Below, in pieces: positions 1-64,000 of a DNA stretch of 64,000 nt. A program made the translations under genes and the position numbers. The notes under the pieces are model-generated. The model worked only from the letters and a program-made list of their open reading frames with translations, made no database searches and was not told the origin of the DNA. This stretch comes from Hydrangea macrophylla (Eukaryota; Streptophyta; Magnoliopsida; Cornales; Hydrangeaceae), in assembly GCA_033977485.1 (NCBI GenBank), contig CM066995.1:46373736-46437735 (forward strand), read 5' to 3'. Every line of letters begins with the position of its first letter. Position 1 is the first letter of the stretch.

Positions 1-65
1 TCCTAAAATCGACATACAAATCAAAGTTAGTGTTCCAAAATGCATCTATAGATCCAAATAAGCGT

Positions 66-78
66 GGCTCAGATACCA
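66..78 (-). other. Primer-binding site, initiator-Met tRNA type (copia element)
   Basis: Read on the minus strand this is TGGTATCTGAGCC, one mismatch from the complement of the initiator methionine tRNA 3' end, the usual primer for Ty1-copia elements. It lies two bases inside the LTR end at 81. Bases 1-65 would therefore be the start of the element's internal region; the body of the element is off the left edge, so gag-pol cannot be examined. Confidence 0.7.
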
Positions 79-80
79 AT

Positions 81-1578
81 TGAAGGAAAAATAGGTTTAA
101 AATATTTTAAACGTGTAGCGAAAAGAATGAGTTTCAAAAAACTTATTTGTATGCCCGGATCTACTACCCGTTAATTCTATAGATGTGTACTAACAAGAGG
201 GAGAAGAAATATACCTTAGGTCTTAAACCCAATTCCGAAATCTTCAACCTTGGTGATGCAGTAGCCTCCATTAGGTTGTCTTCACCCTTATGACTCCTAC
301 GGATGCTTCCCAGAGAGACTAGAGATGGTGGGATCTCTAACAAGGAGGATAGGAAGGTTTGGGAAGCCCTAAACAAGTTTTACAACTTTCGTATAGGAAA
401 AACGACGATCATCAAACTCTATACGTAGCTGCCCTATTTATAGATTTTCAAAATTGACTTTAACCTTCGATCGATCGAAGTGACTTCTATCGATCGAACT
501 TTCGATCGATTAAACTACTTTTCATCACTCAAACCTACCTAGGCTTCAATCGATCAAAACCTGTTCGATCGATCGAACCTGTCATGACATGATCCTCTTG
601 TGCCTTTCTAAGTATCCTAGTGGAGCTAAGAGTGGGACCTCCTAGGCTCTTTATTGTTGGCTCAGATCAGTTGTTAATTCCCATAACCAAATTCTTTGTT
701 CAGCAAACTAACCAACTGATCAGTTAACATTTACTCCACTATAAAATGGTAACTAAACTCCAACGCAAAAGAACATATCTGAAGTGATAACTAGACTTGT
801 ATGTTGTACTAATGTCCCTCTACCTTCAGCATTCGTAATCATATTTAGGTAGTCGGATAACTATTACTGTCAACCTGAATCATGAATACCTCTTGTATTC
901 CTTGAGTCCCATTCACCTTTCATGATTACCAAACATGTTGATAACTACTTATCAATAAGACTGCAGTTCTCAGTAATTAACTTGGTGACATTCTTAAGGG
1001 AATGCTTACTATGAATCAGAGGGTAGATTCTATCTTGACAACATATGTTCACAACCCTATGAACATAACATACCCAAGATACCCAGGTGTTGATCTTCTA
1101 TAGATCTCACTGAATGGTAAGTCAAAGCAGCCATATCCACAGTCTGTGTTTGTAATCGTCTCAAGATTGAGAACACATATCTTATACAAGTTATTAGTTC
1201 CTATCGACTGATTGACAGTCTTGAGTGTGAATAGGAAAGCTCAAGTCCGTCAATGCACTATAATATTAACCAAGAGTCATACTCTAGTGATTGAGATTCA
1301 TCACTCCATTCAATGGTAGTTGATCATGCTATAGTGTATACCTGATAAGATATCTAGTCTCATCATCCACTGTGACAAGTTCTAAGTATCAAAGAATAGT
1401 AATTCATATCTCACTTGTATGTATCTCATACACACACGAATTACCTACTATGATACTTAAAGATTAAACAATCATCTCATGAAAGAAACATACACAATGA
1501 AATGTAAAGCTGATATCCATATATTAAAATGTCAATGTCTCATACATAAATTAATGGTTTGAGGGCACAAACCCATCA
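81..1578 (-). repeat. 5' LTR of a minus-strand Ty1-copia element
   Basis: The segment starts TGAAGG and ends CCATCA, so the two ends are short imperfect inverted repeats with canonical TG/CA termini. The primer-binding site abuts the left end, which makes this the 5' LTR of an element read right to left. To its right the sequence changes abruptly to Ty3-gypsy protease coding sequence, so the copia element appears to have landed in, and removed from view, the 5' part of Tat-A. No second LTR is in the window, so the target duplication cannot be tested. Its length (1498 bp) is long for copia but within range for large-LTR lineages. Small open frames inside it look like chance. Confidence 0.68.
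435..577 (-). promoter_or_regulatory. Copia LTR promoter: TATA box plus palindrome cluster
   Basis: On the minus strand TATAAATA lies at 442-435. Immediately upstream (466-577) are five copies or variants of the palindrome TTCGATCGATCGAA, perfect at 466-479 and 564-577, with degenerate copies between. The gap from the cluster to the TATA box is 24 bp. The TATA call rests on position within the LTR and sequence only. Confidence 0.5.
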
Positions 1579-1580
1579 CT

Positions 1581-1853
1581 TTGAATGTGTGTCTACTCCG
1601 TACAGCGAAAACAATGGGTTTGGATGAGTCGACTTTCATACCATCCGAGCAAAAATTGAGAGCACATGGAAACACCCATAGGGCGATTATGAGCATCGTC
1701 TTCCTTAATCTTACTATCGAACCATTGGAAAAGGTAGCTAAGTTCCAGATTATTAACATTCTCGCTTCTTTTAATCTGCTATTGGGTAGACCTTGGTTGG
1801 ATAGTTTGAATACAATTCTATCAACAATTTACCAAAAGGTTAAATGTATTTAG
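1581..1853 (+). pseudogene. Tat-A protease fragment (C-terminal half)
   Basis: The 90-residue frame ends with NLLLGRPWLDSL, the conserved hydrophobic/Gly-Arg-Pro block near the C-terminus of plant Ty3-gypsy aspartic proteases, which process Gag-Pol in the virus-like particle. The catalytic D-S/T-G part would lie upstream and is lost at the copia junction. A TAG ends the frame, but recognisable coding sequence continues in the linker that follows. This is a remnant, not an active enzyme. Confidence 0.7.
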
Positions 1854-2854
1854 GGAAACAAGGTTTGTGATATCTTTGGGGATAGTTGGGTCTGAGTAAA
1901 TAAAGCGTCATTAAGCGCCCCAATTTTGGAGGTTTAGTTACAAGAAGAGCAAACAAGTTTGGGAGGATTTGAATTCATTAGCACGATAGATGATGGAAAG
2001 CCGTAGAAGTTTCTACCGTTATATATTGACCAATATACAAGTCCATTAATCGCAGGAATAATGAAAAAAATGGGGTTCTTTTCAGGTATGGGTTTGGGGA
2101 AAATGCACCAAGGTTTGTCAGAATTTCTAGATGTCAAGACGCAGACCCATACTCGTGGGTTGGGATATCAGCCATCAAGGCAAGAGTTGAAAGAAAAGAA
2201 GTAAGTAGCTGACGCGCCACTACAACCATAGCCATGGATGGATTGGAAGGATTAATGCTTAAAGCCAAGTTTTGAGATCTTTTTCCCACATGAGTTTACC
2301 GAATACGAAGACCCATACTTACAGGTTCCTGCAAAGCCAACCTCTGTAAAAGATTGGATTTGTACCTTAGATGGTTCGGCAATGAAAAATCTACTTGAAG
2401 AAGAAAATAGGGGAACTGAAGAGGGCAATCTTGAGAAAATTATGAAGGAAGAAGATGGGAAAAGTCAGAGTGAAGGAAAGATCTAAGATAATGAAGCAAG
2501 GAAGGATGGGCCAAAGAACAAAGAAGAGCCAAAAAATGAGGAAGAAACAGGGGGTCTGTCGGGCTGTGACTTTGTAGAACTCAAACAAGGGTTCAACAAA
2601 GAATGGGTTTTTATGTCTAGTGATAGATATCCCCCCTCCCCAGAGTCTGTAATAGCCCATATGAAGCATCTTAATATTTCTATGTCTATTGTAATCACTC
2701 CAAAGAATATTAATGAGAATATGACCAGTTCTGCTTACTTGACTACGCATAATGAATGTGATACATGTAATGAATGTGATGAAATTCTAGATGAATTGCA
2801 AAAATTATTTGAAAAAAAATTGAATCTGCATGTAAAATCATAGGGAGCACTCTA
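1854..2854 (+). pseudogene. Tat-A protease-RT linker with G-patch domain
   Basis: Conceptual reading across stops gives a glycine-rich G-patch at about 2055-2180 (MGFFSGMGLGKMHQG followed by RGLGYQP). G-patch modules bind nucleic acid or helicases and follow the protease in Ogre/Tat-type elements, as in some retroviruses. Downstream the frame is acidic and lysine-rich and then reaches a Cys/Asp-rich stretch (NECDTCNECDEILDEL) at 2752-2800, just before the RT. Several stop codons interrupt the reading. The domain name rests on motif spacing seen by eye. Confidence 0.6.
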
Positions 2855-3885
2855 ATGATTAATCTAGGGAATGAAAATAATCCACAAAATGTTTTTATTG
2901 GCTCCACACTTAGCAATGAGGAAAGCATGGAATTAATTAATCTATTAAATGAATTCAAAGATGTCTTTGCATGGCCTTATTATGATATGCTAGGAATTGA
3001 TCCGAAGATAGTCCAATATAATATCCCACTCTTCCCAAATTCAAAACTTGTAAAACAAAAATTGAGGCAAATGAGGCCTGAATGGGCGCTTAAAGTAAAA
3101 GAGGAAGTTGAAAAGCAATTGAGATCTGGATTCTTGATTGTCATTGTGTATCATGAATTGGTTGCCAACATTGTGGCAGTTCCAAAGAAGGACGGGCGTG
3201 TTAGGGTTTGGTTTGATTTCTGAGATTTAAACAAAGGCAGCCCTAAAGACAATTTTCCTTTACCCCATATCAATGTGCTAGTTGATAATATTGCAAGGCA
3301 TGAACTTTTGTCTTTTATGGTTGGATTTTCAGGGTATAATCAGATTCTTATGCCACCGAAGGTAGGGAGAAGATTACTTTCATCGCACCTTGGGGTACTT
3401 TTTGCTATAGGATAATGCCATTCGGGCTTAAGAACATAGGTGCGAGTTACCAAAGGGCTGCCACTACATTGCTATATGACATGATCCATAAGGAAGTGGA
3501 GGTATATGTGGATGATATGATAGTAAAATCCAAAAAAAGAGGGGGGAACTTGGAGGCATTGAGGTAGTTTTTTGAGAGATTAAGAAAATTCATAATGAAG
3601 TTGAACCCACAGAAGTGCAACTTTAGGGTTACCATTGGAAAGTTGCTAGGATTTCTTATCACGTAAAGGGGGATTGAGGTGGACCCAGCGAAAATAAAAA
3701 CTATCGTAGAAATGCAGCCACTGAAGAGTGAGAAGGAGTTGACGGGATTTTTAGGTAGGGTACAATTCATTAGCCGTTTTATGTCGAAACTTACCATGAC
3801 TTGTGACCCACTGTTCAAGTTAGTAAAGAAAGGGGAGAAGTTTGAATGGGACAGCCAATGCCAAAAAGCCTTTAAAAAGATCTAA
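2855..3885 (+). pseudogene. Tat-A reverse transcriptase, broken
   Basis: Consecutive fragments give the full order of RT blocks: FKDVFAWPYYDMLGIDP, an AVPKKDGRVRVW block (3175-3210), DLNKGSPKDNFPLP, the FSGYNQI block, MPFGLKNIGASYQR and the catalytic EVYVDDMIVKSK (around 3500-3535). The two aspartates of YVDD are present. Stops occur at 3221-3223, near 3566 and 3664, and the spacing near 3350-3360 suggests a small indel. The enzyme would copy genomic RNA into cDNA inside the particle; it cannot be made as one protein here. Confidence 0.8.
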
Positions 3886-4951
3886 ACCTACCTCAAAAAC
3901 CCACCTGTCCTAGCACCACCCGAACCCGAAAAACCTTTATTGCTATACTTGTCTAAAATCAAAAATTCAATGGGGTATATGTTGGCCTAAGAAGAAGAAG
4001 AGGGGCATGTGGAGAAAGCTATATATTCTTTGAGTAAAAGGATGACCGGATATGAGCTAAACTATTCACCATTAAAGAAAGCCTGTTGGGCTTTGGTGTG
4101 TTGTACCCATCGCCTTAGGTATTATATGCTAGCCTTCCCCATAGATATCCCGAACGGACCCACTCAAATACCTATTCGAAAAGCCTGTGCTAACCAGTAG
4201 GATTTCCCGGTGGACCATGATGTTAGCCGAGTTCGATATAAGATATGTTACTTCCAAATCTGTTAAAGGGAGAGCCGTCGCCGAATATCTAGCTGACCTT
4301 TCTATAAAATTCGAGGAGAAGGGAGAGTTTAAATTTCTAGATGAAGGATTGATTGAGGTAAAGGAAGATTTCTGGAGAATGCATTTCGATGGAGCAGCCA
4401 ATCAGATAGGATATGGAGTAGGAATCATCCTTATATCACCCAGTGGAGCCCCTACCCTGCTAGCCGTCAAGCTTAAGTATAATTTGACCAATAATACAAC
4501 AGAGTATGAAGTGTGTATAATCGGAATGGAAGTAGCATTGGCATTGAAAGTTGAAAGGATTGATATCTTTAGACATTCTAACTTGATAATATCACAAGTG
4601 TGAGGTGATTGGAGAGTGAAGTATGAGAAATTATGACCTTACCATAAATACCTAGAGAGATTGAAAGTGCAATTTAGAAAGATCTCATTCTATTTCTTTC
4701 CCCGTGAAGAGAACCAATTAGCCGATTCTCTAGCAACCTTGGCCTTAATGATCCAAATCCTTATAGGAATTACCATGATCCCGTTGTCCATAGAAGAAAG
4801 AACCCAACCCTCATTTGAGTTAATTACAGCCATTGAAAAGAGAGAGGGGGTGAAGTACCTTGTTATGTGGATGTTTAGAGTTTTATTGAAAAAGGAGAAT
4901 ACCCCCGAGGGAGCTTTAGAGAAGGATATAAAGGATAGCTCATGCTTTTAA
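3886..4951 (+). pseudogene. Tat-A dual RNase H region
   Basis: The first part (3886-4170) keeps RNase H signatures of the RT-linked domain (LLLYLSKIKNSMGYML, SLSKRMTGYELNYSPLKKAC, CTHRLRYYML). After an out-of-frame stretch, 4370-4760 encodes a second archaeal/plant-type RNase H: MHFDGAANQIGYGVGIIL, NNTTEYEVCIIGMEVAL and FPREENQLADSLATLAL, supplying D, E and D positions. Two RNase H domains in tandem are typical of Tat/Ogre. Stops and a frame change at about 4187-4200 separate the parts. Confidence 0.72.
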
Positions 4952-5167
4952 CAAAAAGGTTTGCCCAAGGAAGCTTGCTGAGGGTGATCTGGTCCTCAAA
5001 GAGATTAAAGCACCCGTTTATGACCCTAGAGGAAAATTCAAACCTAACTAGGTCAGACCATAATTAAGACACTCCTCTTCGAATGAGCAGCCTATCTTAT
5101 GGACCTAGATGGGGTTGAATTTAAACAGCCAATCAACCTCGATCGCCTCAAGAAATATTTTGCTTGA
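4945..5167 (+). pseudogene. Tat-A integrase C-terminal remnant
   Basis: After 4951 the frame resumes as KKVCPRKLAEGDLVLKEIKA and ends DLDGVEFKQPINLDRLKKYF before a stop at 5165-5167. These match the GPY/F-like C-terminus of Tat integrases. The zinc-binding and catalytic D,D-35-E core is absent: an internal deletion joins the RNase H end directly to the integrase tail. This marks the end of pol. The opposite-strand DUF7745 gene ends 12 bp further on, so the two genes are tail to tail. Confidence 0.72.
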
Positions 5168-5178
5168 AACCTTTTCCT

Positions 5179-6083
5179 TCAAAACTTCCTACTTTGACGG
5201 ACTACCCGGCTTAGAATATAAAAAGTGGTAGCATGTAAGCCAGGTAGCCAAAGCTCAGGGGGTCTGGGAAGCCGCACCGTGATAGAGCAATAAACCCATT
5301 AGGGGTAGATCCAATGGACGTCCTCATAAAAGAGGCTCTGAAGCCAAGCAAACCAATCATCAACTGAGTGAAATGGGAGATGAATCTCCAGGCAGTCATA
5401 AGGAAGCTATCTCCCAGGGCGAGAATGGGGAACAAAGAAACCTAGGCACTCCAAAAGCCAAATCTGTAGAACATAAAGAGCCCTAGAGGAAAGCATGGCC
5501 CCGGTACCACAAGCACGGTCTAGCCCTAGTAAAGTCTCCCTGAGGACTAATATAACGGTGATCTTCATCTCTTGAAGGCCACAGACAATGGGGATAAGAA
5601 CATCAGTAGTAGACTGGAAGAGAAAGTAGGAGAGCATGGCTATAGAGAGTGCACTATGCCGAATAATCTAGTATCCTCCATCATTTGGATCCCCAATGGA
5701 GGCATAAACAGAAGAGAGGTAGTCAAAGTCAATATGCCGATCATGAATAAAAGAGCTGGCAGCGCTGCGAGACATATGGAGAAGGGCTGCTAGATCTTGA
5801 ACATATCCCGCCTGTACCTAAGGGACTATCAGATCTGCAAAAGGGTCGATATGAAGGATAGCATTAAACTCCTTGAAAAGTGGGCAGACTTCCTCCTGAC
5901 CAAATCGGAAGACATGAAATGAAGGATCCCAATACCTAATAGTAGCATGAAGTAAGCCCTCATCCAAAGCCATATGACAGAAAGAAAAGAGATCAGTCAG
6001 TCTATGAGACTCAAAGTTAAGTCTATCGATACCTGAAAGGGAATCCATCCATGGGAAAAGGATGTCAGAACTGATAGGAGCCA
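5179..6083 (-). pseudogene. Antisense extra gene of Tat-A, DUF7745-like
   Basis: Starting at the ATG complementary to 6081-6083, the minus strand encodes a block with LHATIRYWDPSFHVFRFG and a following acidic/phenylalanine run, then VQAGYVQDLAALLHM, a hydrophobic middle section, LQIWLLECLGFF and finally WLQSLFYEDVHWI and YILSRVVRQS. This order (WDP..FRFG, ..LLxxW.L.., ..YYP.RVxRQ-like end) is that of the plant DUF7745 proteins, often linked to LTR elements. Three in-frame stops are visible: after FADLIVP near 5818, in the middle, and after HSRPGR near 5407. The gene lies between pol and the PMD gene, antisense to the element. Function is unknown. Confidence 0.6.
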
Positions 6084-6119
6084 TAAAAGATGAAATGATA
6101 ATGAGAATGGGATGAGAGA

Positions 6120-6302
6120 TTATATAAGAAGGAGAATAAGGAGGCTTGGAAAATTTAAATGAGCAAGAACAATCTTTATAAAGAAAAAGGGAACTGAGCG
6201 ACACTTGATGAAAAGCGGCGGCACTCATTGAGTGTTGGCCAGTACTTGATGAGTGTCGCGTGGCATTCAATGAGTGCCGGTCAGATCATTGAGTGCCGGT
6301 CA
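6120..6302 (-). promoter_or_regulatory. Candidate promoter of the DUF7745-like antisense gene
   Basis: TATATAA lies on the minus strand at 6126-6120, about 37 bp before the ATG. At 6197-6302, 71 bp further upstream, is a cluster of degenerate copies of the palindrome CGGCACTCACTGAGTGCCG (for example GGCACTCATTGAGTG at 6220, GGCATTCAATGAGTGCC at 6261). The same palindrome type occurs before the PMD gene and in the Ogre LTRs. The predicted 5' leader would be very short. Confidence 0.45.
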
Positions 6303-6555
6303 GAGTCCAGGCAGTTTCTAGAGTAGTTTGTAATCATAATTAGCCCAAAACCTACATAAAAAAGATGAAAATACTACCAAATGGCATTGAAGCATTGATT
6401 CTTTTGCACCATTCATTAATAAACAAGATCGAAAGAGCACTAACATTTCAATAAAAGATGACAAAATAATTATTTGATCAAATCAGTCAAGCATAAGCAT
6501 AAAAAGATCCAAAATTGGCTAGAAGGTCTCCATGCACACATGTCTATCTATCCAT
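6303..6555. other. Spacer between the two antisense genes
   Basis: AT-rich sequence without recognisable coding content. It probably includes the 3' untranslated region of the PMD gene, which ends on the minus strand just to its right. Confidence 0.4.
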
Positions 6556-6904
6556 TCATCTAATGAGAAAATCATCATCAAAAGAAAAGTTTGAATGTTT
6601 CCTTGTCCATGTAGGGCCTTCATGAAATAAAAGAGAAGGGGATAAGCATAAATTATCCTCGTCGGCGGCGAGGATTCCTTCTGGGCGCCTGTGGAGCTGT
6701 CTGACTTCCTCCAGCTCCACCTTTCCACCATCACCACCTTTTCCATCATCACCACCACCACCTCCGCCTTGGTCGCTGCCTCCAGCACCCCCATGATAGC
6801 CGCCTCCTTGGCTCATTTTGGAGCTCCTAAATTTGCCTCCGTAAGGCAATAATCTCTTTCGCCTACAAAAGAGAAGAATAAAAGAAATAAAGATATGAAA
6901 TGAA

Positions 6905-7225
6905 ATTCTATGGAGTCCTTTGACCCAATTTTGTAAAAATGAAAGTCTTTGGAGTCCTTGGACCCAATTTTGTAAATATGAAATTCTTTAGTGTCCTTGG
7001 ACCAAATTTTGTAAATACAAAATTCTTTGGAGTCCTCGGACTCGATGTTATAAATATAAAATCTCTGGAGTCTTCGGACTCAATTTTGTAAATAATAAAA
7101 TTCTTTGGAGTCCTTGGACTCAATTTTGTAAAGATGAAATTCTTTGGGCCTTCGACTCAAGTTTGTAATAATGAAATTCTTTGGAGTCCTCAGACTCAAT
7201 TTTGTAACATATGAAATTCTTTTTG
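6905..7225. repeat. Minisatellite, about 39-bp unit, about eight copies
   Basis: Each unit reads roughly GGAGTCCTTGGACTC followed by AATTTTGTAAA and GAAATTCTTT. The unit contains a small inverted repeat (GGAGTCC/GGACTC). The array lies between the last two exons of the antisense PMD gene, that is, in its final intron. Unit and spacing resemble the array at 9040-9720. Confidence 0.85.
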
Positions 7226-9039
7226 CGTTCGCAAACTCATTTGTGCAGTCTCATAAAAAAAGAGAGAAAGAAAAGAAATGCTTAAGATATATACCTGAGC
7301 CCTGACCTGAAGCTCTACGTTGGCCCTTGCTCCATTAGCCTGAAAAGAATTGGGGTTCAAGCATTAGTATTGAATAATTGAGAGTCTAAAAATAACAAAG
7401 CAAAGTAATCTGGAAACTTACTCTCTATTCACGACCATGTATCCAATGCTGAACCGTATGAGCGTATGATAGCCCCTCCTCAGCATTATCTCTAGGAACG
7501 GTGTCATATTACAGAGGAATAGTCGATACATCCTGAGTGTATGGAGGTAGCTGGTGTAAGGTCTCCTGATCCATATAGACCATGGGTACGTTCCAATTCC
7601 ATTGTGGAAGGGCTGGAGGATCAGCTGCTCCAAGGATAGGCTACAAATAAGTCAAGGTTTTAATACTCACTATGGTAAGGCTAAAGAAATTCTTGAACAA
7701 TAAAAGGGGAGGAGGTGATTACCCGAGTAACTTCCATTAGAGGAAAGTTATGCATAAGCAAAAATTAAAAGTTGATGTAACCATCAGGGCCCTCTATATA
7801 GTTCACCATGTCTTCCCCACCCAGGGCTATGACGAAGTCGTCATGGTCCATGGTCTCAGTTCTCCTCATAGTAGCTAGGGGAGCCCTCTGCATATAGAAG
7901 ACAGGAGCGATTAGGGACTGCCTCGTCACCCTCTCGCCTAAATACCACTCTCGGCACGCCTCTCCCACCATCAAGATCCTCATCCAAGCGAAGCCCCAGG
8001 CAGCCTGAAGTTTCACACTAGCCTTTGGGAGGGCCGCCAACCATGGATTCCATGTCACATGGACATCCCTCAAGTTGGTGAAGAAATTCCTACAGCCAAC
8101 AAAGTCATGGGCCCCCACCTTTCGACACGTCGCTCCCTTCTTCCACTTTAAACCCTGAGGGAGAATAGCATTTTCATTTGCTCTAGTGCTGGGAGCCCTC
8201 ATACGGAGATACTCAAAAGGCCATATCTGTAAGGAAAATATTAGAGGGTGAGTTCAATGGTTGAAAATAAAATCAAGAAAAATTCTAAATGAATAAAAAG
8301 AAGGATAAGAATAAAATATTATCTCCCAAGCCCTCCATAACCCACCAGTAGAGGAGAAATTACCCTAGAAAACACTGCTCATGTGGCGATAAAGAGTGGC
8401 CAACCCTGTTCCTCCCCAGTTATACTAAGGGATGCGACCAATGTCCTCCAAGGAAGCCAGATATGCCAGATGGATCCTATCTCCTCTCATGCTCATCATA
8501 GAGCAGCCCAGTATGTACATGAAGAATGCTCTGATCATGTGATCGTCAATGAAAACTTGGCTCCTGAAAGTGTCTAGAAACCACTTTGTGGAATAATAAA
8601 CTCCTTGCGATGGGCTCCAAGGATGTCAATGATCTGCTCATGCTGACTCCCAAGATCATCATAACGGGTCACGGGAAGGCCGCCAAAAGGGATGCCAATA
8701 ATCATCGCAAAATCTAGCGGGGTCATCGTCATTTCCCCGTACGGAAGGTAGAAGGTGTTTGTAGTATCCCACCATCGCTCTGCTAAGGCTTGGATTTGGG
8801 CCATATCATTGGAGCTCTTCTCTAATAATTGCACGAAGAGCCCAAAGCCTGCAACATTGATCCCATTTTTAATTGTATCGGGGAGCTCGTTATACCACCT
8901 ATGCCCATGAGGTAAACTCCCGTGGCTCTTGAGAGCAGTCTCGGGCATCTAAAAAAGGAGAGAAATAAAATAAAAAAAGGTTAGGAGGCAAAGAAAGATG
9001 ATAAAGGATAGGTGATAATGATGAGATCAACGAAATCTG

Positions 9040-9720
9040 GAAATTAATGTAAAATGAATTCTTGAGTCCTAGCGACTCCATGATTTTGTAAAATGAATTC
9101 TTGAGTCTTAGCGACTCCATGATTTTGTAAAATTGAATTCTTTAGTCCTAGCGGCTCCATGATTTTGTAACATTGAATTCTTGAGTCCTAGCGACTCCAT
9201 GATTTCATAAAAATTGAATTCTTGAGTCTTAGCAACTCCATGATTTTGTAAAATTGAATTCTTGAGTCCTAGCGACTCCATGATTTCGTAAAAATTGAAT
9301 TCTTGAGTCTTAATGAGTCCATGATTTTTTTAAAATGAATTCTTGAATCATAGCGAGTCCATGATTTTGTAAAATTAAATTCTTGAGTCCTAGCGAGTCT
9401 ATGATTTTGTAAAATTGAATTCTTGAGTCCTAGCGACTCCATGATTTCGTAAAAATTAAATTATTGAGTCCTAGCGACTCTATGATTTTGTAAAATTGAA
9501 TTCTTGAGTCCTAGCGACTCCATGATTTCGTAAAAATTGAATTAAGAGTCCTAGTGACTCCATGATTTTGTAAAATTGAATTCTTGAGTCCTAGTAACTC
9601 TATGATTTTGTAAAATTGAATTTTTGAGTCCTAGCGACTCCATGACTTTGTAAAAAAATGGAATGAATTCTTGAGTCCTAGAGACTCCATGACTTTGAAA
9701 ATTTTTTGGGGTACTGAGCA
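9040..9720. repeat. Minisatellite, about 42-bp unit, about sixteen copies
   Basis: Units consist of GAATTCTTGAGTCCTAGC, GACTCCATGATTTTGTAAAA and short spacers; GAGTCCTAGCGACTC forms a hairpin with a five-base loop. Several units differ by single substitutions, so the array expanded in steps. It lies inside intron 1 of the antisense PMD gene. Short open frames across it are translations of the repeat. Confidence 0.92.
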
Positions 9721-10228
9721 ACTCCATGTTGTATAAATCTTGAGTACGTATGTGTACATACAATATAAATCAACCTAGTCTATGTGAAATTTGAGTGCTC
9801 AATGGGGTTGATGCGACCCCCTTTGTGAAGAACGAGTGAAGTAATACAAGTTTTGGGCATGGTTTCAACATAAAATCAGTAAAATCCAAACAGAAAGAAC
9901 AAGCAAGAGCATGATCTTAAGTATCAGATATGATCATAATAGCTGATAAATCATTCAAAATTAGCCTAAAAAGGGTATGACAATAATTTGGGGATATCAA
10001 AAATGCACAAGATCAAGGACACGTTCATACATGCATTAAGCATCATACATAATATTGCATTGCATCCATCATCATTGAGAGCAGGAGAATTTGAGATTAT
10101 ACATGTTTGTTAAAAGTCCATGCTGAGATATGCTCCCCGGGATTGGTGAGGATAAGTGACGAGCTATAGCCGGGGGAAGGTTTGTACTTCTTCCTTGAGG
10201 GCCCATGAGAGCCTGAACTGCTAGCCAT

Positions 10229-10595
10229 TGTTGAACCTATAAGTGAACATGAGAGTTCAAAATTGTGTAAGGAATTTAGGGAAGCACAAAGAAAAAAAAC
10301 TAACTATGATTCCAACAATGGATCAAGTTAAGAATATAATTTTGATGCTAGAGAGGAGAGAACATACCTGGGTTTGAGAAGCTTTTGAGTTGAGAATCAA
10401 AGGAGAGGAGGATCTTGGAGATGAAAACCAATGGGAACCTAGAGAATCATAATGCAAGAAAATGAAAAGAAAAACCAATTTTGATAATAAATCAATCTAA
10501 AGTAAGGATCTTGATGTTAGAAAGGGCTAAAACATACCTTGATGTGAAGAATTAGTAGGTTGAAGATCAAAGAATGAAAAAATCCTAGAGAGGAA
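10229..10595 (-). other. Leader region of the antisense PMD gene
   Basis: The start exon follows an acceptor (TTATAG before GTTCAACA at 10236). Upstream two donor-like sites occur on the minus strand, CATCAAG-GTATGTT near 10538 and AACCCAG-GTATGTT near 10370. The leader therefore probably has one or more introns and alternative first exons. No coding sequence is seen here. Confidence 0.4.
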
Positions 10596-10776
10596 ATTTA
10601 TAGGAGAGAATGAGAGTAATGAGAAAAAGAAAAGAAAAGTTTTGTTTTAAGCAAACTGCCAGACCCAGCGGCAGTCGATGAAAAGTCTGCGACACTCGCT
10701 GAGTACTGCTCGGCAGTCAGTGACTACCGCACCGGCACTCACTGAGTGCCGCTGCATGATCTCGAGTGCCGCTGCG
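10596..10776 (-). promoter_or_regulatory. Candidate promoter of the antisense PMD gene
   Basis: Minus-strand TATAAAT lies at 10602-10596. A palindrome cluster follows upstream at 10666-10776, including the 18-base perfect palindrome GGCACTCACTGAGTGCC with flanking C and G (about 10733-10751) and variants such as GGCAGTCAGTGACTACCG. The cluster-to-TATA gap is 64 bp. Confidence 0.5.
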
Positions 10777-10924
10777 TATGAAAGTTGGCCTTTTCCCCCA
10801 AAAATTTTTATATTCATAATGGGGACCACCAAATTTTGCTTAGATGTCCCTCAATGTTTTCCCTCATTGTGCATGAATCCACAGCAATTGAAAAATAAGT
10901 TTTAAAGCCCTTTTCTGAAGCTAA

Positions 10925-11214
10925 AATTGATTTGGAGTCTGATTGATTCCTGATTTTTGCAAAATTGATATTGAATGGAGTCTGATTGACTCTTAATTTT
11001 GAAAATTTGAGTTGATTAGGGTCCAGTTGATTCCTGATTCTATAAATTAAATTGACATGAATTGACTTACAAATTTGAAAAACTTTGAATCCTGATGTTG
11101 AGGAATGAATTGAATGGAGTCTGATCGACTCCTGATTTTGGGAAATGATTTGAATTTTAATCTAAATGACTGCTGATTTTGGGAAAATGATTTCAAAATG
11201 AACCTGATTGACTT
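10925..11214. repeat. Degenerate repeats with GAGTC...GACTC units
   Basis: Irregular units of about 55-65 bp contain GGAGTCTGATTGACTC or variants followed by TGATTTTG and AAAATTGA. The pattern is a more decayed relative of the two minisatellites at 6905 and 9040. It sits directly before the larger hairpin array. Confidence 0.6.
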
Positions 11215-12480
11215 TTAAATTGATTTAAGCCAGCGTTAACTTCACTTTGGGAATGCAACATATTTATTTTCCTGATCCTCGTAACATATTTATGTTGATC
11301 AGAATTCTTGAGAGTGTACCAGATTTGCATTCTCAGTTCTTGCAACGGATTTGCATTGAACTTTACTTTAGGAATATAATGAATTATATTCTCGATCCTT
11401 GTAACGGATTTATGTTGATCTAATTTGAGAGTGTAACGGATTTGCATTCTCGGTTCTCGCAATGAATTTTTTGACCTTTGCTTTGGGAATATAACGGATT
11501 TATATTCTCGATCCTCGTAATGGATTTACGATGATTTGAGTTTAAAAGTGTAACAAATTTGCATTCTCGGTTCTCGCAATGAATTTGCATTGACCTTTAC
11601 TTTGGGAATATAATGAATTTATATTCTTGATCCTCATAACGGATTTACGATGATCTGAGTTTGAGAGTGTAACGAATTTGCATTCTGATTCTCGTAACAC
11701 ATTTGCATTGACCTTTTGCTTTGGGTATATAACGGATTTATATTCTCGATCCTCATAACAGATGTACGTTGATCTAATTTGAGAGTGTAATAGATTTGCA
11801 TTCTCGGTTCTCGCAACACATTTGTGTTAACCTTTGCTTTGGGAATAAAATGGATTTATATTCTCAATCCTTGAAACGGATTTACGATGATCTGAGTTTG
11901 AGAGTGTAACAGATTTGCATTCTCGGTTCTCGCAATGTATTTGTGTTGAACTTTGCATTAGGAATATAACAAATTTATAATCTTGATCCTCGTAACGGAT
12001 TTACATTGATTAGAATTTTTGAGGGCATAACGGATTTGCGTTCTTGATTCTCGTAATGGATTTGTGTAAACCTTGCTTTGGGAGTATAATAGATTTATAT
12101 TCTCGATCCTCATAACGGATTTATATTGATTAGATTTTTTTAGAGTGTAACGGATTTGCATTCTCGGTTCTCATAACGGATTTGCATTAAACTCGCTTTG
12201 AGAATATAACAGATTTATTTTCTCGATCCTCGTAATGGATTTACGATGATCTAAGTTTGAGAGTGTAACGGATTTACATTCTCGGTTCTTGTAACAAATT
12301 GCATTGACCTTTGACTTTAGATTATAACAAATTTATATCCTCGATCCTCATAACGGACTTACGATAATCCAGTTTGGGAATATAACGGATTTATATTCTC
12401 GGTCTTCATAACAGATTTACATTGACCCAAGTTTTTAGTCAATCACATCTTCTTGGTCCTTGCAACGGATTTGCATCGAC
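11215..12480. repeat. Tandem array of serial stem-loops, about 120-bp unit
   Basis: About ten units repeat with a period near 120 bp. Each unit contains four consecutive inverted repeats around a common centre close to AACGGATTT: GAATATAA/TTATATTC, GATCCTCGTAA/TTACGATGATC, GAGAGTGTAA/TTGCATTCTC and GGTTCTCGCAA/TTGCATTGACC. The last two are partly G-T wobble pairs. The position between pol and the 3' LTR is where Ogre/Tat elements commonly carry tandem arrays. No coding frame is convincing. Confidence 0.85.
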
Positions 12481-12868
12481 CAACATTCAGATAATTTTCT
12501 TTGGTTATCACATTATGCAACATGCATCATATAGAAAAAAGCATGAAAGAGGTCAAGCATGACATTAGCATGGTCAATTTCATTTTGGAAATAGCATTTC
12601 ACGAGCATATGCATCATGATAGAATAGGTGCATTCATCCGTATGATTGTTTATGCATGAATGTTGTCCCTTGTTGAACTACGCCCTGGTCTGATTCCCAT
12701 TGGGATACGTAGGAAGCTCACTATAGAGCACGACCAGCACCAATCATCTATACGTCTGTTTTTGCAATGAACTTTTTTTTTACCTAAATTCGATAGATTC
12801 ATCAAAGGCTTATCTTCACACAGGTTTCGACATTCACTTGTGATACGCATTGCTTCACAAGCTCTGCC
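12481..12868. other. Non-coding 3' region of Tat-A before the polypurine tract
   Basis: No coding sequence is recognised. The minus-strand frame at 12650-12982 crosses the LTR boundary and has no family resemblance, so it is not called. Confidence 0.5.
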
Positions 12869-12882
12869 GAAGAGGGGCAAAC
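12869..12882 (+). other. Polypurine tract of Tat-A
   Basis: GAAGAGGGGCAAAC immediately precedes the LTR start TGCAGACACC. It would prime plus-strand DNA synthesis and so fixes the element's orientation. Confidence 0.75.
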
Positions 12883-14750
12883 TGCAGACACCCCAATTTT
12901 GATTGATCGTCAAATTCAGGGGATGATTACCTCTAGACCGATGACGACAATGTCTGGAGAAATTTTTTGAAGAATTCTTCAATCCTAATAAAAGTTTTCG
13001 AAAAAGAAGTACATATGAGGAGTGACAGTTTGAAAATTAATTTCAAAACAAAAGTATAAAATAATTTGAAAAGGAAAATAAAAAAGGGAGAATGAAAAGA
13101 AGAGGAAAGAAAGAATTTTTTAAAAGAAAAAGAACAAAACAAAAAGAAAAGAACACAAAAAGAATTTTTGTTTTAAAATCATATATAATCTATATATGTA
13201 TAAGTATAGTAGTGTATAAACATATGTTTGAAAAATAAATGAAAAAGGTGGGAATTCCGTTAGAAGCGGCACGCGGCGATGCCGGCGGTAGCGAGTGCCG
13301 CACCGACATTCACTGAGTGCCACGCCGGCATTCAGTGTGTGCCGAAACAGCATTCACAGAGTGCCGCACACAACTTAGTGAGTGTCGCCCGCTGTAATAG
13401 ACTGTTTTTCTTCAATACGTATAGAATATCATTGCACATGGGTTTCCACCCCGAATTTACAAATTTGACCCCATGAAAATGGTCTATATAAGGAGGTGTT
13501 CACCTCCATTATAGGGATCTTCTTCCATCATCCTTCTTGAACATGAAATATATGAGAAAACATAGAGACTTAAGAGAAATTGGGAGATCTTTGAAGAATT
13601 TTTGAAGAATTGGAAGAAGAATTTAAAGAACTTGGAAGATCTTCATCAAGTGTTTAGCAAGATCCTGAGGTTATTAGAGGTAACCTTCTAATCCTACCTA
13701 GAATTAGGCTAATTCAATCATAGTTCATACATCTAGGACTTTACACATTTTCAAAAAGTCGCTTCCTACCTCGTTTCATCACACACCACATAGAATTGTG
13801 ATTGAATTTCCACTTGCTTTCATTGATTTGGATCTAAATAGAGCCTTGGGTTTAAAATAAAAACTAGTTTGTAAAAGAATTTTCACTTTGATTTTTCAAA
13901 TAAACTTTGATTCTACCTCTTTTTGTCTACATTTTCTTTTTAAAATCCATGCGATCTTCAATATCTCATTGGATCCCCTTTAGTTTGATTATTCAATCCC
14001 CTATGATCCTATGATTTATATGGGATCTAAGGTTGATCATGGTTATATCCACACATGGTTAGTAGGTTCAAGTCTTAATTCCTGACTTGGATCCTTCAAC
14101 TTATAATCTCATTATTCTTCCATAATTCCTACGGAGGTTCATGCGGATTTGATCTTATTTAGTCTCCAAGGACCATTAATTTGAGAGGAGGATAGGATAT
14201 AATAAGTTCATATCCCTCGAGGATCATCAACTTGAGAGAGGGATTGACTTGATAATTCTTATGACTTAAATATTGATATTGGTGCAGTGAATTCATGAAC
14301 CCACTATGATCAAAGATTTTTTATTTAAATCATGGTCTATGGGATTTAAATGAGACCAATTGAAAAGTGTTCATAACACATGAATCTACCACCAAACTTT
14401 TTGTTTTGTTAAAATTCAATGGTTAACATGGTTTGGTCTTATGATTAGTGAACTAGTCACTCTCTATCCAAAATTTCATAATAGTGAGGCAGTATTGATT
14501 TAGGTATATCAAAACCTTAACTAATCATTTTTTACCTCAAATAATTTTTTCTGCATAGTTGAATGTGTTAAGGAGATTCCCTAACAAGAATGAAGTCATT
14601 CGGATTTATTTACTATTTTTAGAAAATCATACAAAATCTCTGGACAGAGAGTTGTAAAATTCTGAGTAAAACCGTTTGATCTATGATTTTTAGTGTCTAG
14701 TTTTGGTTCAATTCCCGGAGATTGAACCGTTTGATCTTTGATTTTCTTTA
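12883..14750 (+). repeat. 3' LTR of Tat-A, first part (interrupted)
   Basis: The sequence is homologous base block by base block with the reverse complement of the solo LTR at 51807-54754: same start, same palindrome cluster, same TATA region and same internal text such as TCTCTGGACAGAGAGTTGTA. Homology stops at about 14750 within GATTTTCTTT and resumes at 38395. Roughly 130 bp of LTR are missing at the junction, so insertion was followed by a small deletion. Confidence 0.8.
13266..13491 (+). promoter_or_regulatory. Ogre LTR promoter: palindrome cluster plus TATA
   Basis: A cluster of degenerate CGGCACTCACTGAGTGCCG palindromes covers 13266-13391. TATATAA follows at 13485-13491, 94 bp downstream, and a GGAGGTGTTCACCTCC stem lies just after it. 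The solo LTR has the same arrangement. Confidence 0.55.
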
Positions 14751-14755
14751 TAGCA

Positions 14756-16480
14756 GGCCTTCGCCTACCGCTCCATCCTGTCACTTGGGACACGCTCATC
14801 TACCTCGGGATCTCTCCAGGGCAGCTCGCCCCGAACGGTTGGCGCTATCATATGGGGTCCATCTCCTTGTGGCCCCAAGTCCTCGGGTACGAGCTCACCC
14901 TGCAGGAGCTCTTTTGGACCCACCGGCCATTCCAAGTTCACGGGGAGTCCGGCTTCTTCTCGCTTGGGGCCAGGCAGGGGCGAAAGATAATAGTCAACTG
15001 CCCGAGCAACAATAAGGGATGGAAGAAGAAATTCTTCCAAGTATCCATCCGGGGGCTATGTGAAAAGGCACCGGGTGTGCAGTTGAGGACCTCCTGGGCG
15101 GGGAAGTTAAGGAGTAAGCCCAATCACTTTCCTTTCATGATTAGTCTCTTTGTTTTAACATGACTAACCCATTTGTATGTTTGCTTTGCAGTGGGGTCAG
15201 TTGACTCGCCTAGTCTTCCCGACGAGTTCCAAGCAAGGATCTTATCTTTGGTGGAGGACCCGACCGACATCAATAAGGTGCTGACCTGGTCGGGAAGCCC
15301 AAAGGTTTCTTACGAGCCCAAGCATCACTTCATAGCTCCCATATTCCCGTTGATCATTCCTAGTAAATTCCATTACTTGACCTTCCGATTACTTTTTTAT
15401 TTGGTACTTTGCTGAGTTCTCATGCGCTCTTCTCCGGTTTTACAGAAATGGCTCCCAAGAGTGCGGCGGCTTTGAAGGAAAAAGAGGCGGCCCTGATGGA
15501 TTAGGCCGGCCAGAAGAGGAAGAAGTAAGACCCCGCCATGGGCCAGCCCCTCAAAAGGATCTCCCGGGGGATCTCGATTCGGGCAGAGAGGGAGGCTGCT
15601 GCAACCTCGAAGCCCGGCGTTACTATCGCTGCACCATCACCACTTCCTCCCGCCGCCAAGCCGTCTGGGGTCTCCTTCCCCAGCATGGAGGAGACACCTC
15701 GCGCAGGCCCCTCCTCGAGGCTGGCGGTCGAGATGGCGGACAACGTCCGCGAAAGGGTCCAACCCTGGCTGCTGCAGAGTCAGATCGACAAATGCACTCT
15801 ATTAAGTCCCGAGGCCATAATCGGTTGGCTCTATAGTATCAGCCACATGGTAAGTCATTCTGTAACATGAATATTAGCCATTATTCCATATGTATACTGA
15901 CGTTGTTTTGATCTTGCAGATTGGCTGCATTGCGGCAGGGGCTGAAGCTACCCTTCCCGGTGTTGCCGAGAGGTTGGCCACTGCGGAGGCCGACTTGTCT
16001 GTGGAAAAGGCTGCCCGGGAGTCCGTAGAGTTTGCTCTCTCCATGGAGGAGAAAAAATCCCAAGCAGCGCCCCTGGAGCTGGGGGAGACTCACGACTCTC
16101 TCTCAACTGAGCGGGCTACCCAGAAGGTTACAGATATAAAAGCTGCAACCGCGGAAGCCAGGAAGATCACTGCCGAGAAAGACCTGGCGGCCATGACGGC
16201 TACACTTTTTGAGCTCACTGCCGCTTGGGACGCTGAAGCCAAGGATGCCGAGGAGGAGTTCGAGGCAGGATTCCTTACTGGTTTCGCTGATCTAGCTAAG
16301 CGGGCTGCTGCCGACCACCCCGACTGGAACCTGTCCGGCTACTCTTGGGCAGAGTCTAGTTACTAGAAGGAGGGCCAAGCTGACGCCGAGGTCGTTGCTG
16401 AAGCTGCACCGATCGGGGACCCTGTTGTGGAAGAGCAAGCCGCTGGGGAGGAAGAGGTGGTCTTCGTGGACAACCCATGA
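14756..16480 (+). pseudogene. Antisense extra gene of Tat-B, 'gypsy-type transposase' (PF04195-like)
   Basis: Predicted exons are 14756-15113, 15192-about 15355, 15446-15849 and 15920-16480. Exon 1 has LRLPLHPVTWDTLIYLGISP, PGQLAPNGWRYHMGSI and PSNNKGWKKKFFQV, the signature of the plant 'putative gypsy-type transposon' domain; despite that name no transposase activity is known. Exon 2 gives DINKVLTW, exon 3 a Pro/Ser-rich section, exon 4 a long Ala/Glu-rich coiled coil ending EEEVVFVDNP before TGA. Splice phases agree. In-frame stops occur in exon 3 (two before 15538) and near 16364. The N-terminus is cut at the Tat-A junction. It lies antisense, downstream of Tat-B pol. Confidence 0.72.
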
Positions 16481-17543
16481 CCCTGTTTTTTTTTTGGGAG
16501 GCTACTACAATCGCCCCCCAGGCTTTGTACAGTTTCTTATTAATGAAAAGGCCCTCGAGGCCACTTTTCTTTCCATTAACTGTTCACTTTTGTCTGCACT
16601 TTGCCTGTTTACGATTGCTAGTATCCACCCAGTTTTTAGCCGACCTAAGCCCCTGCCTTAGCAAATGGTTTAGGACCGTAACCAGAAGAACACCTAGTCT
16701 TCTTGACCTATTTTAAAGGTAATTGCCCAGTGTGCCATAGGAACTTGTCCTGTTTAGCGTCCGGGACGTCCTGGTGTATTATAGGAATTCCCTGCTTTAC
16801 TGTACGGGATATCCTGGTTTATGATAGGAGTATCTTGTTTTACCGTCTGGGGTATCTATCTCTAATCACTGTAAGTACTTAGGAATGTCTTCCAAGTTCT
16901 TTTAGTGACCGGTGTGATTTCCTGTTTTGGCCTTATATTCCCCTGCCCCCAAGCATTTTGCTAAGGCGGGAGTGCAGGAGTAAGTGGCCGTAGGAAACCG
17001 ACCTGGAACATGGGTGGTTGCAGGGTCCTTTGAAGCTTGCCATCGTCGGCCACCTAGGGGTTTTCCCCCGTCGTCTGCTGGACCTAAGCAAAGCTTTATG
17101 TAATTTCCTATTTGGGTCTGGTATCCTCTTGCCCCTCGAGCGTCTTGCGAAGGTGGGGGTGTGGTGAGGAGTGACCGTAGGAAATTGACCTGGAACATGG
17201 GTGGTTGCAGGGTCCTTTGAGGCTTGCCATCATCAGCCACCTAGGGGTTTGCCCCCATCGTCGGTTGGACCTAGGCGAAGCCAGTGCCGCGGGGGTGCCT
17301 CCGAGGTCTTTTGTGCCTGGGTTCGGAGCCCGAGGTCTTTTGTGCCTTGGTTTTTAGCCAAGGTCTTTTCTGCCTCAGGTTTATGCCCGAGGACTTTTGT
17401 GCATTGCACGGGATACTGACAGGAGTAAATTTGCAAAGTAAACTATTCAATTTTATTTAAAAATAAAAATTTATAGCGGTTGCTCAATAAGAGCTACAAA
17501 AATAAAGAAAAACTTTTCTACCAATGCTAAGTTGCCCGTGGCA
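16481..17543. repeat. Repeat-bearing 3' region of Tat-B
   Basis: A segment of about 110 bp (GACCTGGAACATGGGTGGTT ... CCACCTAGGGG) occurs twice, from 16990 and from 17177, 187 bp apart. At 17290-17420 shorter units built on CCGAGGTCTTTTGTGCC repeat about every 38 bp. Related sequence appears inverted in Tat-C at 51430-51680, which fits the opposite orientation of the two elements and shows they share a 3' region. No gene is supported. Confidence 0.65.
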
Positions 17544-18027
17544 TTATTGATAGTATTTGCGGAGGTGTTGAACATTCCATGGATGAGAGAGATCGTGCCC
17601 GTCCAGGATCTGCAGCCAGTAAGTTCCCAGTCGGTTGACCTGGGTTACTTTATACAGACCTTCCCAGTTTAGCCCCAATTTCCCATTGCTCGGGATTCGG
17701 GTGGACTGGTTTACTGCCTTAAGGACGAGGTCTCCCACTTGAAAACTGCAGTGCTTCACCTTGTTGTTGTAATATCGCGAGACCTGTTGCTTATAGGCTG
17801 CCACTTTTAGATAGGCTCGGTCTCTTTTTTCCTCCACCAGATCCAACTCTGATCTGAGAGCGTCTTCGTTGTCCGGCGCACTAAAATTCGCCACCCAATA
17901 CGTAGGCAACCCGAGCTCTGTGGGGACCACCGCCTCAAATCCGTAGGTTAAAGAGAACGGCGTCTCGCCTATTACCGCTCGGGGTGTAGTGCGGTAGGCC
18001 CACAGGAGGGTTGGAAGTTCTTCAGCC
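17544..18027 (-). pseudogene. Tat-B integrase C-terminal part
   Basis: The minus-strand frame reads WAEELPTLLWAYRTTPR, TPFSLTYGFEAVVP, then CSFQVGDLVLKAV and ends SHPWNVQHLRKYYQ before the stop. These are the end of the integrase core and the GPY/F-like tail of Tat pol. The upstream half of the same gene is at 32530-33323; Athila-1 separates them. The first residues of the open frame beyond 18027 (MQIKREVVIKTN and so on) come from the Athila LTR, not from integrase. Confidence 0.85.
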
Positions 18028-18032
18028 CACAG
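18028..18032. other. Target-site duplication CACAG, left copy
   Basis: CACAG directly precedes the Athila-1 5' LTR, and the identical five bases follow its 3' LTR at 32525-32529. This fixes both element ends and shows no rearrangement since insertion. Confidence 0.95.
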
Positions 18033-19651
18033 TGCAAAGCGGGGGTATTTGTAAAATACAACCGCGCTAAAAGGAAGAATTGCATTGGTTTTAATCACAA
18101 CTTCCCGTTTTATCTGCAAATTGCATTACAAGGCTAGTTTTCATACAATGTGATTAATCTATGATAAGTTGTATTGTTTTAGCTATTGTTTGTGCAGATC
18201 TCTGCTGTATGGACTAGAGAGATGAACGTCAGGACAACTGGAATGCTGTAGTGCAGACAAAAGAATTCAAACCTAAAGTTTGAAGTTCGAGCGATCGACT
18301 ATAGTTCGATCGATCGAAGGTTCGATCGCTTAAAGAAGGTTGAAGCGCTTGAGTTCCAGATGTTCAATCGATCGAACATGGTATTTTCAGAAACTTTCGT
18401 GTACGCAGCAGGTGCGGAATCGTAACCCTAGCCTTTAGGTTTTCTATATATATAAGCATTGTATACGTCCCAAAGGACGCCCACTCTTGCTTTTTATCAG
18501 TTTTTAGAGAGAGAGATAGAGAGTTTATATTGTTTTGTAGGTTTTTATTCAAGGTTTTATGTTGTGATCTCGGATTCTTACAGTTTAATACGAGTTTTTC
18601 ATTCCAGGTTACTTATTTATTGTTTTATTTACATTCTGTACTTAGTTAGTCGTAGTTTAATCTTCAATCTCGTAGTATTGCATGCTAGATAAGTTAAAAT
18701 CACTAGTTTTCATAGTTTTCATGAAAAACTCACATCCAAACAAAGCCTTAATGTTTTCAAATGATAAAAACCGATCTGTGATACTCCAGACGATGTCTGA
18801 GTAGTCCTAGGGTTGGGAGAACACGATGAAACAGTGATCTCCAGCCTCTGCCATACAGCAGAATAAATCCTGTGTTCGATCGATCGGAGGTAGTTCGATC
18901 GATCGAACCAGAGATAGTCAAGCGATCGAAGGACATTTCAATCGATTGAGGGATGAAGGCTTTCGATCGATCGAACGATCGTCGATCGATAGAACTCTCT
19001 GATTCTTGAGGATGTTCCCTGCAGTATTCCAGGACCTTTTGTTTTTTAGATTCGTCATCATACTGTCCCTAAATGCTCAGTTTGTCAAAACAATTTTCAA
19101 AATCAAGGCCCTAAAGCATTTTCTTTCAATACATTTTGCAAACCACTTTCAATGCTAACACCATTGTAGGTGCGAGTCTTAACTATTGAATTAAACCGCT
19201 TTCAGATGTTTCAAGTTAACTGTGATGATATAGTCCCGGTCATGAAAGGGCTATGGATTCTTTAGTTTCAGAGAAATATGGAAAACTGTGGGTAATATAC
19301 TCCTTAGTGCTTCAAAGTAACTGCATGGTAGATGGTTAGATTACTGTGGATTCGTGTAATCCCAACACTTTCTTCTTAAAGTTAAATCCTATTTTAGAAT
19401 ATTGCTTTAATTAGCTAATTAGCTCTTTAGTTTAATCTGAATTACTTTTGTTAGTAGTCTTAGTTTGTGGAACTTTGTGTTCTGTACCATTATTAAATCT
19501 TATTGATTTTGTTTCGCTTTCTTTTGAGTTTAGTCTAAGTTAATAGGTCAACACCTTCCCTGTGGGATCGACCTGGTCTTACCAGTTACTACTTGCACGT
19601 CTATCTACACTTGGGTATTGCACAAGAGCACACAATTATATTCTCGTGTCA
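18033..19651 (+). repeat. Athila-1 5' LTR
   Basis: Begins TGCAAAGCGGGGG and ends TTCTCGTGTCA. It aligns without gaps to 30906-32524. It carries palindrome clusters at 18286-18376 and 18875-18994 either side of the TATA box. Confidence 0.95.
18286..18455 (+). promoter_or_regulatory. Athila LTR promoter: palindrome cluster plus TATA
   Basis: The cluster at 18286-18376 has TTCGATCGATCGAA and four variants (including the different palindrome TTGAAGCGCTTGAG). TATATATATAA lies at 18445-18455, 69 bp downstream. The copy in the 3' LTR is at 31159-31328. Transcription would start near 18480. Confidence 0.6.
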
Positions 19652-19657
19652 AGTTTT

Positions 19658-19675
19658 TGGCGCCGTTGCCGGGGA
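19658..19675 (+). other. Athila-1 primer-binding site (tRNA-Asp type)
   Basis: TGGCGCCGTTGCCGGGGA lies six bases after the LTR end. This sequence, complementary to tRNA-Asp, is the standard Athila primer site. Confidence 0.9.
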
Positions 19676-19781
19676 AGGCGACGATCAATTCCTTAGATTA
19701 CCTCAACCTTTCCTGATCTATTTCTGTTTTCCTTTTTCTTTGAGTTCTATAGGTTTTCAATCTTCATAGGTTCTCTCATTT

Positions 19782-21083
19782 ATGTCCGATAGTTTCGTCC
19801 ACGGAATTTTCGGAAATCCTCTATATTCATCTAATTCTTCCAGTTCTAGTAACCCTGTCACCACTCCAACTGAATCAATGGATGATGATCAGAGTGAACA
19901 TGGTGAAAATGTTGTGGTACCAGTTGATGATTCACTACGTCCGTTGTGCGATCTCATGCAACCAGAACACGCACCTACTCCTTCTTGCATTCTCATTCCC
20001 CCACATGCTGGCCAATTTCAATTTCGCAATGGGATGATTCAACTCCTCCCAACATTTCATGGGATGGAAAGCGAGAAGGCATATCTACACGTTAAGGATT
20101 TCGAGGATGTTTGTAAAACATTCTCCCAAACTTGTCCTGTAGATGTGACACGCTTAATGTTATTTCCCTTCACCTTGAAGGATAAAGCGAAGGCGTGGTT
20201 ACTCACCCTAAAACCGAATTCAATCTTCACATGGCATGCGATGAACACCGCATTTTTGAAAAAATTCTTTCCACCTCGCAGGACCACAGAGCTAAAACGC
20301 CAAATAAGTTCATACAAGCAGAGGAGCAATGAAACCTTCACCCAAACTTGGGAGCGTTTCAAAGATTTGCTTCTCTCATGTCCCCACCACGGATATGAGT
20401 AATGGCGTACCATCAGTCACTTTTATGAAGGACTAAATGGTGAAACGAAGAAGTTGGTCGAAACTATGAGCTCTGGACCATTCCTTCGAAAGAACACCGA
20501 AGAGGCTGAATCTCATTTCGAGTGGTTAGCTGAACATGCTCATGAATGGTCTAACTCTGAAGATATACCTCAAACTCAAATATCGATTGTGGAAGATAAG
20601 AGTTTGTACCAATTGAAAAGTGAAGATCATCTGATGAACAAATACGAAGAACTGGCGAAGAAGGTAGAAGAACTAGGGATGCGAGGAGAGAGCGCTAGGC
20701 AGGTTATGCCTGAGGAACCATGCGGCACATGCAACATGTTGGGACATACAACTCAATACTGTCCCAATGTGCCGTATTTTCAATAGCAGGCCCCTATGGA
20801 AATGAATGTCATGCACGGTTTCCGAGGGGCGGGGAATTCCAACAATAACTTTCAGTGTAACAATAGATGGAATCACCCTGGTTTTGATTGGAGAAATAAT
20901 GCTGGGACCCAAAATCAATATCAACAGCAGTCCTACAACAACAATCAATATCAAGGGCAAAACAATAGGCCATCCCATCAATACAATCAAAACAGAACCA
21001 ATAACTACAACCAAGCTCAACCCTCTAATGCACCACAGACCAATACCTATGTGCCACCACACAAGAAGGTACAAGAAGAAGGC
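19782..21083 (+). pseudogene. gag: Athila-1 gag
   Basis: The start codon at 19782 follows a leader of about 130 bases. The N-terminus is Ser/Asn-rich, then the capsid-like retrotransposon gag domain follows (FRNGMIQLLPTFHGMESEKA, PFTLKDKAKAWL, FLKKFFPPRRTTELK, ETFTQTWERFKDLL). A zinc knuckle CGTCNMLGHTTQYC is at about 20721-20762, and an Asn/Gln-rich tail follows. Gag packages the RNA. TAA at 20400-20402 and TAG at 20784-20786 interrupt it. Near 21080 a deletion relative to Athila-2 shifts the frame into pol. In Athila-2 gag and pol run in one frame at this point, so the break is secondary. Confidence 0.88.
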
Positions 21084-24000
21084 AGCAACTCATACAGATG
21101 ATTAGTAGAATGTCTGCCACGTTAGAAAGGATAGATGCACGGCAAGAGGGTTCAGGAGGAACATTCCCTGTCCAACCACTTCCGAACCCCAAGGGACATA
21201 ACAATGGTCCTAACAATCAAGAACATGCTAAAGTTGTGACTACGCTGAGAAGCGTAAAAATCATAGAGAAAAGCATGCCTCTGTCTACACCCGAAGTGTA
21301 CAAAGAGGAGGAAGTGGTGGATAATGAGCTTGAGCAACCATCTACTCAAGAGGAGAAGCCGTCTACTAATGACGAGGCAATAAAGGCAAACATTGAAGCT
21401 CCTAGAGTAGAGGAAGAAGTTGAGCAAAGGCCTAGAAAGGACTCTGTTGAGGATGAACCACCAAAATGCCCTTTTCCTGCACCTTATCCTCAACGGTTGA
21501 AGAAACCCAAGAATGAGACGAAGAATCAGGAGTTTCTGGAATTGTTTAAACAAGTCAAAATTAACCTTCCACTCCTAGATGCTATCAAGCAAGTGCCGGC
21601 CTATGCTAAGTATCTTAAAGATCTATGCACGGTCAAGAGGAGGCAAAGTGTGAAGAAACATGCTTATGTCGCGTGCCAAGCAAGTGCGATCATTCAAAAT
21701 GAGTTGCCTCCAAAACTCAAAGACCCCGGTACACCTACGGTCTCATGTAGAATTGGGAATCAAAGGATAGATAATGCACTCCTCGAACTAGGAGCAAGCG
21801 TGAACCTGCTGCCATATTCAGTCTATAAACAACTAGGGTTGGGTGAACTCAAACCCACCCGAGTCGCTTTGCAATTGGCAGACAGATCTGTGAAGTACCC
21901 TAGAGGGGTGTTAGAGGACGTCCTTGTCCAAATAGACTCTTTTGTCTTTCCGATTGATTTCGTGATATTGGACACAGAACCTGTGTCTAATCCTGGTGCA
22001 CACATCCCGGTTATCTTTGGACGTCCATTCCTCAACACCATTGATGCCACAACCAAGATTAGAAGTGGTATCATGACTATCGTATTCGGGAACATGACAT
22101 TGAATGTCAAAATTTTTTCTAATCCCTGACCTGAGGAATACGATGATGAGGAAGAAATTCATTACATTGACACAGTCATTGAAGATGAAGTTGACTTGGT
22201 CGACTACAAAGATCCTTTGGAAGTTGTGATGACTCAATTTGGTGTTATCTATCAGCCTGCAGAGTCAACTCCATTGGATGCTGACCTGAACCAGATGTGT
22301 CTTATGATGGATACGATAGAGGAGGATAGAGCAGAATACATGTGGGTAATGCCATATGAACAATTGCCTCCTAAAACTAAGTTGGCAATGCCTTCTAGTT
22401 TTCAGTTTCCGGAGTTAGAGTTAAAGGAGCTACCCAAAGAGCTAAAATATGCATTCCTAGGGACTGGAAAAACGTATCATGTGATCATTTCATCTGCTTT
22501 AACTCATGAACAGGAAGGTAAGCTAGTGCAAATGCTGACCAAGCATAAGGATGCTATGGGATGGACGATTGCTAACCTCAAAGGCATCAGCCCATCCATA
22601 TGCACTCATAAGATATATCTGGAGGAAGACGCTAGACCTTCAAGACAAATGCAAAGGCGTCTGAATCCCAACATACAAGAAGTAGTTAAAAAGGAAGTGC
22701 TCAAACTACTTGATGTTGGGATGATTTATCCAATATCTGATAGTCCTTGGGTTAGTCCAACCCAAGTGGTTCCAAAGAAAGCAGGCATAACGGTCTTCCC
22801 GAACAAAGATGGTGAATTGGTACCAACACGTGTCCCCACTGGATGGAGGATGTGTATTGACTACAGGAAGTTGAATATCGTGACCCGAAAAGACCATTTT
22901 CCTTTACCATTCATGGATCAAATGCTAGAACGTGTGGCAAGACACAAGTATTACTGCTTTTTGGATGGATATAGTGGATATAACCAAATTGAAATTGCTC
23001 CTGAAGATCAGGAGAAAACCACATTCACTTGTCCATTTGGTACATTTGCCTACCGTCGAATGTCGTTTGGCTTATGTAATGCACCGGCTATCTTTCAGCG
23101 GTGCATGCTAAGCATATTCAATGACATGGTCGAACACATCCTTGAAGTCTTCATGGATGATTTTTCAGTGTTTGGCCATAGCTTTGAAGATTGCCTCAGC
23201 AATCTCGAGCATGTATTAATGCGATGTGAGGATAAACATCTAGTTTTGAATTGGGAAAAGTGTCACTTTATGGTGACCAAGGGAATAGTCCTCGGCCATA
23301 TAATCTCCGATGAAGGAATCCAAGTGGATAAAGCCAAAATCGACATAATCTCAAATCTACCTGTCCCCCGTACAGTGAGAGACATCCGTTCGTTCTTGGG
23401 GCATGCAGGATTTTATTGTCGGTTTATCCAGAATTTCAGTGCAATCTCTCGACCTCTTTGTCAACTTCTTGTCAAAGATTCACCATTCGAGTGGTCAGAA
23501 AGTTGCCAAAAGTCCTTCGAGGATCTAAAAGAGCTCCTCACCACCGCACCTATAATACAGGCACCCGACTGGAGTTTGCCTTTCGAATTAATGTGCGATG
23601 CTAGTGATTACGCCATTGGCGCGGTCCTAGGCCAGAGAAAGGACAGTAAGCCATATGTGATATACTATGCCAGCCAAACTTTGAATGAAGCTCAAATGAA
23701 TTATACAACTACTGAAAAGGAGCTGCTGGCTATAGTATTCGCCTTGGATAAGTTTAGGTCTTATCTGATAGGGTCAACAATCATCTGTTTAACAGATCAC
23801 TCGGCCCTCAAGTATCTGCTGTCTAAGAAAGACGCTAAACAACGACTCATTCACTAGATACTCTTACTCCAAGAGTTTGATCTAACAATCAAAGATATGA
23901 AAGGAGTAGAGAATGTGGTTGCGGACCATTTGTCACGATTGACTTTTGTCGACAATGCTGAATCCCAATCCATTAAGGATGAGTTTCTGGACGAACAGCT

Positions 24001-25318
24001 ACTAGCAGTAAGTGGTCTGCCTTGGTATGCTGATATCTTGAACTACCTTGTCATGGGAGAAACCCCGAATCATTGGTTAAACCAAGACAGAAAACGGTTC
24101 CTCTCGTTCGCGCGTCATTTCTTTTTTGATGTCCCATATCTTTTCAAATACTGTGCTGATCAGGTTATCAGGCGTTGCGTCCCCAATGAGGATATAACCG
24201 TAATTTTAGCATCATGCCATTCTGAGGCATGTGGTGGCCACTTCGCTTCACAGAAGACTGCACAAAAAGTTCTACAAAGCGGTTTTTACTGGCCCATAAC
24301 TTTTAAAGATGCGTATTCCTTTTGCAACACATGCCAACGCTGTCAAAAGCTTGGAACTATTTCTAAAAGGAATTCTATGCCTTTAACCCCTATTATCACA
24401 ATTGAGATATTCGATTATTGGGGCATAGATTTTATGGGCCCATTTCCCAAGTCTAATAACTGTGAATACATACTCCTTACTGTAGAGTATGTGTCAAAAT
24501 GGGTTGAAGCGATACCAACGAGACGCAATGACCATAGAACGGTCATGTCCTTTCTAAGAGAGCATATCTTGTCTCGTTTTGGAACTCCGAAAGCTTTACT
24601 AAGTGACCAAGGTAAGCATTTCTGCAATAGGCCTTTGGAGTCACTTCTCAAGAAATACGGAGTCCACCATAAAATCGCTCTTGCCTATCATCCACAGTCG
24701 AATGGGCAAGCAGAATTGGCTAACCGAGAAATCAAGCATATTCTCGAAAAGACGGTTGGTTCCAACCGAAAGGACTGGGCATACAAGCTGACCGATGCTT
24801 TATGGGCATACCGTACTGCCTACAAGACGAATCTAGGTATGTCCCCGTATAAATTGGTTTACGGGAAAGCTTGCCACCTCCCTGTTGAAATTGAGCATAA
24901 AGCTTACTGGGCGACACGCTCATTGAACTTTGATATCCAAGAGGGAGGTCAGTTACGCAAGATCCAACTTGCAGAGCTAGAGGAAATACGACGAGATGCG
25001 TATGACTCTGCAAGGTTGCATAAGGAAAGGTTGAAGGCTCGCCACGATCGTAAGATCTTTCGTAAATCATTTGAGCCGGGGCAGAAAGTTTTGCTGTATG
25101 ACTCTCACCTCCACCTTTTCCCAGGAAAGCTCCGTTCCCGTTGGACAAGCCCGTTCATTGTAAAAACTGTCTTTCCACACGGGGCGGTTGAGCTCGTCAA
25201 TCCAAAGAATGATGATTGTTTCAAGGTCAATGGCCAAAGGTTGAAACCGTTCTTGGAAAACTTCCAAACTGAAGTTGAGCACATCCAGCTGGATGAGCCC
25301 AACTATTCTCCCACTTAA
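21084..25318 (+). pseudogene. pol: Athila-1 pol (protease, RT, RNase H, integrase)
   Basis: One frame covers protease (LGASVNLLPYSVYKQLG near 21790, VIFGRPFLNTID near 22010), RT (MCIDYRKLNIVTRKDHFPLP, GYSGYNQI, FMDDFSVFG at 23150-23176), RNase H (CDASDYAIGAVLGQ, TTTEKELLAIVFALDKFRSY), a zinc-binding segment ending CNTCQRCQKLG and the integrase core ([36 protein letters not shown]), with the D, D and E residues present. The protease catalytic Asp is Glu (LELGAS). Stops are TGA 22127-22129 (CGA in Athila-2) and TAG 23855-23857. Otherwise unusually intact. Confidence 0.92.
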
Positions 25319-25458
25319 AATCCAAAGTGGAGTTTCATATTGTTGTTGTATTCCATATCTTTCCCTGCATTTTAGTTTCTCTCTTTTGTTTTTAATTCTT
25401 TGTTTGTGATCTCGTTCTAATCCACTATACCTTGAACTACTCAATTGCAGGTGCATAG
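25319..25458 (+). other. U-rich spacer ending in a predicted splice acceptor
   Basis: After the pol stop the sequence is T-rich and ends TACTCAATTGCAG at 25450, followed by GTGCATAG and the ATG at 25459. Athila-2 has the same layout (TACTCAACTGTAG before its ATG). This suggests that the next frame is read from a spliced RNA. Confidence 0.5.
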
Positions 25459-26395
25459 ATGCGAGGTGACGATGTTCATTCTATCGGTTCATGGGCTGAT
25501 TCAGAATGTCGTTGTGGCACCTGGACTGAGGGTGAACTCACACCCTGCCCCTTGCTTCATCAAGACCCTGAAGCTCACACTCTCATTGATTCTACCCAAG
25601 GGTACCTTCCATACCCACCGGCCCTCCTTGACATCAATCCATATAAAAATATGGAATTTCATGATGAAGATGATGTGGATGAGGAAGAAGACCTGTACAT
25701 GGGGAGAATGGTGGATGATGCACTAATGGCACAATAGGAAAATGATGATATATGGGAGCCATGGGAAGATCATAACCTCCAAGATGTCGTCCCGGAACGT
25801 CACAATGCAGTTTTTGTTTTCGTTGATGACTTCCTTGTTCCCGAGTTGGTCCCATACCGCTATGTGTACCTGAGCTTTCTGCTATTCAGGCTCCAATGCC
25901 CCTTACCAGCTAGTGCGTTTTGGGAATCTATGCCAATAGTGAGGTTGGAACTTAGTCACATTTCTTTTTATTTTTTGTTCCTGTTCCTTGTTTTTTCTTT
26001 TCGTGTTTAATCATTGTTTCTTGTGTTCCGTTATCTTAATCTCGATTTGTTTGTCTTTTGTCGTTTCCTTGTCCAGGATTGTCACTATGTTTCTCAATGG
26101 TATTTCGGTGTTCCTTCCACATCAGCTGTTCCATGGGGCTCGCACGCAGTCTCTTGGCACTCCACCGCAAGAGGAAGAACAACTGCGGATTTTCACACCA
26201 TTATCTATGTCTCCACCGCAGTCTCCTCTCATGTGCACACCTCATTCCCTAGCAACTCTAGACATGCTAAATGACACTCTTGCCGCTTTCAGATTATTTT
26301 GGGAACGGGAATTGTCAAGTTTGGAGTCCAATCTCGAAGATCTGGTGGTGTTCAAAGCAATGGAAGAAGAAGAAGTTTTCGTGTTGGAAGTTTAG
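25459..26395 (+). CDS. Small spliced frame between pol and env-like of Athila-1
   Basis: Exon 1 (25459-25943) begins MRGDDVHSIGSWADS, is acidic in the middle (HDEDDVDEEEDLYMGRMVDD), and ends FRLQCPLPAS...MPIV. A 133-bp U-rich GT-AG intron (25944-26076) follows. Exon 2 (26077-26395) encodes GISVFLPHQLFHGARTQSLG, TPPQEEEQLRIFTPLS and ends EEEEVFVLEV. The join is in frame and gives about 267 residues with one TAG at 25735-25737, where Athila-2 has a Trp codon. Athila-2 carries the same two exons with matching splice sites. I do not recognise a family; no signal peptide or membrane segment is evident. Confidence 0.6.
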
Positions 26396-26719
26396 TGTTT
26401 CACTTCAGTTTTGTTCTGTCATTTTCATTTTTCTCAATTGAAGTGTAATTCTGGGCAAATGATTTTTAGTTTGGTTTTTATTTTAGTTTTTCTATGTAAT
26501 AAGGTCTACCGATCACGTGGGGAGTTATAATTTTGCAAATTGACTGCATTTTGAATCTTTTATTACTAAATCTTTGCAATTTTATCTTTTGGGTGATGTC
26601 TATTCTGGCCTACATGTCTGTAATTGAACTGCTTTTAAGTATCTCTGCATGTCCAGATTTGTTTCTGATAGTTGGGGGTGTTTTGGTTCACTTTTTCAAA
26701 GAATTCTGTAATTTTTGTG
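26396..26719. other. Non-coding spacer in Athila-1
   Basis: T-rich sequence with no supported gene; small open frames have no family resemblance. It leads into the palindrome cluster at 26720. Confidence 0.5.
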
Positions 26720-27347
26720 TTCGATCGATCGAACCTATTTTGATCGATCAAAAACCCTGCATGTTCAAGCGCTTGAACGCTTTATTCAATCGATTGAGCG
26801 ATTTACTTTCGATCGATCGAACGTTGTTTTAAACGAGGCGTCTTCAGAACACCTCTTCAGTTCCCTCACTCTCACACACTCGAGCGATCGCACACACAGA
26901 GAGGGCGACTCGGCAATTTTTCCATCTCTAGCATCCACACACCTCATTTTGGGGGCTTGGATTATCACCCTCATTATCATCTCACCTCCACTGCGTGTTT
27001 CTACACCGAGGTAGGCTCCACGAGCCCTTTGTCTTTCATTTTGTTAGAAAAATCCCAAGGGGGTGTCCCCTTGGTCTTAGGATTTCCCTTTTGTGGTTCA
27101 TTTGTGTTTCACTTTTCGTTTTCCCATTCATTTTTGTGATCGCAGCACATAGCTGTGTTCGATCGATCAAACTATTTTTGATCGATCGAAGCTGAAATGT
27201 TCGATCGATCAAACTATGCTCAAGCGATCGAATCCTACTCCAGTTCAAGCGATCGAACTAAGTTAGATCGATCGAACTAGAGTATTAGCAGTTTCTTTCT
27301 TTTTTCTTCCCTGTTCTAATCTGTGTCGTGTTACGTTCTATTTTCAG
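26720..27347 (+). promoter_or_regulatory. Candidate internal promoter, leader exon and intron of the env-like gene
   Basis: A palindrome cluster at 26720-26822 contains TTCGATCGATCGAA, TTCAAGCGCTTGAA and CAATCGATTG types. TTTTAAAC follows at 26827-26834, then a CT-rich leader with CTCTCACACAC. A donor (CACCGAG-GTAGGC) is at 27011 and an acceptor (CTATTTTCAG) ends at 27347, ten bases before the env-like ATG. The intron contains a second cluster at 27159-27278. The layout repeats that of the LTR. The TATA element is weak, so an internal start is an inference. Confidence 0.45.
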
Positions 27348-27357
27348 GGCTGCCACG

Positions 27358-28779
27358 ATGAATCCAGTAACTGGCTACCACAAGTCCAAGCCCCTCAGCC
27401 TCACTATACCTGATCCGGTACCCGCACATGGGTTCCGGAATGCTGAGGATTGGGTATGGTACGAGCGTTATTTCCAGACGCGGAAGGTGATGATTGAGCA
27501 TCCTATCGAGTCTACTTGGTCGGAGCACCCGTGGTTCCTGACACGGATTCGCTCCATGCCCCACTGGTTCCATATACTCTCGCTGGCCAAGAGAGTAAAT
27601 CTGTCATGGATACGAGGTGCGTGTGCGACGATGATACGCGACCCGCACGTACCATTCACACATCATGCTTTCTTCCGGGGGTCGGGCGTTCGTCATCAGT
27701 CCCACTACAGTTTCGGCCGCCTTGGGGGTACCAGAGGTACCAGATTATATTTGTCCCCATCGTCCTGACGCACCTGAGACACCACCATCTGCCATTATCC
27801 GCGAGCTCACTGGAGGCGCCGTTCCTTCTTGGAATGGCGAGGTTTTGATTGAGGACCACTTCCTTACCGACGACTACCACATGCTTCACCTGGTCCTTAG
27901 CAATTGTCTCTTGGTGACCTCTTATCGAGAGAAGATCGCGGCTTGGTATACGCGAGTTTTATTTATAGTAGGGACAGGACAGCCGGTCTGCTTACCCTGG
28001 CTTTATATCGACTTCATGGTCCATCCCACCCGCTACATCGCCTCTAAGAAGCACCTGAAAGGTGCTTGGGCGATTCACAGAGTTATGGCTCAGGCTGGCT
28101 TTCCTGAGCTTGCTGAAAACAACCTTCGTGCTTCCCCCAGTCGATTTGGCGAGGCAGCGGCTCGCCGCTCCGACACCCAGAAGAGGAAACGAAAAGGAAA
28201 AGGGAAAGCGAAGGTGGGGGCGAAGAAGAAGAGGCGTGGTGGAACAGACACAGAGGCTGGAGCTTCAGGGACGCCCACAGAGGCTGAGGAGCTTGATACT
28301 GACGATGAGGAGGAGGATCCGGTTGCTGCTGTTCAGCAGTTCGAGTTGCGACAGCGGTCGCAGACTCAGGCCCAGGGAGAGTCTTCTTCCTCTGTGCCTT
28401 CCCGACAGTTTATGAGCTGCTATTGGAGGAGAGAGAGGCCAGGATTAGACTTGAGGGCCGGATGGATCAGCTGCAGACCTTGCTTGAGTCTATATTGATT
28501 CAGATTGGGGTTGATCAGGCCGTCCACTCTGCTCACCATCCTACGACTACCCCGTCTGCACCGCCTGCTGCCAATCCATCATTTTCTACTGCTCCTGCTC
28601 CTACTCCTACAGGTTTATCCACTTCTTCTGCTGCCGCCGATCCATCACTTTCTGCTCCACTTACTGCTAATCTTCCATCCCCGTCTGCTGCTGTTACACC
28701 TGCTACTGCACTACCGCCATCTGCACCCATTGACATTCCTTCTGACGTGGCTGATGATGATCCGTCGGGAGCCGCGTAG
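27358..28779 (+). pseudogene. Athila-1 env-like / 'putative plant transposon protein'
   Basis: The ATG at 27358 follows the predicted acceptor. The N-terminal half (WVWYERYFQTRKVMIEHPIE, AKRVNLSWIRGACATMIRDP, HHAFFRG, then FVISPTTVSAALGVPEVPDY) matches the domain found in Athila ORFs downstream of pol. A basic, NLS-like stretch, an acidic stretch and a Pro/Ala/Ser-rich C-terminus follow. A one-base insertion in a G run near 27680 and a second frameshift near 28412 break it; a coiled coil (REARIRLEGRMDQLQTLLES) follows the second. No transmembrane segment or furin-like site is seen, so an envelope role is doubtful. Confidence 0.75.
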
Positions 28780-30892
28780 CATTTTCTGGGAAGGGGGTGG
28801 TGTTATCGTACTTTTGCTTATCTGTTTATTTTTGTTGTACTATTTTTGGTGGGTGTGTTATGGTTGGACATGTGGGACAGTCCTTTATTTTGGTTAGTTT
28901 GGTTATGTATGAACATTATTTATCACTGCTTTTATTTTATTCCTTTACCATTCCAGTGGTTTGTATTGTTTGGATCATGGCTTTATTGCTTTATCTTTAT
29001 CTATTGATCCTTGTTGTTTTGGAGATTGTGTTCTATATTTCTATGCCAGGTTGCTATGCTTGTTATCATTGCGTTGCTCTATACAGGTGATACCCATCTA
29101 TTTTAATTGTTGAAAATCAACTTCTGGGGATTTTGTTGTTTTCAGTTGGGGGTAGGGGATACTAATAGATAGGTATACACCCGTAATGATCATATTTTTC
29201 ACTTGGATATGTCTCAAATTTAATTAGAATGCGGTCTGGTAAAATTTTGAAAATTTTTAATTTTGAATCTTATTGATAGAATAACTCTGAATAATCTCTC
29301 CTGCTTGTTAATTAGGCGATGACACATTTGTAGTATTCTCATCTTTTTATGGATTAAGTTCACACATTTTCTGTTATCACTGAGACGGATTGCATGTGTG
29401 AAGCTATTATGTACCCAATACTTTTATGCACTAATTGGCAGCTATGTAGAAAACCTGAAAACTGAGTTAATATGACTATTGTGCCAAAAGAACGAGTAGT
29501 GGAAGCTAATAACCCTTAGTGAGCTATTGAGCCAATCGTCATTTATGAGGGAATTCTCATGCAATTTCGAATGGTCTTTCTTGTTTATACTTAGTAAATT
29601 CGTTGTAAATGTCTCAGTTTTTCTTTAAAAGTTTTGACTGCTTGTTAGAGGAGAACGTTCAGGATTTACCAATTATACTCAATGAACACTTAAGTGCTAA
29701 AAATTGAAAGTTGAGAAAATGATTTAAGCCATCGTTTACCCATTCTTTAACCTGATATAGCTTTCACCTGCATTCATTGAAATGTTTCATCCCTGATCCC
29801 ACACCAACTAAATATTTCCAATATGATTACAAAGAATCCAAGTCCTTGATCTATATCTTGACCTCAATGAGCCGTATTATAAATTTATTAAGAATGAAGT
29901 CATCAAAGTAGAGGAAGTGGAAGGAAGTAGTTGTGGGTCAGTTCATTACTTTTAAAAAAAAAAAAAAAAAGATGAATGATGAATGAAGGAAAAGAAAAAG
30001 AGCATATGAAATGAATGGGAGATTGGGTTGAGAGATGAAAAGAATAAAAAGAGAAGTTGAAATTCCATCACATACTGAAAAGCACATTCTTCTCTACAAC
30101 ACCCTCACCTACTAACTAAAAGCCGAAATTCAAAGTCTTAAAGATTCTTAACAATTAATTTGAACATGGAAGTGTGAATTGAGTTATCCACGGTATTTCG
30201 CTCCTCTAGTAAGTAGTTTTCTATTCATGAGACTGTATACTCTTAAATGTCCGTTTTTCATAGAGTCAAGTATGGAAGCATTAGCACCCAGAATATCAAC
30301 CTTATCAAAGCTTTCATACGATGTGTGGTCATTGTAAAGCAAGTTTCTGAGAGACGTTCTTTTTTAGTGTGGCCAATGTGAGAGTTGAGCTAAAACTGCG
30401 AGTCTTCAAGGCGCAATAGTCTAAATAACTCTTAATAGGGTTGGATGTATGGTTGTTAAGCTCACATACACACGGGTGCATGATGGTGATACATATGTTA
30501 TATTTTACTTGGTGATATAAGGGAGCATGTGGATTTCTTTCATGGGTTGATTGAAGATAGTATATCTCTGTAGAGTTAAAGTAACAGTTTAATGGATGGG
30601 GAATTCTACAAGTTATTCTAAATCTTTTTGAGATTAAAATTGGAGAATTTTGTGGGTATATTCACTGCAAACCCTCACGAGATAACACTCGTCCACTAGG
30701 GGGAACCTAGGGGTTTAACGGCTTGTTACATTAGCTAAATGCAACCGCGATTCCTGCGAAAGTGAGTTAGGAATTTTCTCTCTATCTTAGTTTAGGTTGT
30801 TTTTGGTTTTCCTTTGTTTTTTTTTCTTAGTCGTGGTAGTATTAGTTTAGTAGTTTTTATTTTCGCTTTATCGTTAGGGACTAGTAATAAGC
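28780..30892 (+). other. Long 3' non-coding region of Athila-1
   Basis: No gene is supported. The stretch is T-rich at first, has a purine-rich AGTTGGGGGTAGGGGATACT near 29145 that resembles an internal polypurine tract, and an A run at 29953-29970. Long untranslated 3' regions are usual in Athila. Confidence 0.6.
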
Positions 30893-30905
30893 TAGTTGGG
30901 GGTTG
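30893..30905 (+). other. Athila-1 polypurine tract
   Basis: AGTTGGGGGTTG-type sequence immediately before the 3' LTR start TGCAAAGCGG at 30906. Confidence 0.65.
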
Positions 30906-32524
30906 TGCAAAGCGGGGGTATTTGTAAAATACAACCGCGCTAAAAGGAAGAATTGCATTGGTTTTAATCACAACTTCCCGTTTTATCTGCAAATTGCATT
31001 ACAAGGCTAGTTTTCATACAATGTGATTAATCTATGATAAGTTGTATTGTTTTAGCTATTGTTTGTGCAGATCTCTGCTGTATGGACTAGAGAGATGAAC
31101 GTCAGGACAACTGGAATGCTGTAGTGCAGACAAAAGAATTCAAACCTAAAGTTTGAAGTTCGAGCGATCGACTATAGTTCGATCGATCGAAGGTTCGATC
31201 GCTTAAAGAAGGTTGAAGCGCTTGAGTTCCAGATGTTCAATCGATCGAACATGGTATTTTCAGAAACTTTCGCGTACGCAGCAGGTGCGGAATTGTAACC
31301 CTAGCCTTTAGGTTTTCTATATATATAAGCATTGTATATGTCCCAAAGGACGCCCACTCTTGCTTTTTATCAGTTTTTAGAGAGAGAGATAGAGAGTTTA
31401 TATTGTTTTGTAGGTTTTTATTCAAGGTTTTATGTTATGATCTCGGATTCTTACAGTTTAATACGAGTTTTTCATTCCAGGTTACTTATTTATTGTTTTA
31501 TTTACATTCTGTACTTAGTTAGTCGTAGTTTAATCTTCAATCTCGTAGTATTGCATGCTAGATAAGTTAAAATCACTAGTTTTCATATTTTTCATAAAAA
31601 ACTCACATCCAAACAAAGCCTTAATGTTTTCATATGATAAAAACCGATCTGTGATACTCCAGACGATGTCTGAGTAGTCCTAGGGTTGGGAGAACACGAT
31701 GAAACAGTGATCTCCAGCCTCTGCCATGCAGCAGAATAAATCCTGTGTTCGATCGATCGGAGGTAATTCGATCGATCGAACCAGAGATAGTCAAGCGATC
31801 GAAGGACATTTCGATCGATTGAGGGATGAAGGCTTTCGATCGATCGAACGATCGTCGATCGATCGAACTCTCTGATTCTAGAGGATGTTCCCTGCAGTAT
31901 TCCAGGACCTTTTGTTTTGGAGATTCGTTATCATACTGTCCCTAAATGCTCAGTTTGTCAAAACAGTTTTCAAAATCAAGGCCCTAAGGCATTTTCTTTC
32001 AATACATTTTGCAAACCACTTTCAATGCTAACACCATTGTAGGTGCGAGTCTTAACTATTGAATTAAACCGCTTTCACATGTTTCAAGTTAACTGTGATG
32101 ATATAGTCCCGGTCATGAAAGGGCTATGGATTCTTTATTTTCAGAGAAATATGGAAAACTGTGGGTAATATACTCCTTAGTGCTTCAAAGTAACTACATG
32201 GTAGATGGTTAGCTTACTGTGGATTCGTGTAATCCCAACACTTTCTTCTTAAAGTTAAATCCTATTTTAGAATATTGCTTTAATTAGCTAATTAGCTCTT
32301 TAGTTTAATCTGAATTACTTTCGTTAGTAGTCTTAGTTTGTAGAACTTTGTGTTCTGTACCATTATTAAATCTTAATGATTTTGTTTCGCTTTCTTTTGA
32401 GTTTAGTCTAAGTTAATAGGTCATCACCTTCCCTGTGGGATCGACCTGGTCTTACCAGTTACTACTTGCACGTCTACCTACACTTGGGTATTGCACAAGA
32501 GCACACAATTATATTCTCATGTCA
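30906..32524 (+). repeat. Athila-1 3' LTR
   Basis: Same 1619-bp length as the 5' LTR, with about 27 substitutions, many of them C/T or G/A. It ends TTCTCATGTCA and is followed by the target duplication CACAG at 32525-32529. Confidence 0.95.
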
Positions 32525-32529
32525 CACAG

Positions 32530-33323
32530 CCCTTTGGCGCCTTCAAGCCTTGTTTTGATTGACTGCAAGATTGTCCGGTTTGTACCTCGACTCGACCGTT
32601 GGCTTGAGGATGCTCAGGGGAGGAGTAGTGATTGAGTATCCCGTAGCCCAAGGAGAACTGCCTGAAGATAGGGGTGTCGAATTGTCTACCGTTATCGCTG
32701 ACCAGGACCCAGGGGATGCCGAACATATTGAGGATATTCCATTCCACGAAGCTTTCCATTTTTTGTTCGGTTATTGTTGCTAAGGGCTCGGCCTCCACCT
32801 ATTTGGTGAAGTAATCAACAGCGATGACGGCGAACTTGACCTGCCCTTTTCCCATCGGCAGGGGACCGACAATGTTGATACCCCACTGGGCGAATAGCCA
32901 AGGGCTATGGATTGGTGTTTGAAGCTCTCCCGGTTGGTTGATCATGGGGGAGTGTCTTTGACACTTATCGCACCTTCTGACGTACTCTTGAGAATCTCGG
33001 GCCATGGTTGGCCAATAGTAACCTTGCAATAGGGCCTTCCTAGAGAGTGCCCGGCCTCCGATGTGATTCCTGCATACTCCTGCGTGGATTTCAAACAATA
33101 TCGCTTGGACCTGAGCGGGGTGGACACAGCGGAGGTACGGGATAGTGAATCCCCTCTTGTAGAGGATGCCGTCAACAAGATGGTATCGGGCCGCCCGGTA
33201 CTTGACCTGGCAAGCCTCTTCTTTCTTGTCTGGTAGCTCACTTGTTGTCAAGAATGTCACGATCGAGTCCATCCAGCTGGGTCCCAGGGTGACCGGATCT
33301 ACTTCCATGCCTTCTGAGTGCAA
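32530..33323 (-). pseudogene. Tat-B integrase, N-terminal and core part
   Basis: The minus-strand frame has the zinc-binding segment (CVHPAQVQAILFEIHAG ... CDKCQRHSP), then WGINIVGPLPMGKG, VSDNGRQFDTP and PEHPQANGRVEVQ. The first catalytic aspartate of the D,D-35-E triad is Asn (D of the usual WGID), a G-to-A change. A TAG replaces Trp after YFTK near 32799. The gene is cut at 32530 by Athila-1 and continues at 18027. Upstream a frameshift in a 15-base A run at 33320-33336 separates it from RNase H. Confidence 0.82.
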
Positions 33324-34390
33324 AAAAAAAAAAAAAAGAGTTCACCACACTTGGCTCGGGTAGATATTCTATCTGTATCCCGGGCAAGTTTGACTCAGAA
33401 GATGAGGCAAGGCGGGCCAACCAGTCGGCCCTGGTGTTTTCTTCTCTGGGTATCTGCGTGATGGAAAAGCCCCAGAGCTTCTTAGAAACCGCTCGGACAA
33501 GGGCCAAGTAGGCTACCATGTTGTCTTCCCGCGCTTCGTACTTTTGGTTAACCTGATTGAACACGAGCTGGGAATTGTTGTATCCCTGGACCTGCTGTGC
33601 ACTCATAGAAGTGGCCAATTGTAATCCGACCAATAGGGCTTCGTATTCAGTCTCGTTGTTAGAGGCACAGAACCCAAACCTTAGCGCGTACTCGAGCTGG
33701 ATGCCGTCGGGGATAGTTAGGATGATTCCTGCCCCACTGCCTTGCTGATTGGATGAACCGTCCACGTGCAGTACCCAGGTAGGGATATCATAGTGTAACC
33801 CGGGCCGGCGGCTCAGACTCTTCAACCGGGTCTTCTGGATACGTAAACTCAACCAGAAAGTCTGGTACGGCTTGTCCCTAGATGGCCGTCCGGGGTCGGT
33901 AGACCACTTCAAATTCTTCCAACTCCAAGGCCCACTTGACAAGCCTCCCAAACGTGTCGGGGCGGCTGAGGATTCTACGGAAAGGTTGGTCTGTGAGGAC
34001 CACAATGGCATGGGCCTTAAAGTACGGACAGAGCCTCCGGGCCGAGGTGATGAGGGCGAACACCAGTTTTTCGATACGAGAGTATCTGCTCTCCGCGCCT
34101 TGTAACGCCCGGCTGGTATAGTACACTGGGAACTGTATCCTATGCTCTTCCCGAATCAGTGCCGAGCTAACCACTGATGGTGACACTGGCAAGTATAAAA
34201 ACAATTCTTCCCCCCGCACGGGTGTTGAGAGTAGAGGAGGGGACGCCAAGTACTTCTTGAGTTCCTGGAATGCCTTTTTGCACTCTTCTGACCACTGAAA
34301 CACCTTGCGGAGGATTTTAAAGAATGGCAGGCACCGGTCGGTAGCTCGGGAGACAAATCTGTTCAGTGCGGCCACCCGTCCGACTAGGCT
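33324..34390 (-). pseudogene. Tat-B RNase H region (two domains)
   Basis: Near the RT, LVGRVAALNRFVSRATDR ... FQWSEECKKAFQELKKYL and YYTSRALQGAESRYSRIEKL belong to the RT-linked RNase H. A frame change around 33880-34010 leads into a second domain: WVLHVDGSSNQQGSGAGIIL, ASNNETEYEALLVGLQLA, YNNSQLVFNQV and IPREENTRADWLARLASS. Tat elements characteristically carry both. At its left end the frame runs into the poly-A/T frameshift at 33320. Confidence 0.8.
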
Positions 34391-35242
34391 TTAAACCTCC
34401 TTCGTCAACTTGGGCGACCGCAGGTTGATGATGGCTTGGATCTTTTCAGGATTTGCCTCAATCCCCCGTCTGCTGACTAGATGGCCCAAAAATTTCCCGA
34501 ATGAGACGTCAACGGTGAATTTGGCTGGGTTCAACCTCATCTGGAATTTCCTCAAAATGCCTAAGGCCCCGGCTAGATGCTCTAGGTGGTCGGACTCAAC
34601 CCAGCTCTTGACCAGCAGATCATCCACGTACACTTCCATAGACTTCCCAATTAGGTCCTTGAACATGTGGTTGACCAGGCGTTGGTAGGTGGCCTCAGAA
34701 TTCTTAAGGCCGAATGGCATAACCTTGTAACAATACGTACCCTGGTCTGTGATGAATGCAGTCTTCTCTTTGTCCCCAGGGTACATGCTGATCTGGTTGT
34801 ACCCCGAGTAGGAATCCATAAACGAGAGGAGTGAGTGACCGGCCGTGGAGTCCACAAGGAGGTCTATCTTGGGCAGCGGATAGCAATCCTTGGGGCAGGC
34901 CTTGTTGAGGTTGGTGAAGTCCACACACATCCTCCACTTCTCGTTGCTTTTCTTGACCAGAAAAACATTAGCTAACCAGTCGGGATAGTGAACCTCTCGG
35001 ATGGACTTTGCCTTTAGGAGCTTTCCACCTCTTCGGATACTACTTTCTGTCTCTCGGGGGCCATGCCCCTTCTCTTCTGCTTTACCGGTCGACAATACGG
35101 GCTGACATTAAGACGATGGGACATTATCTGGGGGTCAATCCCGGGCATATCCTTATGACTCCAAGCGAAAACGTCCTGGTTTTGCCGCAAGAACTGGGTC
35201 AGTTTTTTCTTCAGGTCGGGTTCTAGTAGGGTACCAATGCTG
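34391..35242 (-). pseudogene. Tat-B reverse transcriptase
   Basis: On the minus strand 35242-35014 encodes the RT entry (KKKLTQFLRQNQDVFAWSHK, MPGIDPQIMSHRLNV). After a frameshift near 35014-35040, 34391-35010 holds WRMCVDFTNLNKACPKDCYP, MDSYSGYNQI, VMPFGLKNSEATYQRLVN and the catalytic MEVYVDDLLVKS near 34625. LGHLVSRRGIEANPEKI follows. The active-site Asp pair is intact. A stop (KEV-stop) ends the frame before RNase H. Confidence 0.85.
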
Positions 35243-35478
35243 ACCATGCGGTCTGGGTACTCGGGACTCAACATCACTCTTTCCAATTCTTCCACCGGAC
35301 CTATCGTGTCACTCTGGACCCGCGGGTCCATCTCCTGAACATTTAATGTTCAGGAGATGGACCATGCGGTCTGGGTACTCGGGACTCAACATCACTCTTT
35401 CCAATTCTTCCACCGGACCTATCGTGTCACTCTGGACCCGGGGGTCCATCTCCTGAACATTTAATGTTTCGGTGATAG
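35243..35478. repeat. 108-bp direct duplication with a 39-bp palindrome at the junction
   Basis: Bases 35243-35350 are repeated at 35361-35468 with a single visible mismatch. Between the copies lie ten bases that are the inverted complement of 35328-35337. The result is a near-perfect palindrome at 35325-35363, arms of 19 bases around one base. The 118-bp offset is not a multiple of three, so it shifts the Tat-B pol frame. Confidence 0.9.
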
Positions 35479-36333
35479 CCCCCTGGTGCAACGAGCTGAC
35501 GTAGCAACTTCGGGCGATAGTCTGATCTCTATGCAAGCTTTCGGGTCCCTGAGGTATTGGGAATTTAATCGTGAAGTTGTAAGTAGAGACGACCGCCCTA
35601 GCCTTGTTGAGGGTTGGCCTCCCAAGAATGACATTGTAGGCCGACGGGGCATCCATGATCACAAAATTTGTTAGCACGAAAGCTTGCTGAGGGTAGGTCG
35701 CCATGAGAACTGAGGGCTCGATTGTTCTGAGCAGTTGCATGCTGGAGCCATTAAATCCTACTAGGGGGTAGCAACCGGCCGGAGCCGATCCCTGGATATC
35801 CCGAGCTGATCAAATGCCGATGTGAACATGATGTCGGATGAGCTAACCATGTCCACCAGCACCCTCTTGACCATGTAGTTGGCTATAGAAAGCGTCACAA
35901 CTAGTGGGTCATCATGGGGGCAGTGGATATCTTTCACGTCGTCGGAGGAAAAAGCCAATATGTCGGTCAGCGGGGAGTCGGTGGATTGGACATGCCAGAC
36001 ATCTACTTGGGAAGCCCGAGCATGCCTCTTCCGTGCCGACTGTGAGTCCCCTCTACTTGACGTTCCTCCGGAGATCACATTAATTTGACCAAGAGGCTGT
36101 ATTTGACTAGGAGTTCGGGCCCCTTGTGCTGGCCGTCCATCTGCTGCGACGTACTCTGCAAGATGACCTTGCTCGATCAACTTTTCAATTGCTATCTTTA
36201 ACTTGAAGCAGTCCTCTGTGTTGTGGCCGTGGTCTCCGTTGAAGCGGCAAAACTTGTCCCGATTCCTCTTCCCGGGCGGGGCTTTAAGCTTTGCTGGCTG
36301 CTGAAGCAACCTCTGTGCCTCGGCCGCGACCAT
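35479..36333 (-). pseudogene. Tat-B gag end and protease
   Basis: The right part has a zinc-knuckle-like CRFNGDHGHNTEDC typical of Retand-type Gag. The protease follows with RVLVDMVSSSDIMFTSAFDQ; the usual D-T-G is D-M-V, so the flap-facing catalytic motif is lost. After a stop near 35761 comes VLTNFVIMDAPSAYNVILGR with the conserved ILGRP block. The protein would cut the polyprotein; this copy could not. Confidence 0.78.
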
Positions 36334-37715
36334 GACTTCTTGTATGGACTGGGAAAGGGGTATAAAAGCAATCGGGGGCTAACCCCGGACATCCTTCTGA
36401 TCCTGCTTCGGCTTCTTTCCCGAGCCCTTCTCAAATCCTTCATGCTTGCGCTTGGTCTTCGAGGATTCATCTCCCGCTTGGCCGACGTGCTTCGCTTTCA
36501 GGAACTCCTCAGTGTCTATGTACTTTCTAACCTCTCCGAGAGCTCCACCAGGGTTGTCGGTCGGTCGGTCATGATGAAATGACGTGGCAACCTTGGTGTG
36601 TTGAACTCCCGAACAGAAGGCCATAATTGCGGCCGTTTCATTTTGAGATTGCGAATCTGGAGCCTCTGCTGGTTGAAACACTCCACATACTCCCTTAGGG
36701 ACTCCCCCTTACGCTACTTGACGGTCAGCAGCTGAGTGTCAGGTTGTGACCGATCGAGCATCCCGACAAACTGGATGATGAACAGCTTGCTGAGGGCTTT
36801 GAAATCATCGACCGTCCGGGGCTTTAGAGCATGGAACTACTGTGCTGCTGGCACTTTGAGGGTACTGGGAAAGGCCAGGCACAGTAGCTCATCCACCATG
36901 GTGACCAGTGCCATCTGAGCCTTGTAGGTACAGATGTGGTCCACCAGACTCCCTGTGCCGTCATAAGAGCTGAGGTGAGGGGGTTTGAACTTCTGTAGGA
37001 TAGGGAACTGCGTCACCCGAGCGGTGTAGGGTGATTCCGTCTCTGTGTTGGTGAGGTCATGGATGGACTTGCTGCTCAACCTCTTAATTTGCTGTTGCAG
37101 TTCCTCGAACTGGGCCTTAACGTCATCCCGCCCGGTTCTCTTCTCTATATCCGAGCGGTAGGTCGGATCGAATGACGAGGCCTCTTTCTCAAAGCGCGTT
37201 GACCTTGGGGATAGAGCCCAGCTCCAGGTCTGAATAATCGTGTGCCTAAGGTCCTCCTGGCTCCGGGTCGGAGGGTCCTTGGCTGATTCCCTGGCCTTTC
37301 ATCCTGGCTCCTCCCCTGTGGCCGCACACCATCGGTTGATAATAGTTCTGGCATCCTCCACCCGGCGAGAATTGGGTCGAGCTTGCCTCTACGAGCACCT
37401 GGTTGCCTGGCTGCGCTCACCATCACCGAGGTGTTCCTAGTCTGGTGGGGACACTGGGACGGAACGGGCTTGCCTTCATGCCCGAGCGGGCTTTTGAACA
37501 GGGGCGCTTTTCTCGGGCTGATTTTCTGATGCAGGACGCTTCTCCTGCCGGGCCAAAAGTGCCTCCATTTGCTCCTACATTCGACGCTGGCCCTCCAAGA
37601 GTTGTACTAGCACTGTCGTTATCTGTTTTGTGGTCCTGGAGGCAGCCGATCGCCCGGGCTGTGAATCCTCCTGGCCGGGCTGAGTAGTGGCCTTCTTACT
37701 CCTTCTAGGCGGCAT
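36334..37715 (-). pseudogene. Tat-B gag
   Basis: The ATG at 37715 begins MPPRRSKKATTQPGQ, about 60 bases after the primer site. Middle sections have YTARVTQFPILQKFKPPHLS, SYDGTGSLVDHICTYKAQM and LVELSERLE-type text that match the Tat-C gag and the retrotransposon gag family. Stops and at least two frame changes (near 36680 and 36840) break it. The N-terminus is Gln/Arg-rich with a predicted coiled coil. Confidence 0.75.
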
Positions 37716-37755
37716 GTTGATCAGTCAGTATTTGTTTTCGAGAGGAAACAGTCAA

Positions 37756-37774
37756 TTCCCACAAACGGCGCCAA
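37756..37774 (-). other. Tat-B primer-binding site
   Basis: On the minus strand TTGGCGCCGTTTGTGGGAA follows the LTR end by two bases. The TGGCGCCGT core is the usual Tat/Retand primer site. The same site in Tat-C reads TTGGCGCCATCTGTGGGAA. Confidence 0.8.
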
Positions 37775-37776
37775 AC

Positions 37777-38387
37777 TGATGATGCCGAAAATTGGTAAGA
37801 AGGATTTTGATAAATAAAAAGACAAGAACAAGTTATATGTGGTTCGGCCCCGTTAACAAGGTGACCTACGTCCACGGTTGCGTCTTTGCGCGTTCACTAG
37901 CAGATCACCAGCGAGCCTGGTGAGCCAACAAAGAGGGACGACACTACCAGTAATACCGGCCGGGAATATGCATACAATGGTGAATTCTCTATTCTATGCT
38001 TGTTAGCTAGAGAGTTATTCGGATCCCTGTAGATAGGGTAGGTGGGCTCTTTTATAGGTGCAAGAGTCCACCCATACATTGTAAGCTAGTCAGATTAGGA
38101 AGCCTAATCTGATTACAATTGATTTGCATGATTTGGGGAGAGTTTCCTAAGCGGTTTAGGAAACAGCAACATTCCGTCTTGCAGTCTTGCAGCTGGTTTA
38201 GGAAACTGCTGGATAGGCCAAGTCCACGGGATGCCGCGACCTTTCATACCTGGCCAGTTGGCACAAACCGGGTAGTCCTGACGAACACCTCAGGATTGCT
38301 AGACGATTGGCGCCGTCACCGAAGTAACCAGCACCTCCCGGTGATGTGGCAGACTGACTTCATGGCTGGATAATCTTGGACATATCA
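37777..38387 (-). repeat. Tat-B 5' LTR (611 bp)
   Basis: The plus-strand ends are TGATGATGCC and GGACATATCA, giving TG/CA termini in either direction. It is related to the Tat-C LTRs and to the fragment at 57222-57740. No partner LTR remains on the left, so no target duplication can be confirmed. A T run of about 20 bases follows it at 38391. Confidence 0.75.
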
Positions 38388-38394
38388 TATGTTT

Positions 38395-39517
38395 TTTTTT
38401 TTTTTTTTGGTTTTTTTAAGTTCAGGTTTCTTCTCTGTAAATTTTGAAACTCTGTTACCGCTTTGATAAACTTTGCATCTGATGACCTAAATGACCTTTT
38501 AATGACCTAGGACTTAAACCATGTTTTAATAAAGATTAATTTGACTTAAATCCATAGGCTAGATGATCCAAATCAATGAATAATTTGTAGCTCATTCTTG
38601 TTCATGTCCATGCATTCATTCATGTATGTTGGTATTTATAATTAGGACTCATGTTTAGATAAAGTTGCATCTAATTGAATTTAGTTGTAAGTTCCTTGTG
38701 ATCATGTTGGGATTATATCATCTCTATATGGACATTACATTAGCTCCTAGTTGAGACTTGTATATCTACAGAGATGTTATGTTTCTAAGTAGTTAAAAAG
38801 AATTCATGATTATGTCAATTTTTTCTATGACTTGATAGGTTTAAGCTAAAAGTGTAGGTATGTTAGTAAGGATTCATTATTATATCTTGTTTAAAGCATA
38901 TGGACTAACCATTGTTTTGTAGCGCTACTAAGGTATGATCTCTTAACCCTTCTCTAGTTTATTTATTGATTTTATTTTATTGATTTTCGACTCCCTATGC
39001 GACACCTTAGACTAGGTTTTGCCTTATGTGTATATATGTGTTAGAGACCTTGTCTTATGCTTTTATTTTGTATATATTGCACGTTTCTAAATCACAGCTG
39101 AATCTCGGGTAAGTTTTCTCGCTCCCTATTTGCATATCATCTTGCTTGCTATTTGAATTATGTGATTTTAAATCTTATTTTATCATTAGCAATCTTACAC
39201 CCTTTTGGACATACTTCTGTAATGTATATTTATACATAAGTATTAGTTGAGGGCATACTTATATTAATAATTTGATTAAAAAGGATGGTGAGTAGAGGCC
39301 TATCACGAGATAGGATGAGATGGGGTATTTTAGTCCACCGGGCTCCTTCCCCTCTCATTCCATAATCTTCGGACCTAGAAATCTCTAGTTTTCAAAAGAT
39401 CAGTTTTTCTTTTAAAACGGTTTCTTTATTTTTCTTTAAAAAATTAAGTGGTGACTTGTATTTGAATTTTGAATTTGAAAAAGTCTTAAAAAGCGTGGTT
39501 AAACTGCGTTATCCATA
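38395..39517 (+). repeat. 3' LTR of Tat-A, second part
   Basis: The sequence continues the alignment to the solo LTR that stopped at 14750: GATGACCTAAATGACC, TTTTGTAGCGCTACTAAGG, AGTTGAGGGCATAC, and AAATTAAGTGGTGACT near the end. It terminates at about 39517 (ATCCATA, where the solo LTR has ATCCACA). The two halves identify 14751-38394 as inserted DNA. Confidence 0.78.
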
Positions 39518-39861
39518 GACCCTTCCTCGTCGATTCCTTGCAGTCCTCGTTCCGTCGACCATAACATCAACCTATATGATTGTCTCAACATTACTCGCTA
39601 GTCTTCAAAACAAGAGATGATGAATACAAGATAAGAGAATCATCACCTAAAATAATAAGCTTAAAAATATCTAATAGGGATGAACACTTAGAAATGATAA
39701 CAAGCAGAAGCATGCTGCTGATATATAATCAAAAACATTTACAGTATGGTATGGAAAAGTTATTTACATTACATCTACATAAATACCGCTACCATCAAAA
39801 TTATATATAGTATGTCCACAAAAGAAGGTGGGCTACATGGCCTGATCAGTAGAAACAAAAA
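39518..39861. other. Unassigned sequence to the right of Tat-A
   Basis: No homology to the elements in the window is apparent. It may be the target DNA of Tat-A and the 3' flank of the acidic minus-strand gene that follows. Confidence 0.35.
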
Positions 39862-40982
39862 GAGATTCTAGATCCTAGGGATCTGGTCCCAGAAGTCCTC
39901 CATGTCTGATTCAAACGGAGGCAGCTCATCGGCTGGAACATCAATCTCCTCTGGTGGCACCCAGTCAGGCCATAAGTCAAACTCATCAACCATCTCAAAA
40001 ATTGGGTCATCCTCAGGCTGAACGTTTGGTATCTATCTGTCTGTGGGTAACTAACCTCCATCAACAACCTATTGTGGCAAAACTGGTCCTGCAGCAAAGC
40101 TCTGAGGCTCCTGTACCAACTTGATCTCCTCATCGACTTCATCCTCCATAAGCATCCCTCTCACCCTTGATCCTCATCCTCGTCCTCGTCGAGATCCTCC
40201 TCCGGCTCTCCCTTCATATCATCGTCGTGAACCCCCTTCTGCTCATCCTCATGATTGACCTCCTCGTGCTCAACCTCATGCTCATCTCCCTCAAGCTCAC
40301 CCTCTGGGCCATTGTCGTGATCCACCTTATCGCCCGTAGGCTCATCCTCTCCATCTCCATCATCATTACCCTCGTCCTCCATGTCCTTTCCATCCTTACC
40401 ATCCTCGTCTCTATCCCCCTCGACCTCTATAGGGTCATCATCCTCGTCTACCTGATCATCCTCCTCTGGCTCCATCTCTGACTCCTCGGGGTCCTCGTCG
40501 TCATCGTCGTCCACTAGATCTACAACATCCTCCTCGACTGGAGCAACTGGTGATGCAATGGGAACCTCCTACAAGGAAACTGGTATATCTGGCTGAATCT
40601 GGATCTCTGGCTTTGACTCAACTACTGGAGTTGGTACTAGTATGGGCATTAAAACTGGAGGCCAAGGCACTGAAGGTGCCTGTGTAGGATCGGCTAAGAT
40701 AGCCTACAGCTTGGCAGTGTGAAAGTCCTTGTCGTTGAATATCATTCATCACATCTTATAAATAAGCTCTATAGTATAGGCACAATGGTTAGCCCCTATA
40801 CGAATCCTATCCGGGTGCAACAGTCCCTCGGCATGCATACGATGCCATAAATACTCCTCCAACCACTCCTGGGCTTTCATCCAGATACATTGACGATAAA
40901 ACATGAAATCAGCGGCCTCTACTCTGTCAGTGTAAATTGTAAATCCTCCTAGCTTGTCCTCAACATGCATCGACTCCATGAT
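39862..40982 (-). pseudogene. Unrecognised acidic gene, at least one exon
   Basis: An acceptor (CTTTTTAG) precedes an exon starting MESMHVEDKLGGFTIYTDRV. It continues RQCIWMKAQEWLEEYLWHRM, RIRIGANHCAYTIELIYKM and, after two stops, FNDKDFHTAKL, a Pro/Val/Glu-rich section, about 120 residues dominated by Asp and Glu, and after a frameshift near 40150 the end FEMVDEFDLWPDWVPPEEID ... MEDFWDQIPRI. Reading resumes in frame after each stop, so it was once one protein of about 370 residues. I do not know the family. Acidic and Pro-rich tails suggest a nuclear protein. An extra gene of an LTR element is possible; a decayed host gene is the alternative. Confidence 0.5.
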
Positions 40983-41303
40983 CTAAAAAGAAAACTATCT
41001 TAAGTTAGTACTAGTTGCAAGGTATCTAAGGCTCATAATGTGTGGGTCAATCATTGAGCACGACTAAACCTAGTGCTTTGGTATAAAAAAAATCCCTGTC
41101 ATGCCTCGGCGTAGCATAGTAGGGAAACATTTAAAACATTTCCACCTTTGGACCTATGGATACGTGACAAGTTTAAAGATCACATAATTGTCCATAATGA
41201 AGAAGAACCTAAATTAGAGTAATAAATAGCAAGCAGAAGCAATAATAATAAGCATGGTAGTTCTAGTCATATATAATATTAAACATCATAGTCTTAGAAC
41301 GTA

Positions 41304-41556
41304 CTCCCTCTATCCCATATGTTGAGTCCTATATTCCATTTTGGGATGTCCCAAAATTAGTGTCCACTTTCCTAAATTAAGATACAATTTTTACTTACTT
41401 TCCAAAAACTATCCTTCCTTGAAATCTACACCAAGACAAAATTTAAAAAGTTATTGTAATGATTAGGGGCAATTGTGAAAAGTAGGTGTAGATTATTTTT
41501 GTCCCCTTAATAAGTTGAGTTCCCAAAGGTGGACTCAAAAAATGGGACGAAGGGGG
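41304..41556. mobile_element. Stowaway-like MITE (253 bp)
   Basis: The ends CTCCCTCTATCCCAT and ATGGGACGAAGGGGG are terminal inverted repeats of Stowaway type, flanked by TA on both sides (41302-41303, 41557-41558). It is about 90% similar by eye to the copy at 60557-60808. Non-autonomous; no coding content. Confidence 0.88.
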
Positions 41557-41673
41557 TAATTATTACAATCTCACAAAAGAAAAATAAAAGAGAATAATAA
41601 CATCCTGGGCTAAAGCCCTACAACATAATAATAAGTTCGGCATCTAGTGCCCTAACTACTAACAAAAGATAGA

Positions 41674-41732
41674 TACCTCCTAATCTTTAGCTCTCGCCAG
41701 TTAGCTCGCAAATTTGTACCCTTACTCGACAT
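41674..41732 (-). other. Possible first exon of the acidic gene
   Basis: The minus strand from 41732 reads MSSKGTNLRANWRELKIR and meets a donor-like AG-GTATCT. If joined to the exon at 40982 the intron would contain the Stowaway element. No other support. Confidence 0.2.
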
Positions 41733-42788
41733 GTTCTTCTTCTAGATAATCTGTCTCTACAAGATCTGGATGTTTGATTGCCCAGGACATGAAAGTCGTC
41801 AGCATTACTGCATGTTGAGGGAGTAAACTTACTACACTGAACAAGCTTAGAAAATAGCTATCAGTCCATTAGAAAAGTGAGATGTTCTATTTCATTATCC
41901 TTTTTAAGATCATTATTGTTATAGTCTCGCATAATCTCAATCTCGACATAACTTATGGATTAGAAGTTGTTATTGACAATACTCGGATTGAAAACACATC
42001 TGACATCGATTGATCGATCACTTGGACGATCAGTCCAATCTTTACAACTCGGCTCTTTGGATCACCAATCCAATCTTTGGACCATAGGCCCAATCTCTTA
42101 CCGACTCGACTCTTTCATGCATTCGGCATGAATGTTGTTGGCCTAGAATACTGCTACTTTTTTATCATGGGTTACCATCTTGTCATCTTGCCCCAACTTG
42201 TCACTTGCATGACATCTGCCTGACTACCTCATTACTTGGTAATCCCAATCTTATTCCATTCAGCCTTGGTTAACCCATCAACTTGCCCTAATTAGCCACT
42301 TGTTTGACACCAGCCCTTCTGTTATTAACCATCTCAACAACTGACCCAAGACTTTTTACTCTTTCTCGAATTGACCAAGAAAATGAACGAAACATAAGAG
42401 ACTAGACCGACAGATACCATTGTCTTGTTATCAGAGTTATCGCAGCTTACGCATCGCTAACTAACATGCATCATACATGTCGTTAAAACACATTATTCTC
42501 AAAGTCATGTACTTAAGTACGTCACATTACTATTCTTGAAGTTCTCGTATGTTGTCCGCATATGTTCTACCGATTAATCGTATCATCATGATAAGAAAGC
42601 ATTTTTATCTTTTCCTTATAAAGTGGTACATTACTAAAGTGCTACTCTAATAACATAAGCTATAACTTTTAATAAGCATATGCAAGCATCTAAGAGAAGT
42701 GCAACTCAAGGTACAAGAATTATAACTCATAGCATAACCAAACTTAGCCTAGCTGATCTTATATATACATACAACAAACTATTCTTAC
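41733..42788. other. Unassigned 1.05-kb region
   Basis: No coding frame, LTR or repeat is recognised. One ATCGATTGATCGATC motif occurs near 42008 but without the clustering seen in the LTRs. The homology to Athila-2 stops at about 42789. Confidence 0.4.
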
Positions 42789-43620
42789 CGGAGTCCAACC
42801 TCGACAATTCACAATTCCAGAAGGATCTGAAACATCCAAAGAATTGAAAGCGCAAGCAAGAGGTGATCTTGGTGATCCTGACGGCATTATAGATAAAGGA
42901 GTGTAACTCCTTAGCTGTTCTTTCTGTTGTGGCGGAGTACCAGGAGACCCTATGGGAGGTCCATAAAATAGTAAGTACTGAAGGAACACTGATAGAACGT
43001 TGTGGTTCATAGTGATGATCCTGGATAAGGAAAAATCGAAGAAAACAAAAGGAAAAATAAGACAAAGAAAACAAGAAATAGAAGCAAATAAAACAAATGA
43101 GAGAAAGTGAGATAAAACAAAGGAGAAAATGACATTGTCCTAACCTCACTATTGGCGAGAATATCTAGCGTACACTAGCTGGTAATGGACATTGAAGCCT
43201 GAATAGCAAGTAACTTAGGTACACATAGAGGTATGGGACCAGCTCAAGAATGAAGAAGTCATCGATAAATGTGAAAACAGCATTGTGGCGTTCAGGCACA
43301 ACATCTTGTAAGTCATTCTTGTCCTAAGGTTCCCACATCGAGTCATTCTCCCACTGCTATAGGAGTGCATCATCAACTTCACCCACAAAGAAACTTTTCT
43401 CTTCCCCTTCTTCTTCAGGGAGATCCATTTTTGCAAAAGGATTGATGTCGAGGAAAGTTGGTGGGTACGGGATATAGCCATAAGATATGTCGATGATAAC
43501 ATTCGCATGCGGTCCTTCATATGGTGAAAGGTAGAATGTGACCTCTTCAGCTATCCATGGGGGGTTTTGATATTCAAAATTGGCCTAAGAGCCTATTGAA
43601 TGGACATCATCATCTCTCAT
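42789..43620 (-). pseudogene. Athila-2 copy of the small spliced frame
   Basis: Exon 1 (43620-43145) starts MRDDDVHSIGS and keeps YPPTFLDINPFAKMDLPEEE, LQDVVPERHNAVFTF and LLFRLQCPLPAS. The intron (43144-43021) is U-rich GT-AG. Exon 2 from 43020 reads MNHNVLSVFLQYLLFYG, GTPPQQKEQLRSYTPLSI. Both splice positions and phases coincide with those in Athila-1. Four or more stops show it is dead. It is cut at the left end of the element. Confidence 0.6.
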
Positions 43621-43749
43621 TTTGGAACCTACAGTTGAGTAATATGAGGAATAGCAGATTAAGAACAGTATCACATTCAGGAAGAAGAACAAAAAGCAAA
43701 AAAAAAAGCAGAAAAGAAACAAAATGCAAGAACTGAAAAGTTTACAACA

Positions 43750-46700
43750 GCAGGTTAAGACTCTTTTAGGTATTTTATGTGGAAGAATAGTTGGGCTCAT
43801 CCAGTTGGATGTGCTCAGCTTCTGTTTAGAAGTTTTGCAAGAACGATTTTAACCTTGGCCATTGACCTTGAAACTTTCATCGTTCTTGGGATTTATGAGC
43901 TCGACGGCCTCATATGGAAAGATAGATTTAATGATAAACGGACCTGTCCACCAGGATCGGAGCTTTCTTGGGAAAAGGTGGAGGCGAGAGTCATACAGCA
44001 AGACTTTCTTCCCCAGCTTGAATATTTTTTAAAAGATCTTCCGATCATGTTCGCAGAGTCATACATATATCTACGGATTTCCTCGAGCTCTGCGAGTTGG
44101 AGTTTTCTTACCTGGTCTCCCTCTTTAATATCAAAGTTTAATGAGCGTGTTGCCCACTGTTCTTTATGTTCAATCTCAACAGGGAGGTGACATGCCTTTC
44201 TGTACACTAGCCTTATGGGGTCATTCCCATGTTTATTTTGTACATGGTACGGTATGCCTATAGAGCATCGGTCAATTTGTATGCCCAGTCTTTCCTGTTA
44301 GAACAAACCATTTTTTTTTAGACTATGTTTTATATCTTGGTTAGCCAATTCTACCTGCTCGTTAGTTTGTGGGTGATAAACTAGCGTGATCTTGTGATTG
44401 ACCCCGTATTTCTTGAGGAGTCACTCCAAGGGCATGTTACAAAAGTGTTTGCCTTGGTCACTTATTAACTCCCTCAGGGTTTCGAAATAGGACAGGATAT
44501 GTTCTTTTAGAAAGGACATTATTATTTATGGTCGTTGCATCACGTCGGTATCGCCTCTACCCATTTTGATATATACTCCACAGCTAGGAGTATGTATTCA
44601 CAACTATTCAATTTCGGGAACGGGCCCATGAAATCTATGCCCCAACAATCAAATATTTCAATTGTGATTATAGGAGTCAAGGGCATAGAATTCCTTTTTG
44701 AAATTGTACCAATCTTTTAACAGCATTGGCACGATTTGCAAAAGGAATAGGCATCCTTACATACAGTGGGCTAGTAAAAACCGTTGTATAAGACTTTTTG
44801 TGAGGTCTTTTGTAAAGTAAAGTGGTCACCACAGGCTTTTGAATGGCATGATGCTAGGATTACAATTATATCCTCATTCGGAAAGCAATGTCTGATGACC
44901 TGATCAGCGCAATATTTGAAAAGGTACGGGTCATCAAAGAAGAAGTGACGTGCAAACAAGAGGAATTATTTCTTATCTTGATTTGACCAATACTCGAGGG
45001 TTTCTCTTGTGACTAGATAATTTACTATATTTGCATACCAAGGCAAATTGGAAACAGTCATTAGTTGCTTATCTTGAAATTCATCCTTAATCGGTAATGG
45101 TTTAGTATTGCCAACAAACGTTAACCGAGACGAATGGTCCGCGACCACATTTTCTACTCCTTTCTTATCCTTGATTGTGAGATCAAACTCTTGGAGCAGG
45201 AGTATCTAGTAAATAAGCCTTTATTTTGCGTCTTTCTTGGATAACAATACTATAGCTAGTAGCTCTTTTTTGGTAGTTATATAATTCATTTGAGCTTCAT
45301 TCAGTGTTCGACTGACATAGTAGATAACGTATAGCTTATTATCCTTCCTCTATCCTAGAACTGCGCCAATAGCATAGTCGCTAGCATCGCACATCAGTTT
45401 GAAAGTTAAACTCTAGTGGGGTAACTGTATTATTTGTGCGGAGGTAAGGAGGTTTTTTAGTGCATCAAAAGAAGTTTGGCAACTTTTCGACCATTCAAAT
45501 GGTGTGTATTTGATAAGCAGTTGACAAAGTGGTCGGGAGATTGCACTAAAATTTTTGATAAATCGACGATAGAATCCCGCATGTCCCAAGAAAGAATGGA
45601 TGGCTTTGACTGTACGGGGGATAGGTAGATTCGAGATTATGTCGATTTTGGACTTATCCACTTGGATACCTTTACAGAAATTATATGGTCGAGGACTATT
45701 CCCTTGGTCACCATGAAGTGACACTTCTCCCAGTTTAATACCAGGTGTTTGTCCTCACATCTTGCTAACACCTGTTCAAGGTTTTCTAAGCAATTGTCAA
45801 AACTATGGCCAATCACAGAGAAATCGTCCATCAAGACTTTGAGTATTTGTTAGACAATGTCATTGAAGATACTTAACATGCACCGCTGAATGGTAGCAGG
45901 TGCATTGCATTAGCCGAAGGGCATACGATGGTAAGCAAAAGTATCGATGGGACACGTAAAAGTTATTTTCTCCTAATCTTCAAGAGCGATCTACATCTAA
46001 TTATATCCACTGTATCCGTCTAAAAAGCAGTAGTATTTGTGACCCGCCACTCGTTCTAGCATTTGGTCCATGAACGGCAAAGGAAAGTGGTCTTTTCGGG
46101 CCACAGTGTTTAGCTTTCTGTAATCGATACACATCCTCCATCCGGTGGGGACACGCATTGCTACCAACTCTCCATTTTTATTGGGAATGATCGTTATACC
46201 CACTTTTTTAGGGACTACTTGGGTCGGACTGACCCACAGACTATCAGAGATTGGATAAATTATCACAACGTTAAGTAATTTTAAAACTTCTTTTTTTACT
46301 ACCTCTTGCATGTTGGGATTTAGACGCCTTTGCATTTGTCCTGATGGTTTAGCGTCTTCTTCCAGATAAATTTTGTGGGTGCAAATGGACGGACTTATGC
46401 CTTTGAGGTCAACAATCGTTCATCCCAATGCTCCCTTATGATGTTTCAGCATTTGAACTAGTTTACCCTCTTGTTCAGAGTTTAAGGTGGATGAAATTAT
46501 AACCGAGTATGTTTTCTCAATTCCTAGGAAAGCATATTTGAGCTCCTTAGGAAGGTCCTTCAATTCCAAATCAGGGAGCTGGAAACTCGAGGGCATAATT
46601 AATTTTGTTTTCGGAGGCAACGGTTCATATGGGCTAACCCGCATGCATTCAGCTTTATCCTCCTCTATTGTCTCCATCATGAGGCAAATTTGATTAAGGT

Positions 46701-47861
46701 CAGCGTCCAGTGGAGTAGAATCGTTAGGTCGATAGACTGCGTCGAATTATGACACAACTACCTCCAAAGGATCTTTGTAATAGACAACATCAGCCTCATC
46801 CTCGATGACCATTTCGATGTAGTTTACTTCTTCTTCATCGTCATATTCTTCAGGTCGGGGATTGGAAAAGATTTTGACGTTTAAAGTAATATTTCTAAAT
46901 ACGATGGTCATCATACCACTTCTTATTTTTATCATGGCATCGATTGTGTTGGGGAATGGACGTCTGAATATCACCAGGATTTGTGCACATGGTTGGACAC
47001 GGGTTCAGTGTCTAAGATTATAAAATTGACTGGAAAAACAAACAAGTCTATTTGAACGAGGACGTCCTCGAGTATTCCTCTAGGGTATTACACCGACTTA
47101 TCTACCAGTTGTAGTGCATCTCGAGTAGGTTTAAGTTCACCCAACCCTAGTTGTTTTTTAACTGAGTATGGGAGCAAGTTTACACTTGCTCATAAATTGA
47201 GGAGTGTGTTATCTATTCTTTGATTCCCAATTTAACATGAGACAGTGGGAGTACCAGGGTCTTTGAGTTTTGGAGGCAGTTCATTTTGGATGATTGCACT
47301 CGCTTGGCAAATGACATATGCTTGTTTCTTCACACTCTGTCGCCTCTTGACCGTGCATAAATCTTTAAGATACTTAGCATAAGCTGGTACTTATTTGATT
47401 GCATCAAGGAGTGGAAGGTTTATTTTAACTTGTTTAAACAATTCCAAGAACTCTTGATTCTTTATCTCATTTTTGGGCTTCTTTAGCCTTTGAAGGTAAG
47501 GCAAGGGGAAAGGGCATTTAGGTAATTCATCCTTAATAGGCTCCTTTCCAGGCCTTCTCTCAACTTCTTCTGCTTCTTTAGGAGCTGCATCATTTGATTC
47601 TAATGGTTCATTATTAGTAGATGGCTCATCTTCCTGAGTAGAAGGTTGTTCTTTATTCACCACTTCAGGTGTAGAAAGAGGCATGTTGTGCCCTATAATC
47701 TTGCCGCTTCTTAGAGTAGTCACGGCTTTAGCATGTTCTTGATTATTGGGACCATTGTTGTATCCCTTAGGGTTTTGAAGTGGTTGGGCAGGAAACGTTC
47801 CACCTGATCCCTCTTGTTGTGCATCCATTCTCTCTAGCGTTGCAGCCATTTTACTAATCAT
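43750..47861 (-). pseudogene. Athila-2 pol
   Basis: Fragments in the same order as Athila-1: TLERMDAQQEGSGGTFPAQP at 47830, protease remnant RRPFPNTIDAMIKIRSGM near 46960, RT (MCIDYRKLNTVARKDHFPLP, DGYSGYN near 46000-46335, MMDDFSVIGHSFDN near 45820), RNase H, zinc-binding segment near 44780-44950, integrase core and C-terminus (NFDIKEGDQVRKLQLAELEE near 44130). About a dozen stops or frame changes separate them. A TAG occurs at the same Trp codon as the TAG at 23855 in Athila-1. Confidence 0.82.
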
Positions 47862-49212
47862 TTGAATTAACTATTGTGTTAAGTTCGTGTTAGAGAGTGG
47901 ATCTTCCTCTTGCACCTTTTTATGTGGTGGCATATTGACATTAGACTATTGATTATTAGAGGGTTGAGCTTGGATGTAGTTATTCAGTCTGTTTTGATTG
48001 CATTGTTGGGGCTGTCTATTATTTTGCCCTTGATATTGATTATTATTGTAGGGCTGTTGCTGATATTGGTTTTGGGTCCCAGTGTCGTTCTTCTAATCAA
48101 AAATGGGGTGATTCCGTCGATTGTTATTTTGAAACTTATTATTGTTACTGTAGGAATTCCCCGCCTCTCTATATCCTTGCATGGCGTTCATTTCCATGGG
48201 AGCCTGTTCTTATAATTACGGCACGTTGGGACAGTATTGAGTTATGTGTCCCAACATATTGCATGTGCCGCATGGTTCTTTAGGCAAAACCTGCCTAGAA
48301 CTCTCTCATTTCATTCCTAGCTCCTCTACCTTTCTTGCTAGTTCTTTGTATTTTGTCATTAGATAATCTTCACTTCTTAACTGATAAATATTGTTCTCCT
48401 CTATAACTGCTAGATGTGCACATGAAACCTCTTCAGAGTTAGACCATTCATCAGCATCTTTGGCTAACCACTCGAAGTGGGCTTCAGCCTCTTCAGTGTT
48501 TTTGCTAAGAAATGCACATGCGCTCATGGTTTCAACTAGTTTCTTCGTTTCACCATTTAGTCCTTCATAAAAGAAGCTAATGGTTCGCCACTTCTCATAA
48601 CCGTGATGTGGGCATGAGAGAAGCAAATCTTTAAAACGCTCCCAAATTTGAGTGAAGGTTTCATTGTTCTTTTGTTTGTAGGAGTTTATCTATCGTTTAA
48701 GTTTGGTGGTCATGCGAGGTGGGAAGAATTTCTTTAAAAATGCAATGTTCATCGCATGCCAAGTGAAGATTAAATTTGGCTTGAGGGTGACCAACCACGC
48801 TTTTGCTTTATCCTTCAGAGTGAAAGGAAATAACATTAAGCGTATCACATCTATAGGACAGTTTTGGGAGAATGTTTTACAAACATCCTCAAAATCCTTG
48901 ACATGTAGATATGCCTTCTCGCTCTCCATTCCATGAAAGGTTGGAAGGAGTTGAATCATTCCGTTGCGAAATTGAAATTCGCCCGCATGGGGTGGAATGA
49001 GAATACAAGAAGGCGTAGGTGCGTGTTCGGTTTGTATGAGATCGCGCAAGGAACGCAGAGAATTGTCAATAGGTACAACCACATTCTCACTATTTTCACT
49101 TTGAGTGTCACCCATTGAGTCTGTAGGTGTGGCTACGGGGTTGATTGAACTAGAAGAATCAGGCAAGTAGAAGGGATTTTCGAAAATATCTTTGATGGAA
49201 TTATCAGACATG
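47862..49212 (-). pseudogene. Athila-2 gag
   Basis: The start (complement of 49210-49212) gives MSDNSIKDIFENPFYLPDSS; then LPTFHGMESEKAYLHVKDFE, KKFFPPRMTTKLKR and, after a short break, CPHHGYEKWRTISFFYEGLN. This last region is open here and stopped in Athila-1. The zinc-knuckle region near 48280 and the Asn-rich tail follow with stops. The frame upstream of the ATG that reaches 49283 belongs to the Tat-C LTR. Confidence 0.82.
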
Positions 49213-49237
49213 AAAGGGAAAAGTCTAAAAAGGTTAC

Positions 49238-49853
49238 TGATACACCCAAAATCATCCCATGCCCAAGCGGTTCTATTCTGCAACTACTGACAAGCATCAT
49301 CCCGAGCGGTTTGGTCCACTTGTTGCCTCCCGAGCGGTTCATCCACAACCCGGCCAACAGGTCGGGAAGACCGCACAGGCACATCCCACTGCGGGAATAG
49401 CTCATCCGGGCCCACAACACATGCCCCAGAATATTCCAGGCAGTTTCCTACTCAAGATAGAAGACTTATGGAAAGTGGACATTGTTTCCTAATCCAATTA
49501 GGAAACCCCCACAATTGATGCCAATCAAGCTCAATTGGATTATATTTCCTTATCCATGTATGAGTAGGTCTCTTGCATCTATTAAACAGACCACTCACCC
49601 CCCTTCAAGGGGGCCGACTTTTCATTCTCTATAGCGGTCACCAACATGTCCGGCCGACCTACGGTAGCTCCAAAATATTGTTGGTTCACTACAGGTCCCC
49701 GGCTTTTTACAGTATAGTGAACGTGCTCAGACACACACATGGATGTAGGTACCTTCATTAATAGGACCGAACCACATACAAAAAACCAGTCTCTAACTCT
49801 CTCTCTCTCCTTAAATTGCTTTAATTTACTTTAACCAAATTGTGGCATCATCA
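49238..49853 (+). repeat. Tat-C 5' LTR
   Basis: TG/CA ends, preceded by the target duplication GTTAC and followed by the primer site TTGGCGCCATCTGTGGGAA at 49856-49874. Minus-strand frames over it (such as 49133-49420) are chance. Confidence 0.9.
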
Positions 49854-49914
49854 GCTTGGCGCCATCTGTGGGAAACGATAAGTTCTTCATCAAAAAATCT
49901 CTTGGCTGATAGCC

Positions 49915-51350
49915 ATGCCTTCGAAGAAGAGTGAGAAGACTGCACAGTAGGCCAACCGGGATGTTCCGCCGGCCCCGACACTGGCTGCGGCAATCGTGAC
50001 ATCTGAACAGATCACTGTGACCCTCACACAACTCTTGGAGGGCCATCGTCAAATCCAGCAACAGATCGAAGCCCTGCTTGCCCAGCAAAGCAGTCCTCCA
50101 GTGTCCGGGAAACGACCCGGGAATGTTGCACACGGTCGGGAACTGATCTTGACCAGACAACGTGCCCCAGCTAACCTGTCTAGCGTTGAGGATGCCAGAG
50201 ACATCAACAGTAGGCGTACTGCCCCGAGAGGAAAGGAAGGAACATATGGCCCGAGAATCAGTCCACGGTCACTCGGTCGAGAGCCGAGTTATCCCTAGGT
50301 GAACGATTACCCAGAGTCATAGCCGATCTCGATCCCAGAGGACAGCACACCGCCATGAAGAAGAAGGCTCTTCCACCAACCCGAGTAACCCCGCGGATAC
50401 CAGTCGGGAAGGAGTGGAAGCCCGAATCAAGGACTTGCAGAAGCAGGTTGATGGAGTGGCCAAAAAGCTTGGTCAAAATCGTGCTCAAATCAAGCCAATA
50501 CCGAGACAGAGTCACCGTTCTCCAGCCAGATCACGAGATTCTCCATCCCGCACAAATTCAAGCAGTCTCGCTTGGATTCATATAATGGCTCGGGGAGCCC
50601 AATCGACCATATCCGAACCTATAGGGCTCGGATGGCCCTGGCCACCCAAGCAGACAAGCTGTACTGTCTGGCCTTCCCCAGCACTTTGAAAGGCCTGGCC
50701 GCCCAATGGTTCTACTCCTTGAAACCCCGATCGATACGTAGTTACAGGCAACACAGCAAGCAGTTCATCAACTAGTTCACCGGTATGCATGAACGGCCAA
50801 AGCCTGACATGCGGCTATTGATGGTCTGACAACAGAATAATGAGTCCCTCAAGGAGTTCACCGACCGGTTCAACCAACAGAAGATTCAAATCTGCAGTCT
50901 GAACGAGACAGTCACCATCATAGCCTTCTACTCGGGAGTTCAACACACCAAGTGCGCCGCGTCGTTCCACAGAAATCGACCAAAAACTTTGGTTGAGCTC
51001 TCTGAGAGGGTTGGAAGATACATCGACAATGAAGAATTTCTAAAAACTAAAGACCCCGGGCAAATGGACGACGAGCCTTCCAATAGTAAGCGGAAGCGAG
51101 AACAGCCCGGGAAGAGCAACGCAAAGAAGCTCGATAGCTCTGGCCATTCTCTCAATTCACAATGGTCCGGGTCCGACAGCCCCGTCCCGACCTCTAGTTC
51201 ACAGCAGTCCGGGTCAGGCAGTCCTGACCGAACCTCCAGTTCATAGCAGGCAGGGTTCGGTAGTCCCGACCCGACCTCCAGTTTACATCGGTTAGGATCA
51301 AGTAATTCTGACTTTGCCTCCAGCACAGAGAAATCAAGAGCCCGACGATC
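49915..51350 (+). pseudogene. Tat-C gag
   Basis: MPSKKSEKTAQ opens at 49915; VTLTQLLEGHRQIQQQIEAL is a coiled coil. After two frame changes the gag core follows at 50572 (LDSYNGSGSPIDHIRTYRAR, PSTLKGLAAQWFYSL, ESLKEFTDRFNQQKI, VELSERVGRYIDNEEFL). The C-terminus has three copies of a Ser/Gly/Pro-rich repeat (SGSxSPxxTSSS) at about 51165-51290. Stops occur near 49948, 50298, 50775, 50828 and 51246. No zinc knuckle is evident. The match to the Tat-B gag is close. Confidence 0.78.
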
Positions 51351-51801
51351 TTGATCCGACCCCCTGTCTCCATCATTCTAGATGAGCCCGACTATAGTGG
51401 TACTTGCCTGATCACCACATGAGGCTCCATCGATTGTCAGAGAGCTCATACAAAGACCTCGGGCCTAACCCCGAGGCATCCAAAGACGTCGGGCCTAACC
51501 TTACGACGACCAAAGACCTCTGTTACGCAGTTGGCAAAAGACCTCGGGTTTACCCTTGGGGCACCGGCTTCGCTTAGGTCCAACCGACGATGGGGGCAAA
51601 CCCCTTAGGTGGCTGATGATGGCAAGCTTCAAAAGACCCTGCAACCACCATATTCCAGGTCGGTTACCTACAGTCATACCTCTGTAAGACCCTCGCCTTA
51701 GCGAAAGCTTGGGGACAAGACGGCGTAGTGAACTAAACAGGTAATCACATCGGGTATCTACAGGCCTCGCGGATAACCAAGTCAAAATCTTGAACAACCC
51801 G
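51351..51801. repeat. Tat-C 3' region repeats, left part
   Basis: Short units containing CAAAGACCTCGGGCCTAACC repeat at about 51450-51550, followed by GGTCCAACCGACGATGGGGG and CCACCATATTCCAGGTCGG, which are the inverse of the Tat-B repeats at 16990-17420. Confidence 0.65.
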
Positions 51802-51806
51802 AGCAC

Positions 51807-54754
51807 TGTGGATATCGCATTTTTCTAACCCACAGATTTTTCTTTTAAAATTCCTTTAAATTTCAGAACAAATGAGTCGCCACTTAATTTTTAGAAGGAA
51901 AATTAAGAAACCATTTTAAAGCAACTGATCTTTTGCGAAACCAAAGATTAACTAGGTCCGGGGATTATGGAATGAGAAGGGAAGGAGCCCATCGGACTAA
52001 AACACACCTTCTCATCCTATCTCGCGAAAGGCCTCTACTCAACATCCTTTTAATTGAATTACTAATCTAAGCATGCCCTCAACTAATACATATGTATATG
52101 TATACATTACACAAACATGTCAAAATGGTGTAAAATTACTAATCTACAAAATATCATTCAAAAGCCAAGTAATTCAAGTAGCAAGCAATATGATATGCAA
52201 TAAAGAACAAGAGAACTTACCCGGGATCCAGCCGCGAATATTAAACGTGCAATGCATGCGATTTAAATAAAAACTAGGAAAAGAGTCTCTAATCCATATA
52301 TACAAGTAAAGCAAAACCTAATTCTAAGGTGACGCGCGTTAAGTTGAAAAATCAATAAAATAAAGATAAACTAAAGAGGAGTTCAAGAAATCAAACCTTA
52401 ATAGCGCTACAAAACAAAGGGTTAGTCCACATGATATACAATATATAAAGTTGGATCTTAAATAACAATCCTAGACTTCTAGCTTAAATCTATCAAATGT
52501 AATTAAATCTAAAGCAACCAAGTCCTAATTATAAGTGTCAAGCCATATGAATCTGTACATGAAAAGAATAAATTGTTAGAGTACTCAATGATTTAGATCA
52601 CTTAAACTTTGAATTCAAGCTTAACTAATCATTATTGAATATGGTTTGAGCTCTAGGTCATAGGAAAGTCATTTGGATCATTATTTACAAAGTTGGTCAA
52701 ATCTGTCATAAAATTTTGAAAATTGCAGAGAGCAGACCAGATCTTTAAGAAAATAAAAAGCATGCTTCCCGTGGTTTGATCTTGATGATTTTTGGACACA
52801 AGATGACTCTGTGTGTCTAGTTTCCAAATCAAAAAGAAAATCAAAGTTTCAACGGTTAGATCTCTGGGAAAAGGACAACCACCAAACATCACTCAGACAT
52901 GTACAACTCTCTGTCCAGAGATTTTGTTTGATTTTTTAAAAATAGCAAAAAGATCATAAATGCTTTGTTCTTTTTAGGGTAGCTTCATAACACATTAATA
53001 TACTTAGAAAAAATTATTTTGGGTCACAAATACTTGATTAAGGTTCTGATTTGCTTATTTCAAAAGGGTGTTGCTGTTCTGAAACTCTGGGCAGATTATA
53101 GTGTCTTCACAAAACTCATGACCAAACCACTTTAAACATGAAATCTCCTTAAAACAAAAATTGCAGTGGTAGAACTTTGAGTTATTGACACTTTCCCATT
53201 GGTTTCACTTGATTCCAACGGTTAGATTTTGAACTAAAAATCTTTGATCAAAATCGGTTTATGAATCCACTATTTCATTGTCAAGTTCAACTTTTATTTG
53301 TTAACCCCAACTATTTGACCATGAAGTTGGACTTAAGCCAAACCATTTTCTCCTACCATTTGATGGTCATTGGAGGCTAAAGACCTTCATATTTGTTGAT
53401 TTCAAATAAAGTATGAATAGACTTCATGAAATCTTAAGATAATGAATCTAAACCATGGAGATGGGCTTAGACTCAAACTACTTTCTCCTACCATTTGATG
53501 GTCATTGGAGATGAAGACATGACTAATACTCATGAGTCTCAAAGGAATATAGAGAGGATTCCATGAAACATCAAGGTAGAGGACCTAAGTCATAAGTATG
53601 GACTTGGATCCATCTATTTGCTTATAAAATGAAGTGATGATCAAACTTTGACTCCCATGTGAAGCATAAGCTTACATAAGGTTCAAAAGATCAAACTCAA
53701 AAAATTTCAAGAGAGACATTGAAGATCTCCAAGAATTCCAAAAGAAATGTGTAAAAAAGAAGAAAACACAAGAATGAAAACACAAGGAAGAAAGAAAAAA
53801 ACACAAGGAAGAAAGAAAAAAACACAAGAATGAAAACATAACTAAAATTTAGAGGATCACCTCCAACTATCCTCAAAGCTTCTCTACTTTGAAGATCTTC
53901 CAAGCTCTTCTTCAAGCTCTCCCAAAACTCTCTATCTCTCTCAAATATGTGTTGTTATATTGGTATCTTTTGGTATATCCCCTTTCTCCTCTTGTATATT
54001 TTATGTCTCTCTTCCCTCTATGAAGATACCTCTTCTTATATAGACAAAAACACCTAGGTAATTTCAATGAATTCAGAGTAAAAGACAGGTGTAAATGCCT
54101 CATTTGGTGGTACAATACGTACTCCTTGAAAATAGACAGACTGCTACACAGGGCGGCATTTAAAAATCTCTTGCGGCAGTCAGTGGATGCCGCAACGGCA
54201 CTCCGTGAATGTCGCGGCGGCATTCCATGACTGCCGCGCGGTACTTATTGAGAGCCGCGGAAAACTATTAATGGCCGCGTTTTAGTCAGCCTTACTTTAT
54301 CAGTTTTTTTGTTTTTATCCGCATACACATACGTATTGTACCACAAAATACGGACTGTTAAAGCAAACGGCAGTCAGCAATTGTCGGCGGCACTCAGTAA
54401 ATGCCGGACCGGCATTCTGTGAGTGCCATCCGGCACTCACCGAATGTCGTTCAGCACTCACTGAGTGCCGCAAAATTTTACCGTGTGCCAGTTTTTGTTG
54501 AACTTCCCCTTTTAGGTCTTTTCCTTCCTCCTTTTTCTTAAAGAAACTTATTTTCGAAGATTTTTTTCCAAAAGTGATGTTTTATACCTGAATTCTCCTA
54601 AATACCTGGTATTTCAATCTGTGAAAATTTTACCGCGTTTGGAGAACTTTCTGAAGAGCTTAGAATACTTCGAATCTTTCGGTCCTTATCATCATTGGAC
54701 GTGGAGGTGACGCTCTCCTAAATTCGACGGTCGGTCAAAATCGGGGTGTCTACA
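51807..54754 (-). repeat. Solo LTR of the Ogre (Tat-A) family (2948 bp)
   Basis: The plus-strand ends are TGTGGATATCGC and GGGGTGTCTACA, flanked on both sides by AGCAC (51802-51806 and 54755-54759). The interior aligns to the two halves of the Tat-A LTR. No internal element sequence is present, so unequal recombination between the two LTRs of one element probably removed the rest. TATATAA (minus strand) is at 54042-54036. Small open frames in it are not genes. Confidence 0.92.
54036..54475 (-). promoter_or_regulatory. Ogre solo-LTR promoter region with two palindrome clusters
   Basis: Upstream (to the right) of the minus-strand TATA box lie clusters at about 54152-54260 and 54366-54475. They contain GGCACTCACTGAGTGCC and variants such as GGCATTCTGTGAGTGCC. 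The nearer cluster is about 110 bp from the TATA box. Confidence 0.55.
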
Positions 54755-54759
54755 AGCAC

Positions 54760-55354
54760 CTACAGTACTCAGAGGCATTAATTCTACTTAGGTCCAAACC
54801 GACGATAGAGGTGACTAAAATCTCTTAGGTTGGCCCATGATAGACGAGTGAAAAGGACCTTACAGCGACACGCTCTAGGTCGGCTCCACCAACATGGTAA
54901 AGCTCTTCTCCCAATAGTCTTGACGAAGGCTGGCTGGGCGAAAGACCACTATCCTGGGAGTTAACATAAAAGGACCCTAAAGCAATACGCTTTAGGTCGG
55001 CTTTTCCAACATAATCAAACTCTTTTGCCCACAACCTTAACGAAGGTTTACGGGTAGAAGATAACCATCCTGGGAGTTAATGCATTCAAAGACTCCGAAG
55101 TAGGCCGAGTCTCAACTCTCGGTCACTTCCCGAGCATTCAAAGACTCCGAATTAGGCCGGGTCTTAACTCCCGGTCAGTTCCCGAGTACTTAAAGTCCCA
55201 AGCTAGGCTGGGTCTTAACTCTCAACCAGTTCTTGGGGACTCACCAGGCTCAGAAGCCCTGAGACATCTTCCCCGAGCACTCAGACTGGTATCAAGAAGA
55301 TTTCTAAACTTGCCCCGATATAGCATCCAACCAACCTTGGAAATGGGGGGCAAT
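54760..55354. repeat. Tat-C 3' region repeats, right part, and polypurine tract
   Basis: Two related units (TAGGTCGGCT..CCAACAT..TC near 54880 and 54995) and three units with CAAAGACTCCGAAGTAGGCC near 55085-55210 repeat about every 60-110 bp. GGAAATGGGGGGCAAT at 55339-55354 is the polypurine tract before the 3' LTR. Confidence 0.65.
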
Positions 55355-55978
55355 TGATACACCCAAAATCAGCCCATGCCCGAGCGGTTCTATTCTGCAA
55401 CTACTGACAAGCATCATCCCGAGCGGTTTGGTCCACCTGATGCCTCCTGAGCGGTTCATCCACGACTCGGCCAACAGGTCGGGAAGACCGCATAGGCACA
55501 TCCCACCACGGGAACAGCTCATCCGGGCCCACAACACATGCCCCAGAATGTTCCAGGCGGTTTCCTACTCAAGATAGAAGACTTATGGAAAGTGGACATT
55601 GTTTCTTAATCCAATTAGGAAACCCCCACAATTAATGCCAATCAAGCTCAATTGGATTATATTTCCTTATCCATGTATGAGTAGGTCTCTTGCATCTGTA
55701 AAAGAGACCACTCACCCCCCTTCAAGGGAGCCGACTTTTCAACAGCACCTCTATAGCGGTCACCAGCATGCCCGGCCGACCTATGGTAGCTCCAAAATAT
55801 TGTTAGTTCACCACAGGTCCCCGGCTTTTTATAGTATAGTGAACGTGCTCAGACACACACGTGGACGTAGGTACCTTCATTAACAGGACCGAACCACATA
55901 CAAAAAACCAGTCTCTCACACTCTCTCTCTCTCTCCTTAAATTGCTTTAATTTACTTTAACCAAATTTGGCATCATCA
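55355..55978 (+). repeat. Tat-C 3' LTR
   Basis: TG/CA ends; homologous to 49238-49853 with several single-base differences and a small insertion near 55741. GTTAC follows at 55979-55983. Confidence 0.9.
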
Positions 55979-56019
55979 GTTACTAAACCTAAAGAAAAAG
56001 AAAAAAGAAAAACAGAAAT

Positions 56020-57207
56020 AGATGAAGAAAGTTATTGAAGAAAAATGCCTTAAGGCTTAAAAACCTTCAAAGTGGTTTGCAAAAATTATTGAAGAAAAAT
56101 GCCTTAAGGCTTAAAGTTAAAAAACTGTTTTGACAAACTGAGCATATGGGGACAGCTTGATAACAAATCTTGAAAACAGAAAGTCTAGGAATATTGCAAA
56201 GGATCAACCCAAGAATCTGAAGGTTCGATCGATTGATGCGCTTTCGATCGATCGAACATCATCATCTCTCAATCGATTGAAATGCCTTTGATCGCTTGAC
56301 TATATCTCTACTTCGATTGATCAAACTAACTTCGATCGATCAAACACAGGTTTTATTCTGCTGTATGGCAAAGGCTAGAGATCATTGTTTCATCGTGATC
56401 TCCCAACTCTGGGACTGCTCAAACATGGTCTGAAGTACTGCAGATTTGTTTTTAATGTAAAAGTTCATTAAGGTCTTGTTTGTTTGCGATTTAAACATGC
56501 AAATTATTAAAACTACGGATTTTTTCGCTACTACTATGAAAAACTATGATTATAACAGTTTAAACTACGAGATTAAACAAACAGAATATGAATTACTGAG
56601 ATAAAAGAACCTGGAACATATAACTTTGATTGACTTACTGAAAAACCAAGCCAAAACCAATATTCAACCTTGAAAAACCTACAAAACCAAAAGTAAATCT
56701 CTCTATCTCTCTATAAACTGTCAAAACTAAAGTTGGGCATCCTCTAGGACGTGTTTATAACCAATATTTATACTAAAACCTAAAACTAGGGTTGATTACA
56801 ATACGTCTACTGCGTGCGTGTAAGTTTCTAATAAAAGCATGTTCGATCAATCGAACTTCACTCGATCGCTTGAACCTTGAATTATTCGAACGCTTGAACA
56901 TCCTTCGATCGATCGAAACCTCGATCACTTGACAGTTCTTCGATCGCTCGAACTCCACTTTTCATCTTGAATTATCTTGTTTATAATCAAGCTTTTCTTT
57001 TTATCCCGTTATTCATTCCTAATCACAACACAGCAGCATATCTGCACAAAATAACAACTAAAACAACACAACTTATCATAGATTTGTCACATTGTCTATA
57101 AACTGGCATTATAGCACAAATTTCAGATAAAACAGAGAATTGTAAACTATAACCATATATTTCCTTATTTTAGTGTGGTTGTATTTTACAAATACCCCCG
57201 CTTGTCA
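56020..57207 (-). repeat. Athila-2 5' LTR, partial
   Basis: Minus-strand start TGACAAGCGGGGGTATTTGT corresponds to TGCAAAGCGGGGG of Athila-1. TATAAATA lies at 56772-56765 with a palindrome cluster upstream at 56842-56954 and another downstream at about 56224-56345. The LTR end is missing, and a 29-base segment (GAAGAAAAATGCCTTAAGGC and flanks) is duplicated at 56035 and 56090. Confidence 0.82.
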
Positions 57208-57221
57208 GCCCTATTAATTAA

Positions 57222-57740
57222 GAGACCTACGTCTACGTGTGTGTCGCAGCACTTGTACTAACAAATCACCGGCAGCCTTTGGTGAACCGACAAAGAGGGC
57301 GGCACTACCAGAGACCGGCCGGGTATTATGCGTATGAGTATAATTGCGATTCTGTGGAATGAGAATGTAGCCCCCTATAGGGGGGTGAGTGGTCTCTTTC
57401 ATAGACACAAGAGACCACTCGTATAAGGTAAGCAACCTGATTGAGCAGCACGATCTAATTACAATTGATTAGCACAAATCGTGGGAGTTTCCTAATCAGA
57501 TTAGGAAACAACCTACACTTTCCATAGTCTTCTAGCTGAGGCAGGAAACTATCTAGGACACTCTGAATCATGCTCCACGAGGTGGCTGGCCCACTTTAGA
57601 TACTAGCATAAGCCCGCATTACGTTCTTGACCTGTGGGTCGAGACCGAGCTATCTTAAACATACCGTCCGGGGTGGCCATGCATTGGGCGCGATGGCTAG
57701 ATGACATGACACTCCTTGTCGAGCTTTACGGAGATCAACT
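57222..57740 (-). repeat. LTR fragment related to the Tat-B LTR
   Basis: GACCTACGTCTACGTG, AACCGACAAAGAGGGCGGCACT and GAGACCACTCGT align with 37850-38240 of Tat-B. It is cut on the left by Athila-2 at 57207 and merges into Ogre LTR sequence near 57740-57800. Confidence 0.65.
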
Positions 57741-57804
57741 CATACTAGGTATTTTTGTACGTATCATAAATAGGTCAAGATTGTTCCAACATCGTCATGG
57801 AATC

Positions 57805-58185
57805 TTTTCAAACATGTTGAAGCCATATCATCTCTATATGGATATTTTATTGGCTCCAGGTTAAGGTCCCTCTAGACCTTCATGTCGAGACTTGTATGTC
57901 TATAGGGATGTTACGATTTCAACGATTGGAGAGAATTCATGATTTTGGTCGAGCTTATTTGTCTTGTTAGATTTAGATGAAAATTCAATAATATCATATC
58001 CAAGCATGTGAACTAACCTTTGTTTTGTAGCGCAATAGAGGTACGATTTGTCATTTTCCCTTTTATTTCATTCGGCCTTAGTTGTTTTATTGCTTTCGCG
58101 ACTTCATGTACGACACCTTATATTAGGTTTATGCTTTATATGTTTATGTGATTTAGAGATCTTTTCTTAGGGTTTTCGAAACTCC
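57805..58185 (+). repeat. Ogre-family LTR fragment
   Basis: CATATCATCTCTATATGGA, TTTGTTTTGTAGCGC, GACACCTTATATTAGGTTT correspond in order to 38710-39060. This is the third copy of that LTR family in the window. Confidence 0.65.
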
Positions 58186-58189
58186 GTCC

Positions 58190-58900
58190 ACTTCAATCTA
58201 TTCGACAATTATCTCACTTTATCATATTTGTATCTTCAATTCCATAATTATCTCCTTAATATCTAGATTGTATTAATATTAATACATGCAATGTGAAAAA
58301 AAAAATAGTCATTTATTTTCAAATACAATACAACTTACCTGTTATAACAATTCAAAGTCGGTCGGATCATCCTATTTGGGACAAACAATCACTTGTTGCC
58401 AAACAAAATTTGCTTTTTTCAAAAATCAATTCCGCTTTGAAAAACAACTTAAGTCAGAAGCAATAGTTTGCCACTCTTTTAAAAAATCTTTATAAGAAAA
58501 AAAAAGGAAAAGAAAAAAAAAGAAAAAAAAAAAGAAAGAAAGATAAGAAATGATACAAATGGTAGGCTCTGTGTAGTTTCATGGATTTACGGTGGAAAAA
58601 TAAATGAAAACACCAAGGAAAGACTTTCCTTTGTTTGGTCACCCAGAAAAAAAATGGTGAGAAAAATAAGAAGGAAAAGATAAATAGTGTAAAATAATAA
58701 TATTAAAGATTCTTGATTTTTATGAGTCATGTTTCTCTCTTTTTTTCTTCATGTGCAAAAATCTACTGAAATTTTTTAACCTTTAATTTTATTTAAGCCT
58801 GAAAAAAGTAGAAAATTAGTTTACTTTCTTTTTTTCTTTTTCCATTAAAGTGTTTCCATGAATCGCAAACCAATCAAATCCTTAGATAAAGATATCGTTT
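58190..58900. repeat. AT-rich duplicated unit, first copy
   Basis: Order of blocks: TTATCTCACTTTATCATATTTG, AATACATGCAATGTGAAAA, a stretch with AAGTCGGTCGGATC, AAGTTAGAAGC-like text, and TTTAAGCCTGAAAAAAG. The same order occurs at 58962-61345. No gene is supported, and the 69-residue open frame at 58286 has no homologue I recognise. Confidence 0.6.
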
Positions 58901-59097
58901 ATAATTTTAATACATGATATTGGATGTAATGTTCTTACCAAGAGTTGTGGGTTGAGAAACCTCGTCATCTTCAACCTCTTTGCCCCTTATCTCATTTTTG
59001 TCATATTTGTATCTTCATTTTCGTAACTCTCTCTTGCTCTCTCTTTTATATCTATATTATGTTAATGTTAATACATGTCAATCATATGAAAAAAAAA

Positions 59098-60441
59098 GGG
59101 TAAATTTTAGAAACACCCTCTATACTATGACTCATTTGTACTAATATCCCCTCTACTATTAAAGTGAACATTGAGACCCCCTAAGGTATCATAAGGACTA
59201 ACAAATCTAACGCTGGTAACAGAAATTTTAAAATTACTTATATACCCCTCGTTATTACTACATATACCTAATATACCTTTTGCCCTAGTTATATAGCTAT
59301 ATATCTAACGATGATGGATTTCTTCTCTTACTAATCAGACGGGATAACAATGGGGAAACCCTAGAAAGCTAGGGTTTTAATCCTTTACTCTGCTATCAAT
59401 TGCCCTAATTCAGTAGAGATAAACTAAAAGGGTGTCATCGTCTCTCAGTTGAGTCTCTTTGAAGTTTGGGCCTGATTCAAGAACAGAGCTGCGAAGAAGT
59501 TGCTTAAAATCCTTCTTCTTCGTTCATAAAATCCTTCATCTTCGTTCATAAAAGACAGGTATAATACTTTTATGCAATCTATAAATATACACGCAGCAAT
59601 ATATACATTTGCGATCAATATCTAATTTTCAAACAAACTAAAATTCTCTACATGATTTAAAAGAAAAATTCAGTTTTTTAGGTTGGTCATCAAAGATTAA
59701 GAATTTCTATTGTAATCAAAGATTAATCATTTTTGAGGTTGGTCATCAAAATGCTATCTTTAGCTATGTGTATCAAATTAACAATTTCAGACAAATCTAT
59801 ACCCAATTTCGAATCAACAAGTATATATACACATACATTTGAAACCAACATATATAAACACACATACACAGATCGTGATTGAGCATAAAAAAAAATACAC
59901 AGATCGTGAGAGAGAGAGAGAGAGAGAGAGAGGAGAGTTTTAATACCCATTTTCAAAAAAATCAAAACACTATACATTATTTCATATCAACATACATATA
60001 TATACATGTATATACAAACATACACAAATCAAGAGAAAGAGCAGAGTGAGAATCAATGCCTTTCTTCTTTACAGATTTATGTAGATGATGCAATAGAAAG
60101 AGGGATTGCAGATTTTGAAAGGAAGAAGAAGCAAGATATAGCCTTGGTTGAGAGAGATGGAACTCTCGGTTAGGGCACAGAGAGCCAAATAGGTCTTAAT
60201 CTGTTTATATCTCAACATTTTGAAGATCTATAAAGGGCAAAATGGTCTATAGATTAAAGTTTTGTGTCATGTGCTTGGCACATGTTGAACTTCCGTTATA
60301 TTTGGGATGATAAACTAATAGAAAGATTAGATTGGTCAACTACATATAGCTCAGGGGGTGGGGTCTTTATGTTCACTTTAATAGTAGAGGGGATATTAGT
60401 ACAAATAGGTCATAGTACAAGGGGTGTTTCTGAAATTATCC
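59098..60441. mobile_element. Non-autonomous TIR transposon (1344 bp)
   Basis: The ends are inverted repeats of about 75 bp (GGGTAAATTTTAGAAACACC at the left; the complement of CTGAAATTATCC at the right). Both contain the block TACTAATATCCCCTCTACTA. Flanking A runs (8-9 bases) could be the target duplication, which fits Mutator or hAT. No transposase is seen. A GA microsatellite (59907-59933) and a short region with possible captured sequence are internal. Confidence 0.75.
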
Positions 60442-60556
60442 AAAAAAAATAATGTTCGTTCATTTTTAAACATAACATAACTTTACATTTCATATCAGCT
60501 CAAAGCCGGCTGGACCTTATTAGAGACCAACAATCACCAGTTACAAAAAAAAATTA

Positions 60557-60808
60557 CTCCCTCCGTCCCATTTTGAGAGTCCATTATTCTATTTTGGGAT
60601 GTCCCAAAATAGTGTCCACTTTCCTAAAATTGATGTACAATTTTTACTTACTTTCCAAACCTATCCCTCCTTGAAATCTACACCAAGACAAAACTAAAAA
60701 AGTTGTTGTAATGATTAGGGGCAATTGTGGAAAGTAGGTGTAGATTCTTTTTGTCCCCTTAATAAGTTGAGTTCCCAAAAATGGACTCACAAAATGGGAC
60801 GGAGGGAG
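60557..60808. mobile_element. Stowaway-like MITE (252 bp)
   Basis: Terminal inverted repeats CTCCCTCCGTCCCATTTTG and CAAAATGGGACGGAGGGAG are perfect over 19 bases, with TA on both sides (60555-60556, 60809-60810). Confidence 0.92.
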
Positions 60809-60813
60809 TAATA

Positions 60814-60850
<37 letters not shown>

Positions 60851-61376
60851 TTTGTTTTCATTGAATCAGCTTTAAAATTGAAAAAATAAATAAAAATTAA
60901 TAACAAGCTTAAGTTAGAAGCAGTAATTCGCTACTCTTTCAAAAATATTTATTAAAAAACCCTCTTATTCAAAAGGCAATTTCAAAAATTGAATCGCTTC
61001 AAAACTTTAAAAAAAAATGGCTTTAAGTTAGAAGCAGTAATTTGCTGCTCATTCAAAAATCTTTATCAAAAAATCCTCTTAATCCAACAACAATACCAGA
61101 CTCTTAGACTCTATTTGATTCATGTATTTACTGAGGAAAATGAAAGGAAAACTCCAATAAAAGGGTTTCCTTTTTTTTCGGTCACTAAAGAAAATAGTGA
61201 TGAAAATAAGAAGAAAAACATAACATAGTGAAAATAAAAATTAAGGATTTTGACTTTATCATTCATTTTTCTCCTCTCTTTTTTTTCTTCAGTTTCAAAA
61301 GTATTGTGGAAAATTTTTAACATTTATGGTTATTTAAGCCTGAAAAAATAAAATTAAAAATAAAAATGAAAGAAGG

Positions 61377-61996
61377 CATGGGCGGACCCAAGTGGAGGCC
61401 AAAGGGGGCCATGGCCCCCAAAATTTTTGAAACTTTGTGGGATATGTATGTAGTTTTAACATTTGAAGAATATTTTAGAAATTAGTCCTCCCAAATTTTT
61501 AACATTTACATTATAAACCATCCAATCAATTTGAAATCAAAAGCCCCAATGCCACAGTTTGTTTTGCAGGACTAATCTAAGGACGAAAAATTCTGGACTA
61601 ATGATCATTTTGAATTTAATATTCGTTGTTTGGTAGGCCAAATAGTACTACAAGCTTAATTGTCAATATCAACTTAATAGTTCCCATATAAAGGACTATT
61701 CACTCAAGGGTGTGGCATTAACTGTCCCCCATAATAGAGAATGAGAAGAATAATACTCAACTACCTAGCTCAAACAACAAAAATGACCTAACTGTAATCG
61801 ACTAAACTACTCTAATCGACTAAACTACTCTTTCGACTCTCATTCTCGCACTAAAAATATGTATAAATAGACCAAAAAATTTTGCCTCAGGGGCGCTACC
61901 CCTGAACCCCCGCATAAAACTTTTTTACCAGAGAACCCAATCCCATTTTACTTGGCCTCCCCTAACATAAAATCTTAAAATCTTGGGTCCGCCACT

Positions 61997-61997
<1 letters not shown>
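61377..61997. mobile_element. hAT-like non-autonomous element (621 bp)
   Basis: The left end CATGGGCGGACCCAAG and the complement of the right end, CAGTGGCGGACCCAAG, are inverted repeats typical of plant hAT termini. The flanks (AAAGAAGG and AGAGAGAG) do not give a clean 8-bp duplication because of the adjoining GA tract. No transposase is encoded. Confidence 0.6.
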
Positions 61998-62039
<42 letters not shown>

Positions 62040-62056
62040 TGTGTGTGTGTGTGTGT
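61998..62056. repeat. (GA)n followed by (GT)n microsatellite
   Basis: About 40 bases of GA repeats with one AAAG interruption, then about 16 bases of GT repeats abutting the next element. Confidence 0.95.
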
Positions 62057-62156
62057 AATACCCTGTATTTTTGTAATATATTATGTGAATAAGACCCTGT
62101 ATGCTTCTTTTAATACTTGTTTGAGCCTGGCCTTACCCTTGGTATAATTTGGATAC

Positions 62157-62337
62157 CAATCGATTAACAAGTTTTCCAATCGATTGTCTTATTTTGGATA
62201 CCAATCGATTGAACTTTATACCAATAGATTGCTTTTGTCAATCGATTGACACTTATGCCAATCGATTCGAGGCAGCTGGGCAGATTCTTTTGCTTTGGAT
62301 GGGGAGAGGCCACGTGAACACTTTCCCTCTATATATA
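62157..62337 (+). promoter_or_regulatory. Promoter: CAATCGATTG cluster plus TATA
   Basis: Six copies or variants of CAATCGATTG occupy 62157-62270. TATATATA follows at 62330-62337, 60 bp downstream. A leader exon and the donor at 62613 follow, and ten more CAATCGATTG copies occur in the predicted intron (62742-62931). Confidence 0.5.
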
Positions 62338-63235
62338 CCAGCCCATTTTGGGCGAATTTCTGTTTACAAAAATCAGAGAGAGTGAGAGGGAGAGTCTTGT
62401 GTGTGTATTATATATATATACACTCATATATATATACACACATATATACATATATTTATACACACACACAGATGGACTGAGAAGAAAGAAGAGAAGAAGA
62501 CCAGAGAAGAGAGAAGAAGAAAAAAGAAGATACAGCAGAGGAGAGAGAGAGGAGCCACCATTGAAGCTCCAAGCTTCATTACACACAACCAAACACGCCC
62601 TTAACGCCTAAGGTGAGTTCTAAACTCACTGGGTAACTTGTCATTGATGTTATGACTTGTTTAAATGAAGAAATGAGAATAAACCATGTATTCCCGTTTA
62701 TATGTTGCTGGACAGTCTTCTCTGTGAAGAAGACGAAGTATCAATCGATTGGTACTATTACCAATCGATTGACATCTTTCAGGTCCCAATCGATTGACAT
62801 TTTGTGCAATCGATTGGCATGGATTGTGATCCAATCGATTGAACCTTTTATCAATCGATTGACACTACTTCTATGACAATCGATTGAATCCCTTTCCAAT
62901 CGATTGATGCTACTTTTATACCAATCGATTGGAAGCTTCAGAATACTATTTTCTTATAATAACTGTTTAATTATTTATTTACTATTCAGTAATTTCCCAG
63001 CATGCTTTATTATTGTAATACAGACATGATAACGAGTTAATGCAACGTAGGATCATAGTAACGACAAGATTAACGGATAATGTTTATAATGTTAGATAAC
63101 GGAATAGTCGTGAATCCTTTGGAGTTAACGTTCATTTCATTCAGAGTAGTCGGGCCACATTGGGATTGTCATGTATCGGTGATAGAGTTGAACTTAAGTA
63201 GGTTTGCTAAGATTCGGGAAATTTGCGTACGCGGG

Positions 63236-63565
63236 CTTTGGTTGATCATATGTTCTTAAAAGCGGTAGACAGATGAAGGTGTCTATGACTTGCGGTGAAC
63301 CGGACCATTTGCCCTAAGATAGCCAGATGATCTAATCATATGTTCTTAAAAGCGGTAGACACACGAAGGTGTCTTTGACATGCGGTGGATCGTGATCACT
63401 GGTAGACGTCGCTAAGTCGTGGCATAGAATGATGTACTGTTGCTTAAAGCGTTATATCCCTGACATGCGGTGAACTGTGCATATGTTCTTAAAAGCGGGG
63501 GATGGACTAACGTGGTATCCATGACATGCGGTGAACTATGCATATGTTCTTAAAAGCGGTGGATG
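63236..63565. repeat. Irregular repeat with CATATGTTCTTAAAAGCGG
   Basis: The 19-base block CATATGTTCTTAAAAGCGG occurs at four places (near 63248, 63338, 63480 and 63540), each followed by GGTAGAC- or GGATG-type text and a GACATGCGGTGAAC block. Small hairpins (TAGACA/TGTCTA, AGACAC/GTGTCT) lie between. Confidence 0.75.
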
Positions 63566-63780
63566 AGCAATGGTGTGTTATAGAGTTGAACTACTGTCGA
63601 GTCTGTTCCCCTATCAGGACGTGTTATCGGTCTTAAAATGAATAGGACGTCAGTAATCGGATCATTGGTTTGATTAAATGAGTTACCCTTACTGAATTCT
63701 AATTTGGTTACTATTTATAACTTGTGGTAATATCAATAGTCGATACCCTGTTAGTATTTAACTCACTCGGCTTTCATTAA

Positions 63781-63963
63781 GCTGACGGCGTTTATGCCGC
63801 TGGACATTTCTACGTTCCAGCGCACCCTGGTTATGACTATACAGGTGAAGGGCCTGCAGGAGAGGACTACTATGCCGGTGACGGAGTCCCTGTGGAGGAT
63901 TTCCCCGACGGAGGTCAGACCGAAGAAGACTACTACGCCGAGGACTACCTCTACACCAACTGA
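63781..63963 (+). other. Open 60-codon stretch at the window end, not assigned
   Basis: In one frame the sequence reads VPAHPGYDYTGEGPAGEDYY and continues acidic and Tyr-rich to TGA at 63961, with no ATG. An overlapping frame begins with ATG at 63793. It could be an exon start after an acceptor (CATTAAG) or chance in GC-rich sequence. The right edge prevents a decision. Confidence 0.25.
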
Positions 63964-64000
63964 AGACTAGACTAGAATTGTAGCTAATTGTCTTTACCAT

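What the first reader, a model, noticed from the sequence alone, without database searches (positions are those of the whole stretch)
435..62337. Palindrome clusters just upstream of TATA boxes in unrelated retroelement promoters
Seen directly: nine candidate promoters each have a group of short degenerate palindromes 24-130 bp upstream of a TATA-like box. They are the copia LTR (466-577, TATA 435-442), Athila-1 LTRs (18286-18376, TATA 18445; and the 3' copy), Athila-2 LTR (56842-56954, TATA 56765), two Ogre LTRs (13266-13391, TATA 13485; 54152-54475, TATA 54036), the 62-kb LTR (62157-62270, TATA 62330) and both antisense genes of Tat-A (6197-6302, TATA 6120; 10666-10776, TATA 10596). The palindrome differs between families but the placement does not. 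Known parallel: VANC anti-silencing proteins of VANDAL transposons bind clusters of short motifs in their own elements. Inference: each lineage may have a dimeric DNA-binding factor, element- or host-encoded, reading its own motif.
Basis: partly seen in the sequence, partly recalled or inferred. Interest (0 to 1): 0.88.

Follow-up and report, generated by a model that had tools for sequence, protein, structure and literature searches.

The report
Palindrome arrays in retrotransposon promoters
Unrelated jumping genes in this plant genome carry the same two families of short mirror-image DNA words in evenly spaced rows at their switch-on regions, which look like docking sites for a protein whose identity is still unknown.

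Summary
All nine named promoters hold a palindrome cluster, but they fall into two motif classes, not one per family. Class I (TTCRATCGATYGAA) is shared by a Ty1/copia LTR, Ty3/gypsy Athila-1 and Athila-2 LTRs, and the 62-kb promoter. Class II (GGCAYTCANTGARTGCC) is shared by two Ogre/Tat promoters and both antisense Tat-A genes, one encoding a plant mobile domain (PMD) protein.

Genome-wide (2.22 Gb): TTCGATCGATCGAA occurs 101,717 times (reversed control 8) and GGCACTCANTGAGTGCC 7,132 times (control 0). In the places listed, spacing is quantised: class I at 16/19/25 bp (CAATCGATTG form 19-21/25), class II at 21-22 bp, with varied linkers.

'Just upstream of TATA' is only half the pattern. Class I elements have a second array about 0.4-0.8 kb downstream, Athila-1 also has arrays before its extra gene, and TATA proximity is above background only for class I upstream arrays.

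Best reading: cooperative docking sites for dimeric DNA-binding factors that control these promoters. For class II an element-encoded factor (PMD) is plausible. For class I, cross-superfamily sharing suggests one common factor, host-made or Athila-made. No factor, binding or expression was shown.

The parts
466..577 (-). Class I array A of the copia LTR (5 sites at <=2 mismatches; 6 in 6 of the 7 other copies fetched), upstream of TATA 442-435 read on the minus strand
   Evidence: copia-type domains PF13976 and PF25597 in the element body and LTR pair window 437-1575 / L070 1-1132 at 89%
435..442 (-). TATA-like box of the copia LTR
   Evidence: present in all 8 copies aligned, of 41 matches
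18286..18376 (+). Class I array A, Athila-1 5' LTR (spacings 19,16,19,23)
18875..18994 (+). Class I array B, Athila-1 5' LTR, 430-536 bp downstream of TATA (spacings 19,23,20,25,19)
31159..31249 (+). Class I array A, Athila-1 3' LTR
31748..31867 (+). Class I array B, Athila-1 3' LTR
26720..26821 (+). Class I array in the non-coding stretch between pol and the sense extra gene of Athila-1; I saw no TATA box by eye
   Evidence: homologous arrays in L034/L035/L037/L040
27158..27276 (+). Class I array just before an ATG at 27358 taken as the start of the Athila-1 sense extra gene, possibly in a 5' intron (candidate donor near 27011, loose scoring)
27635..28495 (+). Piece of the Athila-1 sense extra gene (weak Transposase_32 match, below Pfam's cut-off)
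   Evidence: PF20167 E 0.007, 16.7 bits, cut-off 45
56842..56954 (-). Class I array A, Athila-2 LTR
56224..56344 (-). Class I array B, Athila-2 LTR, 429-536 bp downstream of TATA
62157..62270 (+). Class I (CAATCGATTG form) array A of the 62-kb promoter, spacings 20,25,20,17,20 (six sites at <=1 mismatch)
62742..62931 (+). Class I (CAATCGATTG form) array B, 9 sites, spacings 20/25 alternating, 411-591 bp downstream of TATA
13266..13391 (+). Class II array (scored sites 13305-13365) upstream of TATA 13485 (Ogre-like promoter; LTR pair not verified here)
54152..54475 (-). Class II array, two groups of 4 sites at 21-22 bp (54175-54256 and 54389-54469), upstream of TATA at 54042 (Ogre-like promoter; LTR pair not verified)
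6197..6302 (-). Class II array (scored sites 6220 and 6262) upstream of Tat-A antisense gene 1 (DUF7745-like)
   Evidence: PF24924 E 5e-4, 19.7 bits, below cut-off 26, in 5821-6285
10666..10776 (-). Class II array (scored sites 10691, 10712, 10734) upstream of Tat-A antisense gene 2 (plant mobile domain protein)
8577..8948 (-). Piece of the Tat-A antisense PMD gene
   Evidence: PF10536 E 1e-11, 45 bits, above cut-off 34.9; 13 protein relatives at E <= 0.001, all PF10536
7768..8253 (-). Second piece of the Tat-A antisense PMD gene
   Evidence: PF10536 E 3e-8, 33.5 bits, just below cut-off 34.9

Best explanation
The clusters are cis-regulatory arrays. Each palindrome of 14-17 bp is a site for a protein dimer. 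Neighbouring dimers sit a fixed 16, 19-20 or 24-25 bp (class I) or 21-22 bp (class II) apart, so they probably contact each other and load cooperatively. Class I elements carry one array just upstream of the promoter and a second about 0.4-0.8 kb into the transcribed part, and the complex would switch on, or keep open, the element's promoters. Class II is probably read by a factor limited to the Tat/Ogre clade. The antisense PMD protein, whose own promoter carries the array, is the leading candidate (an autoregulatory, VANC-like activator). Class I is probably read by one factor shared across superfamilies: a host transcription factor, or the product of Athila's sense extra gene with copia as a user that has sites only. 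Shown: motif, sharing, spacing in the listed places, genome-wide abundance, higher motif identity between two Athila lineages. Inferred: protein binding, dimerisation, activation, and who encodes the factor.
For: Abundance against reversed-pattern controls: 101,717 v 8; 7,132 v 0; doublets with centres up to 41 bp apart 55,739 v 0 and 117,426 v 1; class II half-site doublets 3,969 v 20. Spacing in the first places listed, all on contig C1: 62 of 63 CGATCGATCG doublets lie at 16, 19, 25 or 35 (16+19) bp although 11-41 were allowed (33 distinct sequences; 18 distinct 5-bp linkers at 19). 96 of 100 CAATCGATTG doublets (50 distinct) lie at 19-21 or 24-25; 31 of 50 class II doublets at 21-22 and the other 19 at 42-44. 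The same spacing set recurs in array clusters without flank homology (90 arrays: 12 clusters with 150-bp flanks; 8 with 200-bp flanks). Athila-1 v Athila-2 LTR: motif columns 0.851 identical, other columns 0.456, no shifted mask reaches it; near the arrays 0.786 v 0.593 (A) and 0.905 v 0.768 (B). Both Tat-A antisense promoters and the Ogre-like promoters share class II; of 5 other Tat PMD copies fetched (67-78% protein identity) 3 keep an array and 1 a single strong site plus decayed ones. The one copia copy read has no class I site between L070 113 and 6347, that is, none in its body, whereas Athila-1 also has arrays before its extra gene.
Against: Among 8 copia LTR copies motif columns are no more conserved than neighbours (0.943 v 0.948). 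In 5 Tat PMD promoters motif columns are not more conserved position by position (0.657 v 0.662). In the Athila comparison the mask was taken from Athila-1 and the aligner may be drawn to the repeated motif. Of 11 stretches upstream of other PMD hits (chosen among high-scoring PF10536 matches, 2.4-3.8 kb each, clade not determined, two of one family), only L054 has a strong palindrome cluster (7 against a shuffle maximum of 3); L058 is marginal (4 against 2), and none has an array of either class, so a general 'PMD gene = palindrome array' rule is not supported. TATA proximity is not above background for class II within 120 bp (5 of 28 arrays v 0.21), and none of the four Tat PMD copies with class II sites has a canonical TATA box near them. 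The PMD model was too poor to judge DNA binding (mean pLDDT 59). No binding or expression data exist here.
Confidence: 0.6

Rival explanations
1. Host-factor capture: both motifs are sites for ordinary plant transcription factors, acquired by different elements as ONSEN-type copia elements acquired heat-shock elements.
For: Class I is shared by Ty1/copia and Ty3/gypsy elements. The copia copy read carries no array in its body. Precedent: clustered HREs bound by HSFA2 in COPIA78 LTRs and repeated independent gains (passages of PMC5059998).
Against: Class II is also at the element's own antisense gene promoters, and class I also before Athila's extra gene, more than a promoter enhancer needs. 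I recall no plant factor with these long palindromes (recall, no call).
Confidence: 0.4
2. Element-encoded anti-silencing modules like VANC/VANDAL: each array is bound by a protein of the element (PMD or DUF7745 protein for Tat, the sense extra-gene product for Athila), which removes silencing and activates its own family; copia and the 62-kb element exploit Athila's.
For: Arrays at both the main promoter and the extra-gene promoters. VANC21 motifs lie in the VANC and VANB introns and upstream of VANA as dynamic repeats (passages of PMC5735166). The Tat PMD family is very abundant (9,360 first-look candidates, 150 scored, all 150 match) and many of the 150 have no stop inside. An extra gene with its own promoter and a nuclear product is known in Grande (passages of PMC7264820).
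Against: No DNA-binding activity of PMD, DUF7745 or Transposase_32 proteins was tested; of 11 other PMD upstream stretches one clearly has a palindrome cluster.
Confidence: 0.4
3. Host silencing landmarks: the arrays are targets by which the plant recognises and methylates these elements, kept only by descent.
For: Sites are CpG-rich and dense; sequence-guided silencing in plants is known (recalled, no call).
Against: Elements should lose a harmful site, yet motif columns are the better conserved ones between Athila lineages, and spacing is kept while linkers change.
Confidence: 0.08
4. Mutational by-product: tandem duplication spread a palindrome within LTRs, and high copy number explains the counts; no protein is involved.
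For: Counts are inflated by copy number; copia copies show no extra conservation at sites; the 62-kb B array looks like a 45-bp tandem repeat.
Against: Linkers are unrelated while spacing is fixed; the motif and spacing set are shared by elements without flank homology.
Confidence: 0.07

Closest known systems
VANC anti-silencing proteins and VANDAL targets (Arabidopsis)
   Same: Short motifs at high density in several non-coding stretches of the same element, including introns and upstream regions; motif differs between families; repeats turn over (passages of PMC5735166 and PMC10398659)
   Different: VANDAL are DNA transposons (recalled); the YAGTATTAY motif is arrayed in one orientation and is not a palindrome; here class I is shared across retrotransposon superfamilies, spacing is quantised, and no factor is known
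HSFA2-bound heat-responsive elements of COPIA78/ONSEN LTRs
   Same: Clustered sites in an LTR read by an oligomeric factor, gained repeatedly (passages of PMC5059998)
   Different: A known host factor and nGAAn motif; the arrays here are longer palindromes, also lie downstream and at extra genes
PMD proteins MAIN/MAIL1 with PP7L and the DOWN motif
   Same: PMD proteins are transposon-derived regulators needed for genes that carry a promoter motif (passages of PMC7156037 and PMC9899485)
   Different: The MORC1 DOWN site (CATGCAGTTT) resembles neither class; direct DNA binding by the PMD complex was still open in those papers; a later preprint on PMD-motif modules is recalled only and was not seen
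Grande gene23-type antisense extra genes of LTR retrotransposons
   Same: Antisense gene between pol and 3' LTR with its own promoter; gene product nuclear (passages of PMC7264820)
   Different: No shared palindrome array is mentioned in the passages seen; the review calls the functions unknown
En/Spm TnpA and its 12-bp subterminal motif (recalled)
   Same: Element-encoded dimeric protein binding multiple copies near its own methylation-sensitive promoter; its CCGACACTCTTA site resembles the class II half-site CCGGCACTCA (recalled, no test)
   Different: CACTA DNA transposon; a CACTA-end-like string (pattern recalled) was seen in only 3 of 15 class II loci, two of which overlap

Membership tests
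VANC/VANDAL-type anti-silencing system | Dense short motif in several non-coding regions of one element | tested here: met
   Athila-1: LTR arrays A and B, 26720-26821, 27158-27276; Tat-A: both antisense promoters
VANC/VANDAL-type anti-silencing system | Element encodes a protein homologous to VANC | not tested
   No VANC comparison was run; genes found match PMD, DUF7745 (below cut-off) and weakly Transposase_32
VANC/VANDAL-type anti-silencing system | Protein binds the motif and causes DNA methylation loss | not testable with these tools
   needs EMSA, ChIP-seq and bisulfite data
VANC/VANDAL-type anti-silencing system | Motifs arrayed in one orientation | tested here: not met
   Sites are palindromes and have no orientation
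ONSEN-type host transcription factor capture | Cluster of nGAAn heat-shock sites | tested here: not met
   Sites are TTCRATCGATYGAA or GGCAYTCANTGARTGCC; TTC and GAA are 8 bp apart in class I
ONSEN-type host transcription factor capture | Bound by a host factor | not testable with these tools
   no binding data
PMD protein-motif regulation | PMD gene in the element | tested here: met
   PF10536 in Tat-A; relatives throughout the genome; no PF10536 in the Athila-1 and copia pieces scanned, which are not whole elements
PMD protein-motif regulation | PMD genes in general carry a palindrome array at their promoter | tested here: not met
   Tat clade: window copy plus 3 of 5, a fourth with one strong site; elsewhere one clear case in 11 stretches, L058 marginal; promoters may lie outside some stretches
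Antisense extra gene of LTR retrotransposons (Grande gene23 type) | Gene antisense to pol with own promoter | tested here: inconclusive
   RVT_3 on + at 4145-4600, PMD and DUF7745-like pieces on - with arrays and TATA-like strings upstream; transcription not tested

The most novel reading that the evidence does not exclude
Two element-wide regulatory codes run much of this genome's retrotransposon transcription. In one, the Tat/Ogre clade carries its own PMD activator that reads a 17-bp palindrome at both its LTR and its own gene. In the other, Athila's extra gene makes a factor reading arrays of TTCRATCGATYGAA, and copia plus other families have evolved the same spaced array as free-riders, so unrelated superfamilies share one trans-factor.
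Probability: 0.25. Interest if true: 0.88.

Novelty: new variant of a known kind. Interest (0 to 1): 0.68.

Why it matters
If true, a DNA-binding code shared across Ty1/copia and Ty3/gypsy would show how retrotransposons escape or use host regulation, and would give a function to the antisense PMD genes and Athila extra genes whose role is open. The sites are explicit enough to test directly by one DNA pull-down with array probes.

Tried and rejected
Generic palindrome density as the measure: rejected as too blunt, since it found 4 of 9 named promoters. TATA proximity as the defining feature: rejected for class II. Tests on young copies for conservation: no excess, told above. PMD-array coupling as a general rule: not supported. 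PMD fold: model too poor, no fold search run. Homologues of the Athila extra gene piece: none at E <= 0.001 among 2,072 candidates. PDB relatives of the PMD piece: nothing better than E 0.35. Splice donors before array B: candidates in all five cases but the scoring is loose, so not relied on. Papers: CGATCGATCG with retrotransposon gave one paper, where the string is part of an artificial example sequence (passages of PMC10211496); Athila with TCGATCGA none; six terms on LTR palindromes and TATA gave one review, seen in the listing only. These searches do not prove absence in print. The count of the L054 palindrome CGACTTTANTAAAGTCG was asked ten times and never answered.

Correction made on the way: copia and one Athila array (L032) have the same spacing list, but read in opposite directions relative to TATA, so I claim a shared set of spacings, not one identical layout.


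Full report
WHAT WAS CHECKED. The window lies in a 2.22-Gb, 19-contig plant genome ('plant' rests on the elements found). I printed the nine promoters and scanned the window for the motifs that appear in them. All nine intervals contain a cluster. They fall into two classes. Class I, TTCRATCGATYGAA with common variants at the two positions flanking the central CG, is in the copia LTR, three Athila LTR copies and the 62-kb promoter; the last uses mostly the CAATCGATTG form, which also occurs inside Athila arrays. Class II, GGCAYTCANTGARTGCC, is in two Ogre-like promoters and upstream of both antisense Tat-A genes.

ELEMENT IDENTITIES. The copia call is supported: the body, just left of the window, encodes a GAG-pre-integrase domain, Pol_BBD and an SH3_retrovirus domain (typical of Ty1/copia, recalled), between an LTR pair 89% identical (the left LTR is cut by the end of L070). 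Athila-1 has gag, protease, RT, RNase H and integrase of Ty3/gypsy type, flanked by LTRs 98% identical. Athila-2 is a diverged relative on the other strand. The Tat-A antisense gene 2 encodes a plant mobile domain protein (PF10536); gene 1 is DUF7745-like, below the Pfam cut-off. The LTR status of the two Ogre-like and the 62-kb promoters was not verified.

CHANCE. Counting palindromes of any sequence is a weak test: it finds 4 of the 9 promoters and some unrelated stretches. Counting the motifs is decisive: 67 class I matches against 4 for the reversed consensus, 15 class II against 0. In the whole genome TTCGATCGATCGAA occurs 101,717 times against 8 for the same letters reversed, and GGCACTCANTGAGTGCC 7,132 times against 0. 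These counts reflect element copy number as well as motif number, and the first places listed include duplicated stretches.

SPACING. Patterns allowing any gap from 1 to 31 (class I) or 0 to 30 (class II) bases gave 55,739 CGATCGATCG doublets against 0, 117,426 CAATCGATTG doublets against 1 and 3,969 class II half-site doublets against 20. Of the 63 CGATCGATCG doublets listed (33 distinct sequences), 43 lie at 19 bp, 8 at 16, 7 at 25, 4 at 35 (19+16) and 1 at 18, with 18 different 5-bp linkers at 19. Of 100 CAATCGATTG doublets (50 distinct), 67 lie at 19-21, 29 at 24-25, 3 at 28 and 1 at 17; of 50 class II doublets, 31 lie at 21-22 and 19 at 42-44. These are only the first listed places, all on contig C1. 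The same spacing set occurs in array clusters with no flank homology: 90 arrays fall into 12 clusters with 150-bp flanks, 8 with 200-bp flanks. Linkers are unrelated, so spacing, not linker sequence, is what is kept.

PLACEMENT. Arrays lie upstream of TATA, but also downstream: relative to TATA, sites start at about +430 to +536 in both Athila lineages, +533 to +817 in copia and +411 to +591 in the 62-kb element. Athila-1 has two more arrays between pol and its sense extra gene (26720-26821, 27158-27276). A strict TATA box within 120 bp was found at 37 of 39 upstream class I arrays (copia 27/28, Athila 7/8, 62-kb with L024/L049 3/3), at 16 of 51 other class I arrays and at 5 of 28 class II arrays; random 110-bp segments of the same loci and window, not purged of arrays, give 0.21. 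I assigned clusters to 'upstream' myself; L024 and L049 are near-identical and have a box on both sides. With a looser box and 200 bp, 14 of the first 15 class II loci had one, without a matched background. Many loci in these counts overlap or are copies of one another, so they are not independent.

CONSERVATION. Between the Athila-1 and Athila-2 LTRs motif columns are 0.851 identical and other columns 0.456; no shifted mask reaches that. Within 60 bp of the arrays, the fairer comparison, the figures are 0.786 v 0.593 (A) and 0.905 v 0.768 (B). The mask came from Athila-1, and the aligner may be drawn to the repeated motif. Among 8 copia copies there is no difference (0.943 v 0.948), as expected if copies decay after insertion, but it is not support. 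Of 5 other Tat PMD copies fetched, 3 (L065, L068, L069) keep two or more scored class II sites at 20-22 or about 43 bp, L066 keeps one strong site with two decayed ones at 21-22 bp, and L067 has none; there is no extra position-by-position identity at motif columns (0.657 v 0.662), which suggests turnover of sites.

WHO READS THEM. Class II sits at the Ogre-like promoters and at the promoters of two genes inside the same kind of element, which suggests a clade-specific factor; the PMD protein is the best candidate. The PMD link is not general: of 11 upstream stretches of other PMD hits, only L054 has a strong palindrome cluster, with a different palindrome (about CGACTTTANTAAAGTCG), and L058 is marginal. 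Class I is shared by two superfamilies. The copia copy read carries no class I site in its body (L070 113-6347), whereas Athila-1 has arrays before an extra gene; so either a host factor reads class I or an Athila product does and copia exploits it. No structure or binding evidence could be obtained.

COMPARISON. VANC21 of Arabidopsis binds a short motif dense in introns and upstream regions of its own VANDAL21 element, and the motif repeats turn over quickly (passages of PMC5735166; PMC10398659). This is the closest working parallel, but its motif is not a palindrome. ONSEN shows the host-factor alternative (passages of PMC5059998). MAIN/MAIL1 show that PMD proteins regulate genes carrying a promoter motif, but direct binding was open and the motif differs (passages of PMC7156037, PMC9899485). 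Antisense extra genes with their own promoter are known in Grande (passages of PMC7264820). From recall only: En/Spm TnpA also binds repeated sites near its own promoter, and its site resembles the class II half-site.

VERDICT. A real, highly non-random regulatory architecture, bigger and more unified than reported; the kind is known (motif arrays in element promoters), while the cross-superfamily sharing, the fixed spacing and the paired upstream/downstream layout appear new within what I could search. The factor remains unidentified.

Noticed in passing
L054 (G000:C8:69377401-69380700), 1590-2055: Another PMD gene family (open frame 523 aa in many listed copies) has its own palindrome cluster upstream, about CGACTTTANTAAAGTCG (7 in 250 bp, shuffle maximum 3). 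The genome count did not complete.
   Followed up: partly
window 9048-9737: About 40-bp tandem repeat in the apparent intron just before the Tat-A PMD piece, many units holding GAGTC-N5-GACTC.
   Followed up: no
window 11235-12427 and 6894-7222: Two further tandem-repeat blocks around the Tat-A antisense genes (units near 119 bp and 40 bp).
   Followed up: no
L055 3115-3290: Tandem repeats with an inverted repeat (CTGGG...CCCAG) directly upstream of a TATA-like box read leftwards, between a pair of divergent PMD hits.
   Followed up: no
G000:C1, about 10,000-600,000 and 600,000-1,270,000: Listed motif places repeat nearly identically in neighbouring blocks at the start of contig C1, pointing to a large duplication or an assembly artefact.
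   Followed up: no
genome-wide: The Tat-A PMD piece has 9,360 first-look candidates; all 150 scored match, and 28 share the score 195.6 at 67% identity without stops, suggesting recent amplification.
   Followed up: partly
window 42013, 58192, 60989, 61521: The only class I matches (<=2 mismatches) that lie alone, outside arrays; about the number the reversed control gives (4).
   Followed up: no
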